The notes beneath the pieces are model-generated. The model saw only the letters and a list, made by a program, of their open reading frames with translations. It made no database searches and was not told the origin of the DNA. A DNA stretch of 64,000 bases from Ulota crispa (taxonomy: Eukaryota; Streptophyta; Bryopsida; Orthotrichales; Orthotrichaceae): positions 5,490,539 through 5,554,538 of the forward strand of contig OY987248.1 of the NCBI GenBank assembly GCA_963920765.1, in the 5' to 3' direction. Shown here one piece after another: positions 1 through 64,000 of the stretch. Each line of letters begins with the position of its first letter. The first letter of the stretch is position 1. The position numbers were made by a program, and so were the translations under genes.

Positions 1-966
1 TGCATGGTTTTTGTGTACAAATATCAAAAATACCCTTGGCTTTTTGTAGGAACATCAATTATGTCCCCAATTATCTTTGAAAATATCATCTACATTCCTA
101 ATTTTTTGGAAGAATATCCTCTGTCATTTTTAGATTTTAAATGTACCCTTTGGTTATTTGAAATATTAGCATATCCTTACTTCTCTTGTGCCACTTGTTG
201 CAAACTTCTATAAATACTATATCAAAAAGGGGAATTACAAAATTAGAGAAGAATTGAATGCAAGCTCTTCAAATTCTATAAAGGGTTTTTGCATGTAAGA
301 ATATTGTGGTTGAAGCCATTGCATTACCTACATAGAAATTTTCATTATCATTTCATTACTTACAAATAAACAAACAATAAGCAACCACAAAGAAAGTAGG
401 GGTATTTGTGATGTTTGCAAAGATAACCAAGGGTGTAATCTAATTTATATTTGTACAAAAAATGAAAGCGGCTTGTATTGTTTCAAATAACAAAAGGGCA
501 AGCAAAGCACATCTAATATTTAAAAATGATGAAGGGCCACTTTTGATATTTTCCTTAGATTTTCACCTAGAAAGAAACAAAGTTATGTAATTTTTCTCTC
601 TAAAGTGGTCCTTCTTGTACCTTAAGTAACTCACCTATGGCACCGAACAATATGGAACAAACCCCCCATTCTTCCTTACAAGTGGTTTTTTGAATAGAAC
701 GAGCTTAGTGTACTGCGTAGGATGCAGGACATTAGATGCAAGATGCGGGATGCAGGACAAGGTGGACCAGCCAGACAATGGGGTCGCGATTGGGTCCGTG
801 CCTAGCCCTACGCACCACGTTGGCCAGGCCCACTTTTGTGGGCACGATTTAACATTGCACTAACAACACTACTATTGTTATCAACATTAAATTTCAATAC
901 AAACACAATTTGCCAATATAATTTCCACCAATTTTTTAAAATAGTACCATAATAGTTTAGCATGCA
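1..966. other. Intergenic DNA, no gene seen
   Basis: AT-rich sequence with no ORF resembling a protein. The only structure I see is a short imperfect reiteration of GATGCAGGAC around 719-760, next to a slightly GC-richer patch (about 760-840). Confidence 0.5.
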
Positions 967-1934
967 TTAACCCCTAAAGGACCAAGAGGTTGTTCAACAA
1001 CCACTTGAGAACTTGGGTAGGGTCATATGGAGTTAATTTTTATTGGATGTCTCAACATTGTTACACAAGGTGCAAATATGTATTTCCCAAGTGGACATCT
1101 AAATTTTTCCCCAATTGGATGCGTGGTTCAAAAGTTATGTTGCCCAAAAGAAATTGGGCAGTTTGGGCTTTTTGGGCAGTTTGAGCATCTTTGGAAAATC
1201 TTATGCTAAAACTCTCATCAACTTTTGAAATTTGGCAAGTATGTAACTAAAAAAACATAGTGTACAATTGTCAAAAAATAAAATAAAATAAGCTCTCACA
1301 TCACATTTTGAAGGGAGTCAAACTTTGATAACTATGTTTGGGTAGTTTTAAGAAAAAAAATTCCTCTAACTTCAAGCCCTATTATCTTTCATTTTATAAA
1401 TCCAAAGCTCTTGAAACTTTTTTTCACATATTCCAAATGTTTGTCTCCAACTCTTTACCTTTCAAATTTCAAATAAAAGACTTCCACATTGCATAAGAAA
1501 TCATGGAAGAATGACTAATGTATTGCCAATTCACTAAACCTCCTTGCATGGGAGGGTGATTTAGAATAAGCTAAACTCTATATTTGCATCTGAAAATTTT
1601 CATGAGTGAACCTAACATCATATACTTGTGAATGGTCCAAAAGCTCAAATTTATGTAGAGTAAAAATTTTACTCTAGGAAGGCTCAAAGACTGTTGACAT
1701 TGTTTTGCAGGAATGAAAAAAGTTTTTTTCTCACTTCAAATGTTATAATCTTACAATCCGCGTAGTCAGATGGGCTGAATTTCTTTGCACACGTTGGTTT
1801 ATTGGTTTTACAAACTTTTGGTATGGTTGAAAGTGAGAATAAAGGTTTTTGTTTTTGATTTTGGGCAATGCACTAAAAGTTGGCAATTTTTAAGATTTTT
1901 TCTCAAAAAACACCCTTTGTCCTTTAGGGGTTAA
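967..1934. mobile_element. TTAA element 1 (piggyBac-like, non-autonomous)
   Basis: The left end reads TTAACCCCTAAAGGACCAAG; the right end, reverse-complemented, starts TTAACCCCTAAAGGACAAAG. The two TTAA copies (967-970 and 1931-1934) are the presumed target duplication. The 968-bp interior has no credible transposase ORF. It holds short repeats of a TTTGGGCAG-type string near 1140-1185. Its ends match the L/R family but its interior is largely its own. Confidence 0.85.
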
Positions 1935-2033
1935 GTATTATTCAACATGAACACTATTTGTCATGATGAACATTAATTTTCACACTAAATGAGAATTAGA
2001 ATGCGTTGAATGATAGGGAAAGCAACACCTTAA

Positions 2034-2173
2034 GACCATCCCCAATGTATCCGTAACACGGCATGCTAAAACCTAGCCTAACATATTAACAGCCATCAAA
2101 TCATAATCTAATGGCTGTTAATATGTCAGGCTAGGTTTTAGCGTGCTGTGTTATAGATACATTGGGGATGCCC
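2034..2173. mobile_element. Harbinger/Tourist-type foldback MITE
   Basis: A 140-bp element that is almost entirely palindromic. It starts GACCATCCCCAATGTATC and ends GATACATTGGGGATGCCC, with arms pairing through CTAAAACCTAGCCT and ATTAACAGCCAT. Direct TAA copies flank it at 2031-2033 and 2174-2176, the target-site preference of PIF/Harbinger elements. It has no coding capacity and could fold into a long hairpin if transcribed. Confidence 0.85.
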
Positions 2174-2690
2174 TAACAGCATCTCTTGCTGCACACTTAA
2201 TTTTCAGGCCCTGGCTCTTTTCAGATGAAAAGTAACTAATTCTAGAGGTATTGCCCTCTATATTTACCTTCCCTCTTCAAATAAGCCATATTTGAAAAGG
2301 GCTTCTAAACCCTCTACAAGTTATATTTTATAGTGATCATAGCTTACTTTATTGCTTTTGAAAGTTCTTTGACTTGTGCTTGGTTGGCACTATACTTAGT
2401 GAGTTGTACTGTTAGAAATACAAGTCATTACTCCCTCTAAAACTAATAGAGAGGAATTGGAGGAACTTGGACATTTAGAGGGTTGCAGGAGATGATCTAA
2501 GTATAGTAACACTAAATTCCATCATTAGTGTACTGGTTCCAGAGTATCTTCAACTTTATTACTGCCAACAAAATCAGTTCCAACCGCCAGTAAGTAGTAA
2601 CTGTTCCTCCAGTGCAATTCCTTTTACCAAATCAATGTACAGTACTGTACATGTGTTGGATATGGAGAAACAGGAAGCTTTCCCTGTAAA

Positions 2691-2785
2691 GCATGTGCCC
2701 CATGTGCTTCCATGTGCCCCCATGTGCCCCATATACCCCCATGTGCCCCATATGCCCCCATGTTCCCATGTGCGCATGTGCATCA
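2691..2785. repeat. CCATGTGCCCC minisatellite
   Basis: About eight imperfect copies of an 11-12 base CCATGTGCCCC-like unit, with variants CCATATACCCC and CCATATGCCCC. Both strands are open in several frames, so apparent His/Met/Gly-rich or Cys/Pro-rich ORFs across it are a by-product of the repeat. Confidence 0.85.
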
Positions 2786-2845
2786 GCCAAGGTCAAGGGA
2801 CATGTAAGTAACCTCAATGACTTCAATGGCTTTGACAATTCGTTC

Positions 2846-3497
2846 TTAACCCCTCACCGCCGATGCTATTTTTTTAGTATCTCAGAGTTTGCTTGAAAGT
2901 GAACAAAATGCCCGCATTTTGATCAATGTTATCAAATTTTTTTGAAGTACAACCTTACAAATTCAAAGTAGATATGTTATAGATCACATAAGAAAAGAAA
3001 TCACAACAATATCATTTATAGATTGAAAGATTATAATGTTTAATCATGAGGGTGTTAAAACTACAAAAATAATTTGAAGCCTTTCAATCCTGTTTTTGCA
3101 TTTTAAACCTAAAATTGAGGGTACCAAAAAAATATAAGTATGTAAAGTATAACATGCATAACCCCAATTAATTTACGGCTTCTCAAAATCTATTCTACAA
3201 ATTTTTTAATTGAATTTTTAATGTAATTTTTCTCCAAGTTCTAGTGTACTTGAGGCTCATGTCCAAGAGCTCTCAACACTAGAAAGTGAAGATTTGCAAT
3301 GGACACCCTTGCACAAAATCTTGAATAGAAAAATCGCTTTAATTCATCTTCAAAATCAAACTCCTAATGCTGAAACTAGACTTTAATAAGAATTGAAAAA
3401 TAATAATAATCACTAAACAAATCTTAAAAAAGGTTGCATATCTTTAAATAAAATTCAGAGGGGCCCAAATCAGGCCCCTTAGGCAGTGAGGGGTTAA
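2846..3497 (+). mobile_element. TTAA element 2 (640-bp family, forward)
   Basis: Starts TTAACCCCTCACCGCC and ends GGCAGTGAGGGGTTAA, 652 bp. The interior carries the family landmark GATTGAAAGATTATAATG in forward orientation (near 3021). The right-hand TTAA (3494-3497) is also the left end of element 3, which is the same family in the opposite orientation. The terminal CCCCTCAC differs from the CCCCTAAA of most other elements in the window. Confidence 0.85.
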
Positions 3498-4144
3498 CCC
3501 CTAAATGCCCAAGTGACCAAAATCAGGTCTTTGCAAAACTTTGAAGATGAATAAAACATTATCAAATCACTATTTTCAGTTTTTTTTTTCAATATAAGTT
3601 TGTTTTGAAGTTCACTTTCAACATTAAAAATATGATTTTGAAAATGAAAGTTGATGATTTTCCTACTCAAGCTTTTATACAAAGGTGTCCACTGAAATCT
3701 TGAGTTTTTTAGTGTTGGAAGATCTTGAAAAAGAGCCTCAAATACACTAGAGCTTGGAGAAAAATCCACATTAGAAACCCATTTAAAAAAATATAGAAGT
3801 AGATTTTTAAAGCCATCTTTTGATTAGAATTAGACTTATAATAACCTTAAACCTCATATTTTTTTGACGACCAACTTTTTAGATTTGACATGTGAAATGA
3901 GGATTAAAAAACTTCAAGTCACTTTTATAGTTTTATCACCCTCATGTCCAAACATTATAATCTTTCAAACTATAAGTGATATTGTTGTATTTTCTTTTTC
4001 CATGTAATCTCTAGCATGTTTATTTTAAATTTGCACGGTTACAATTGAAAAAAACTTGATGAAATTTATGAAAAGGTTAATTGATAGTTCAGTTTCATGA
4101 AAATTTCAATAAGCTCAGAGAGGCCTTGGGCATGTAGGGGTTAA
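3494..4144 (-). mobile_element. TTAA element 3 (640-bp family, reverse)
   Basis: Starts TTAACCCCTAAATGCCC and ends GGGCATGTAGGGGTTAA, 651 bp. The interior is the reverse complement of the element 2 type: CATTATAATCTTTCAAAC near 3951. It abuts element 2 with one common TTAA, giving a back-to-back inverted pair of nearly equal length. The minus-strand reading frame across its left half (3494-3769) shows no known domain and I do not regard it as a gene. Confidence 0.85.
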
Positions 4145-5668
4145 CCTTGATATATTATGACAATAATGTACTCAATCCTTTACTTCAGTGGCAAATGAAT
4201 TGACCATCTAATTTTTGAACCTCATATTGTCATGACACTTCTATTCTCACTCATGTATTTCAATGACAAAATGAAGAGTCCACGTTGTATCTAGAACTCT
4301 TGCTTTCAAGACAATATTGTTGTTGCTCCCTTGTACTTCAATGACAAATAGGGTACCCAACTTATTTCAATTTATCTAAACCTCAAACCTTCTTTTTAAC
4401 ACTTTTTAACACTATTCTCACGTATGCTTCCAAAAAGAGTGTCCACTCTTATTCTTGAAACTAGTTATCATCACCCTTTTTTCCAACTACAAACAAAGAA
4501 ACAAAGAGCAAACTTCCATGCTGATTCTAAATTGTGGAAAATTTATTGAAAAAAACAAGTTAGCATTGCAAATATTTGTGTATTTCTTAGGTTTTCCAAA
4601 TTTGAGGTCATCATGGAAGTTTGACCTAAAACTAAGGGAGGAGCACCCATCCTCGTGAGGGTTTCCATAAGCATGACCTCTGAAATCTTGGAAATCTGTG
4701 GAGATAAATAGATGTAATGACAAGGATGTACCACATGTGAACATGAAATTTTAGTAGTGGTTATGGGTACAATGGCACTTTGCTCTTTAAAAATTCACAA
4801 CTTATTCTCACAATATTCAAATAATAAATTTGAAGATGCAAACTCATTATTTTTCTGTTGCTAATAGGATCCTATTATTTGCTAGATGTTTACTAATAGT
4901 CATCATGTTCAAAACCCTTGAACTCACGCTTATGGATGCTCCTACCTTCTCGAAATTATAGGAGCCCACAGTAATTGCACTGCAATCCAAGTTTTGCGCA
5001 GAGCAAGGAAAAAGTAGTAATCATAAATCCAAAAAGAAAAAGAAAAGAAAGAAAAGAAACGGTAGTATACAAGGCAAAAAAAATGAAATCCCTCTTATCA
5101 GGGCCACACGTGCAAGAAAACAATTTCTAAAATTCCAAATCTGCTAGTTTCAAATGGAACACAAACACAAATGTAAACATTTAAGGAATCCGCTTCTATA
5201 CAAAGATATAAGACCCTCTTTGCACTAGAGGTGAGAAGACATGAAAAATCTCTTACAGCCATCATGGTTTGTTCTTGAAAGGCCGGCTTTTGAAGGTAAC
5301 CATCTTTGGTTGTAGGAAGGTGCTATGTTTAAATTGTTTTTTTTTCCTCTTTGAGTAGCTCCTACAAAAATATTAAATTTTTTTCTTTAAAAAAAATCTA
5401 TGGGAGATTGAGCCAAGCAATCCTTGTAGTTTTGGTTAGGCCTACCTCTTTTTATGGGCATGACGGTGATTTCAAGGGACCCAAAAATTGTGCACTTTCA
5501 TTGCCAAAAAGGACAAAATTGTTGTCTATTTTATTTTCTCTTTTTCTTGTGCTTGGAAAGAAAAATTTCAATATAAAGTGACATTGGTTGGTCTTTTCAA
5601 TTTCTCTAATTTTCATTGACTGTAATTTTGCTCTCCATAACTTCCCGCATGTAGTACAAAGATGCTAC
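4145..5668. other. Intergenic DNA, nothing recognised
   Basis: No repeat with clear ends and no convincing coding region. There is a purine-rich AAAAG/AGAAA run near 5031-5060 and several poly-T tracts. ORFs of 60-85 codons on either strand here have no recognisable motif. Confidence 0.4.
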
Positions 5669-5837
5669 TAAGAGCATCTCCACTAGGGGCTTCCTTGTCC
5701 CCATCCCTATCCAAATCCCCATTGGGATAAAGGAGCAAAGGTAGGGACAGGGATAGGCAAACCCACTTATTCTTCCCTATCAAGAAACTTATTACCTTTA
5801 TAATTACTAAGACGGGTTAGGAAACACAAATGGGAGA

Positions 5838-6105
5838 ACAGATGGAAACACCATATTGGTTAAATTGGGAAAAATGGAGGTACCATTTTGTACTCCAACT
5901 TAAACCCAAAAAGTTACCTTAAACTAGATTCAAAGGTATTAGATTTAGTCTAAGCCACTAAGAATTTTTCCCTCACAAATTCCTCTTCTCAGGTGAGGGC
6001 GCATGTACCAAAAAGAACACTGCGAGTTTGATTTAGGTGATCACCTAAAACCTTCAAAAGTCCCAAAATGTACTCTTTTCCCCAATTTAACAAAAATGGT
6101 GTTTG
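5838..6105. repeat. Foldback-type repeat unit, copy A
   Basis: The left boundary AAACACCATATTGGTTAAAT pairs with the right boundary ATTTAACAAAAATGGTGTTT. The interior includes GGAGGTACCATTTTGTACTCC and an AAACCTTCAAAAGTCCC-like arm. A related copy lies inverted at about 23463-23718, sharing the AAATTGGG ends and the GGTACCATTTTGTACTCCA core. No coding capacity. Confidence 0.6.
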
Positions 6106-6544
6106 GAGGTGAAAGGAGATAATAAATTGCACTTTTTGGAGAAAATTGAGGAAACATTTTACTACATTTGAGTTTCCTATATGACCTCTTGTATAGAGTA
6201 TTGGGGCTCCCTCTCATTTGGATTTTCTAAATATTTGAAGATATAGGCTCTTGGTGGAGAGGGTTCTTCCCTATTGGATGAATTCCAATCTAATACAGAT
6301 TGAGAAGCCCAATGTTTTTTTATTGGCAAAATTTTGCTTAAATCTTACCTCAAAATCCTTGTGGCTACCACTACACTAAGAAATTGGGCTTAAAAAGTAG
6401 ATGAAACTGTTAGATGTCTCCTTAAGTAAACATACAGTTTACCAGCTTTTGGTTCAAAATAGCTTATATTAGTAAATTTGTTGGATGAACGTGTACACAT
6501 CATTCATTCCTTCCAATATTAACCAAATTTTCCTTACTTGCATG

Positions 6545-6663
6545 CAGGGTTTAGATTGCTGGCAAACGAGTGTTGAGTTGTCCACTGAATATTGGAGAAT
6601 TTCCGGAGGGAAGGGAATCCAGTGGACAAATTTTGTCAAAATTCGCTAGCAATTTAAACCCTG
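6545..6663. mobile_element. hAT-type MITE with 8-bp target duplication
   Basis: The 119-bp element starts CAGGGTTTAGATTGCTGGC; its right end, reverse-complemented, starts CAGGGTTTAAATTGCTAGC. It is flanked by CTTGCATG (6537-6544) and CTTGCACG (6664-6671), a 7/8 match fitting the 8-bp duplication of hAT elements. Inner arms also pair (TTGTCCACTG with CAGTGGACAA). It lies about 1.3 kb from a decayed hAT transposase, but the sequence does not prove that the two are related. Confidence 0.85.
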
Positions 6664-6749
6664 CTTGCACGCTTGTAGGGTGCTAGTCGCTCTACCTTGG
6701 CAAAAACATAAAAAAGACACTAGGGAAGCCCCGTGTGGAGATGCTCCAG

Positions 6750-7927
6750 CCTTTAAATTGTAGGTGAATTTTTGCCAGAAACTAACCTCCTCTAGGGGTT
6801 TGCAAATTTAACAAAGAAAAAAATTGGTTGATAACCGCCCTGACTTTGCCTGATTCAAACCTAGCCCGGTTCTCAATCGCCATGATGGCTGCCAAGAATG
6901 GGAGGAGTGGGTGTGACGTGGCCGCCAGAGGGACGTCTGTAGCGCCAGAATAAGATTTGTCATTATTGGGAATTGCCACCTTTGAGGTGACAGCTGGCTA
7001 TGAGGCTACCAAGATTTAGGGTTTAGCGCCTCATCTTCTTCTTCTCAATCCTAGTTGTTGCCTGCACTGCTGTTCCCGTGTACCTGAGGTTGCCACATGT
7101 GTTTTTCCCGCTGCAAATTTTCCCCCAAGCAGTGATGTTCGCGGCTCTCGCCTCTGCTTTGTCACCACGATTCCGCCGTGGCTCCCTGATTGCGCCAATT
7201 CTCATGACGGAGTGCAGTGTTTCCTGAAGATTTTGTGAATGCGTGGACACAACATTCTTACTCCCGCGCTTAGTCCAATGTTTACAAATTCTACTACTGC
7301 ATGGGGCGCAAAGTTTGCACTTTCTTCATGTATTGTTTTATTGTCATGTGAATTGCCGATTGAATTTGCTTACAAGTCATGCTGTAGGATTTGGGTTTCA
7401 TATAGGTGTAGACTTGCAATTTCTCCAAATTCATGCTATTTCTTCTGGTGTTTTCCTCTGAATGTATAAAATAAGAAGTCAGAATTGTGAATTGATTTGG
7501 GTTGCGTCATTGCATGTAAATGAGTAGTGTTTTCTTGTAGGGTTCTCAGGTTTAACTATTGAACGGATTAAGGCTTTGCTACTTTGGGTGAATGGATGTG
7601 CAGTTTAGAATCCAAATTGACGGCTTTAGGGTCGGATTTCATGCAGTTTAATGCATCTTGTAGTGACAGGGTTCAGGGTTTAATTTTGTTGTTCCTAACG
7701 GCAATTGGGTCCAGGCATGTCCAAGTGGCGGATCCCCAGACAATGAGGACGCAAAGCACCTCGGCGACTTGGTGCCTTTGAGACATCGACAACGATCTTC
7801 ACTGCATTCCACATAAATCAACATGGTGCAGAGTTTCCAAACATGTGTTTTTTGGGTCCTTTGATTTCATTGTGTTCTTGTTGTATTGGCGCTTCTATCA
7901 AACTATTGTTCTTTGTGCTTTACTGCA
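6750..7927. other. GC-richer 5' flank of the hAT pseudogene
   Basis: From about 6840 base composition rises relative to the surroundings and stays higher through the transposase relic, so this is probably the element's own leader/promoter or a captured sequence. ORFs of 65-76 codons occur on both strands but show no domain. I could not find a terminal inverted repeat pair that would fix the element's left boundary. Confidence 0.35.
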
Positions 7928-10425
7928 ATGGCAAAAGCTCGTAAGATGCAGTGCACCATGCAAAACAATTTGTATGGGTCTAGGGTTCCAACTGAACGTG
8001 AAGGTGGGCTTGTTGTTTCCGTGTCTGCCGTGGGATCTTCCAATGACCGCGGTAAAGGTAAATTGGTGGAGGATGATCACCAGCGCTACTGGTGAGGGGT
8101 CGGGGTTGGGGTCAAGGTCGCAAGAAGAGTGTATTGTCATCACTGCGGAGGTGGTTGCAAAGACTGCAGTTGCAAGCTCCAGTGCTGCAAACGGCAAGTC
8201 TGCCAGGGTTGCGAGGTCTATGCAGGAAGAGCTGGCAAACAAGAGGAAGAAGGATTACGACAGGAATTGGCAGTTCCAAGATTCCTGGGCAGCAAAGCTG
8301 CCATGGATCAAGAGTGTCTTAGGCGTGGATGGTTTACTCACACAAGTCCAATGCAAGGTCTGTTCTGAAGTGGAAGGGAGGGAAAATTACTCACGCCAAA
8401 GTTGGATTCACTCTAGGAACATGCAGGGCAACGTAAGGCGCTTTGCAACTCAGAGAAGGTGAAGCGTGGCAAGCACTTCTATTTAGGCACAAATCAACAC
8501 GTCAAGAATGAGAGGATTTTTTTTGCAAAGGGGGGGACACTATTTTGCAGAAGGTGGCAATGGGCGTAGCGATGGAGCAGCGCAAGAAGCTTGTGCGGTT
8601 CCGCGTCCTCTTCCAGGTTCTTACCCAAGGATGCTCGATGTGTGATTACAATTGCATGCGGGAGTTGTTGGAACTTTTGGGGACTCCAAATTTACCTCGT
8701 AAACATTGGAGTGAACCGTCGGGTTGAGAACTGGCAGATGTGATGGGCACTGTGGTCTTTTGGCGGTTGAAGGAATCGCTCCAAAAGGCCAACTGCATTT
8801 CAATGATTGCGGATGAGGTCACTTCCATTGATAACCAGCTCTAGTTATCTATGCATGTGTATGTCCCTCACCTCTTTGGAAGGCGAGCGCTTCTTTTGCA
8901 ACTGCAGCGGGTCGTTGGTGGCTCAAACACTGCAAATTTGATGTGGATGATCCAATCCGCCCTAACTACCAACAGAGGCCTAACTGATGAGCAAATAGGC
9001 AGTAAGATGGTGTGCTTTGGTGCTGACGGGGCTAGTGTTTTTCAAGGGTGTCGAGCAGGTGTGACGCAGCAGTTGGTGGTGAAGTACGCACCATATGCTA
9101 TTGGAGTGCATTGCATGGCGCACTGGACAAACTTGGCGGTTGAAGGTTTGTCGAACTTACCCCTAGTTCACAAACTCAAAGGTCTGTGCACCCAACTTCA
9201 TTCATACTTCTCTACCTCGTCAAAGAAGCACCTTGAGTTTACAAAGCTGGCAGAAATCGTGGAGACAGAGGGATTGAAAATCTTGAAGAGAGTCTCCACT
9301 AGGTGGATATTGCTCCTGGAGCCGCTGAAGAGGATTTTGATGAACTATGAAACCCTAATTGTGAAGTTTAGCAATGACTCTAATCACAAAAGTGCTGCCA
9401 AGCGTAACCTATCACTACTCTGCAATATTAGCACTTTGTTGGCTCTACCATGCATTTATCCTTTACTTGAATCAGTTCAATCCTTGATCAAGTTTGCCCA
9501 ATCAAGAAATGCGTATATCTTTGATTATATTGCAGCCATAAAAAATTTCCAAAACTACACACTATCTATATTGATACTTCTACACCCTACCAACCTACTC
9601 ACTTCCAAATGTTTTTGGACATAGTGGCTGACCACTCTCACACTGGGACCCAAGATTGGGTCACCGACCTCAACAATGGAGACGAGAGCTTATCCTTTTG
9701 CATCAATGGGCACTCTTACCTTGCCCACAGTATTTGCCTTATCTCCGGAGTTCAAAAACTGGTCAGCCGTGGGGACTTTGAAGCGGCTATCACATCCGTC
9801 AAAGGTCAGTGCACCTCTGCCGCGGTGTTGCTGATCAAGCAACTCACAAGGAAGTTTCCTCACTCAGAAATGATGGAGGCCCTTGTAGTCTTTTCGCAGT
9901 TCTAGCTCAATGATCAGTGTGATCAATTGTTTCCCCTTCACATGCAAGAGTTGAAGAGCTGGTTCTGGGAGCCAAAGTTTGCAAGGTTTGGCCAGCCTGA
10001 CCAGCCTAAGGTTACTCAGTTCACAAGCCGTTTGGATTCTCGGCAATTGGACTTGCAAACTGCATTTTTCAAAGTGACAATGCGAGCTCAGTCTCTTAGA
10101 GCCATGGAGCCGCCCTTCACCGCAAATCCCATTACCAAGTTTTGGCAAAAGCTCGGTTCCAGTGCCCTCTTGCTCTACAAACTCTCAGAATTTTTGAAGT
10201 TAGCAGAGTTTGCTAATGACAGCTATTTTAGGCAATGTTGAGGATGAAAGGACGTTCTCCACTTTGTCTTTCTGCAAGAGTAAGCTTCAGAACCGGCTAA
10301 AAGACCACCTTGAGACAGTGGTCAACCTCTATTCTCAGCTGTTTTACAACCTTGAGAGCTTTCCTTATGCGGAGGCCTTTGACACTTGGCGGGAGGATTG
10401 TGGAAGAGTGGGGATAGACCACTGA
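7928..10425 (+). pseudogene. Decayed hAT-superfamily transposase
   Basis: Coding remnants of one hAT transposase in shifting frames. The N-terminal part (about 8220-8390) reads KKDYDRNWQFQDSWAAKLPW followed by a VQCKVCSE zinc-binding-like motif. About 8545-8727 holds RKKLVRFRVLFQVLTQG and MCDYNCMRELLELL. The ADEVTSID block near 8810 probably contains the first catalytic Asp. 8851-9600 is the best kept part, with VCFGADGASVFQG (second acidic site region) and GVHCMAHWTNLAVEGL. 10230-10425 holds the hAT C-terminal dimerisation signature VEDERTFSTLSFCKSKLQNR. In-frame stops lie at 8414-8416, 8725-8727, 8842-8844 and 9903-9905. Frameshifts fall near 8095, 8390, 8535 (a G run), 9600 and 10215. The protein would have cut and joined hAT termini; this copy cannot. 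It most resembles the ZNF862-like hAT lineage, from memory of the motifs only. The start at 7928 (MAKARKM) is a guess. Confidence 0.85.
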
Positions 10426-10740
10426 AGGTTCTATCTTTTGCACCGTAACAAGCATGGTTTCCTGATTTCTACTTATGCAATGTGAACTGACTGGGGTGGG
10501 GGGGTGGGATTGCATGCTGCGGAGGGCAGACTCTTCGGAGTGGGGTTCAACTCCTCCATGCAATTGTTGCATGCCTTCCTTTGAATTGTTTTGCAAATAT
10601 GTGTTGTTTCTCTTGTAAGTTCCTTATGAAGTGTCCAAATGGAGGACTTATATTTCATGGAATGCCAATAAAATTGTGCATGTTTGGCTATTGCTGCTTT
10701 GTTTAAGTTTTCTTGGTATGTTCAGTGCTTTTGGTATGTT
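10426..10740. other. 3' flank of the hAT pseudogene
   Basis: No ORF of note. A G-rich stretch with a GGGGTGGG run sits at about 10494-10508, and AATAAAATTG near 10668 could be an old polyadenylation signal of the transposase. The sequence then passes into GGTATGTT-type degenerate repeats. Confidence 0.35.
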
Positions 10741-11037
10741 TTAAGGTAGTTCAGTATGTTTGCTGTGCTATTGGTATGTTTTTAAGTAGTCTTGGTATTG
10801 GTATGTTTGTAAGTAGTCCTCGTATTTGTAGGTTTTTAAGTAGTCTTGGTATGGGTACTTTAATAGGTTTTTAAATAGTCTTGGTATTGTTAGGTTTTAA
10901 GTAGTCTTGGTACTATTAGGTTTTAAGTAGTCTTGGTATTGTTAGGTTTTAAGTAGTCTTGGTACTGTTAGGTTTTAAGTAGTCTTGGTATTGGAAGGTT
11001 TTAAGTAGTCTTGGTATTGTTAGGTTTTTAAATAGTC
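10741..11037. repeat. 26-bp minisatellite, about ten copies
   Basis: Tandem units of about 26-27 bp with the core TTTTAAGTAGTCTTGGTATT followed by GTTAGG. The right half (about 10885-11037) is the most regular; the left half has longer, more diverged units. The upstream GGTATGTT strings (10710-10745) look like further decayed copies. Confidence 0.9.
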
Positions 11038-11320
11038 TTTGTCTATTGGATTATGAAAGTGGAAGCCACAAACCCTGCTTGACCAAGATCAAAGTCGCCA
11101 AATACCATTCACAAGAATCTTCCCTCTCACCATAACAAGTACCATGAAAAAATTGCCCTCGCCATAACAACGCACCCTCTAAAATTTTCAAAGTGCCAGA
11201 AAATGAGTGAGACTTTGGGCCGGGAGCCAAAATTTCAACAAAAAAGAAAAAAGTTCTTGCCTTTACAGCTACCCCTCTTATGTTAAGGAGCGACTCGCCC
11301 TACTCCCGGAAAATCCCAAT

Positions 11321-12229
11321 TTAACCCTTTAAAGACCACACACATTTTCACAAAATGCATTAGAAACCAGGGTAGTAAACTTGGATGTGCGTTTGAATCA
11401 ATTATGGACCCAATTTTAGTAATCCAATTGTACAAATGAGAAGTAGACCTTGTTTACTATAAAGCATCAAAATCTCAATTAGATTTGCTGTGGGAGATGA
11501 AATATTATAATGATTGAGTGAGTTGTAGGCAGGAATTCTCTAGTTTTCATGCTTGTGTGGTTTTGTATTTTACTGCTTCATACAAGCTTTGCTTGAGAAG
11601 AGCCTTATATTTCTAAAAAGTTGGGTTTCCCACCTTTCCAATAAGACTAGTTTCACACAAAATGGATAAAAATTGCAATCACAAGGTGTAGCTAAGTGGA
11701 CAAAAAGGTTCAAAAATCCCACTTTCTTTGCTACCCAAAATATTTTTACAAGAAACTTGATAAATGCTATGGAAAATCCAATTGGTGAAAACAATAAAGA
11801 ATTGGCCTTAAATGTAGGACAATTTTTTTAAAGATGAAATGATAGCATCATTTTAATAAATTCTCAAATACTACAATTATACTACTACAATATAGAAAAC
11901 CAATACAAGCATATTTCTTGATCAATCTGAATTTCTTTAGGACAACATAATTGAAATTTGGCATTCTTCTTGGATGTTTGATGTATTGTGTTGTTGCTCT
12001 GATCCATCATTGACCAAATATGAATACGTATTTTGAGACCATGCCATATAAATACCATTATTTATCAACTCACATACCCAATTGCATTGTTATTTTTTTG
12101 ATTAGATGCAAAATTCTTGTGATCAAAAACGTTCTTCAAGACTAATTTCCAAATTGTTGAGCGATTTCACTCTATACTCCAAAAACCACTCTACTGAACC
12201 AAAATATGGGTCGGTGGTCTCTAGGTTAA
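11321..12229 (+). mobile_element. TTAA element 4 (905-bp family)
   Basis: Starts TTAACCCTTTAAAGACCAC; the right end, reverse-complemented, starts TTAACCTAGAGACCACCG. Length 909 bp. An inverted, more decayed copy of the same family is at 17544-18447; both contain GGCATTCTTCTTGGATGTTT (here forward, near 11959). Minus-strand ORF 11570-11794 has no recognisable domain. Confidence 0.8.
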
Positions 12230-12567
12230 AGGCTGAGATGCTCTAACGCGGTTTTGAAACGACGTTAAGTTTATGTGCCCTCACAGTTTGGAAAAGTTGT
12301 AATAAGTGGAAGTGATGCAAACGACAAGTATAGAATCCCTGTCACTCAGGCCCCTCTGAAGGTCAGAAACGAATATTCATTCTCCTTCAAACTTGGATTT
12401 CTAGTACCACAGGGCACAGCCGCACAGGAGCTTTATTTAGGGAAAGACGAAGGAAGAGGGTCAAACATGTTATTTTTTAAATCTTTATGACGACGAAACT
12501 TCATGTTAATCTTCGGCGAAACTTCTAAAGAATTTGTCTTATCCTCACACTAGCTCCATTAACCATT
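12230..12567. other. Short intergenic stretch
   Basis: Contains a 71-codon ORF (12275-12490) without recognised motifs. It is slightly richer in GC than the flanks. I cannot support a gene. Confidence 0.35.
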
Positions 12568-12570
12568 TAA

Positions 12571-12884
12571 GGGCAACTCCACCGGTGCAGACTCGCTCAA
12601 AGTTTTCCATCTGATGTGGCGAGGTCTGAAGGCTCTGAATCTCCATCCATGCTCTTTGAAAAGGTGGTCTAATACTCCAAGATACCCCATAAATAAGCAG
12701 TTGACCACTTATTTGGGGAAGTAGAGGATAAAGACCATTAAAGTTAGGATGAACAATGCATGAATAGTGACTTGGAGAGTGGCTTGAGAGACTCGCTACA
12801 TAAGAGAGTTTGAGAGGGGTCTGAGAGGGGCCTAGCTATTTTTCATCCATTTTGAGCGTGCCCAAGGCACCGGTGGAGATGCCC
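12571..12884. mobile_element. Harbinger-type MITE, 314 bp
   Basis: The left end GGGCAACTCCACCGGTGC and right end GCACCGGTGGAGATGCCC form an 18-bp inverted repeat with one mismatch. TAA flanks both sides (12568-12570, 12885-12887), the PIF/Harbinger target. The interior has GAGAG-type purine-rich repeats near 12810-12830 and no ORF. Confidence 0.85.
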
Positions 12885-13030
12885 TAACCCCCAAAGCCAG
12901 GCCACACCAAGTGACCAAGACAAACTGGTGTTTTTCAAAACATCGTTTTGTAAAAAACAAGTGGTCACATTTGCTTCTTTGAGTAAAAATATTTTTTTTG
13001 AATTTTGACACTCAAACTTTTTGGTTTGTT

Positions 13031-13665
13031 TTAACCCCTACATGCCCAAGGCCTATTTTGAGCTTCTAGAAATTTGCTTTAAACTGAACAAAAAGCCAAC
13101 ATTTTGATAAGTTGTATCAATTTTTTTTAAACTATAACCATACAAATTCAAACTTGATATGTTAAACATCATGTAGGAAAATGAAACACAACAATATCTC
13201 TTATGGATTGAAAGATTATAATGTTTGATCAAGAGGTGTTAAAAATGAAAAAACAACTTCAAGTCATTCAATCCTCTTTTCACATATCAAATCTAAAATG
13301 TTGGTCACCAAAAGAATATGAGGTTAAAGGACATAACATATATAACTCCAATCCATTTACGGCTTTTCAAAATCTCTTATTTACAATTTTTTTAAATGAA
13401 TTTCTAGTGTGAATTTTTCTCCAAGATCTAGTGTGTTTGAGGCTCATTTTCATGAGCTCTTAAAATTGAAAAGGTCAAGATTGCAATGGACACCCTTGCA
13501 CAAAATCTTGAATTGAAAATTCATAATTAATATTTTTCAAAATGAGATTTTTGTTACTAAAACTAGACTTCAAAAAGAACAATTCTAACATATTGAATAC
13601 TAAAAATAGCAACTTCAAAATATTATTGGCACTAAAATGAGGAGCCTTGGGCATTTACGGGTTAA
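13031..13665 (+). mobile_element. TTAA element 5 (640-bp family, forward)
   Basis: Starts TTAACCCCTACATGCCCAAG and ends GGGCATTTACGGGTTAA, 635 bp. It contains GATTGAAAGATTATAATG (near 13206), as in element 2. It sits inside copy 1 of the tandem duplication at a T-rich site; copy 2 lacks it. Confidence 0.85.
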
Positions 13666-13957
13666 ACGTGCAGTTTTTAGTTTTCACAAACTAGCAATTC
13701 AAACACCTAACCTTGAATGGTGGAGAGATCACTTTTTTTTAGTAAAATAATGCATGGAACCATGAACAAAGTGGTTATCCCTTAATATTCCAAAAATACA
13801 TATTACTTCTTCATCTGTTCCAAACCAATTACTTTGGCCTATGTGACTCCAATATCAAGATCACAACAAAACAAACCGACATTTAGTGTTGAAATAACTT
13901 TTTGTAAAAAATTAAGTGGTGGTATTTACTTCTTTGTGTAAAAGTAAATTCTGTTAA

Positions 13958-14033
13958 GTTTTACATTTGGCTTTTTAGTATGCTTCAAATCAAAAGTTTT
14001 ACATTTGGCTTTTTAGTATGCTTCAAATCAAAA
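13958..14033. repeat. Perfect 38-bp tandem duplication
   Basis: Two identical adjacent copies, 13958-13995 and 13996-14033, each containing TACATTTGGCTTTTTAGTAT. The identity suggests a recent slippage or unequal-exchange event. Confidence 0.9.
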
Positions 14034-14178
14034 GTTTAGTCTTTTTCAATTTGTTGTTTCCAAACATGTGCCCTTGAATGTGGAGAAGTTATCTTTCAGT
14101 AAAACAATACATAAAACCTTGAGCAAAGTGGTTATCTTCTAATATTCTAAAAATACATGTTACTTTTTCATCTGTTCC

Positions 14179-14661
14179 TAAAAAGGAGTGTGTTTGGTTT
14201 GTCAGGCCTTGGCATCAACATCCAAGATATCTTGTCTCCAAATCGTGGGGGAAAGAGAAATTCCTTGTACATATTTTTGAAGGAGAAAATTAGGAGTTGC
14301 GTAAAGCTGAAATTTAGATGTTCTCCCGAGAAGATTGACAAGTTTTGCAAACCTTGTAAAATGCAAAAAGTGCAACCATGAGCTCTATTGTACGGGAGAG
14401 AACAAGAAAACAATGAGAGAAACCTAAAAACCAAAGACGAATGTCTAACTCTTGTCTATGCTTTTTGTTCTGTTTCTCACTAATTACTCTTAGAATTTTT
14501 CAAAGCGATCAATCTTATACTCTAACAAGATCACTAGTAACCTAAACTCAACGTTTATTTCCATGAGAGTGATAAGTGACTTTTATTTATGGACTCTCAA
14601 GTAAAAGAGAGAAGGAAAAGGGATTATACTGATAAAAGTTACATAGGAGGAGGAAGTTTGT
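14179..14661. other. Intergenic DNA, nothing recognised
   Basis: ORFs of 74 codons (+) and 88 codons (-) overlap over most of this stretch. Neither has recognisable domains or a convincing start context. Confidence 0.35.
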
Positions 14662-15715
14662 TTAACCCCTGAGCGCCCCGAGGGCAATAATATTGCCCCT
14701 CAAAATTAAACTTTCCATAAAATCGGGTCCAAATCATAATTGTGTTGCCCAAAAAACTGCACTTGGTTAAGGGTACAGTACTATTCTCATGACACATAGT
14801 GGGCGATGAGAGTTTCATCACTTGTACAAGCATGGATTGTGCAAGTCAAGTATGAAAGTAATACACTTGGACTTCAATTCAAGTGGTTTAGGGTTTAGGT
14901 GCAAGGATAGAAACCATTGGTTATAGTTAATTCCGTATTGCTAGGGGTGTTTTGGCACGCATGCATGCCTTAAACTAGAGAAGGGTTTTGCAACTTTACC
15001 ACCAAGAGCCGTGCCCTTGTGGAGGTCAAAGTTGTACATGTACCTTGTTTATTGTCCACCATGCCATGTGAGCCTTGCAACTTTGGGCCTCTAAAAAAGC
15101 ACCTTGCGGATATCAAAACATCACCAAATTTGGCAGCAAGCAAGAGATTTGTAATTTGCACTCCATACCTAAATTTCATAAAAAGGAGCCTCCTCTAAGG
15201 CATGAATTTATGTGTCCAAAGCCCTAACCCCTCAAGAATTGACCGGTTGCCACATAATTGATTGTACTTTGACTATTATAATCTCCAAAATGGTGCGGTC
15301 AAAAAAATTTGCAAATTTTTGATTGGGTGCATCAAGCACTTTTTTTGCTATTTTAGCACTAAATCCTCCCCAATCTAAGTTCCTAACTTGGAGCGTACAA
15401 TGTTTTCAAGCATGGTCCCCTTGACCTCATTTTCTTGAATTCACTGTGGGCGCTCAGAAGTTAAGACTTAATCCTTGAGCACCGAGCACAAGTTTGCTGA
15501 AACCCAAACCCTTTGGTATTCACTCTTATCAAGCTTTCACTTAAAAGAGATCCACATAAATTGCCCGTACTAATTGATAGGGAACATATACTTGGAGTTC
15601 CACAAAAAAAGACACGTCCTTACATTGTACCATTGAAAATATTATATTGGTCAAACCTTGAAATTTTTCAAAACCAAGAGGCCATATTCTGGCCCCTTGG
15701 GCGCTCAGGGGTTAA
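14662..15715. mobile_element. TTAA element 6 (CCCCTGAGCGCCC ends, 1054 bp)
   Basis: Starts TTAACCCCTGAGCGCCCCG and ends GGGCGCTCAGGGGTTAA. The GAGCGCCC terminus is shared with the 247-bp MITEs at 34902-35148 and 58927-59173, so this may be a longer relative. A copy of the terminal motif in degenerate form sits near 15441-15490 (GCGCTCAGAAGTTAAG, then CCTTGAGCACCGAGC), which may mark a nested or joined element. Confidence 0.8.
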
Positions 15716-16835
15716 GACCTTACTCACCAAGTTGACTTTAAGAACAAAAATTAGAAATTGAAATGAAAAAAGACCCACCCAACATATCCCACATTCTTTA
15801 TTTTAAAAGACCAACGTCAATAAATTTACGATGACAATCTGTTGGGCAATGAGGCTAGTAGGCTTGCACTAAAGCAGTTATTAACAAATTCTTTGTAAAA
15901 TAGATCAACGGACTTGATACGCATGAAATTTTTGTAGCTGCTTTGTTTCATTATAATAAATTTTATATGCTTCTACGATAATTCTCTTTAGTTTGAATGA
16001 TTTGTTCTATACAAAGGACTTTGGAAAAATGTGGATTTCTTTGTTCAATTAAATGTAACAAACTATAAAATATGTTATTGTACATAATTGAAGTAAAACA
16101 ATGCTTAATTGTTACTTAAAGGCATGGCAAAATTGTGGTTCCAACTAGAGGTATGTAGCAATGAAATACGCCAAATTCTCTCTGTTGTCATTTTGAACTA
16201 AGAATATGAGATAAATGTGTTCAACTTACACGATAAGTCACAGAAATGAAGAAAGTATTATACTCACGTCATGTTTATCATGTTATGAAGACTTGTGGTG
16301 GATTTTTTATGATTTGAAGTTGTATGAAATTTAATATGGAATGAGGGTGGGACGGATTTATTATAGAAAACGTCAGAGAAATAATTAAAATAAATACAAT
16401 TGCGGCTCTTTTACAAATTCACTTATCAAGAACACAACAATTTGAAACATGACAGAGCATTTGCAACAATGGCTACTTTGTATGGCTTTTGCAATCTAAA
16501 ATTCCTAAAGCTCTAGAAGATCAAAATTGCCTACGGATTTATGGATTTAGAGGTAAAACGTAATTTACATGAAGCAACTTTTTGTACTCTTTTAAATCCA
16601 TACTTAATAAATTTGAAATCATTTCTAGAATGATTTTTAAATGATTTTTAAAATGTAGGAGTTAAAGTGCACTTTTTATCGAGACTTGTGTGCAAATGAG
16701 TATATGAAGCTATACGAGAGCATGGCACAATCAATGTTGTATTGAAATCAGATGCTACTAGACAAAGTATCCAACTTTAAAGATTTGGCTTGTGAGTGTT
16801 TTGGATCCAACTTTTGGAGAATTCAGGATCAGTTT
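15716..16835. other. Intergenic DNA, nothing recognised
   Basis: AT-rich throughout with no bounded repeat, tandem array or protein-like ORF that I can support. Confidence 0.4.
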
Positions 16836-17474
16836 TTAACCCCTAAATGCGTGAGGCACCCAACTTGGGTGTAAGCAGTACTTTGAAGTTCAATAAACCT
16901 AAGTTGTTATTTTTAGTAGTTTGTAATTTTGAACTATTCTTTTTGAAGTCTAGTTTTAGTATAAAAAATATGATTTTGAAAATGGTTGATTATGATTTTT
17001 TGATTCAAGAATTTGTGCAAGGGTCATGATTTTCTTTAGTGTTGAGAACTCTTGGAAATAAGCCTCAAATACACTAAATCTTGGAGAAAATTTGATACTA
17101 GAAATCCATTTTAAAAAAATTTAGAAGGGATTTTGAAAAGCCATAAAGTGATTAGAGTTATGAATGTATGTCCTTTAACCTTATATTTTTTTAGAGACCA
17201 ATTTTTTAGATTCAATATGTGAAAAGGAGGTTGGAAGATTTCAAGTCATTTTTTGCAATTTTGACACCCTCATGATCAAACATTATAGTTTTTCAATCCA
17301 TGAGTGATATGGTTGTGTTTTCTTTTCCTATGTGATCTTCAACATTTCTAGTATAAATTGGTATGGTTACAAGTTTTAAAAAAAAATGATGCAACTTACT
17401 AGAATGTTGGCTTTTTGTTCAATTTAGAGCAAATTCCTAGAAGCTCAAAAAAGCCTTAGCCCTTTCGGGGTTAA
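16836..17474 (-). mobile_element. TTAA element 7 (640-bp family, reverse)
   Basis: Starts TTAACCCCTAAATGCGTGAG; the right end, reverse-complemented, starts TTAACCCCGAAAGGGCTAAG. 639 bp. The interior has CATTATAGTTTTTCAATCC (near 17281), the reverse of the landmark in elements 2 and 5. Confidence 0.8.
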
Positions 17475-17543
17475 GAACTCTCCTAACTAATACACTTTTG
17501 ATATGAACTGAAAATAGAAATCAAAGTTAGAATTCCTAGAATC

Positions 17544-18447
17544 AAAACCCTTTAGAGACCACCAAACCATGGTTTGGTTCAAGAGGGTGATTTTTGGCAT
17601 ATAGAGTAAAATTGCTCAACAACTTGGAAATCGGTATTGAGGAACGCTTGTGATCATAAGAAATTTTCATTTAGCCAAAAAACAAGAATGAAACCACGTA
17701 TATGAGTTGATGAATAATGGTGTTTATACAACATGGCCTCAAAATACGTATCCATATTTGGTCAAGATGGATCAAAGCGACAACACAATACATTAAACAT
17801 CCAAGAAGAATGCCAAATTTCAATTGTGCAACCGTAAAAGAGTTCAAATTGCTTAAGAAATATGCCTTGTATTGTTTCTCTATACAATAGTAGTATAATT
17901 GTAGTCTTTGAAGATCTATTGAAATGGTGCTATCATTTCAGCTTAAAAATTTGTCATCCTACATTTAAAGCCAATTCTTGATTGTTTTTCCCAATTGGGT
18001 TTTCCATAGCATTTATCAAATTTCTCATGAAACCGTTGTTGGGTAGCAAAGAAAGTGGAAATTTTTACCTTTTTTTTTCACTTAGCTACACCATGTGATT
18101 GCTATCTTTAACTATTTTGTGTGAATATAGTCTTATTGAAAAAGTAAGAAATCCTAATTTCTATAAATATAAGGCTCTTCTCAAACAAAACTTCTATGAA
18201 GCAATAAGATCCAAAACCACATAAGCATGAAAAAAAAGTGCTTTTCCACCTACAACTCTCTCAATCATCATAATATCTCACCTCCAAGAGTAGATCTGAT
18301 TGAAATCTTGATTCTTTACAATAAACAAGGTATTCTTCCCATTTGTACAATTGGATTATTAAAATTGGGTCCATATTTGATTCAATTGCACATTTAAGTT
18401 TATTGCCCTTGCTTGTAGTGAATTTTGTGAAAATGTATGGTCTCTAA
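17544..18447 (-). mobile_element. TTAA element 8 (905-bp family, decayed, reverse)
   Basis: Reverse-orientation homologue of element 4 with 904 bp against 909. The left end reads AAAACCCTTTAGAGACCACC, so the TTAA itself has mutated. The right end GGTCTCTAA is followed directly by element 9, sharing CTAA (18444-18447). Internal AACATCCAAGAAGAATGCC (near 17797) is the reverse complement of element 4. Confidence 0.75.
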
Positions 18448-19376
18448 CCCCTACATGACCGTGGCCTTTATTTTGTCAAAAGACACTCAAAACTGTCATT
18501 TCTGTGGCAAAGAGTAAAAAAGTTTGAAAATTGGTCTTTTTGCATATTTAACCATAGGACCTTGTACTAGAATAGTATATAAATATGTAAAAAAAAACTC
18601 AAAATTTTTGACTAAAGAGATTGCAAGATATTTGCGTTTAAAGTGTAAAAACAAACTTTTTTGCACCTTGCATGACTAGATTATTTGCCTTTGAACTTTT
18701 TTAACTTAAAACTTTTGCACAACTAAGTTTGAAAGTTTAAATATTTGTGGTGGGAAATTGAGTTGAGAATCTTTGGAAAAAAAAACAGAACAAAAAATAC
18801 TCAATTTTCATTCTTAAAAAAAGATTAGATAGAAGAAAGTATGAAATTGTACAAAAACTTAAATTGTTAATGACCATGCAATGGAATAGAAATGCAATAA
18901 TCCCAATGGTGAGATTGTTCTAGAAAGCAAACTTCACCCTTTTCAACAATTTGTTTTGAAAAAGTGTTAAACTTGCATTCAAAAATGAAGTCTATAAGTT
19001 ATTTTTTCAAGAAGATGCTTGAATTGCCTAAACAACAAGATTGTCCATAACTTTCTCACAACTAGTCCAAATGGAATGAATCAAAGTTACAATTCAAATG
19101 TAAAAAAATTTGTAACCTATGAGAAGAAAAAAATTGAAAAAAAAATTTAAGTTTTTGTAGAAAAAATTGTTGTCCGGTCTCCTTAAATTTGTGCTTATTT
19201 GGGCATAACTTTTGCTCCCAAACATGGATTGGAATAAAATTTATATTTCCCAAAAGCATATGTGATTTTCTATCTTCTAGATAAAGTTTCAAAAGATCAA
19301 GATAAAAATTGAGACCGTAAGTAAGTGCCCAAAATCCCCTTTGTCCCCCAGGAAACAACAGGGCTTTAGGGGTTAA
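18444..19376 (+). mobile_element. TTAA element 9 (L to R)
   Basis: The left end CTAACCCCTACATGACCGTG (TTAA mutated to CTAA) is an L-type end, with AAAGACACTCAAAACTGTC just inside. The right end is GGGCTTTAGGGGTTAA. 933 bp. It is an inverted homologue of element 15 (28422-29348) and of element 27 (54862-55777), sharing TTTGGACTAGTTGTGAGAAA in reverse complement. The 135-codon minus-strand ORF at 19062-19469 runs out of the element and has no recognised domain. Confidence 0.8.
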
Positions 19377-19935
19377 GAAGTTAAATTGATAATCACAATC
19401 AATAACTAGAGGAAAGTGCAACTTGTGTTGACATAGATGAGGAGTTATGTCCATTGACTTCTTACACACACTACAACCAATGCTTTGGGCTCAAGATGCT
19501 CTAACTCGATGAGCTAAATACAAAATTTCTTTCTTTGCATTCAGTAAACAATCTAAAGACGGTGTCTTGTGAATCCATATGCGGCCATTACTTTCCAAAA
19601 AATTTAAGGAACCTTTTTAAGTTATATTATGATGCTTTATATTTGGTTAATAACATCTTGTAGGTTGAGAACGGAGTGTGAGCTCGTGTTAATGACATTT
19701 AGAAATTAAATATGTATGCTCAATTGCTAATTTAGTTTTATATGAAATTGTCATGATTTTCAACTTGAAGTGCAACTTTGCCTAAACATACAACATTGAA
19801 TATGATATACATTTGATTTTGAATTTTTTTTTTTGATTCTAGGTATGCTTGTGACGGTTAATAACCCAAAACCTACACTTATGTAGATTCATCTCTATAC
19901 AACAATAAACTAGTTTACTAAAAACAAACAATAGC
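19377..19935. other. Intergenic DNA, nothing recognised
   Basis: No bounded repeat or coding region seen. Confidence 0.4.
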
Positions 19936-20800
19936 TTAATTTGTAAGGACCAAGCCCATTTTTCTCAAAAAACACTTAAAACTGTAATTTCTAGTCATTT
20001 GATCAAGAGAACACATTTTTGTTTTGATTTTCACAAATCTAATTGTAATGTCTTGTATTAGATTATGCAAGAAGACATGGTGAAAGATTTAACTAGGTTT
20101 AATTGTATGGATTGAGAGAGATGTGATCATTTGAAGTTAGAATCAAAGTTTTTGTGAACTTTGCCCAAAAATTTACAAGTCCCTTGACTACATGCTATGG
20201 ACATTTTTGCATTATGGGTGCTAAAGAGATTTGTTGAACATGCTTCATATCATGTTAGGCATATCTACCCAAGTTTTCATGCCCAACAAATACATGGAAC
20301 ACACCCTACACATGTTTCCATTGCAAACATGTGCTTGAAATTCATAGGACATTGATTTTTTTTGCAAACAAACTTTTCAAAATATGCTTTTAATAAAATA
20401 TGAAACCAAGTTACACATTAGAAGGTTTTAGCTTTATTGACAATTACAAACAAAAATTGGACAAAAAACCAAATCTCTAGTAGTAATTACAATTTATTTA
20501 CATTTATATAATATAAAAATATATTTATCTAGTACATTATTGCTTAGAACATACTCCAATAAAAGGTCATGCCTTTGTTGATTGCCTTTGAGAAAAGTTA
20601 ATGAAAAATGACATGCCTGACTTGTGCCTCCAACCAAATTCTCACTAAAACCTCTCATAACTTTTGAATTGTAAATCCAATTTCAATAAAATAATAAGTA
20701 AGTTCCTCATAGTCCTTGCAAAAGAATAACTTCAAAAACATTGATAAAAAATCCCAATAGTATAAGCCTGCCCAAAATCCATTTTGTCACTCGGGGATAA
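19936..20800 (+). mobile_element. TTAA element 10 (L to R, strongly decayed)
   Basis: The left end TTAATTTGTAAGGACCAAGC aligns with the L end consensus, with CTTAAAACTGTAATTTCTAG inside. The right end, ATCCATTTTGTCACTCGGGG then ATAA, is a decayed R end. No hairpin motif survives. One of the oldest copies in the window. Confidence 0.55.
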
Positions 20801-21726
20801 CAAGAATCCATTACAGTACAGTATTGGAAGTTGGTGAGGTATGACAGTAATTTTGACTTCCATCAACTAACTCTGGATATAGTTTAACACTTAAAATAGA
20901 AACGACACTATGCCCTCCTAATTTGAAATTTGATGAAAACTAATTGAGTAGCTAGAGCTAACGTGAAACCACTTGTTATACAAATACAGCATAAGAGTTT
21001 TCCATGGTGACTGGGCTTTAAACCTTATTTTAAAAACAAGTTTATAAAAAATGATAATTGGTAAATGAATGATTGAAATTATAGAAGGCAAACGTTTTAT
21101 GTTTTTAAAATGAACTGACTAATGAAGATCAACGAGGGTACCTTTGATAGTATCCCATCCACAATATGATCACCAAATGCAATTACTTTTCCAATGTTTG
21201 GTAACATTGGTTTACCTTCTAACAAGAAGCCATGATGAATAGCATACAAATTTTAAGCATATAAATCATAGCCACAATAAGGGCACCTTATATATTGAGC
21301 ATGCTCTATAAAAAGAATGTTGCTCTTTCATTTTACAACTAATACTTTGTTGTTTATTCCATAAACGCACTTAAAACATTTGTACTTCTCCTTTTGTTGA
21401 TATTCTTGAACGCATTTTTTGATCCTTTCAAAAAGCTTCTTAGGTGTGCTATAATGTGCAATTGTGAAGAACTCTAAATTATAATTTTGAAGCAACACTT
21501 TTAGGCTACAACTTATATATTTACTGTTGAATTTGCCATCCCACTCACCATAACTCATCAATAAAATTTGCCAAGCAAATATATTAAGATCCCTTCTAAA
21601 TGTAAGCATTTAATTAAATTAGATGACTCTCAGAAAAGATCTAGTTCATGCTAAGTTTATTGTGGTGGTTTATGAAAATTTTGTTTTACCATTTGACAAA
21701 TTGTAGTCATTTGTGAAGGATTAGCT
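20801..21726. other. Intergenic DNA with a possible coding relic
   Basis: Minus-strand ORF 21328-21609 (93 codons) ends in KYKCFKCVYGINNKVLVVK. Beyond its stop, the same strand continues with RCPYCGYDLYA (about 21245-21300). Together these give a CxxC...CPxC pattern like a small zinc-binding domain. I do not recognise a family and chance is a real alternative. The rest of the stretch is featureless. Confidence 0.25.
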
Positions 21727-22737
21727 TTAACCCCTAAAGGACCAACTGTCCCCTCGAGGGACAAATGGATTTTAGGCTTGTATCTACAACTAACTTAGTT
21801 TTTGTGATTTTTAAAACTTTTATTGAAGGTGGTGAATTCAAATATCTACATAGGCATTTAATTTTTTCTTCATTCCAACATTTATTGAAGAGGTTATGCA
21901 AGAATTTATGAAGATTGGGGAAGGAGGGGCAGTTTGGGTAAGGCTTATCTTTTGTAAGTGGGTGGTAACTCCAAAGAGGGTCAAACCCCACATTCGATCA
22001 ATATGGAGTTGTTAGCTATATATGGAGTGTATTTGGACCAACACAAAGTCCAGATACACTCCATGTATGACTGACAATTCCATATTGATCAAATATGGGG
22101 TTGTCAGCTCTTATGGGCATAAGGTGTAGACACTTGGGCAAAGAGGAGTGAAGTAGAAGGGGCCCTTCTTGGGAAACTCCCAACCCTCCATTCCTTTTGT
22201 CCCTTGTAAAGTTTGGTACTCTAATTTTTTTAGTGGTTTGTGTTTTTGTTTTTTGATTTTTTTCCAAATTGTAGCAAGCTAAGAGCTCTTGCCTTTCACA
22301 GTTTAGATAAATGTAATTCAAAATTCTGAATTTTATATAAATCCTCCAATTTTGCCTAGTGTACTTGCAAATTTCAAGACCTTTTGGCATTCAGAGATTT
22401 TTTGAAGTCTATTCTACACCTCCAATTTGTTTAAGATTCTCGTACACATACCTAACTTGGTTTTCTACATGGATAAAATAAACCTCAACTTTGTGTAGAG
22501 CAATTTTTGTGCTATAAGAGGGGGAAAAAAAAACTTCACTTCAAATGTTAATATTTCACTCCTCACTATATGAAATGACCTGATTTTTCCCCCAAAAGTA
22601 CATCCTAGAGTCTAGGGCAAGATCATATGGTTGGATTTTCAAAAAAAACTTTTTTTCTACCTTTTTACTCATTCCCCCAATAGTGACAGGTTTTAGTGAC
22701 TTTTACAAAAAAAAGGGCTTGATCCTTTAGGGGTTAA
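21727..22737 (-). mobile_element. TTAA element 11 (R to L) with internal hairpin
   Basis: R-type left end TTAACCCCTAAAGGACCAAC followed by the subterminal palindrome TGTCCCCTCGAGGGACA. The right end is L-type (GGGCTTGATCCTTTAGGGGT then TAA). 1011 bp. A separate 115-bp foldback unit sits inside at 21986-22100. Minus-strand ORFs of 85 and 124 codons cover parts of it but have no recognised domain. Confidence 0.85.
21986..22100. repeat. 53-bp-stem hairpin / mini-foldback
   Basis: Left arm 21986-22038 begins CCCCACATTCGATCAATATG; right arm 22048-22100, reverse-complemented, begins CCCCATATTTGATCAATATG. Equal arm lengths and a 9-nt loop (CAACACAAA). Stem mismatches are scattered. No clear target duplication. 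It could be a MITE inserted into element 11 or a small-RNA-type hairpin. Confidence 0.75.
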
Positions 22738-23462
22738 GACAACCAAGGTTTATTCTGGAGGTGAGATATATTTATACTTTTTAGAAGGACAATTTCAAAG
22801 AAATCCATTGAAGATTTGTAAAACACAAACGTTAAGAAACCAAAACAAGAATCTAATGTCATAAATGGATTAAGAAAACGTCATAACTTTGTATGTGCAA
22901 GACCTCTTTTGTTGTTATAGTTCAAAATTGAAATGATTGGTTTGCAAGGGCAAGGAATTATGGGTCCATATATAAACTTGTAATAGTATCTAAGTATTAA
23001 TTTGTGATGATGTGTACAGTACATTGGAATCTCAACAATATCAAATACTTCAACTACATAATTATAATAAAGGAGGTTGGTTTATTCGCTGTTTGATTGT
23101 TAATTTGTTTGACAGTCAATGAGCATGATATCCCACAGTCATGACGCCCCCTATTGGGACATAAAACAGACAAACAAACACTACAAATTGTGTGCAAACT
23201 TTGTTTCATTTTGATTGAGTTTTAAATGCAAGGCCACACGGTCTCTCCCTTTTGAAAACTTGTAATGATCCATTAGAAAGTGTGACATGGGCTACCCCGG
23301 GGACCACATCTAGATTGTGAGCAAACTTCTATGGCACAGCTCCAAGCCCGGATAGGAGGCTGCCTTCAATTGGGTAGCCGTCAACAAAGGACTGCTTACA
23401 GGTAATAAGTTACGGTATGCAAAGCAGCAATACGACACAAGCTGCGGCTAATGTGCCTAATG
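22738..23462. other. Intergenic DNA, GC-richer patch at 23230-23460
   Basis: The first 450 bp is featureless. From about 23230 the sequence is clearly richer in GC (for example GGGCTACCCCGGGGACCAC, near 23290). It looks like part of an older coding or retroelement sequence, continuing past the repeat at 23463-23718. I do not recognise it. Confidence 0.35.
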
Positions 23463-23718
23463 CGTTATTCGTTAAATTGGGGCAAAGCTTACATTTTGGG
23501 ACTTTTTGAAGGTTTCAGGAGGCCTCTTGAAATGAAGCTCAACGTTTTTTTTGGTACACGTGTCTTCACTTGAGAGGAGGAATTTGCGAGAGAAAAAATC
23601 TTAGTAGCTCAAATTAAACTTAATACGATTGAATTTGGTTTAAGGTGACTTTTTGGGTTTAAGGTGGAGTACAAAATGGTACCTCCGTTTGTCCCAATTT
23701 AACAAATAACGCGTTGCC
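23463..23718. repeat. Foldback-type repeat unit, copy B
   Basis: The left boundary TGCGTTATTCGTTAAATTGG pairs with the right boundary CCAATTTAACAAATAACGCG. The interior shares GGAGTACAAAATGGTACCTCC and GGGACTTTTTGAAGGTTT with the reverse complement of copy A (5838-6105). It splits the GC-richer patches at 23230-23460 and 23720-24150, which may once have been continuous. Confidence 0.6.
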
Positions 23719-24522
23719 TGCACGATGGAGTCAATGAAACACTTACTATGAGACTGTCCTTTCACATAGGAGGTATGAAGACGGTACAATCTAGTAGCAA
23801 GAGGAAGCATGGCTCCGAAGGTGTCCTATCTTGAATTGGCCATGTTAAGAGATCACAAGGTATGATGCTCAGGCCCTATGGCCAAGTATATTTACAAATT
23901 CCAACCATGGGACATCTTGAGGATCTGTCTATTGTGGCAAATTTGGATTGCAAGGTGCAATATGAAGTTTTCTCAAGTACAACACGGGGCAAAACATGTG
24001 TTAGGATTAGCATGGATCTCGACCCTACATGTGGGCAAGGCAATCTAGCAGACGATCTATGAGAATACTAGCAGTCTAGAGAAGCTTGCTATGTTAGAAC
24101 AAGCTTTTGCACAGGAATGGTCGCCCAAATTGTGTCTTACAGGTGCAAGAGTGTACAATTACACACCTCCCTTATTGTCCAAACACTTTTATTTCTAATG
24201 AAACCGCCTTTGGCGGGTCCAGGGGCACATCCCCACAAAGCCAAAAGGTATTTCAAGAAAGTGTAACAAAAACACTTTAGAGTTTGATGTGTGAACAAGA
24301 ATTATAGATTTTGGCATTTAGATTACACTTGTATTGTTGGATATTTGGATCTAAATTTTTTTATACACATTATTATAAACTTCAAAACACAACAAAAATA
24401 AATAAACTCTAAGTTTGATAACAAACAAAGTATTAATACTCTTTGGAGTGGCACTAATTGAAGTGGACTTGAATTGTGACAATCTTGTTGCTGTCATTTT
24501 TTTAGGGATTTTTTTTAATACT
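23719..24522. other. Unrecognised sequence, possible old exon at 23862-24062
   Basis: A 66-codon plus-strand ORF (23862-24062) reads smoothly with mixed residues, including YLQIPTMGHLEDLSIVANLD, and is in GC-richer DNA. It could be a fragment of a degenerate gene or retroelement. No domain is recognised and no splice sites are supported. The remainder is featureless. Confidence 0.25.
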
Positions 24523-25469
24523 TTAACCCCTAAAGGACCACGGCCTTTTTTCTGTGACTTTCAGTGAAAACTGCCACTTTTGGGGGAGTGAGTAGAATAG
24601 AAAAATCAACTTTTTTTTGGAAAATCCAACCATAGGATCTTGGCCTAGACTATGGGAGGTACTTCTTGGGAAAAAATCAACCCAATCCAAATGTTGAGGA
24701 GTGAGACATTTACATCCAAAGTGAAGAAAAAAGTTTTTTTCTTTACTGCTTGAAATTTTCAAAAGCATTTGACCATTGATATGTCAAAAAAATGACTCTA
24801 TGCAAAGTTAAGGATTTTTTTTTCATGTCCAAAACCAAGTTAGGTATGTGTGGGAGAATTTTCAAATAAATTGGACTTGTGAATCATACTTTGTAAAATC
24901 CTACAATGTCGGAAGGTTTATAATTTTACAAATACACTAGGCAAAATTGGAGGATTTATGTAAAATTTAGAAATCTGAATTACTCTGATCTAAATGGTGA
25001 AAACCAAGGAATCTTAGTCTACTACAACTTGGCAAAAAAAGTAAATAAACAAATAAACAAAGATCTCAAAAAAGTAAAGCAACAAGTTTTACAAGGGAGA
25101 AAAGGAATGGAGGTTTGGGAGTCCCATACCTACCCGCAAACTAAAAAAATTCATAACTTTCATCTCATCTATCAAAATTGAACGATTCAAAGCTTCCCAC
25201 ATATATAAAAATCTAAAGAACTAATTTTCAAAATTTTATTTTTAAAAAATACATTTTTTTTAGTGCCTGATTCTCCCTTGTTTTTCAATTATTCATGCAT
25301 AACTTCTTCAATAAATGTCAAAATGGAAAAATAAATAAATGCCCAAGTAGGTCTTTGAATCCCCCATGTTCATTAAAAGTGTCAAAAATTACAAAAAGTA
25401 GTTTAGCTGTAGATACATGCCCAAAATCCCATTTGTCCCCCAAAAGGACAATGGTCCTTTAGGGGTTAA
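24523..25469 (+). mobile_element. TTAA element 12 (L to R)
   Basis: L-type left end TTAACCCCTAAAGGACCACG with GTGAAAACTGCCACTTTTGG inside. The R-type right end has TGTCCCCCAAAAGGACA, then ATGGTCCTTTAGGGGTTAA. 947 bp. The shared core CATCTCATCTATCAAAATTG (near 25162) is present in plus orientation. Confidence 0.85.
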
Positions 25470-26547
25470 CCTTCTAGCTTTTCTTTTTTAAGACACTTCA
25501 AATTGAAAGCCAACTCAACTTTTTTTATCCATGTTTAATTCTCACGGTTCTACTAAAGTGCACATTCTAGCAATATTAGATCAAGATGCTATATACTACA
25601 ATTACATAATCCAGGTACTTCTACGCAAAAATTAATGTCATTGATTTGCTTTTTGGTTGTGAATGAAACTCCAAAACCATCCATCCACTTTCAATGGATT
25701 GCCGGTGCATATGGGGTTAATACCCTGATCTCAATGTACAACTGACGCCTTTAGTTTTTTTTAGATAGGGCTGTGCATATTTAGGAACCGTTCACCACAT
25801 TTCCTAACAGGCAATCATACAGAATTACAGATGGGGTTGATTTTGTGCAATTTTTTGCTCAAAGGCAACACAAGTTTTGTTTGAGAAAATATTTGGCCAT
25901 ACATTCTTCCTTTACTTTCAGAGGATGGAACCACTTAAGTGCTCCCTCCAAGCCCTTCAGATGGTATAGACGAATGTGAACAATTTTTAACAAGGAAATG
26001 AGTTTTCATCCATACTTCTACACATGGCATCCATCTCTATGGATGTAAATAGCCTCGTCACTCGAGCAAGGATTGTTTTTTTTGTACTACCAAATTTAAA
26101 GGAAGAAAAGGAGAAAACGCCTGATCCATGCATCCACGTGTGTCATTCCATGTAACTTTAGATTAATTTGAGGAGTAAACCTGATTTGCATGTTTTGTAT
26201 AAATAAAGTAACTTTTGTAAGACTTGCAATACAAGAAATGACAGGGCAACGTGTGCCAAGGTAAAGTTACCCCAACTTTGGTGGAATAGATAGGATCGAT
26301 AGTGTCACGAGGCAAAACGCCCATGCAAGTGGGTGCATTTTCAAGTGTAATTTAGAAACGTGATAAAGCAATATTTGTAAAAAAATATGGACAGAAAAAG
26401 CCTGAAAAAAAGTGTGTTACATAAGTTATTTCAATTATTGCTTTCTGCACTAATCCAAGAAATAAGTGAAGCACACTAATGAAGTATCTTGGATTTTAGA
26501 GCAATTGAGGTGAATTTATTATACGATGGGTTGTAGTATTCTACTTT
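25470..26547. other. Intergenic DNA, nothing recognised
   Basis: No bounded repeat, tandem array or convincing ORF. Confidence 0.4.
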
Positions 26548-26687
26548 TTAACTCTTGAACGGCACGAACGTCCTCTGTAGCTGTATGTATTAATTGGTTG
26601 AAACGCAATGTTCGCATTGGGTTATTATTGTATTTGCTTGTTGATACGGTCTTGTAGCCTACATCTTGAGGGCTGTTCAGGGGTTAA
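26548..26687. mobile_element. TTAA element 13 (140-bp MITE)
   Basis: Starts TTAACTCTTGAACGGC; the right end, reverse-complemented, starts TTAACCCCTGAACAGC. The smallest TTAA element in the window. It contains the short hairpin GCAATGTTCGCATTG (about 26605-26619). Confidence 0.7.
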
Positions 26688-26906
26688 ACAATCAAGTATC
26701 CCTTTCTAACTAGTACAATACGAGATATTTTTCTTGTATTTGGAGTGCATCCACACCTTTATTACATTTGAGATCAACAAAGAAGTTAGAACATAGATCA
26801 ATACTATTCTAGTGAGATAGTCAAGATCCCAAATTAAAACTTTTTGTTGGTAGCAAATGCCAGTTATATAGCAGCGTACATACTATGTATTATGGTAGCT
26901 CGGTCC

Positions 26907-27654
26907 TTAACCCCTTAAGGCCCGGGCATCGTATTTTGAGATGTCTAGTGAATTTCAGCAGGTCACAATAAATGGGTTTTGCATTTGTTTTTTATTTTAT
27001 TTTCACACATGAAGTATCCAAGGAGTAGCTTTAAGGCCCAAAAAATTTCATAACTTTTGACTACATGGTTCAAAAGTTATTGCATGATTTGTCGTTTTCT
27101 TTGCTCGTTAGGGCAGCCTAGGCAGCTCAAAGAACTTCTTTAAAATTTACTTTTCAAGTTTTGTTTTTTTGTTTTAAATTGATTCTTTAGACCTACATAT
27201 AGGTGGGAAGCTTTGAATCATTCAATTTCCATTAATGAGATGAAAGTTATGAGAAGTTTTGGTTTGCAAGTAGGTTGACTCCACACCTACCTGGACACTA
27301 AAACTTCTCATAACTTTCATCTCATTAATGGAAATTGAATGATTCAAAGCTTCCCACCTATATGTAGGTCTAAAGAATCAATTTTAAAACAAAAAAACAA
27401 AACTTGAAAAGTAAATTTTAAAGAAGTTCTTTGAGCTGCCTGGGTTGCCATAACGAGCAAAGAAAACGACAAATCATGCAATAACTTTTGAACCATGTAG
27501 TCAAAAGTTATGAAATTTTTTGGGCCTTAAAGCTACTCCTTGGATACTTCATGTGTGAAAATAAAATAAAAAACAAATGCAAAACCCATTTATTGTGACC
27601 TGCTGAAATTCACCAGACACCTCAAAATACAATGCCTGGGCCTTGAGGGGTTAA
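26907..27654. mobile_element. TTAA element 14: near-perfect full-length foldback
   Basis: 748 bp with ends TTAACCCCTTAAGGCCCGGG and (reverse-complemented) TTAACCCCTCAAGGCCCAGG. The arms are mirror images about 27280, with stem GTAGG (27270-27274) / CCTAC (27286-27290) and a loop of about 11 nt. Bases 26948-27110 match the opposite arm without a mismatch. The equal arm lengths and high identity make it the youngest-looking foldback here. It carries two copies of the core module CATCTCATTAATGGAAATTG in opposite orientation. A transcript would form a hairpin of about 370 bp. Confidence 0.92.
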
Positions 27655-28421
27655 GGGTTAAATACTTTCTCAATTGTGTGAATCAAATAGTTAAATTGTG
27701 AGGGGTTCTGCAAGCTCTTATCTGAACTCGAGAGTGTGCAAAGAATGCCATGTTATTGAGGGTGTGCCACAAGTCTCTCTAGTTAAGATTTGGAGAAAGT
27801 TTGTGGCTAGAATCCTAAGGTAGGCGCACCCATAAGTGTGGAAATAAGGGTATTGGAGTAGGTAAAACAACTAACTAACTTTGAAAAAAATATTGTAAGT
27901 TAGGAAGTGGAAATCAAAAATATTGGCATCAATTTCAAGGTTCCAACTACAAGCATTTGTTCACGATTTTTCAAGTCCAGAATCACTGAAATTGTAAGAA
28001 CCATGTGTAAGAGATGCTAAAAACAAGGCTTGTTGGTTCTTAAATAGTGACATGGGTACTCAAAACCATCATGCTGTCACTCTCAACCATCATTTCATCA
28101 CCCATAACCATCACTCCGTCACCCACAACCATTTGTTTGTTTTATTAATTAGCCCTTGCCATTGTCAAGTGACGCCCATGGGGACACAATGCTTATGGAT
28201 GGTGCTACCTTACTTTGAAGAGCAAGGATAAAGAGCAAGTCACATCTTAACATCAATCGGACAAAATGCACCCAAATTAGTGTGAAGGGTCATTGTGCTA
28301 TTCAAAAGTCTTGCATACATTTATGTTTGTGTAATACAATAGGTAAACAATGAGTATACCCAAAAGATGTTCTAAAAAAATAGGTCATGAAATTGTCTTA
28401 AATTTAGATTTCAAAATACTA
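27655..28421. other. Intergenic DNA with a short CCATCA repeat
   Basis: At about 28055-28130 there are three to four imperfect copies of a 21-23 bp unit containing AACCATCA...TCACCCA. The rest holds nothing I recognise. Confidence 0.5.
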
Positions 28422-29348
28422 TTAATCCCTAAAGGACCAATTTTTGTTTGAGGGACAAATGGGATTTTGAGCAAGTACCTATGGCCTTAATTTTTGTCTT
28501 GACTTTTTGAAACGTTTTCTTGAAGAAAGAAAAACACATCAACTTTTGAGACATATCAATTTTATTCCAATCCATGCCCGGGAGCAAAAGTTATGCCCAA
28601 ATAAGCACAAATTTGGGGACAATATGCAGCAATTTTTTTTACAAAGACTTTTTTTAAATTTTTTTATTTTATCTCATAGATTATAGTTTTATCTACATCT
28701 AAAGCTTTGATTCATTCCATTTGGACTAGTTGTGAGAAAGTTATGGACAATCTTGTTTTTTGGGCAGTTGAAGCATCTTTTTGAAAAAATAACTTATAGA
28801 CTTCATTTTTGAAAGCAAGTTTAACATTTTTTTGAAAACAAATTGTTGGAAAGGGTGAAATTTGCTTTCTAGAACAATCTCACCATTGGGATTATTGCAT
28901 TTTCACTCCATTGCATGGTCATTAATAATTTAAGTTTTTGTTCAATCTCATACCTTCTTCACCTAATGTTTTTTTTTTAAGAATGAAAATTAAATATTTT
29001 TTGTTTTGGCGTTTTTCCAAAGATTCTCAACTCAATTTCCCACCATAAAGTTTTAAACCTTCAAATTTAGTGGTGCAAAAGTTTTAAGTTAAAAAAGTTC
29101 AAAGCCAAGCAATCTAGTCATGCAAGGTGCAAAAACATTTTTTTTTACACTTTAAACATAAATATCTTGCAATCTTTGTTGTCAAATATTTTGAATTTTT
29201 TTTTCCCATTTTTATTCAAGTCTAGTACAAGGTCCTACGGTTAGATATGCAAAAAGACCAATTTTCAAAAAAATTTACTCTTTGCCACAGAAATGACAAT
29301 TTTGAGTGTCTTTTGACAAAATAAAGGCCACGTTCATGTAGGGGTTAA
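28422..29348 (-). mobile_element. TTAA element 15 (R to L)
   Basis: The left end TTAATCCCTAAAGGACCAAT is R-type with a decayed palindrome. The right end, reverse-complemented, starts TTAACCCCTACATGAACGTG. 927 bp. Direct homologue of element 27 and inverted homologue of element 9; all three contain GGAGCAAAAGTTATGCCCAA or its complement. Confidence 0.82.
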
Positions 29349-29471
29349 ACTATAATGTAAAGCAGAAAGGATTTCGACAAGAATTTAAAGTGGTAAATTT
29401 GAAATTTTGGAAAATATTGATTCTTTGTCTTACTTGTCTAGGATATGGTGGAGTTGTTCTTCACTTAATCC

Positions 29472-31146
29472 TCAACCCCTAAAGGACCAACTGTCCTCTT
29501 GGGGGATAGGTGGTACTTTGGGCATGTACCTTCAGATTTTGTAGTTTAGTTTATTTTTTGAAACTTTTAATGAAGGTGGGGAATTGAGAGACCTACGTGG
29601 CAATCCAAATTTTTCTTCATTATGACATTTGGTGAAGAAGTTATGCAACTATTTTTGAAAAAAGGTGGAGATAGGGCAGCACGGGCAGGAGCTCTTCTTT
29701 GTATTGGAGAGTTGACTAGCAGAAGGGGCAGCCTTTAGGGGCACTCGAAAAAGTAAAATGGGCAGCAGTTCAAGGGGTTCATGTCAGACCCTTGCCTGAC
29801 ATGGCATGTTAGGTCTTGCATGTGGGGGATCCAATTTCTCTTTAGCTAGCCACATGGTTAACTGGGAACAGTTGTTACAGGTGGGAGTAGGGAGAGCATT
29901 GGGAGTGGTTGAGGAATAAGTTAGCCCTTGAAATCACACAACTGGTAGTGGGAAGGAGCAGGCTAGTGGGACCACAAGCAAGGGGTGGGAGCAGGGTTTT
30001 TTTTTTCGATTTTTGACTAGCAGCTTCTCAAGCCATATGGCAAATTTTAGTGGTGCAAATATGGCTGCATAAGATTTTTTAAAGTGCAAAATTAGATTGC
30101 AAGTGTTTACACTTTGAACTTGTTGAAAGTGATCATTTTTTTCTAAAATCAAAAATCGGTATTGCAAGCATGAATTTTTTGAAAACATGGGTAACAAAAC
30201 CCACAACTTTATAACAAATGAGACATTGTCTCAAAGAAATTTAAGGGCGGCTTGATTTTCAAATAATACAACTCCACGCAATGTGAATATCACTATGTTT
30301 TTTTTGCCTAAGTTCCTAATTGACTGGTTACAAACAACAACATATTCTTTTTTCTAATGCATAATAGGCATCTAGATTTAGAACATTGAACAACATTTGG
30401 CACCAAGACGCTATTTTTTCTTCAATATTTTGTATAGGCTTGAAGCTTAAATTAAATTTTTGTAGCTTTTTGGCTTTTTAAAACCTAAAAAAATTACCTT
30501 GGGCGAGAGGATGGGGGTTTGGGAGAACCCGTGCTATGGGTCTATTCCCATTAGCCCCCTTCATAAATGATTTTTAAAAATCTTTTGAGCAATTTTAAAG
30601 TGTATTACTATTATTATTATTATTATTATTTTTTCCAAGTTGTAACAAACTAACATTTCAATGTTTTTACCGTTTCGATCAATGTAATTTGAATTTTTAA
30701 ATCCTACATAAAGTTTCCAATTTTGCCTAGAATATTTGCAATTTTCATTACCTCCTAGCGTTGCAGGATTTTTTGAAGTATGTTGTACACCTCCAATTGA
30801 TCTGAAAATTCTCCCACATGTACCTGATTTGGTGTTTTACATGGGAAAAATAAACCTCACATTTCCATGGAGTAATTTTTTTGCTATAGGAGCGGTCGAA
30901 GGCTTCTGAAAATTTTGGGCAGTAGTGAAAAAGCTTTTTGTTTTCATTTCACATGTGAATATCTCACTCCTCTCAATATGAAATGACCTAATTTTTTTCC
31001 CACAAGTAAATCTAGTAGTCTAGAGCAAGATCTTACCATTGGATTTTTAAAAAATAAGATTTTTAAAATCTTTCTACTCATTCCCCCGAAAGTGACAGTT
31101 TTCAATGATTTTCACAAAAAAAAAGGCTTGGTCCTTTGGGGGTTAA
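29472..31146 (-). mobile_element. TTAA element 16 (R to L, enlarged)
   Basis: The left end TCAACCCCTAAAGGACCAAC has lost the first TTAA base pattern. The right end CTTGGTCCTTTGGGGGTTAA is L-type. At 1675 bp it is about 700 bp longer than its relatives. The extra part, about 29670-30480, is partly GC-rich (around 29660-29990) and may be an unrecognised insertion. An (ATT)n run lies at about 30607-30631. The segment at 30880-30910 preserves the uninterrupted site used by the mariner-like element in element 17. Confidence 0.75.
30607..30631. repeat. ATT microsatellite
   Basis: About seven uninterrupted ATT/TTA units inside element 16, followed by a T run. Confidence 0.85.
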
Positions 31147-32168
31147 GCTCCCTAGTGACAAGATCTTATTGTTGCGGCCCACAACTTTATCTCACTTTTT
31201 CTCTCAATTTATACAATGAAAACAGTCATGGCTGGTGCTCATTAGTAGAGAAGGTAGTCTTTTTTCAAATCCTACGGTCACTCTTTCTAGATGTAAATTT
31301 CCAAGCTGTAGTGGTCATTAAACCCCCATTTTCTCTTAAATCCTAAAATAACTCTTGGCAAGATAATGCAAAATACTATTATCTGATGTCAGCAATCTGG
31401 AAACTTGGGATATGCGATATTTGCATAAAAGGGAGCTCCACTTTTCTTGAAAACAAAAATGAAATCCAGTTTTACAAGGAACCATTTTTTTTTTGCATGC
31501 TTTCTGTTGGTGCACTTTGTTGCTTGGTCAATTACCGAGATACCTAAACCGTGCGAATGAAACTTGGAGGTCCACAAAGCAAAAGCAAAACAATAAGAAA
31601 CAATTTACTTTACTTCCCATGTCCCAATTTCAACTACAAGAGTTCCAATTCATATCCCAAGTCGATTGTATATGGTGGTAGGGAAAGAAAAACAAAGTAG
31701 CGCAAAGGATTGATGGGACTTGGGACTTGACTCTTGACATAGATTTTTGTTTTATATAATATCTCCACCAAGTCTGTTAGTTTGCATTCAGAGCTTCGCC
31801 TTGGCGGGGTGCAAGAGACAACTAGCCTCCACCCAACGTTGGCAATGCTAAGTCGGAGGGGCAACCAACAAAGTTTGCTAGTTTAGCCCCACCAAGTCCT
31901 TCCCAGATGGCGGTTTGGGAGGGGAAATGTTGGCCATACTGACGAACATGATTCCGACATGTGTTGCATTGAGAGGAGTGCAAAAATTGAGTTTAGCTTG
32001 AGTTCATAGAAGATGAGTAGGCCAGTGGCCCAATCTCCGGCCCGGGTGGGCTTTGAGAGCCTTCCCATTGCTCTTATCTGCCTTCCACCTCACAACCTGC
32101 TTGGCTACAAAGCCTGACCTAGTAGTTGGGGTGGAGATGCTATGGTATTGTGCTCTAAAAGTGACACA
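31147..32168. other. Intergenic DNA with GC-richer patch
   Basis: 31147-31740 is featureless. From about 31780 to 32130 GC content rises; GTGGAGATGCT (near 32130) resembles a Harbinger-type right terminus, but I find no matching left end. ORFs of 60-76 codons on the minus strand have no recognised domain. Confidence 0.35.
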
Positions 32169-33961
32169 TTAACCCCTAAAGGACCAAGCCCTTTTTTCTA
32201 TGAAAATCATTGAAAATTGCCACTTTTGGGGGAATGAGTAAAAAGGTAGCAGTTTTTTTTTTTTGAAAATCCAATCATAAGCCCTAGACTATGGGAGGTA
32301 CTTGTGGGAAAATTTTCAACTCATTCTAGAAATAGAGGAGTGAGATATTGACATTTGAAGTGGAAAAAAAAAAGTTTTGTCCCTATTGCCCAAAATTTTA
32401 GAAGCCTTTGACGGTTCCTACAGTGACTCCCAAAATTATCTCAATGTTTGCTTAGATCCCAAGTTTTTTTCAAATTATTTTCAATATCTCTACTATATAT
32501 AAGTGGCATTTTATCCTCAGATTTTTTGTGTGTGATCCTTATGCAATCACGATCAAGCATACCAAATTTCAGCTACTAAAACCAAAATCCTATTTCTGGT
32601 AAATTGTTTTGTGCCAAAATCAAGAAAGTTGATTAAAAGAAATTGGTGATGAATTTTTGAGATTTGATTTCATGGGTATGTTGAAGACATCCATACGCAC
32701 ATCTTTGCTTCAATCAAATATGTCAAAAAAATCCAAATAAAATCTAAAAACATTTAATTTTAGATCAAATTTAGTAAAACTTATAATTCTTCATGGAATC
32801 TATTTTTTGGCATAATAACTCATATGCTATGACTAAGTTTGTACCTCTAAACATGATGATATGTGGTTTTTGCCAAAAAATTTGATTCCATGAAGAATTA
32901 TCAATTTTACTAAATTTGGTTTGAAGTTAAAATATTTTTAGAATATTTTTAGGTTTCTTTTGGAAATATTTGATTGAAGCAAAGATGTGCATATGGATGT
33001 CTCCAATATACCCATGAAATCAAATCTCAAAAATTCATCACCAATGTTTTTCAATCAACTTTCTTGATTTTGACACAAAACAATTTACCAGAAATAGGAT
33101 TTTGGTTTTTAGTAGCTAAAATTTGGTATGCTTGATCATGATTGCATGAGGATCACACACAAAAAATCCAAGGATAAAATGCCACTTATATATAATGGAG
33201 ATATTGAAAAAAACCTTGGCATCTAAGCAAACATTGAGATAAATTTGGGAGTCACTGTATATCAAAAAAATTGCTTTATGCAAAGTTGAGGTTTATTTTT
33301 TCCATTTAGAAGACCAAGTTAGGTATGTGTGGGAGAATTTTCAAATGAATTGGAGGTGTGGATCATACTTTGTAAAATCTTGCAATACCATAAGACCATG
33401 AAATTTCCATATATGCTAGGCAAAATTGGAAAATTTATGTAAAATTGAGAAATCTGAATTACTTTGATCCAAATGGCGAAAACCAAGGAATCTTCGTCTG
33501 CTACAACTTGGAAAAAAAAAGTTAAAAAAAAAAAAGAACACAAAGACCTCAAAAAAGGAAAGCAAAAAAATTTACAAGAGGCAAAAAGAATGGAGGTTTG
33601 GGAGTCCCATACCTACCCACAAACTAAAATTTCTCATAACTTTCATTTCATCAATCAAAATTGAATGATTCAAAGCTTTCCAAATTTGTATAAATCCAAG
33701 GAACCAATTTCAGATTATTATTTTTTTAAATGCAATTTTTATTTTCATTTTTTGGATGCTCGCCCTTGCCCTTTTTCAGAAATTCATGCATAACTTCTTC
33801 AAAAAATGTTGGAATGAAGAAACATTTAAATGCCCACGTAAATCTTTGAATTCCCCACCTTCAATAAAAGTTTCAAAAAATCACAAAAAGTAGATTAGTT
33901 GTAGGTACATGCCCGAAATCCATGTGTCCCTAGAGGGGACAATTGGTCCTATAGGGGTTAA
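32169..33961 (+). mobile_element. TTAA element 17 (L to R), host of a mariner-like foldback
   Basis: L-type left end TTAACCCCTAAAGGACCAAG; the R-type right end has TGTCCCTAGAGGGGACA followed by a decayed terminus ending ATAGGGGTTAA. The span is 1793 bp. Without the 837-bp foldback at 32421-33257 and its TA copy it is about 954 bp, matching elements 12 and 28. It carries the core module near 33640-33710 in plus orientation. Confidence 0.85.
32421..33257. mobile_element. Tc1/mariner-like foldback element with TA duplication
   Basis: Starts CAGTGACTCCCAAAATTATC; the right end, reverse-complemented, starts CAGTGACTCCCAAATTTATC. TA flanks both sides (32419-32420, 33258-33259). The arms pair over nearly their whole length, with a loop of about 60 nt around 32811-32870. 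CAGT ends plus a TA target fit the Tc1/mariner superfamily. There is no transposase ORF. Element 16 and element 24 show the same host sequence with a single TA and no insert. Confidence 0.88.
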
Positions 33962-34326
33962 GAGTTGATTTGCCTCTTCATGGGCTTTCTAAGGTAGGAA
34001 GATTTTTGTGTAATTTTCATACAAAGAGAAATGGATGCCAAATGTATCAAAAAAAATTATATTTTTTGAAGCACTATTAAATTGTTGATGGATCTTTGAT
34101 TTTTTCTATAACAAGCACCTATTTGTGACTATATGTCTTTCATAAACCGTCCCCCTACAACTTATAAAAAGATGAGGTAGAACCAAGAAATATAATTGAC
34201 TCTGGCAATAGAATAGACTTTTTTTTCTATGGTTTAAAGGGGTCATTCAAGAACCACTTCATATCCATTCTTGAGCTACCTATGAGATGTTTTATGTGAG
34301 AGGGTTGCAATTCAAACACACCAACC

Positions 34327-34875
34327 TTAACCCCTAAACGCCTAATTGATCATTTTCTGGTCGCTACCCTTTTTTCTGGGCTGCCCAAGATGAAAAAAAA
34401 CATTTTTTGAAAAAATAAAAAATACCTTCGTACAGGAAAGCAAGTCTACTTTCCAACCCAATTTGAATTATGTCAATCCAAATTAAACTCCACCAAGGAG
34501 AATTTTTCAAAAACAAACACCTCAATATTTGCTAGTGTTACAAAATTTACTTTTTTGGGAAACTAACGATGTTCTTTTCTTCAAAAATAAAACATTTTTT
34601 ATTTTTAGAATATAATGTTAGATTTTAACCAATCTTACCAAATTTTGTACTCCATGAATAAACTTTGTAATTTTGATGAATAATAAATGATAAATGCTTC
34701 TAAATTCATTAAATAAGTATCCAAAACTTTTTTTGAATGTTTGATCACATGGGCAATTATCAAACATCATGATTCTTGTTTTCTTTTTAGAAGCAACCCT
34801 CATCAAAGTTAGAAAAGTATCATTTTATAATGCATATATGTTTTGCACTTACCCCCCTGGGCGTTTAGGGGTTAA
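34327..34875. mobile_element. TTAA element 18 (549 bp)
   Basis: Starts TTAACCCCTAAACGCCTAAT and ends GGGCGTTTAGGGGTTAA. The interior is unlike the other families. It lies only 26 bp from the next TTAA element. Confidence 0.82.
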
Positions 34876-34901
34876 ATTCAACTTTTGGAGCAAAGGCCCA
34901 C

Positions 34902-35148
34902 TTAACCCTTGAGCGCCCTAGCTACCACTATGTGATTGCTTAGTTTTGAAAAATGTTCATGTTTGACTCTTATCCTCTTTTTAATGGTAAAGTCAAAGGA
35001 CTTGTACTTTTTCATGTAGCTCCAAGCATGTGTCTACTACCACTTTAAAAAATCCAAGCTATTTGGCTCTACTTAAGTAATACTTTATTGGACTAAGTAC
35101 ACAAGGATATGGATTTGAATGAATATGGCCTGGGTGCTCAGGGGTTAA
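34902..35148. mobile_element. TTAA element 19 (247-bp MITE, copy 1)
   Basis: Starts TTAACCCTTGAGCGCCCTAG and ends GGTGCTCAGGGGTTAA. It is exactly as long as the copy at 58927-59173, and they match along the whole length (for example TGGTAAAGTCAAAGGACTTG). Its GAGCGCCC end links it to element 6. Confidence 0.9.
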
Positions 35149-35531
35149 CAAACATTAAAACGTCCAACAAAGTGCTACCTAGTAAGCATTTCCATGTGAT
35201 TTGATATATGGGACATTGTATCATATAATTACCTTCGTTACTACATACTTTTAGTGATTGAGAAGAAACCATGCTCTATTTGCCCAGAAGCCTCATCGTA
35301 CAATAGAGTCTTCCTAAGACAATCCCGTTACTTAGGGATCTATAACTTGTATTTCACAAGAGAAAAGTTGGCTTTTCAAAAGCTGTGTTTTACATATCTA
35401 ATTTTAAGTACAGGATCCAATCCAAATTACCAAAAAAAAAAAAAATGACTTTGAGTTTGGTCCCAAGCATGCAAGGGCCAAATTATTGAATTGATGAGAA
35501 TTGGTACCCTTTCTGGAGGGCCAAGATGAAT
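35149..35531. other. Intergenic DNA
   Basis: A run of 13 A bases (about 35431-35443) is the only landmark. The 64-codon ORF ending there has no recognised domain. Confidence 0.4.
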
Positions 35532-36142
35532 GGACGACTCTATTTTGTGAACATAAAATCGTGAGCTATGATTGAGCGGTGAGCAAAGATTCTGTGAGCG
35601 GGGACCAATATTGAGCTTATAATTAGTGGAAAAACTTAAAAAATAGTATTTTTAAAATATTAAAAATTAAAATGTACAATAATAGGGCCCTATGTACACG
35701 GTTATAGGTGAGATCTAGTATTTTGACAAAAAAATCTATGCTCATGGATCATGGTCTAAGGATCCCCATTCACCATATAGCATTCTCTTACTAAATTCTA
35801 AATTCTATGGTAAGTTGCACTAAGATTCTATTTTCATATATATTTTTCCTTTGCTATCAAAATGACCCATCCTAAATGATTTTTGGTAAAACCTAGTTAA
35901 AGAATTCAAGGGATTATGGGTGGAATGTTATATTGTGAGTAAGGATCCGTAAGCCATGATCTGTGAGCCTAAATTTTTTGTCAAAATATTAAATCTCACA
36001 TGTAACCGTGTACATAGGGCCTTATTATTGTACATTTTACGAAGAAAGCTGTTTTTTTAAGTTTTTCCATTGATTTCCGCTCACGGAATCTTTGCTCACC
36101 GCTTATGGATCACAGTTTTGTGCTCACAAAGTAGAGTTATCC
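35532..36142. mobile_element. Foldback MITE, non-TTAA family, copy 1
   Basis: Left end GGACGACTCTATTTTGTGAA; the right end, reverse-complemented, starts GGATAACTCTACTTTGTGAG. The arms pair through GGTGAGCAAAGATTC and TACAATAATAGGGCCCTATG. About 200 bp in the middle (35730-35930) is unpaired. No convincing target duplication. A shorter relative at 50907-51163 shares GTGTACATAGG and TATTATTGTACATTTTA. Confidence 0.75.
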
Positions 36143-36375
36143 CTAAGTAAGGGAGCACTTTTATAGTATGATCCACGACCCAGTACTAGAAATCCAAGCT
36201 CATTTCTATATCCCAACTTTGGGAAAGTTGTAAAGGTGGTCAAAGGAAGTATTAAACCCCTAAATGCACAAAGGTACTTTTCTTGTTTTTAGAAGGCATT
36301 TTTGAAGTTTTTGAGTTGTTGTTGTAAGATTATTATTAAACATTTAAGCAAAATTGTAATTGCAAGATTTAAACT

Positions 36376-37417
36376 TTAACCCTTGAATGTTGTTAAGATT
36401 ATTTTATGGCTTTTGGATGATTGAATATTGTTACGGACAATGAAATAACATTGTTTCTCATCCATGATTATGTTGGGATATAGATAATGAACTTGAGAAC
36501 ACGTAGAAGGATTGATAGTTTTGCATGCACACTATTCATAGAAGGGTCCCCTTGACACTTGAGAGGTAAAGATGCACCACCATGTACACCAAAGAGTGCA
36601 TTTAGGTTGCCTTAAAAAATTAGGTTGCCTAACCTTGGCAAAGTTACTTCATGACTAACCCTTGGCCCCATGGAGGGGCATGCAACTCTCTTTATGCTAT
36701 AATGATTCCTACTTTTGTATAAGGCTCCAACTTCCTTGACCCTTGGCATTGACGCTTGTTGTTGCGCCCAACCTTTGCTTGCTTCCTCCATTGTTTATCG
36801 CAAGAATTATTGACAAAAAGTACTGTAGTCTTTATAAATATTTAAATAGTGTGAAACGTTGAGAAACTAGTATGGAGCAACATAAATGCACTTTTTGGTG
36901 TAGTGTATTTTAATTTTTGAGGACCTTTTTACCAAAACTTGGTGAGCTATCAGAACAATGTGTTTTGAATTTGAGCATAACTATCTTGAAAGTTTACAAA
37001 ATCCTGTTTCTTCTGTACTTTAAATTTTAGAAATATTTTAAGTTTTGAATTTTTTATTACTATCACAAGTTGAATACCTATTACCATGGAATGGTTACTT
37101 TTTTCTAATTTTGCTAACATGGTAAGAAAAACTCTACCATGATGATCTTCATTGTGATTTACATCCATGGTAAGAAAATTGGGGTAATGAAATACATGTT
37201 ATTGATATGAATTTCTTTAGCAATTATGCCAAAAAACTACAATAATTTCAAAATTTCACCAAAGCCTATGATATTTTCGTGTAGTATGCACACACCTTTT
37301 TCTATTAAAATTACAATGTTGAATTTTGATGTTACTTAAAGTGCCAAAATAAATTCTAGAAGGTGATTGTAATTCTATACAAAATCCATGGTAATAGGCC
37401 CGTCCTTTGAGGGTTAA
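36376..37417. mobile_element. TTAA element 21, nested in element 20
   Basis: Starts TTAACCCTTGAATGTTG and ends GTCCTTTGAGGGTTAA, 1042 bp. The flanking host sequence AAACTT / GGCTTCT joins to match the uninterrupted GGACTTCAAGGCTTCT in element 26 (near 54470), which identifies one TTAA as the target duplication. Inside, ATTACCATGGAATGG (about 37080) and CCATGGTAATAGG (37387-37399) are related inverted strings. No transposase ORF. Confidence 0.82.
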
Positions 37418-37897
37418 GGCTTCTAGATGATGTTGTCAAAAAAATTCCAAAAAGCCACATGGAGTGATTGAATGTGGATTGGTATGAATTTTTTGGTTTT
37501 TTGAAGCCACCCAAAACTCCTAATGCAAAATGGCAACTTTTGAGTATAAAATTGGGAAACTACCACTTATGATGATTTAGTGTTTGTTGTTGTTACTTCA
37601 AAACTAATGACTCCCCTTCCAAATCCATGATCACAATTTCACAAATGAGCTTGCAATGCATTAATCAAAGAGCTACCACCTAATGCAAAGAAATTGGTTA
37701 GTTCCAATTATTGGCTAAAAATCACCATGAACAAAGAGGGTTCAACATCAGATGAATTTTGGTATGTACAACAAAAAAAATCCAATTGAAATTAGCCCTA
37801 AAACACATTTGGATAATTAGATGGTGAATTTTCAATAGAAAGTCCTTACTGCTTGGTGAGAGATCTTGACTTTGTTCTTAACTTGTTGCCTATTTTT

Positions 37898-38027
37898 CAC
37901 TATAAGAAAACCATGATCAAATCTACAAAAAGTTGACAAAAATAGTGACCTAATTTACAATATACTGTAAATTAGGTCACAATCTTTGTCAACTTTTTGT
38001 AAATTCGACCATGGTTTCCTTGTAGTG
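37898..38027. mobile_element. CACTA-type MITE, 130 bp
   Basis: Left end CACTATAAGAAAACCATG; right end, reverse-complemented, CACTACAAGGAAACCATG. These are the CACTA(C)AAG ends typical of plant EnSpm/CACTA elements. TTT flanks both sides (37895-37897, 38028-38030), consistent with the 3-bp duplication of that superfamily. The arms pair to a centre at AATATACTG (about 37960). Element 26 has the unoccupied site (near 55893). Confidence 0.9.
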
Positions 38028-38265
38028 TTTCCAATGAGGCAACTTGCCATAGGCTCTTTAGTGACATCATTCACCATAATTTTTAAAGCGCAACAAGCAT
38101 GCTTGCAATTTAGCTTCCATCTAAAATAATTGGTAAGTAGTATGGAGGACACTCAAATTGAACAATGAAGCTAATTTTAAACCACAACTTCTCAAAAAAA
38201 AATGTTCACATTCAAATCTTAGTGTGAGCCCTTGGTTCAACACCAAGGTCTCAAAAACTTTCTTT

Positions 38266-39460
38266 TTTGGGATTTTGATTATTTTGAAGAGCAATTTTTA
38301 CTAAAAAAACACTAAAAATGAGATTATGAGCAAAACAGCAAACAGTTAGATGTACCCAATTTATCCTAGCTTTTTTTACACCAAAGTTCACTACTTTAGC
38401 CCAAAATAGGAGATTCTAGGACTTTCAAGGCATGACCTATAATTGAACCCTAGATCCCTATTCTATCAAGTAGGCAGTGAAAACTAACCTATTGGGCCCC
38501 AAGAGGTAGTAAAAAAGAGAATGTGGAATAGTAACACCAGCTTCTAAAAATAGACCTACCAAGCTTTAAGAGTAAGTTAGGAAGAGGGATCAAGGAACTG
38601 TAGAACCATATCCAAACCCAATTCTCCTTATGTCCCCAGTAATTTAGCACGTTCACTTCTTGGCGTGATTATCTGCCAGGAAATTATACGGCAAAGTTGG
38701 CTTAACCCCTTTGACTGTGCCCCATTAGTTGTTTGTCTTTTTGGCGTGATTCTCCGCTAGGAAATTACACGGCAAAGTTGGCATCCACCACTTTGACCGT
38801 GCCTCATTAGTTTTAGATTAATTTAGCCTTGTTTTGTAAACCTCCGTGGGAGTATCCACAAAAAATTCTGGATCCTTCCACACGATGGAAGGCCTAGTTC
38901 CGGACAGTCAACTAGTTGAAATTTTGATTTTAAATATAGCGGGAACTTGACATTCAATGGTAAAATCCCGCCAAAATTCTAGCTATAGTTTCCAAAGTCA
39001 ATAGAGAACCTCAACAAATTTCTAAAGATTCCGATAGCGGCAAGGCCCAAACAACAATTGATAGCTGAAACCAAGAATTCAAGTAACGATAAATTACAAG
39101 TGATCAACCATCTAGAGTTCAATTGACGGAAGCAAGGAGTGCTTTCCGGCTCCCCCAAAAACTTCAGAAGACCTCGGGAAGTCAATTCATAATTTGGGAT
39201 GAACTCTCAATTTTGGATTTTTCATCCATCCACCTCTAACCCTTCTTTGTAGATTTCCGAGGATCTGTAGCTTAGAATTGGAAGTTTTTACAACCAAAAT
39301 CAACTATTTTGGGGCCAAGGATTTCAATGGCATCATTTATTTGTCATTTAGAGCTGTTTTCTAAAAGTTAGCATCTTTACGGCCAATAATTAAATTTTTT
39401 GACTATTTTTGACTATTTTTTATTAGTTAGAATAGAATTAGGTAACTTTTTGAAGTATTA
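38266..39460. other. Unassigned DNA with an 81-bp tandem duplication
   Basis: Two direct copies with a period of 81 bp (about 38657-38737 and 38738-38818) share TTGGCGTGATT, AGGAAATTA and CGGCAAAGTTGGC. They look like a diverged tandem duplication. GC content is somewhat higher than in the TTAA-element zones. It may belong with the LTR/promoter-like stretch that follows. No gene supported. Confidence 0.5.
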
Positions 39461-40090
39461 GAAGGCAAATTTGAGGAGAGGGCCTTGAAAAAGTATAAGA
39501 GAGCCCATCTACTCTCCCATTCCACCCCATTTTTTAGTTGTAAAGAGTTATTGTTGTTATGTTCAAGTTTTTGAGTCACTAGAGTACAAGTTCTAGTCTA
39601 TTTTTGTGTCCACCTTGTTTTTTGAGCCTTCTTCCTTGTATAGATTATAGAAATAGGCATTGAAAGACCTAGGGGTCCATCCAAGGCATTAGAAGTGCAT
39701 TATTTTCTTTTGTGTTCCCTTTATTGGCTTTGTACTAACTTGTCTAGGGCCACTTAGACCTTGACATCCTCCTTTTTTATTTATTATATTTTTGTCGTGT
39801 TTATACTAACCTGTTTAGAGCCAATTCGGCACTCGCATTCCTCTTTATTTCTTTTATATTTTTACTCATTCTAATCCTTGGGAAATCTTGGCCGTGACTG
39901 TCAATGCCGTTGGCCAAGATCCCCTAGAGTTCATATTTAGAGTCCTTCTTTTATGTTCCTAACACTGGTCCAAGACATGGCTAAATTGCCCTAGCAATCT
40001 TCAATGTTAGTTTTCATTTCTTTTCTTGTTATGTGAGTTAGGACATGTCTAATTTGACCTTACCAGCTTAAGTAAATTAAGTTTTCCTTT
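39461..40090 (+). promoter_or_regulatory. Possible LTR- or promoter-like stretch
   Basis: AAAAAGTATAAGAGAGCCC (about 39488) resembles a plant TATA box with a downstream pyrimidine-rich leader. About 39730-39870 contains a diverged duplication of about 80-85 bp (TACTAAC(T/C)TGT...AG(G/A)GCCA). Together with the upstream 81-bp tandem copies this resembles a retroelement LTR or an old promoter. I could not find a paired LTR, a primer-binding site or gag/pol sequence, so this is tentative. Confidence 0.25.
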
Positions 40091-41060
40091 TCTTGTTTGG
40101 ATTTCTGTTGATCGGGACCTCTAGGCCCCAACTCATTTTCTTGTTTTATTCATTCTTTTTAACCAGACTTAGCACAAACTGTGGACAAATTCTAAGTTTC
40201 AAATTTGAGCTGAAAGTACAGGCAGAGAGTGAAGTTTCGAGTTGGGCCGGGGGTGAGCAGCAGCAGCAGAGCTGCTGCACTGCAGTACGAGGTCCTGAGA
40301 ACGAAGGACTGCAGCACAAGGTCTTGAGAACAAAGGGCCAGCGCGAGGGCCTGAGATCAAGGGGCAGTTCGGAAAGCCGTTTGCATGCAGCCACGTGGCG
40401 GGAGCAAGGACGAGGCCGGAGGACGACGAGTGACGAGATTGGCGCTAATGTAGAAGCATCTCAATCAGACACAATTCATTTACGGACACTTGTAAATGAG
40501 CTTGTTTATGATCCATTGGTTACTCAAATCAGACATGCAAGTTAGCTAAAGCTGTTCACCATAATTGAGTATGGAAATACAAATTGTGTAGGTGGTAATA
40601 TGTGGTTGGGTCTTTTTGATGTCACATTTGCATTTCAATACAAGCAATTCAATGAGGGTCTAGTGTACACAATAAGTGTGTTTAGGGAGCTACCTTCAAC
40701 AATTTGTAGTTTATTCATACAATCTCAAAAAATTCCAAAAACAAATTTTCAGCACTTTTTATTGATTTCCTGTCCCTTCTACATTCTCAGAATCTCCATA
40801 CAAACTGTCGATGAGTTGATGTAACAAAAGTGTCCAATTAAGGTGCTCCTACCTTACGGGAGCTCGAGGTCGGAGAGCATTGGGGGGCAGCAGCCACGTA
40901 AGCAAGACGAACTGAAGCTCGAGCTCTAAGTCTCAGGTTACAAAAAAACGCAGCTTGAGCTTCAGGGCTGGGTTACAAAAATTCGCATTCGGGCCAGGAG
41001 GGCCATGCCTTAAGAAAATAAAGGAAAGATGAGCGAGCCAAAGGATCAGGGTGAAGAGCT
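40091..41060. other. GC-rich unrecognised stretch with CAG run
   Basis: 40200-40450 is GC-rich and contains GCAGCAGCAGCAGAGCTGCTGC (a CAG run forming an inverted repeat with CTGCTGC; about 40258-40279). The 150-codon ORF at 40093-40545 covers it but has low-complexity, Arg/Gln/Glu-rich sequence and no recognised domain. A second GC-rich patch lies at 40850-41000. It could be a fragment of a retroelement or gene. Confidence 0.3.
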
Positions 41061-42660
41061 CAATTAGACTAAATTCTTAGTGTCTAAACCAATTCGCTCT
41101 ATTCTCCCCTCTTGCACCAAAAAAGGAAATTACAACAAAAACAAGTCGGTTCATTCCTCTCTCAGAAATTATACCTATCTCTCAAAAAGAAAGCTTGAAT
41201 GCAAAAGGGAAGAGGGAGTGGAGAGCACACACACAACATTGCTACACAAATGAATGAGAGGAGGAGAAGGTGAGGATACATAGGAAGGGAGGAGAAGGCA
41301 GTAAGTTATGTACGCAAAATAGAATCGTTGACTTTTCATTTTGTTTTGCCCTCATAAACAGCTTTACATGACATCATACTTTATTGAATATGTGAGCTAG
41401 AGGATAGGGGGTGCTTATGTCTTTTTGCTCTTAGAAAAGACAAGGGTGTTATGCTTTATTGACTATTGGCTTTTAGACATTAATTAAAACACAGCAAAAA
41501 CTTATCTTAGCAATTGAAGAATCTAGTAAAAAATGTTACAAAGAGAGGATCTAGGAGGAGAGAGTGGAAAAGTTAGAGTAAGGCACAAGGAACTTGTTGG
41601 ACAATCTGACCTACGCTACTGGCGATGGAAGTAGCACTTAACCCCAACAAGGGCTACGCACTCCTACGGACGAGGTATGGTGAACCAACCCTCTCTTTTT
41701 TCTCTACTTTTTTCCCACTTTGCCAAATTAAACTCTACTTGCAAAATATCTACTTGAGTACTTCTTACTTCTCCCTTCTATCTAGTTAAGTTTAAAAGCA
41801 AACAAATAAAATCCAAAAACATAAAAAGAGATTCATTGCTTGGAAGGCATTTTAATTTGGAATTACTACAACGCATTTTTTCCCCTTTCTTTTTTTTACT
41901 CCTAAAACCCGATTGTGTTTTGCACTTATCTTAAGGGGGGTTATGGAGCACTCACACTCAGCCTTTCAAAATTTATTTCCTAAACATCAAATTTGGTGTT
42001 GTGGGCATCTTGATGTTAAAGATATTAAAATACTTGGTGATTTTTTGCTAAAATACTTGTGGAACTTGGTTCCAAAGTTGGGTTGTTTGTATGGTAGACA
42101 AGGTTCTAGAAGCAAAGTTCCACCTTTTGGATCTAAAATCTTCTAAAGATTTTATGCCATGGAAACATTTTGTGTAAAGAGAACCATGATTTAGGAAATA
42201 GTGTGAACTGTGCTCAAGGTGAAAATTTGTTAGAGCCTCTTCTTCTTGGCTAGAAAATCCTTGATCTTATCATTCAAGGGGGCTTAGAGCATTGTCAATG
42301 CTACTCAAATAAGGTGGGTGCTGCAAATATAAACTCCGCGTGCAAGCCATTTAACTATGGAAGGTTGAGATTTCTAATCTAACAAAGGAATGTTACTTGT
42401 TTTTTTGGTCTTGCAAGTTTTGGTCTCCCACATTGTTGTCTTTTTTGTCTTCATTTTTCCAGAGCCTAGTATGCTGCATAGGAAGGCATTGTCAATGTTG
42501 TGGAGCCAACAACAACAAAGGTGTCCAAGGTGTACAAAGAGAATAATTAGTTTCTTCTCAAATGGGTATATTGACTTTGTAAAGGCACTCTCACATTGGG
42601 TCCTAGCTTGAGAATTGCAAACTTGGTCCAATGCACCCTACATATGGGACATGATCTTAA
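41061..42660. other. Intergenic DNA, nothing recognised
   Basis: A purine-rich GAGGAGAAGG-type stretch lies at 41200-41300. Overlapping ORFs of 73-85 codons at 42374-42631 on both strands have no recognised motif. Confidence 0.35.
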
Positions 42661-42834
42661 AAGGGATAGCAAACCTTGGGCTACACCCAATAGTTTAAAC
42701 CCTCATCTCCTAAAGGGATAGCAAACCTTGGGCTACACCCAATAGTTTAAACCCTCATCTCCTAAAGGAATAGCAAACCTTGGGCTACACCCAATAGTTT
42801 AAACCCTCATCTCCTAAAGGGATAGAAAGTGTCC
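42661..42834. repeat. 52-bp tandem repeat, three copies plus a partial
   Basis: Units begin at 42661, 42713 and 42765, with a truncated fourth at 42817. Each contains TAGCAAACCTTGGGCTACAC and AGTTTAAACCCTCATCTCCT. Copies are nearly identical (one G/A change). The repeated end TTTAAACCCTCATC resembles a TTAA-element terminus, so the array may have grown from the left edge of the neighbouring element. Confidence 0.92.
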
Positions 42835-43778
42835 TTTAGCAATCCATCACTCCTACTCAAAGTGATGTAACTTTTGCGCTTATTGTCCAAATTCAATAAA
42901 ATTTGTTAGCAAAATTGCGCATACTAGTCTAGTTTCTAGGATAGAATTCTCATATCAATCTAAGACACATTGAGTTTTTGAAATTTATTCAAAGTTCACA
43001 AAGTCAATTTGAGTTCACCACACTGCATTATGATGGCTGCAACTTTGGGGGCTTGTATATTGTTCACCAAACGTTTGTTCTCAATCAAAATTTGTTGGGT
43101 TTTTTTCCTCTAAAAGTTTAGTAATTTTCATAAATTTTTTTTGTCAATCCAAGTTATCTTGAATGTTTGAGAGCAACTCAAAGTTCAAATCCACACTTAT
43201 TTGAATTACAATGAACTTTACTGGCTTATAACTTCTTTATAGAAACTTTGTTTTCAATATTATTTTTTGGAAAAGTTGCGTATACTAGTCTAGTTATTGT
43301 GATTAAAATTCCATATTGATCCAAGAAGTTATGAGTGAATGTGAAGCATTTTAGTAGAGGGAGGTTTAACCATAGATGTTAATTTTTGCTACTTTTTTCA
43401 CTGTTTTTTGACATTCAAAACAATTTTACAAACAAAATTAGTATATTGATTGATTTTTTCTTTCACCAATATGTTTGTATATTGGTTTGAATCACTTTAC
43501 ATTTTCATTTATTTTTAATTTGAGTAGGTTTAAAAATCAAATTTCATCTCCAAATGTCTTTTTAGGGGAAACTTTTGCATCTTTTTCAATACTAAAACAT
43601 TATAATCTTCCAATCTATGTGGTCAAATGACCCCAAATTTGATCCACATTATCTACAACATGCACACTACAAGATTGTACAATTGAGATTTTCATACTCC
43701 ACTAGCATTTAGACTTACAGCACTTGAAAAGAAAAGATGCTCTAAACCCTCTTTGGACCTTAGGCAATGAGGGGTTAA
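42799..43778. mobile_element. Possible TTAA element 22
   Basis: The right end is clear: GGCAATGAGGGGTTAA, the CCCCTCAYTGCC type seen in element 2. The left end is inferred at TTAAACCCTCATCTCC in the last tandem unit. If right, the element is 980 bp. The interior is AT-rich with no ORF. Confidence 0.5.
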
Positions 43779-45039
43779 GCAACCCTCAAGAGTCTTTCAA
43801 ATTGCTCTGTATACTGTTGTTAGAGAAATGATGACTACTTTGCAAGTCAGAAATAGAGATCCTCTCAAAAAAATTTGACAAAAATGGAATTTACATTTCT
43901 CTCTATTGAGTGTGCATTAAGACAAAGGAGACGACATATTGCCCGCGTTATCCAAGGCCATGCAACAAAGCTATGTTATTGCCGTTGTCGGGCCCCAATG
44001 CAAGGTCTAGATTGAGAATGCCCTAATGAGGAGCAACTCGCCTTGACAAACAATGCACCTTTTGCTCCTTTGACTGCGCTTCTATTTTTGCAAGTTGCAT
44101 TTGAACCAACTCACCAAATTTCCAAGCAACAATCTTATTAGCATGGTACCTTCCCTTCTTCTTTCAAGTTTACATTTTGTGACTGCTTGTATTGAGGGTG
44201 CCCTTATGCCACTTCACATTATGTCCAACCAAGTCAAGAGATTGTAGGATTGAGTGTTCAAACTTGTTGAGAGGACAACAAAATGGTTAAAAATAGGCAA
44301 TAAAATATAGTTATTGAAACCTTTAGCTAAACTTAGTGTGAAACCTCTAAAGGCAAAGTTCAAAGTTCAATCTCTTGGCAATGAACTTCTACAACCACTT
44401 GACTTGAACTCTCATAATGTGAAGCTTCCAAAAGTCAAACTCAAAATTCAAATTCACAACATTTATTAGACTTTTCAATCAAACGGCTGAGATGTTGTCA
44501 AAATTTTATTATTTTATGAAAAACAATTAACGGCCTCTCAATCATAGTTTGGATCTGTATTTTTGTTGGATTCAAACTCCATTTGATAGGCTTTCTAGTT
44601 GGCTAAAAAGGTGATGCCATGTAAACAATTTGGAGGGCAATGGACTTTGAACTTTGGACTTCGATTTTTTGTGTGAAAGGTCAAAAGGTCAAAACTTTGG
44701 TTTCTTGCAATCCGATTGGTGGAAATTGATGGAATCTTGACCCTTTGGCCATAGTGTGAAGTAACCCTTAGTTCAACAATTTCAAAAGAAGGCATTGAAT
44801 GAATGAGAAGTAGACTAAAGAAAGGGGGAGGATGTTATTGATGAGGTTGGGCTTGAGTGCAAAGACATGTTTGCCATTTGGGGTAGGTGCCAGCCATGTG
44901 GAGGTTGGGGAGGGGTGTGAAGACATGATCTGCTTTCCCAAGGAAGATCCAAAGTATACGGCAAGCTTGCACATGGGCACTTGGTCTTGGGTAGCCCTAA
45001 TTCCTAAGTGGGTCATATGTTTATTTATTTGTTTTCCTT
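43779..45039. other. Unassigned DNA
   Basis: Includes a GC-richer spot at 43930-44060 and short AAAGTTCAAAGTTCA / TTTGAACTTTGGAC strings at 44360 and 44645 that are weakly inverted. No bounded element or gene. Confidence 0.35.
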
Positions 45040-45469
45040 AACTTGGCTGCTTGGCTGGGAAATCCGCCGTTATGGGAGGCATGTGAGTCTTGGCTGATTG
45101 GTCACTTAGGGTTTGGCAAAAGTGCTAATTAAATAATACAATACTCTACCCAAAGCCCCCCATCCAGTTCCTCAGAAGTGGGGCTTGACCTTCTTTTTTG
45201 TGAGCTTATTCATTGGTATCCACGTTGGCATGGTTGCATAGTTTTCATGGGGTTTGTGGGAAATGACTAGATAGCCCCGGTTTGACCCGCATCCCAGGGC
45301 CATGGCTTGCTTGATTTTGCCCAGAGCCTGGAAAGTGGAAAATCCAAGGGGGGTGGGGGACCCTTCTTTGGGCAGCCACAGTGCCACCACCACTGATGAC
45401 GGCTTGTCTGTGCCAGTTGACATGCCCATCACATGGATAATTATGCCCCATTCTCGAGCAAGGAACCTC
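45040..45469. other. GC-rich unrecognised patch
   Basis: Clearly richer in GC than its surroundings. Overlapping ORFs exist on both strands (99 and 81 codons minus, 129 plus), which argues for composition rather than coding. No domain recognised. Confidence 0.3.
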
Positions 45470-45735
45470 ACTCTCTATCCCAAGTTCCAAACTTCAAATC
45501 CCAAGTTTCAAGTTTCAAATTCTAACCTCAAGCTCCAAGTTTCAAATTCTAACCTCAAGCTCCAAGTTTCAAAACCCTGGTCTCAAATCCAAAACTTCAA
45601 GCTCCAAAATCCAAGTTCCAAAACTCCAGTCCGAAGTTCTAAACTTCAAGTCCCAAGTTCCAAGTTCCAAACCTCAAACCCCAAGCTCTAAAACCCAAGT
45701 TTCAAGTCCCAAACTGCAAGCTACAAACTTCAGGG
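45470..45735. repeat. Degenerate CCAAGTTTCAAA-type satellite
   Basis: A run of short related units such as CCAAGTTCCAAA, CTTCAAATCC and CTCCAAGTTTC. It contains one exact 27-bp tandem pair (45513-45539 and 45540-45566). One strand lacks G almost completely between units. The ORF spanning it translates to NSNLKLQVS-like repeats, a by-product of the array. Confidence 0.85.
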
Positions 45736-47040
45736 TTATTCAAAAAAAAAATTCCCTAAAAAAATTAGGTTTTTTTACTTCCTATTGGATTTGGTTGAAT
45801 ACTGAAAAAGAAATTTAAATTTCTTTCTTATTTGTCTACAAATAATTTTTTTAATCTTCAAAATACTTGATACATATATGCTCTAAATTATCTCTAAATT
45901 ATTTTAGGAATGAATACTTAGGGATCATTTTTGTAGCAAGGGCAAAATGAAGAATGATTTGTACTATAACCCAAGTCTTAGTTTACTTAGACACATGCCT
46001 TAGTAACATCATGATTGGAAATTTGGTGTTAAGTGAAACTTTGCTTGTTGAGTAAGAACATGAATCCAACTTATAAGGGTAAAATGTTTTTTACCTTAAT
46101 TAGGTGAGTTATGGTGATAAGCACCTCATCAATGCATAAGTTTGAACTCATGACCATCTCATTGGTGTGTCAAGGCCAAAGTCACTGACATGACTGCAAT
46201 TGTCTATTTAGGCACTTCAACTTGTTTAAATAGAGAAACCTAATTGCCTATCTAACCACCTAATTAAATCGTTTCTTGGCTCTCTATCAAAATTTCACAT
46301 AATTTCACATAGTAAATATTTTTCAACTCCAAGCTTTCTTGCACTACCATGGTCAACTGCTTCAATTGACTAAAAGTATTGTCAAACATGCTAACCTTTC
46401 AAAGTACTAACGTTGAATTTGCACTTTGCTTGTTTGAGTAAGGAGAAAATAGTGCTATAAGTTTCTCTAAATTGAGCCACACTTGATAAAAAGATACTTT
46501 TAATGAGGTCATTGATAGCTCACAACTGAGAAGTAGTCCATCGTGTAAAGGCTTGAAAACCCACACAATTCCCAAACAAGTAGCCGCAATTTTTTGCACC
46601 GATTCCAACTAATAAACTAAGAAACGAAAAGAATCATAAGTTGTGCTAAGCTTTCAAGGTCTGGTGTGGATATCAAGAGAATCTGCAGAAAGGGTTGATC
46701 CTTTTTAGAGGTACCAAAAGATCTTTGGTCTTAAGTACGCTTTACACTAGGAGTCAAGGCTATGAAAATTTGGGGTCATTTTAACCAAAATTCTAGCCCA
46801 AATGGTCTCAAGACCAACTCCAAACACCCATTATAATATGAGTACTATGCAAGTCAAAAAATTTATGTGTAAAAGGCCCAAAGGCCAAAAAATTGAGGTC
46901 TCTAGTGTAAATTTTCAAATTTTCATGAAAAAAGGGATAAAAGAATAAAAACTCCAAGTAGAGTAATTGTTGTTATTGTTGTATTCAATCCATCCTATGC
47001 TGCTGACCAAAAGAATATTTCTTGTTCAAATAATTATACT
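45736..47040. other. Unassigned DNA
   Basis: TTTACACTAGGAGTCAAGGC (about 46742) recurs in related form near 52598 and, inverted, near 56800. This hints at an unresolved repeat family, but I cannot place its ends. Confidence 0.35.
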
Positions 47041-47959
47041 TTAACCTCTAAAGTCCTAAGCTATTATTTACCAAAACTGCTCCAAAAGTGCTATTTCTAG
47101 TACAAATACCAAGTTTTAGAAAAGAAAACATTTTTTGACACATATAGCCGTAATATCTTGTACTACACTAGTATCAAAAGATGTGAAAAAAATTCAAGAG
47201 TTTTTACCATGTGATATGTAAGATATCTGAGTTTGAATTGATAAAAAACCATCTTTTCTCCATGCAAAAATCCGAGCAGCTGCACTTCACAAGGTCATAT
47301 TTGTATGAAATAAATTCCAAAATGGTTGTAATTCTTTGCATTTTTTCTTCAAAGCAAGTTGGGTACACACTTGAAATTTTTCAAATCATTTGGAATTGTA
47401 AAACACATGGAAAAATAATAGTAAATAAATAGAACTAGAAAACCATTAAATTGTTCAGGACTTAATAATGGCAAAGAAAAACTCCAATTCCAATGGTTAG
47501 AATGTTTTAATAACAAAATCTACATCCTTTGACTTGATTTTTTCCAAAGTATTGAAAATTGAGTAAAATAGAGGACTTCAAAGTTTATTTTAGAGTAAAG
47601 AATCCATAACTACCCACAAACAAAATTTCCTCATAACTTTCATCTCATTGATCCAAATGGAATGATTCAAAATTTCCCATGTATGCATAAATCTAAAGAA
47701 CTAATTTAAAAAAAAAGGGAGTTTAAAATATATTTTTTTAAGAATTTTTTTGTGTGCCCGACAAGCAAAGAAAGCTACATATTATGCAATAACTTTTGAA
47801 CCATGTAGTCAAAAGCTATGAAGATTGTTGGGCCTTAAAACTACTTCTTGGACACACCATGTGTGAAAATTTCAAAGAAAAAAAAGAAAACCCATTGGTA
47901 GTGAGTTGCCCAAAATTGTTGTGTTGCTAGAAAAGGGTATTCACTACTTTAGGGGTTAA
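47041..47959 (+). mobile_element. TTAA element 23 (AAAG-TCCTAAGC family)
   Basis: Starts TTAACCTCTAAAGTCCTAAG and ends CACTACTTTAGGGGTTAA, 919 bp. Direct homologue of element 25, sharing CTTCACAAGGTCATATTTGT and the GAATCCATAA segment. It includes the core module CATCTCATTGATCCAAATGG (near 47640). Confidence 0.85.
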
Positions 47960-48020
47960 TAGAATATGACAATGGCCTTAGAGCCAAAAATAGGCTTTCC
48001 ATTTTTGAAGGACTCAATTT

Positions 48021-48220
48021 NNNNNNNNNNNNNNNNNNNNNNNNNNNNNNNNNNNNNNNNNNNNNNNNNNNNNNNNNNNNNNNNNNNNNNNNNNNNNNNN
48101 NNNNNNNNNNNNNNNNNNNNNNNNNNNNNNNNNNNNNNNNNNNNNNNNNNNNNNNNNNNNNNNNNNNNNNNNNNNNNNNNNNNNNNNNNNNNNNNNNNNN
48201 NNNNNNNNNNNNNNNNNNNN
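48021..48220. other. Assembly gap, 200 N
   Basis: Exactly 200 unknown bases, probably a placeholder of arbitrary length. Reading frames that cross it are meaningless. Confidence 0.99.
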
Positions 48221-48271
48221 GGAAGCGTCAAATCCTAAAAACTAACCTCAATTTGAATTGTAAAGCTCCCT

Positions 48272-48467
48272 TTAGTCCTTAAAGGCCCAAGCCCATTTTT
48301 TTCTATAATAGTCACTGAAAATTGTCACATTTGAGGGAATAAGTAGAAAAATATGAAAAAGTCTTTTTAAAAATCCAACTGTAAGATCTTGCCCAACACT
48401 ATGGGAGGTACTTTTGGGGAAAATATCAGGTCATTCTAGATGTAGAGGAGTGAGATATTGACACCTG

Positions 48468-48503
<36 letters not shown>

Positions 48504-49237
48504 CATGCTGCCCAAAAATTTCAAAAACCTTGGACCGCTCTTATATATAAAAAAATTGCTATATGCAAAGTTGAGGTTTATTTTTTTGCATGTAGAAGAC
48601 CAAGTTAGGTATGGGTGGCAGAATTTTCAAATGAATTGGAGGTGTGAATCACACTTTGTAAAATCATGCAATGCCAAAAGGTCATGAAATTTGCATATAC
48701 ACTACGCAATATTGGAGGCTTTAAATAAAACTCAAACATTCAAGTCATATTGATCCAAACAGTGAAAACAAAGAGTTCTTAGCTTACTACAACTCATGAA
48801 AAAATCTTTTAAAAAAAATTCAAAAAGAGCTCAAAAAAGTAAAGCACCAAAGTTTACAAGGGGCAAAAGGAACAGAGGTTTGGGAGTCCCATACCTACCC
48901 GCAAACTAATACTTCTCACTCATGAATCAAAATTGAATGACTAAAAGCTTCCCACATATATATAAATCTAAAGAACCAATTTCAGATTTAAATAAATGCA
49001 GTTTTTAAAGAAGTTTTTTGGGCTACTCAGATTGCTTGCCCTCCCCTATTTTTTAGAAATTCATGCATAACTTCTTCAATAAATATTAGAATGAAGAAAA
49101 AATAAGATGCCCATGTAGGTCTTGGAATTCCTACCTATAATAAAAGTTTCAAAAAATCACACAAAGTAGTTTAGCTAGAGGTACATACCTGAAATCCATT
49201 TGTCCCCCAAAGAGATAGTTGGGCCCATAGGGGTTAG
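48272..49237 (+). mobile_element. TTAA element 24 (L to R, ends mutated)
   Basis: The left end TTAGTCCTTAAAGGCCCAAG and right end CCATAGGGGTTAG have both lost the TTAA by point changes. 966 bp. The interior follows elements 12, 17 and 28. It includes an A run of about 27 bases (48474-48500) and the uninterrupted TA site (near 48540) used by the foldback in element 17. Confidence 0.78.
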
Positions 49238-50457
49238 TGGAGGTTCACACTAAATCCCAAGTCCTAATGCTACAGTTTAGATTTTCATGTTCTCTCAATT
49301 TGGTTGGATTTGAAAAGGACAAAAGAAAAGATAAAAGAAGCTCAAATACGGTTGGAGTGTTTTATGTGAAATACTCATTAGGAACCAAGCCTTAGAATAA
49401 TAATGAACCCTCCTCAAGGCCCTTAAGAATGGTCTCTCTTAACATTCATTGGGCCTAGATTGGGTACATGAAAAGCGTGTATGAAGTGTCTCTACCTCGT
49501 ATGATTTTCCTATTGTACATCACAAAATCTATGAATAGAAAACGGCAATCTAATACTGTGTCACAATTTCTTAATTATTCTCCTATTATTGTACACAATC
49601 GTAACTAATGTTACCTAACAAGTACTACGTTAAAGATTTTTAATATAGAGAAAAAGAACCATGATAATATGTACATGTAATTGTGACGCCCAATGAAAAT
49701 TGGACATGCCAATGTGAGCCATGACTACAAATGCATAGTAGGGTGTAAGGAATTTTGTTACTCTAAAGTACAAATCAAAACAATTAAAGAGACCCCTTGA
49801 GAGGAGTTCTTAGGGGCCTTGTGGAGGGCTCATATTTTTTCTAATGCAAGTTGGATACTTTTTTATTAATAGACGCAACTCCTGGAGCAAAGCCTTCAGT
49901 TGTTTTCTTGATGTCAAAACTTCCAAACCGTATTGCCATGCAATGTTTTAGAGAAACAAAAATGGGAACTTCGGACATGTTGTGAAGCTCTAAGTCCCTA
50001 TTTTCAACATCCCAATTAGTTATTTTCTGAAAAACACAACAAGATTTAGGACATGGTTTAAATCTTCACAAAAGACAACTAAAAATAATGTGAGACTCTA
50101 AACACAATATTAATTGATTTGGGAATAACCCAAATTTGGGATTTTTGAGTTTATACGTCCTCAAAAAATAATTCACTAAATACTCTTTCAGGGACATAAA
50201 ATCCAAAAGCCCCAAAATCGATTTTTTCTCAATTGTTGAATAAAGTATTTTTAGAAATCTTGGAGTTGTCTTTCTCCTAGGCATTCAAAAGTGTTCCCGT
50301 ATTACTACAGGCAAACAAACACATTTGTCCAAAAACACCTCAAAATAATGGATGATGAAATTGCTAGGTTTTAATTCACAATCAAACGGTTTTTCGCAAA
50401 TGAAAACAAAGGATGTAATAAAAGTTTAAAGAGAGAACTAAGATATTCAAAAAAAAA
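49238..50457. other. Intergenic DNA, nothing recognised
   Basis: No bounded repeat or coding region. Confidence 0.4.
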
Positions 50458-50459
50458 TA

Positions 50460-50879
50460 CTCCCTCTGTCCCTCTAAAAATGTCCAAATCACACACATTT
50501 CTTGTACCATTAAAAAGCTACCTTTTGCTAATTTCAAACACTGAGAAAGTGTTTGCCATGTTCAATGATCATGGGGGCAAGTTAAGCAATTAGGAGCATT
50601 CCTCTCCTAGCAAGTTTGACCCTTGCCCATATGAGGTACCATTGTTGCTACTAATCTTTAAATCATCAATAATGAAGAATTGGCAACATCCACAAATATG
50701 GTACTTTTTGCATGGAATTTGGGTGCCTAAAAGGCAACATAAAAATTGGAGACTTTGCATAAATTTGGTAGATGGTGTACTAATTCTATAATGCATGTGT
50801 TACTAACTCACAAAAACCAAAAACATAGTTAATCCTTTCCAAGGAAGTTTTTTGAACGTTTTTAGAGGGACAGAGGGGG
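50460..50879. mobile_element. Stowaway-type MITE, 420 bp
   Basis: Left end CTCCCTCTGTCCCTCTAAAA; the right end, reverse-complemented, starts CCCCCTCTGTCCCTCTAAAA. TA flanks both sides (50458-50459, 50880-50881). The CTCCCTCYGTCCC terminus is characteristic of plant Stowaway elements (Tc1/mariner superfamily). The interior is not palindromic and has no transposase ORF. Confidence 0.92.
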
Positions 50880-50906
50880 TATTTTTTGTAATGGATGTGG
50901 TGAATG

Positions 50907-51163
50907 GGGAATGCTATTTCATGAGCAAGGATACATGAGCCGTGAGCCGTGAGCAAGAATTTTTTTGTCAAAATAAAAAATTCCACCTATAAGTGTGTAC
51001 ATAGGACCCTATTATTGTACATTTTAAACTACCATCTCTTGAAAACTTGTTATTTTTTTAGCTATATCATTGATTTTGAGTTGAGGGTCCATTCCTACTC
51101 ACAGAGTCTTGTATCCCTGGTCATGGCTCACTGTTTCACACTCATCAAATAGCGTCGCCCAGA
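50907..51163. mobile_element. Foldback MITE, non-TTAA family, copy 2
   Basis: Left end GGGGAATGCTATTTCATGAG; the right end, reverse-complemented, starts GGGCGACGCTATTTGATGAG. It is shorter (257 bp) than copy 1 at 35532-36142 and corresponds mainly to that copy's right half: TTTTTTTGTCAAAATA, then GTGTACATAGG and TATTATTGTACATTTTA. It begins about 25 bp after the Stowaway element. Confidence 0.7.
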
Positions 51164-52806
51164 ATTGAACAAATGAGATACCTCCATAGTCTTTTAACCT
51201 TTGAAGTTGTTTTGTAGTTTTGTTTGTTTTTTATTAGTTTTGTTATGTTTTTGCTTGGTTTTGTTTTTTTGTATTGTCTAAAATTGTAAATAAATACACG
51301 AAATCATAATCCATTGAGATCATATTCAAATCATGAATTGCAAATACGTGTATCAATCTTTGTAAATAACATTGTTTAAGAAATTACATACACACAATTT
51401 GTTATAGATGATCCAAAACTATGTGAAAGTTTCATTGGTTGGTTTTACGCTAGAATGATTATATAGAGGTATTTTTAAGGCATTCTAGAAAGCTTTGCAT
51501 CAACTCATTGTAATTTTCTTATTTCCAATCGAACATTGTTTTACTTGCAGAAAACACAATTTTGAGTACCAAGCTATAGTGTCGCATCTTGGTTCCAAAT
51601 TCCAAGCATACACGAGAGTTGTGTGTTAATTGGAAATCTGTAGATGAGCCAAAAGTATACATTACAACAAATACAAAGGGAATGTCTTGTGATTTTGAGG
51701 TTTTGAAACTGAAAAATGAAAAATCATGAGTAGTAGTCTTTCTATAGGAAAACTCAAGTATTTTTTAGATTAATTTACATTTTAGGTAAAAAGTGAAGCA
51801 AATTTTATTCATCATGTTGTACATAATATGATTATTTAAATTTGCAAATTTTGCAAAGTGCATATATCTACATGTTTTTTGCAATTCTTGAATCTTCAGG
51901 AAGACTTTCCTCAAAAACGGAACCAATAAGCATACATTTGTAAAAGAAAATCCCCACGTTGCATAAGACATCATGTAAATAACGATTAAACGTTAAGCCT
52001 ATTTTTATCATAATTCACCAAGAAGGCGGGTAACTTGCTTCCAATCAATTGTAGCACTATCAACACAATTTTTTTTTTTAAAATCTAAAATGTATATACA
52101 GGAGAGGCTTTAAAAGTAGATGCAATTATTAATCTAAGTCTATACTACATTTTAGATTCTTTTATGGAAATATCCAAATACAATGCTTTATACTGAATAG
52201 TGCAATTAGATTGCCCCGTGCTAGATTTTCAACATTTTACTATATGAATTTTATAATGATACTACAATACATTTTAGCAGTGATTATTGCAAGAAACATT
52301 TTTTTAACAACAAAAAGTCTTGGTAACAACAATGACAACGTTGCGATAAAATCAATTAGGTTTGTCTAGGCCGTAAACCATGTGAAATCCTAGTGTGTAC
52401 AAAGTTGTATGAGCTTCCAAGTGGCCAAGCAATGAGTTGTGAGGGAATTTTTTAGGGTAAGGCGATCTAATTGCTTAGGCATCCTAATTGCACCATTCAA
52501 AGAAGCTTTACACTACAATTCAAGGTTGGTTTCCAACCTCTAACACTTCCAATGACATTTGATTGGTTAACTTTTTGAAAACAACCTCAAAGCTTTTACA
52601 CTAGGGTCAAGGCTAAATTTTGAGGATATGTTTTAACTTTTAATTTTTTTTTTGACATGGCCTCAATTTCAAAAATTGGATCCTCCAAAAATGGGAAGCC
52701 AATTCTTGGCCCTAAGACCATTGTAGATTTTTATTAAAACATGATTGTTCAAACAAGAATCACAATTTTGAGATACCCATAGTATGACATAGGTTTTATT
52801 TTTTTA
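51164..52806. other. Intergenic DNA, nothing recognised
   Basis: AT-rich with no bounded element. The 52590-52640 strings (TTTTACACTAGGGTCAAGGC) belong to the unresolved repeat noted near 46742. Confidence 0.35.
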
Positions 52807-52877
52807 TTAACCCCTAAAGCACTAAGCTCAAATTTTCACCAAAATTGCTCCAAAACTGCAATTTCTAGTACAAGTAC

Positions 52878-52928
52878 CAAATTATAAAATAAAAATAAAA
52901 AATAAAAAATAAAAAATAAAAAATAAAA
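52878..52928. repeat. (ATAAAAA)n microsatellite
   Basis: About seven units with variation in the A-run length, inside element 25. Confidence 0.85.
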
Positions 52929-53316
52929 ACTTTTTTGACAAATGTAGCTATAAGATCACACTAGTATCAAAAGATGCAGAAAAAAATTCAAGAGTTTTCA
53001 CGGTATGGATTGTTAGAGATTTGAGTTTGAATTGACAAAATGCCATTTTTTGTTTCTGCAAAAATTTGGGCAGCTACACTTCACAAGGTCATATTTGTAT
53101 CAAAAATTTCCAAAATGATTATAGTTTTTTGGATTTGCTCTTTAAAGCAAGTTGGGTATGCACTTGAAAAAATTCAAATCACTTGGAATTGTAAAACACA
53201 TGAAAAAAAGTAAAAAGTAAAAAGTAATGGAGAATGATTCAAACCACTAAATTGTTAAGAACTTAAATATGGAAATGAAAAATTCTAGTCTCAATGGTTG
53301 TAATAAACAATCTATG

Positions 53317-53318
53317 TG

Positions 53319-53351
<33 letters not shown>

Positions 53352-53355
53352 ATAT
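53317..53355. repeat. (TA)n microsatellite
   Basis: TATGTATA-type repeats passing into pure TA, about 39 bp, inside element 25. Confidence 0.85.
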
Positions 53356-53772
53356 CAAAAATGTTGAAAATGGAGTAAATTAATGGACTTCAAAGTTTAG
53401 TTTAGGGTAAAGAATCCATAATTGCACGCAAACAAAATCTCCTCATAATTTTCATCTCATTAATCAAAATGGAATGATTCAAAGCTTCCCATGTATGCAT
53501 AAATTTAAAGAACCAATTTCAAAAAACACAATTCAAAAATTGTAATTTTTGAAAAAGATTTCTGGCAGCCTGCCAAGCAAAGAATACTTCATGTCATGCA
53601 ATAACTTTTGAACCATGAAGTCAAAAGTTATGAAAATTGTTGGGCCTCAAAGCTGCTCCTTGGACACATTGTGTGTGAAAATTTCAATGAAAAAAATGAA
53701 AACCCCATTGGAAGTGAGGTGCCCAAAATTGCTATGTTGCCCAAAAAGAGTGTTGAGGGCTTTAGGTGTTAA

Positions 53773-54352
53773 TTGAAATTTTTGAAAATCAAATTTCCAC
53801 AAAACGTGAAGAAACAAATAATAAAATTTGTGAAAAATGAGTAAGAGCTATGACAAAAAGTTCACTAATAAAACACCAATATTGGAAGGGTTTTGAATTG
53901 GTGGCCAACATATTTACATTAGTGTGTTGAAAAAGGAGAACTTATTATAATCCTTTGGCACTTACTTGTATTTTGAAAAGTTAATTCAACACATGAATCA
54001 CACCATTTGGCATGCTCACTTTCAAAAACACCAAGTTGTTTTTAACATATCCATTGTCCATATACATTGCCCATTGTCCATATACATTGCCTATTCACAA
54101 CCGGTATATGACAATTGGTAAAATAATTGCATACTTACAAAATCAAAATCATCTTAATTCCATGTTATAAACAAATCACTATTGGTGAAATTAATATTTT
54201 TTAGTCAATGCAAAGACAATACCCATGTCACACTACGGTACTCAATATTGTAGGATGGAGTAAGAATATCAACGGCTCTTCTTGGTCTCATCTTTTATCC
54301 CTTTTCATTTAAAACTTTCAAAATTTCCCCTAATGGCCTCAAATTTTTGGCT
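53773..54352. other. Intergenic DNA with a 20-bp duplication
   Basis: CCATTGTCCATATACATTGC occurs twice in tandem (54051-54070 and 54071-54090). Otherwise featureless. Confidence 0.6.
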
Positions 54353-56147
54353 TTATCTCCTAAATGTCAAAGAATTATTTTCTTGTTTTGAGAAGGCATC
54401 TTTGAAGTTTTTGAACTATTGTTGTAAGATCCTTATTAAACATTATAAAGAAATTAGCATCAAAGGATCTGGACTTCAAGGCTTCTTGATGGTGCTGCCA
54501 AACAAGATTCCAAAAAAGCCACTTGGATGTTAAGATATTAGTGATTAAATGTAAATGAGTATGGGATTTAATGTTTTTTTTGTAACTGCCCCAAACTTGT
54601 TATGCAAAAATGGTAACTTTTGCATACAAAATTGGAAAACAACTACTTATGTTGATTTAGGATTTATTGTTGTTACATTAAAACTAATGACCCCCCTTCC
54701 AAATTTATGATCACAATTTCACAAATGAGCTTGCAATGCAACTGTCAAAGAGTTATCATCTGATTCAAAGAATTTAACTAATTCCCATTATCAATCAAAA
54801 TTTGTTATAAAAAAGAGAATCCAACATAGGATAATTTTTTTATTTGTATAACAAAAACATTTTAACCCCTAAAGGACCAACTGTCCGTTTGGCGAACAAA
54901 TGGGATTTTGGGCAGGTACCTATGGCCAAACTATTTTGCATGATTTTTTGAAACTTTTATTGAAGATAGGGAATTCAAAGATCTGCATGGGCATCTAATT
55001 TTTATTCCATTTGATGCCAAGGAGCAAAAGTTATGCCCAAATAAGCACAAATTTGGGGACTCCAGGTAGCAAAATTTTTTTTTATAAAAACTTGATTTTT
55101 TTTCTCATAGAGTATATCTTTGTCTACATCCAAAGCTTTGATTCATTCCATTTGGACTAGTTATGAGAAAGTTATGGACAATCTTGTTTTTCAGGCAATT
55201 CAAGCATCTTCTTGAAAAAATAACTTATAAACTTCATTTTTGAATGCAATTTTAGTATTTTTTCAAAACAAACTATTGGAGAGGATGGAATTTGCTTTCT
55301 AGAACAATCTCAACTTTGGGATCATTGCGTTTCAATTCCATTGCACAGTTATTAGCAATTTAAGTTTTTGTTCAATCTCATACCTTCTTCTGTCTAATGT
55401 TTTTTTAAAGTATAAAAACTAATTTTTTTTTGTAATTTTTTTTCCCAATATTACCAACTCAACTTCTCACCATGCAAAAATTGAATTTCAAACTCTATGG
55501 AGCAAAAGTTTTAAGTTAAAGAAGTTCAAAATTAAATAATCTAGTCAAGCAAGGTGCAAAAAAATTTGTTTTTTACTTTTTAAATGCAAATATCTTCCAA
55601 TCTGTGTGGTCAAAGTTCTTGAGTTTTGTATGACACATTCTTATAGTAGTCTAGTACAAGATCCTATGGTTAGATATGCAAAAAGACCAATTTTCAAACT
55701 TTTTTACTCTTTGCCATAGAAGTGGCAGTTTTGAGTGTCTTTTGATAAAATAAAGGCCATGGTCCTTTAGGGGTTAAGTGAAATTGGTACAAAAACACAT
55801 CTACAATTTATTGGATGATGAATTTTTCATAGTAGGGCCCTCATTGCCTAAGGGGAGATCTTGACTTTATTCTCAACTTGCTCCATGTTTTCCCAACATG
55901 GCAACTTATCATAAGCCCTTTAGTGATACTATTCAAAACACTTCTTAGTGCGCCAAGGGCATGCTTGCAATGTAACTTCCACCAACAATGATTGGAATGT
56001 TATACGAAGAATGTTCAAATTAAACCTTGAAGCTGAATTCAAACCACAAATTCTCAAAAATAAATAAAACATTCAAACCTTTGTCTTAGTAAGGTTTCAA
56101 AGTTTCCTAAACACCAAAATTTAGTGCCTTTGACATTTCGTGGTTAA
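54353..56147 (+). mobile_element. TTAA element 26 (host of element 27)
   Basis: The decayed left end TTATCTCCTAAATGTCAAAG and the right end CCTTTGACATTTCGTGGTTAA match elements 20 and 33 in this family. The span is 1795 bp; without the nested element it is 883 bp. It preserves the unoccupied sites for element 21 and for the CACTA MITE, while element 20 preserves its unoccupied site for element 27. Confidence 0.78.
54862..55777 (-). mobile_element. TTAA element 27 (R to L), nested in element 26
   Basis: R-type left end TTAACCCCTAAAGGACCAAC with the decayed palindrome TGTCCGTTTGGCGAACA. The L-type right end is GGCCATGGTCCTTTAGGGGT then TAA. 916 bp. Direct homologue of element 15. Its flanks AACAAAAACATT and GTGAAATTGG join to match AACAAAAAAAATCCAATTGAAATT in element 20 (near 37770). 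Confidence 0.87.
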
Positions 56148-56913
56148 CACCTTTACACTCAAGAGAATTAGCCCCAGTCATACCCATATCATAATGGGCA
56201 CTTGGGGTCTTTCTTGAGATCATCATACTACTAAAATCACAAGGATCTACGCAATATCACATCTCAAGTCTATGTGATATCACATGTTCAAATTTTTTGA
56301 TACTATCACATAGATACAGTTTGAAAACTTACTAATTTTTTTACTTTACATTCTAGTTAATATATGAAAGTTCTAATAAATTTTCTATGGTGAATGTGTA
56401 ACCTAGCAAGCACTAACCACTAGTTTGGGCTGAAATTTAGATTAAAACGGCTCCAAGTTTTCATGCCCCTGATGCCGAGGCCACACATGCACAAAACCGG
56501 CTGTTTGAAATGGTTGAAAAGTAATTTGTATTTTTGGAAAACTGGGAGACAAATACTTTTCCAACTTTTCATCTATTGTTCACCTAAAGATAACCTCTTC
56601 ATCATTCTAGGGCAAAAGGTTTGAGTTGCCGGTTTGTGAACTTTGAAAATTGACAATTTTGAACAAACCAAAAAAGTGGACCCTCTAAAAGTCAAAGAAT
56701 CTGTTTATCTAGAAACTAATAACCCCACTCCATTCGCTCCCTGTTTTTTACAAAACGTCAGTTTCGAACGCCTGTTCTAACCTGTGTGTCCCAACCTTGA
56801 CTCTTAGTGTAAAGCGGGCCTTTGTGTGTGCAATTCTTCCACCACTTGTTGCTCTTTAAGTATTGTTTGTCGTTATGGGGACACAGTCAACGAATTCTCC
56901 AAAATAATTTACT
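56148..56913. other. Intergenic DNA, unresolved repeat
   Basis: CATATCATAATGGGCACTTGG (about 56190) resembles the reverse complement of a string near 46835, and CTTGACTCTTAGTGTAAAGC (about 56800) that near 46745. This suggests a diverged inverted copy of a dispersed repeat. Boundaries not found. Confidence 0.35.
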
Positions 56914-57853
56914 TTAACCCCTAAAGGCCCAAGCAGTTTTCTCCAGTGAAAGTCACTGTTAACTACCACTTTGGGGGGAATGAGTAGAAAAGTAGGAAAT
57001 AGAGTTTGTTTTGCAAATCCAACCATAGGATCTTGCCTTAGACTAGAAGAGGTACTTGTGGGAAAAAATCAGGTCATTCTAGATGGAGAGGAGGGAGATA
57101 TTTACATCTAAAGTGAATTTTTTTTTTTTTTTTTGTATTGTCCAAAAAATTTCAGCAGCCTTTGTCCACACATCCATGAAAAAAATTACTCTACACAAAG
57201 TTGAGGTTTATTTCTTCCATGTAGCATACCAAGTTAGGTATGTGTGGGAGAATTTTCAAATCAATTGGAATTATACAACACATGGAGGAAATAGTAAGTA
57301 AAAAGAAGTAGAGAATGAGTCAAATCACTAAATTGTTAGGAATTTAATTATTAAAATAAAAAAATGTTAATCCCAACGGGTATAATGTTGTGATAAACAA
57401 TCTGCTTCTTTAGGTTTAGTTTTTTTCCCAAATTATAAAAAATTGTGGAAAATAAAGGACTTAAAAGTTTATTTTAGAGTAGAGAATCCATAACTGCCCA
57501 CAAACTAAAACATCTCCTAACTTTCATCTCATCAATTGAAGTCAAATGATACAAAACTTCCCACATATGAAAAAATCTAAAGAACCAATTTCAGATTTCT
57601 ATTTTTAGAAATACAAATTTTTAAGAAGTTTTTGGGCTGCCCGGATTGCCCTCCCTCCCCCGGGTAGCAAAAATTCTTGCATAACTTCTTCATCAAATGT
57701 CAGAATGACAAAAAAAATTAGATTCCCGTGTAGGTCTTGGAATTCCCCACCTTCAATAAAAGTTTTAAAAATCACAAAAACTAAATGAGCTATAGGTACA
57801 TGCCCGAAATCTCAATTGTCCCCCGGGGGGACAGCTGGGCCTTTAGGGGTTAA
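56914..57853 (+). mobile_element. TTAA element 28 (L to R)
   Basis: L-type left end TTAACCCCTAAAGGCCCAAG; the R-type right end carries the perfect palindrome GTCCCCCGGGGGGAC before GGGCCTTTAGGGGTTAA. 940 bp. A T run of about 17 bases lies near 57119-57135. The core module CATCTCATCAATTGAAGTCA (near 57525) is present. Confidence 0.87.
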
Positions 57854-58000
57854 CATCTGCACAATGTTTAGAAAGAAACCAACAGCAGGTTGTTACAAAT
57901 TGGGGAGGAAAGGCAAAAGATAGAATTAGGAAATGATGTTTGATTAGCTGGCGTGTCACTCATTGTGGGCAAATTAGTAAATTACCTTTGAAGCTAAATG

Positions 58001-58930
58001 TTAACCCCTAAAGGACCATTGTCCCTTCGGGGGACAAATGGGATTTTGAGCATGTACCTATGGCTAAACTACTTTGCGTGATTTTCTAAAACTTTTATTG
58101 AAGGTGAGGAATTCAAAGATTTGTGTGGGAATGTAACTTTTTCTTCATTCTAAAATTTATTGAAAAAGTTATGTATGAAAATCTAGAAAATGTTGCTCCC
58201 AAGGCAGCCAAAAACTTTTTTTTAAATTTCATTTTCTTCAAATAAAAATCTGAAATAGGTTCTTTAGACTTATATAGACATGGGGAACCTTGAATCATTC
58301 AATTTTGATAGATGAGATGAAAGTTATGAGGAGTTTTTGTTTGCGGGTAGTTCTAGATTCTCTACTCTGAAATTAACTTTGAAGTCCTTTATTTTACTCA
58401 ATTTTCATTATTTTGGAAAAAAAACAAAACCAAAGGAAGTAGATTATTTATCACAACACTGTAACTATTGGGATTTGCATTCTTCATTTTTGTAATTAAA
58501 TTCTTAACAATTTAGTGTTATGACTCATTCTCTACTTCTTTTTACTTACTAATTTTTCCCATGTGATGTATAGTTCCAATTGATTTGAAAATTCTCCCAC
58601 ACATACCTAACTTGGTCTTCTACATGGGAAAAATAAACCTCAATTTTGTGTAGAGTAATTTTTTTGCTCTAAGAGTGATCAAAACCTTTTGAAATTTCTA
58701 GGCAACAGCAAAAAATGATAATAATCCGCAATTTAGATTTAAATATCTCACTCATTTTTATGTAGTTTGAGCTGATTTTTTTACCATGTGTACTTCTTGT
58801 AGTCTATTGTAAGATCTTACGGTTGAAGTGTTGTAAAAAACTTTTTTTCTTACCATTGTACTTGCTTCCCCAAAAGTGGCAGTTTTTTGTGTTTTTCACA
58901 AAAAAAATGGCTTGGTCCTTTAGGAGTTAA
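58001..58930 (-). mobile_element. TTAA element 29 (R to L)
   Basis: The R-type left end TTAACCCCTAAAGGACCATT is followed by TGTCCCTTCGGGGGACA. The right end CTTGGTCCTTTAGGAGTTAA is L-type and its TTAA is shared with element 30. 930 bp. Confidence 0.87.
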
Positions 58931-59173
58931 TCCTTGAGCGCCCGAGTACCTCAAAATGGGGCGCTCAGTTTTGAAAATTGTCCAAGTTTGACTCTTATCT
59001 TCTTCTTAATGGTAAAGTCAAAGGACTTGTACTTTTTCATGTACCTTTAGGCATGTGTCTACTACCACTCAAAAAAATCAAACTATTTAACTCTACTTGA
59101 ATAATACTTTTATTAAACTAAGTACACAAGGATACGGATTTGAGTGAATATGGCCTGGGCACTCAGGGGTTAA
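58927..59173. mobile_element. TTAA element 30 (247-bp MITE, copy 2)
   Basis: Starts TTAATCCTTGAGCGCCCGAG and ends GGGCACTCAGGGGTTAA. Same length as element 19 and collinear with it (TGGTAAAGTCAAAGGACTTG, then GTGTCTACTACCACT). It uses the right-hand TTAA of element 29 as its own left end. Confidence 0.9.
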
Positions 59174-59622
59174 TGTAGTGTTAGAAGGGGGTTGGCAAGT
59201 GCTAAAAGCCCAGTCTTCCATCAGTAATGTGAAGGTACCCAGCTTTCTCATGTGGATGGAACTTCACCTTTCCATATTCCATAAAAAGTAAAAAAAACTG
59301 ATTTTTTCAAAATACAAATACAAATACTGGCCTTTCGCAACTCCAAGGAGACCCCCACTTACAGAAAGCCTCGGATTTTTCTGAAGGTTGAGGTACACGT
59401 GGCGTTTCTCGGCTATTCCGGAGCGGAATATTGTGGAAAATATGGAGTAAAATTAGACAGAATTGACCGAGGATTAAAGTTGAAATGCTTCTGGATATAC
59501 TGGTCAGTGTTTTTAATTTTTCTTTCTTCCTTCTTCATTGTACTTTTCTCTATGTTTCTATCCTTTGGTTTGTGTTTTTTTTGTTGTCTTTATTACTTTT
59601 GCTTTTTCCTCTTTCACCCCTA
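59174..59622. other. Intergenic DNA
   Basis: A pyrimidine-rich stretch at 59500-59620 gives hydrophobic Phe/Leu-rich ORFs (74 and 69 codons) that look like membrane segments. I attribute these to base composition, not to a gene. Confidence 0.4.
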
Positions 59623-60339
59623 AAGGCCCAAGGGCGCTTTTGGGGGACAAATGGAATTTTAAGCATGTACCTATGGCTAAACTATTTTGCGTGATTTTTT
59701 GAAACTTTTATTGAAGGTGAGGAATTCAAAGATCTACGTGGGAATGTGACTTTTTCTTCATTCCGACATTTATTGAAGACGTTAAAAATGAATAACTTAA
59801 AAATAAGGGATTCCATGCAGCCCAAAGACTTTTTTAAAAATAGCGTTTTTTTCAAATAAAAATTTGAAATAGGTTCTTTAGACTTATATAGACGTGGGGA
59901 GCTTTGAATCATTCAATTTTGATAAATGAGATGAAAGTCATGAGAAGTTTTAGTTTGCAGGTAGGTGTGATTTCGAGAGAAACCACACCTACCCACGAAC
60001 TAAAACTTCTCATAACTTTCATCTCATCTATCAAAATTGAATGATTCAAAGCTCCCCACGTCTATATAAGTCTAAAGAACCTATTTCAGATTTTTATTTG
60101 AAAAAAATGCTGTTTTTTAAAAAGTTTTTGGGCTGCATGGAATCCCCTATTTTTAAGTTATTCATTTTTGACTTCTTCAATAAATGTCGGAATGAAGAAA
60201 AAGTTACATTCCCACATAGATCTTTGAATTTCTCACCTTCAATAAAAGTTTCAGAAAATCACACAAAAGTAGCTTATTCAAAGATACATGCCCAAAATTC
60301 CATTTGTCCCCGAAGGGACAATGGGCCTTTAGGAGTTAA
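59623..60339. mobile_element. TTAA element 31: foldback with R ends on both sides
   Basis: The left end TTCACCCCTAAAGGCCCAAG and right end GGGCCTTTAGGAGTTAA are both R-type. On each side the sequence runs inward through AACTTTTATTGAAGGTGAGG-like DNA and the core module to a central hairpin, GTAGGTGTG (59961-59969) / CACACCTAC (59984-59992). 717 bp. It has no L-type sequence, so it is an inverted dimer of the R half. The two ORFs sharing MIQSSPRLYKSKEPISDFYL-like starts are mirror readings of the arms. Confidence 0.88.
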
Positions 60340-60881
60340 TGTCCTATAATTTTACTGCATGTTGCAAATGCGGGGTTTGGACGGCAATGTTGTATCAGAG
60401 CTAATTCATATGGGGACCTGAGGTCATCAAAACTCAGGGCAGTTGGATCAAACCTCGGGGCAGTTGGATGGAAAGCTTGGGCAGTTGGATGGAAGCTTGG
60501 GCAGTTGGATGGAAAGCTTGGGCAGTTGGATGGAAGCTTGGGCACTTGGATGGAAACCTTGGACAATTGAATGGAAAGCTGGGGAAATTGATGCTTGGTG
60601 ATCCATCCTTATTCAAGTCTAATGCAAATGGTTGCTTCAGTGCAAAAAAGCATAAACCCACAAAGATGTAACAATCATAATAACTATGTATAGCACCCAT
60701 CAATAAATTAAAACTCTTTGTTTGTAATTATAATTAGAGATGTTAGGAAAGAAGTTATTAACATAAATTGGAGTTATTGTTTGTCAAATAAAAGTTATCA
60801 TTATTCAAAATTGACAAGTATTTGACATTTTACACCAAGAAGGTAAAGAGTTGGCTACCCAAGCACAAGGTTGTCCCAATA
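60340..60881. other. Intergenic DNA containing a GCAGTTGGATGG minisatellite
   Basis: The minisatellite is listed separately. The remainder (60605-60881) has nothing recognised. Confidence 0.5.
60436..60600. repeat. 20/21-bp minisatellite, about eight copies
   Basis: Units GGCAGTTGGATGGAAAGCTT and the one-base-shorter GGCAGTTGGATGGAAGCTT alternate in the centre of the array, with more diverged units at both edges. The alternation suggests expansion of a two-unit block. Confidence 0.9.
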
Positions 60882-61607
60882 TTAACCCCTAAAGTACCTA
60901 GCCCCTTTTTCAAGGACAAATGGGATTTTGGGCACGTACCTATGGCTAAACTACTTTGCGTGATTTTTTGAAACTTTTATGGGAGATAGGGAATTCAAAG
61001 ATCTGTGTGGGCATCTAATTTTTACCTCATTCCGACATTTATTGAGGAAGTTAAAAATGAATTTATGAGAATTTTAGTTTGGCAGGCAGCCCAAAAACTT
61101 CTTTAAAAATTGCAATTTTTTAAAATAAAAATTTGAGGTTTGTTTTTTAGACTTATGTATATGTGGGAAGCTTTGAATCATTCAATTCTAATTGATGAGA
61201 TGAAAGTTATGAGAAGTTTTAGTTTGCGTGTAGGCATTGTTTTGAGATTCTCCACACCTACCCGCAAACTAAAACTTCTCATAACTTGCATCTCATCAAT
61301 TAGAATTGAATGATTCAAATCTTCCCACATATACATAAGTCTAAAAAACAAACCTCAAATTTTTATTTTTTAAAAATGCAATTTTTAAAGAAGTTTTTGG
61401 GTTGCCTGCCGAACTAAAATTCTCATAAATTCATTTTTAACTTCCTCAATAAATGTCGGAATGAGGTAAAAATTAGATGCCCTCACAGATTTTTGAATTC
61501 CCCATCTTCCATAAACGTTTTAAAAATTACACAAAGTAGTTTAGCCATAAGTACATGCCCAAAATCCCGAAAGTCCCCCAAAGGGACTTTTGTCCTTTAG
61601 AAGTTAA
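60882..61607. mobile_element. TTAA element 32: foldback with R ends on both sides
   Basis: Left end TTAACCCCTAAAGTACCTAG; right end TTTGTCCTTTAGAAGTTAA. Both arms run GGCATGTAC-type R sequence, then CAATAAATGTCGGAATGAGG or its complement, then the core module to a centre near 61245 (GTAGGC / CCTACC). 726 bp. Similar in plan to element 31 but with its own changes, so either independently formed or long separated. Confidence 0.87.
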
Positions 61608-62807
61608 TAATTAGTTTACATTAAATTAACTAGTTGAAAAACTAAATTTATGAAGACAAAAAAGGAATCATCCTATCTAACATGGCATTTATGTCTATCA
61701 TGCCAAATCTGGGAGGTGCCATGTGTGTTTTGAAAATAAGTTGCCCAAGGAATTTGGCTGCTTTTGGAAGTTTGCTGGTTTAGGCTTGCAGTATATAATC
61801 CAAGAAAAATCTAAAATCAAAATTCTCCTTGACAAATTTGACTCACTTGTGCTTCATAGCATTTTTGAGTTGCTCCTTCAACATCTTTACATTAACACGA
61901 CTCTTATTACTAGTTGGAATTCCTTTGAACACAATCCTGAGCTCACAATAACATAAACAAAGCAACGGCTTTTCCAAAACTTCATGTCAAATTAGTAGAC
62001 CTTTATGTTTATTCAGAGCAAAAAAGAAGCCAATTGTAAATAAAATGGATGCATCCCTTTAGCAGACATTTACGTTGCTTTCATGAAACGGCACAATTTA
62101 TTTATTTTCTTCAAACATAATAGGCAATTCGCTTTGACTAATCATACATTTGTTTCTTTTAAAAAAATAATTCTGTACACCAAAGGTACAATGAAGTACT
62201 ATGAAAAAGCATTCACCTCAACTGAATGTATTTCCCAAGAGTGTTTGATAAGGGAAAGGAGAATGTAGGTTTGGAGCTATTGAGGTAAACCAGTTTTTGG
62301 CTTGTAAAGAAGTTTGACACAAAGTCTTTGTTCTTTCAAGTTTTTCACCATTTCCTACAATCGCAACACAAACTCATTTCCAATATTGTTCAAAAATCAT
62401 CAGGCATTTAGTTTTTTGAAAAATGACGTTGTTTTACACATGTAAAAGTTGCAACATCTACATGGACAATCAATCAGCTGTGCTAGGAGTGGTTGTTTCC
62501 TTGAAGCAATGGCTTGCTTTTCAAAAAAGTACCTATGCGAACTTCCTCAAGTAGCTTCTTTCCCTTTGTAACCTTTGCAGGTTTAGGTAAAAGAGAACGT
62601 CCTAAAACCAGTCAATTATAGCGATTTGATTAGAAGATTGAGGGAAGCACATTGGCGGCTTGAAGAGCCAAATTGGAGTGCTATTACCCATTTTACAAAA
62701 TACTAGAGCCCTCTTTTCCAAACATGCATGTTTTAGCTCCCTCTGGATTGCTACAATGACCTTCTAGATCGATAGAGTTGAATGCAAATTTGTGATCCAC
62801 GTGGCTA
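61608..62807. other. Intergenic DNA, nothing recognised
   Basis: No bounded repeat. Short ORFs (61 and 77 codons) lack motifs. Confidence 0.4.
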
Positions 62808-63714
62808 TTAACCCCTAAATGCGCAAGGCACCCAATTTGGGTGTCCAAAAAACTTCAAGAAATTTTGAAGCTCTGTTGAAGGTACGGATTTTATCATTTT
62901 CAAGTTTTTTTTTTTGGAAAAGTTGCACGCTCAAGTTAGCTCCAGTGTTCAGATTCAACTTCCTCTATATCTTATTCCAATTGTTTTTGGTGGAAGGTTA
63001 ACTACAAGCATACATTTTGTGACATGAATAGTGTTGTGAATAGTATCACAGAGCCTATGAGAAGTTGCCACATTGAAAAGGCGGGCATCAAGTTGAGCAA
63101 AAGGTGAAGATTTCCCTTGGGCACTCCCTTGGGCAATAAGGGCCTTTTTACTGAAATTTTGACATTTAACCAAATCTAAAAGTGCTTTTGGACTAATTTC
63201 ACTAGGAATATCTTTGTTATAAAAATTATAATCCTTTCATTGTTGAAATTTCTTTCATTCATAATGATTTTTGGTCAATAATTGGAGCTGAAAATTTCTT
63301 TGTATTAGACAGCTGCGTTTTGACAATTGCGTTGCAGGCTCATTTGTGAAATCGTGATCATGGATTTGGAAGGGGGGCCATTGATTTTGAAGTAACAACA
63401 ATAAACACTAAAGCAATGAAGTGGTTGTTTTCCAATTTTGCATCTAGAAGTTGCCAATTTGTATTAGAAGTTTTGGGCAGCTCCAAAAAAAGCATAAAAT
63501 TCTATTCTCATCATCATTCAATTGCAAATACCTTAAAATCCGCACAGCCATTTTGGATTCTTTTTGGATAGCGCCATGTAGAAGTTTTGAAGTTCAAGAT
63601 TCAACGGTTACGATTTTATTTTAATGTTTAATAATGATCTTACAAGGACAAATCAAAAACTTCAAAATTGCCTTCCGAAAACAAGAAAAACACCCTTGGG
63701 CATTTAGGGGTTAA
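62808..63714 (-). mobile_element. TTAA element 33 (uninterrupted member of the element 20/26 family)
   Basis: Starts TTAACCCCTAAATGCGCAAG and ends GGGCATTTAGGGGTTAA, 907 bp, in the opposite orientation to elements 20 and 26. It contains GGCTCATTTGTGAAATCGTG (near 63340), the reverse complement of their shared landmark. With both ends intact and no insert, it is the best reference for this family. Confidence 0.87.
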
Positions 63715-64000
63715 CGATTTGTCTTCTTTTTACATGTCATTCCCAAAGTAGCTTCTTATAATGCAATGCATCTCTTCTTGCCGTTTAGGACCAATAAAGT
63801 TAGGTCAACACAATTACAATGTCAATTAATAAGATTGAATAAATATTTGCTGTAATCTACATATTGGATGCCAGCACTGTTCCCGGTTGTATATAAGAGT
63901 TTGAACGATACCAAATTCATCGTCAAGTAAGTTTACAAACTAACACAAAATTGTTTTGAAACTGTCAAGTGGTGCTTTACTTGGGCTAAATTTTGAACCT
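63715..64000. other. Intergenic DNA to window end
   Basis: TATATAAGAG at about 63890 looks like a TATA box by sequence, but nothing downstream in the window supports a gene. Confidence 0.3.

Follow-up and report, generated by a model that had tools for sequence, protein, structure and literature searches.

Non-autonomous piggyBac-type elements and transposase-bearing relatives with matching ends in the moss Ulota crispa

piggyBac ranks among the major transposons of genome engineering, and most of what is told of its natural history comes from animals. Its TTAA target is not unique to it, being used also by Kolobok and Sola3. Two groups of gene-less plant MITEs, Tourist (PIF-Harbinger) and Stowaway (Tc1/mariner), resemble the moss elements described here in size, lack of genes and high copy number, but differ from them in target duplication (TTA/TAA and TA, respectively) and in transposase. 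Among animals, piggyBac (IFP2) from Trichoplusia ni and the elements related to it are described as sharing TTAA boundaries, short ends starting with CCC, a DDE_Tnp_1_7 transposase and a C-terminal cysteine-rich domain (PMC10813416), all features that recur in the moss. The transposase-bearing elements of Ulota crispa measure 5.0–8.5 kb, compared with the 2,472 bp given for the first piggyBac (PMC10803768), and a range of 1.23 to 9.51 kb is given for animal elements (PMC10813416). Short gene-less elements have likewise been reported with piggyBac, as related MITEs, in corals and in the ciliate Blepharisma (PMC2872659, PMC9942856); the present case differs from those reports in its moss host and in the 31,318 exact ends counted over 275 Mb.

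The presence of piggyBac in plants is not in itself new, because some surveys already list it there: an annotation of C-Fern records 1,230 PiggyBac copies that total 122 kb and are given as 0.00% of the assembly (PMC6890710), and PiggyBac appears in every group of a survey across kingdoms (PMC4438587). As far as these accounts go they supply counts or names, whereas in Ulota the boundaries, the partners and the empty sites can be described. The table of a land-plant transposon review names six TIR superfamilies, piggyBac not among them (PMC9033089). No description of moss piggyBac elements was recognised in the titles and opening lines of abstracts among the matches listed; a Niphotrichum paper was set aside, both of its apparent occurrences of the name being the word "piggybacking".

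The window, the whole 64-kb stretch of DNA that was analysed, lies on chromosome 7 of Ulota crispa, in keeping with the plant source proposed by the first-pass annotation. It contains 18 exact copies of the end TTAACCCCT and 19 of AGGGGTTAA, where a first-order Markov model predicts 0.44 and 0.48, while CCCCT beside TATA, ATAT or AATT, used as a control, occurs 0–1 times per side. Automatic pairing, which required TTAA, no more than one mismatch to CCCCT, 9 or more matching bases out of 13 in the terminal inverted repeat and a length of up to 3.5 kb, yielded 20 elements covering 17,375 bp, with an inverted repeat starting CCC; the same procedure found no pair in 49 of 50 Markov shuffles and a single pair in the remaining one. 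Nine left and ten right ends were left over. Adding four further units, recognised by homology or by a decayed end and using three of these leftover ends, makes 24 units in all; together they cover 20,155 bp, or 31% of the window, and 16 ends still lack a partner. The first-pass annotation had counted 33 units over about 28 kb between positions 967 and 63,714: that this span holds real TTAA elements, far above chance, holds good, but 24 units are provable, and part of the gap could be due to fragments and decayed copies.

These units do not form the one family first proposed, but several, with common ends made of TTAA and a short inverted repeat of the form CCCYTNANNGNCC. The main family comprises copies at 21727–22737 (1,011 bp, 12/13 matching repeat bases), 24523–25469 (947 bp, 13/13), 32169–33961 (1,793 bp, 12/13, with internal inverted repeats), 54862–55777 (916 bp, 13/13, the best-studied copy), 56914–57853 (940 bp, 13/13, with a full-length copy in locus L017) and 58001–58930 (930 bp, 12/13). 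The TTAA at 58927–58930 is shared by the last of these and a 247-bp element (58927–59173) that has a full-length copy at 88% identity in L012; a second 247-bp element, at 34902–35148 (11/13), also has a full-length copy in that locus. The element at 62808–63714 (907 bp, 12/13) belongs to the CCCCTAAATGCC family. At 967–1934 lies a 968-bp element of end type CCCCTAAAGGACC (12/13), with a full-length copy at L020:7349–8315 (85% identity). Elements with full-length copies in L009 are found at 3494–4144 (651 bp, 12/13), 13031–13665 (635 bp, 11/13, 85% identity) and 16836–17474 (639 bp, 9/13); the first of these shares the TTAA at 3494–3497 with an element of the CCCCTCA end type (2846–3497, 652 bp, 11/13), which L009 matches over 84% of its length at 78%.

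The end type CCCTTTA is represented by an element of about 909 bp whose right end has decayed (11321–12229; full-length copies in L014, L016, L018 and L026 at 82–83% identity), and by a decayed copy of the same type at 17546–18447, recognised by homology to L016, both ends of which are without TTAA. An element with perfectly matching repeats and CCCCTGAGCGCCC ends (14662–15715, 1,054 bp, 13/13) had no match of 60 bp or longer in the loci compared. Two further elements have inverted arms: one of 748 bp (26907–27654), also found by automatic pairing, whose 274-nt arms are 97% complementary, and a palindromic, fold-back element of 726 bp with a decayed right end (60882–61607) that matches L009:330–1055 in both directions. 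The remainder are a weakly paired element at 28422–29348 (927 bp, 9/13), and those at 34327–34875 (549 bp, 12/13), 42799–43778 (980 bp, 10/13, left end imperfect), 47041–47959 (919 bp, 10/13) and 52807–53772 (966 bp, 11/13, right end TTAACACC).

In the genome as a whole, the general end form TTAACCCYTNANNGNCC has 31,318 exact matches in 275 Mb, against 9 in a reversed control, and the window is enriched in it (20 matches, 7.3 expected from the genome mean). About 15,600 elements of some 0.9 kb would put MITEs at about 5% of the genome. Of 6,495 candidates for the 916-bp family, 40 were scored, and 39 of these were non-self copies at 87–91% identity; in eight further full copies TTAA was present on 15 of 16 sides, while the 20-base flanks were unlike one another.

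Joining the flanks of the copy at 54862–55777 gave a sequence that aligned uninterrupted across the junction in all 38 scored non-self places. From 93 candidate pairs, eight insertions had alignments spanning the joined flanks, and six of these were read letter by letter. Two, in L022 and L026, have an empty copy with a single TTAA. For L022 this empty copy is the window element at 34327–34875: the sequences flanking the transposase-bearing insertion L022:2801–8108, which splits the L022 copy of that element, align contiguously with it around one TTAA. The relatives of the remaining four (L010, L014, L018 and 54862–55777) carry other letters at the site, and four more relatives of 54862–55777 have TCAA or CCAA at the insertion point. 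Of the two remaining spanning alignments, one was at window position 47041 and one, for L027, was a match to its own locus; the joined flanks of 62808–63714 matched only themselves. The first-pass annotation had looked to empty sites for TTAA duplication, an expectation borne out in uninterrupted flanks and in the single TTAA of L022 and L026, but not in the letters of the 54862–55777 relatives.

It had also proposed that no transposase lies in the window and that the elements are moved from elsewhere in the genome. Both proposals fit what was found. A profile of 13 piggyBac transposases gave a best E of only 0.27 against 2,240 six-frame segments of the window, five window ORFs had no match in Pfam, and Rfam gave none either. 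With 116 of 528 candidates scored, the DDE_Tnp_1_7 domain (PF13843) has 120 matches in the genome at no fewer than 116 places, the best with an E of 1.3e-73; none of these places is listed inside the window, and no match was obtained in 14 control genomes. Among PDB sequences the transposase matches piggyBac (6x67, 4.1e-20) and piggyBat (9c0f, 5.8e-17). In an alignment of 13 proteins, six of them from Ulota, DE and DN are invariant at the first two catalytic positions and the third has the consensus GVDxxDQ, these being the positions that I take to form the DDD triad; the L016 copy has N at the third. A cysteine-rich C-terminal block follows about 1.3 kb past the domain start in many of the loci listed.

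Several of these transposases sit in elements that can be delimited. Those in L009 and L025 (5,027 bp, 90.5% identity), and those in L022 and L028 (5,308 and 5,230 bp, 89–93%), are alike from TTAA to TTAA and lie on different chromosomes. Two families of the window, including the commonest, have a transposase-bearing partner. The element L012:1867–7612 shares both its ends with 62808–63714 (554 bp match one of them at 84%, 115 bp the other at 76%), and one assembled from L023 and L041 (2661–11190) shares both ends with 24523–25469, whose positions 1–518 and 761–947 match its two termini, and with 58001–58930; the identity of the L023 ends to the main family is only 66–81%. Partners of other window families, such as that of 14662–15715, were not found among the sampled loci, and for several of the 20 transposase loci (for example L015, L017 and L018) no clean enclosing TTAA pair was found within 10 kb. 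The best pairs around the L016 and L020 transposases were discarded, being adjacent full-length MITEs. In L011, the outer 5′ stretch and the last 58 bp resemble different MITEs.

The window units are thus best explained as non-autonomous piggyBac MITEs of about 0.25–1.8 kb, because two of their families share ends with PF13843-bearing elements and uninterrupted empty sites exist, and relatives of about 5.0–8.5 kb elsewhere in the genome encode the transposase that would move them in trans. I put the probability of this reading at roughly 95%; it agrees with the superfamily named by the first-pass annotation, for which an autonomous partner carrying another transposase would have been the opposing result; the partners with matching ends encode PF13843, the transposase domain that was sought. 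The transposase of the longer relatives has aspartates at the catalytic positions and a C-terminal cysteine-rich block. As a mechanism, this enzyme would bind the common ends in trans, cut the MITEs out and insert them at TTAA, so that a TTAA flanks the inserted copy at either end. Excision would be seamless, of the cut-and-paste kind, restoring a single TTAA, and the short elements probably arose by internal deletion.

How recently this occurred is a separate question of age, and the case that these are piggyBac relics whose mobility ended long ago, with no working mover left, falls just short of even odds while being compatible with the explanation above. Copies of the 916-bp family stand 9–13% apart from the window copy, identity to the uninterrupted sequences related to its flanks is only 71–84%, and most transposase rows contain stops. 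These may be introns or decay, and are not proof of the latter because the rows were read without intron models; ten of the 120 rows are stop-free, some of them spanning only part of the domain. The 97% complementary arms at 26907–27654 also speak against the relic reading, though gene conversion could give the same identity.

That the MITEs belong to another TTAA-targeting superfamily, Kolobok or Sola3, and look like piggyBac at their ends only is very improbable. TTAA targets do occur outside piggyBac, and a plant transposon review places Sola1 in Physcomitrella (PMC9033089), but PF13843 transposases are enclosed by TTAA-bounded elements in two families, and two window families are linked to such elements end to end. 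PF13843 was the one transposase domain sought inside the elements, and the end-to-end link covers two of the window families. A Tc1/mariner (Stowaway-like) origin with TA duplication, in which TTAACCCC...GGGGTTAA is read as TA plus ACCCC...GGGGT and the outer T and A are incidental, is just as improbable, since TTAA precedes 7,555 of 8,876 CCCCTAAAGGACCA sites (85%) and stands on 15 of 16 sides of sampled copies, far above what incidental bases would give, and the transposase is that of piggyBac.

Besides its land-plant host, the Ulota system differs from animal piggyBac in a conserved segment of about 84 residues lying 5′ of the catalytic domain in 16 of 20 sampled transposase loci, likeness to animal proteins being judged by sequence searches. 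Against Pfam the segment gave only weak matches (E 0.024 or worse), against PDB sequences one weak match (E 0.27), and its predicted structure, built from 15 sequences with modest confidence (pLDDT 71.3, pTM 0.62), retrieved nothing below E 1.8 in Foldseek; one homologue was found. The segment may be an N-terminal exon or a companion ORF, with a role in binding DNA or in assembly. More tentatively, and with the balance against it, mosses might have old and diverse piggyBac lineages of their own, marked by a new helical N-terminal domain that is not known from elsewhere and is either fused to the transposase or works alongside it, with at least one family that may still move.

The literature searched gave no description of three things: so large a scale, the pairing with transposase-bearing elements, and the extra segment. 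With more than 31,000 exact piggyBac-type ends in a moss, the superfamily can be a sizeable part of a plant genome, and the presence of gene-less elements and longer enzyme-bearing relatives in one genome means that a transposon family known chiefly from animals is widespread in a land plant. Automated annotation of plant transposons may be filing such MITEs elsewhere. If the wider proposal is true, Ulota would offer a piggyBac system native to plants that includes a new module for DNA binding or assembly, and MITEs would make up about 5% of its genome. The extra segment adds to the architecture of piggyBac transposases in a way that can be tested, and tools for plants could be made from transposases that are native to them and come with their own ends.

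The window comes from chromosome 7 of Ulota crispa, a moss of the order Orthotrichales (C7:5490539–5554538). In it, TTAACCCCT occurs 18 times against 0.44 expected and AGGGGTTAA 19 times against 0.48, and exchanging TTAA for TATA, ATAT or AATT as a control leaves 0–1 occurrences per side. Twenty elements could be paired, compared with no pair in 49 of 50 shuffles and one pair in the remaining shuffle. The elements proposed in the first-pass annotation are therefore upheld, but not their stated extent of 33 units over 28 kb: together with four units defined by homology, 24 units covering 20,155 bp were reached, and 16 ends are left unpaired. Two sets of neighbours have a single TTAA in common (3494–3497 and 58927–58930), as expected if a TTAA element inserted into the terminal TTAA of another. 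Near-perfect palindromes with 93–95% arms lie at 59685–60268 and 60965–61526, the latter inside a fold-back element (60882–61607) and a potential source of hairpin RNA, and an assembly gap of 200 N occupies 48021–48220.

Across the genome CCCCTAAAGGACCA was counted 8,876 times (control 0), directly preceded by TTAA at 7,555 of these sites, and the broader pattern TTAACCCYTNANNGNCC 31,318 times (control 9), with 20 occurrences in the window against a genome mean of 7.3 per 64 kb. An estimate that assumes two ends per element and ∼0.9 kb each, rather than a measured coverage, assigns ∼14 Mb to these families, which is ∼5% of the genome. The 916-bp main-family element at 54862–55777 gave 6,495 first-look candidates, and the 40 scored include 39 non-self copies at 87–91% identity, nearly all full length. 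Eight copies were inspected: TTAA is found on 15 of 16 sides, with TTGA on the other, and their outer 20-base flanks are mutually unlike.

Uninterrupted empty sites were found. The flanks of the transposase-bearing insertion L022:2801–8108 align contiguously, with a single TTAA, to the window element 34327–34875 (84.6% over 136 nt), and the 915-bp insertion L026:8575–9489 has an empty site in L022 at 96%, again with a single TTAA. The joined flanks of 54862–55777 gave 38 non-self matches, all running across the junction (40 scored, 606 candidates). However, for four of the six insertions read at the letter level, in the transposase loci L010, L014 and L018 and at 54862–55777, the empty relatives span the insertion point with other letters in place of TTAA, and four more relatives of 54862–55777 carry TCAA or CCAA; either the host copies differed at the site, or the relatives changed afterwards.

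The piggyBac transposase domain (PF13843) has at least 120 matches in the genome, grouped to at least 116 places on eleven contigs (C1–C11), a lower bound as 116 of 528 candidates were scored; none was found in 14 control genomes. Neither this search, among scored candidates, nor a search of the window itself found a transposase in the window, which bears out the earlier statement that the window holds no matching one. Two plus-strand open frames there (7845–8462 and 8851–9624), without a Pfam match at 0.001, may be the relic of a transposase of the hAT or zinc-finger (TTF/MYM-like) kind, which they resemble. The open frame of locus L016 matches the PDB entries for piggyBac (6x67, 4.1e-20) and piggyBat (9c0f, 5.8e-17), and has 16 database relatives at 29–69% identity. 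In an alignment of 13 proteins, six from Ulota and seven from databases, every protein has aspartate at the first two catalytic positions, and the consensus at the third is GVDxxDQ; L016 has N there. A cysteine-rich block lies 3′ of the catalytic domain among the loci listed. The L020 protein shares 30–61% identity with the five other aligned Ulota transposases, so that several deep lineages exist side by side. Some transposase matches form pairs of same or near-same score on opposite strands, ∼15–109 kb apart (C7:18203169/18223004, C2:36765124/36779670, C10:676128/785346); such pairs could stem from inverted duplication of large stretches or from the assembly itself.

Transposase-bearing elements were delimited by comparison. 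L009 (contig C3) and L025 (C10) are alike across 5,027 bp, from TTAACCCCTCATCGC through AAGGGTTAA, and L022 (C1) and L028 (C2) across 5,308/5,230 bp, from TTAA through TTAA. The transposase-bearing element of L012 (1867–7612; 5,746 bp, both ends TTAACCCCTAAATGCC) matches the window element 62808–63714 at both ends, over 554 bp (84%) and 115 bp (76%) respectively, and carries its transposase between the two stretches; a 430-aa glutamine/glutamate-rich open frame within this L012 element (5902–7191, minus strand), 5′ of that transposase, has no Pfam match up to E 1. For the dominant family, a partner lies in L023 and its extension L041 (2661–11190; 8,530 bp), where a PF13843 transposase sits between the ends TTAACCCCTAAAGGATTGAG and TTAACCCCTAAAGGACCGTTG. 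Its termini match window elements 24523–25469 (positions 1–518 at 72%, 761–947 at 76%) and 58001–58930 (positions 584–930 at 71%, 1–177 at 80%), and the stretch contains a nested palindrome. The genome search suggested in the first-pass annotation, for piggyBac transposases with matching ends, thus succeeded in L012 and L023 with L041. With 23 window units compared, the sampled loci held no transposase-bearing partner for other families, such as that of 14662–15715. Those defining features of the piggyBac superfamily that could be tested are, within the limits stated, common to the Ulota elements, and the piggyBac interpretation is therefore correct.

A further conserved segment (majority residues W-R-Y-L-F-Y-R-Q-x-A-x-L-L-G-W) precedes the catalytic domain in the same orientation. 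Searching the 20 sampled loci with a profile from four of them (one iteration) located it in 16 (L009, L010, L013–L018, L020–L022, L024–L028), several copies being fragmentary and the first-round matches weak in L010, L022 and L026 (E 0.002–0.08). L011, L012, L019 and L023 gave no match, that of L019 (0.017 in the first round) being lost in the second, and the window has no copy. With one copy as query, 89 genome matches were obtained. A scored transposase lies within 15 kb of 38, in every case with the segment upstream and on the same strand, and within 4.5 kb for 36; the other 51 have none of the 116 scored places nearby, and may belong to unscored candidates or reflect decay. Searches against Pfam, PDB sequences and folds returned nothing significant. 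One homologue, P0017 (230 aa), was found in 5.8 billion proteins, a search limited to relatives of similar length sharing exact words (61 candidates); it and the L014 frame share their starting methionine. Because other conserved blocks lie between the segment and the catalytic domain, I favour, at about 65%, a reading in which it forms the N-terminal exons of one larger transposase gene with introns; a separate companion gene is the less probable, though still credible, alternative. Judged by position only, the segment may act in DNA binding or assembly.

Piggybac-like elements in plants are stated or tabulated in PMC8086355, PMC4438587 and PMC6890710, and their presence in a plant is therefore not new by itself. 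A table in a land-plant review (PMC9033089) has no piggyBac entry, the genome-report section of the Ulota crispa genome paper (PMC11803377) contains no transposable element analysis, and no description of a moss piggyBac was found in the open-access literature among the matches listed. The extra segment is a structural feature for which no precedent was found, and the elements are real, and larger in scale than the window alone could reveal.
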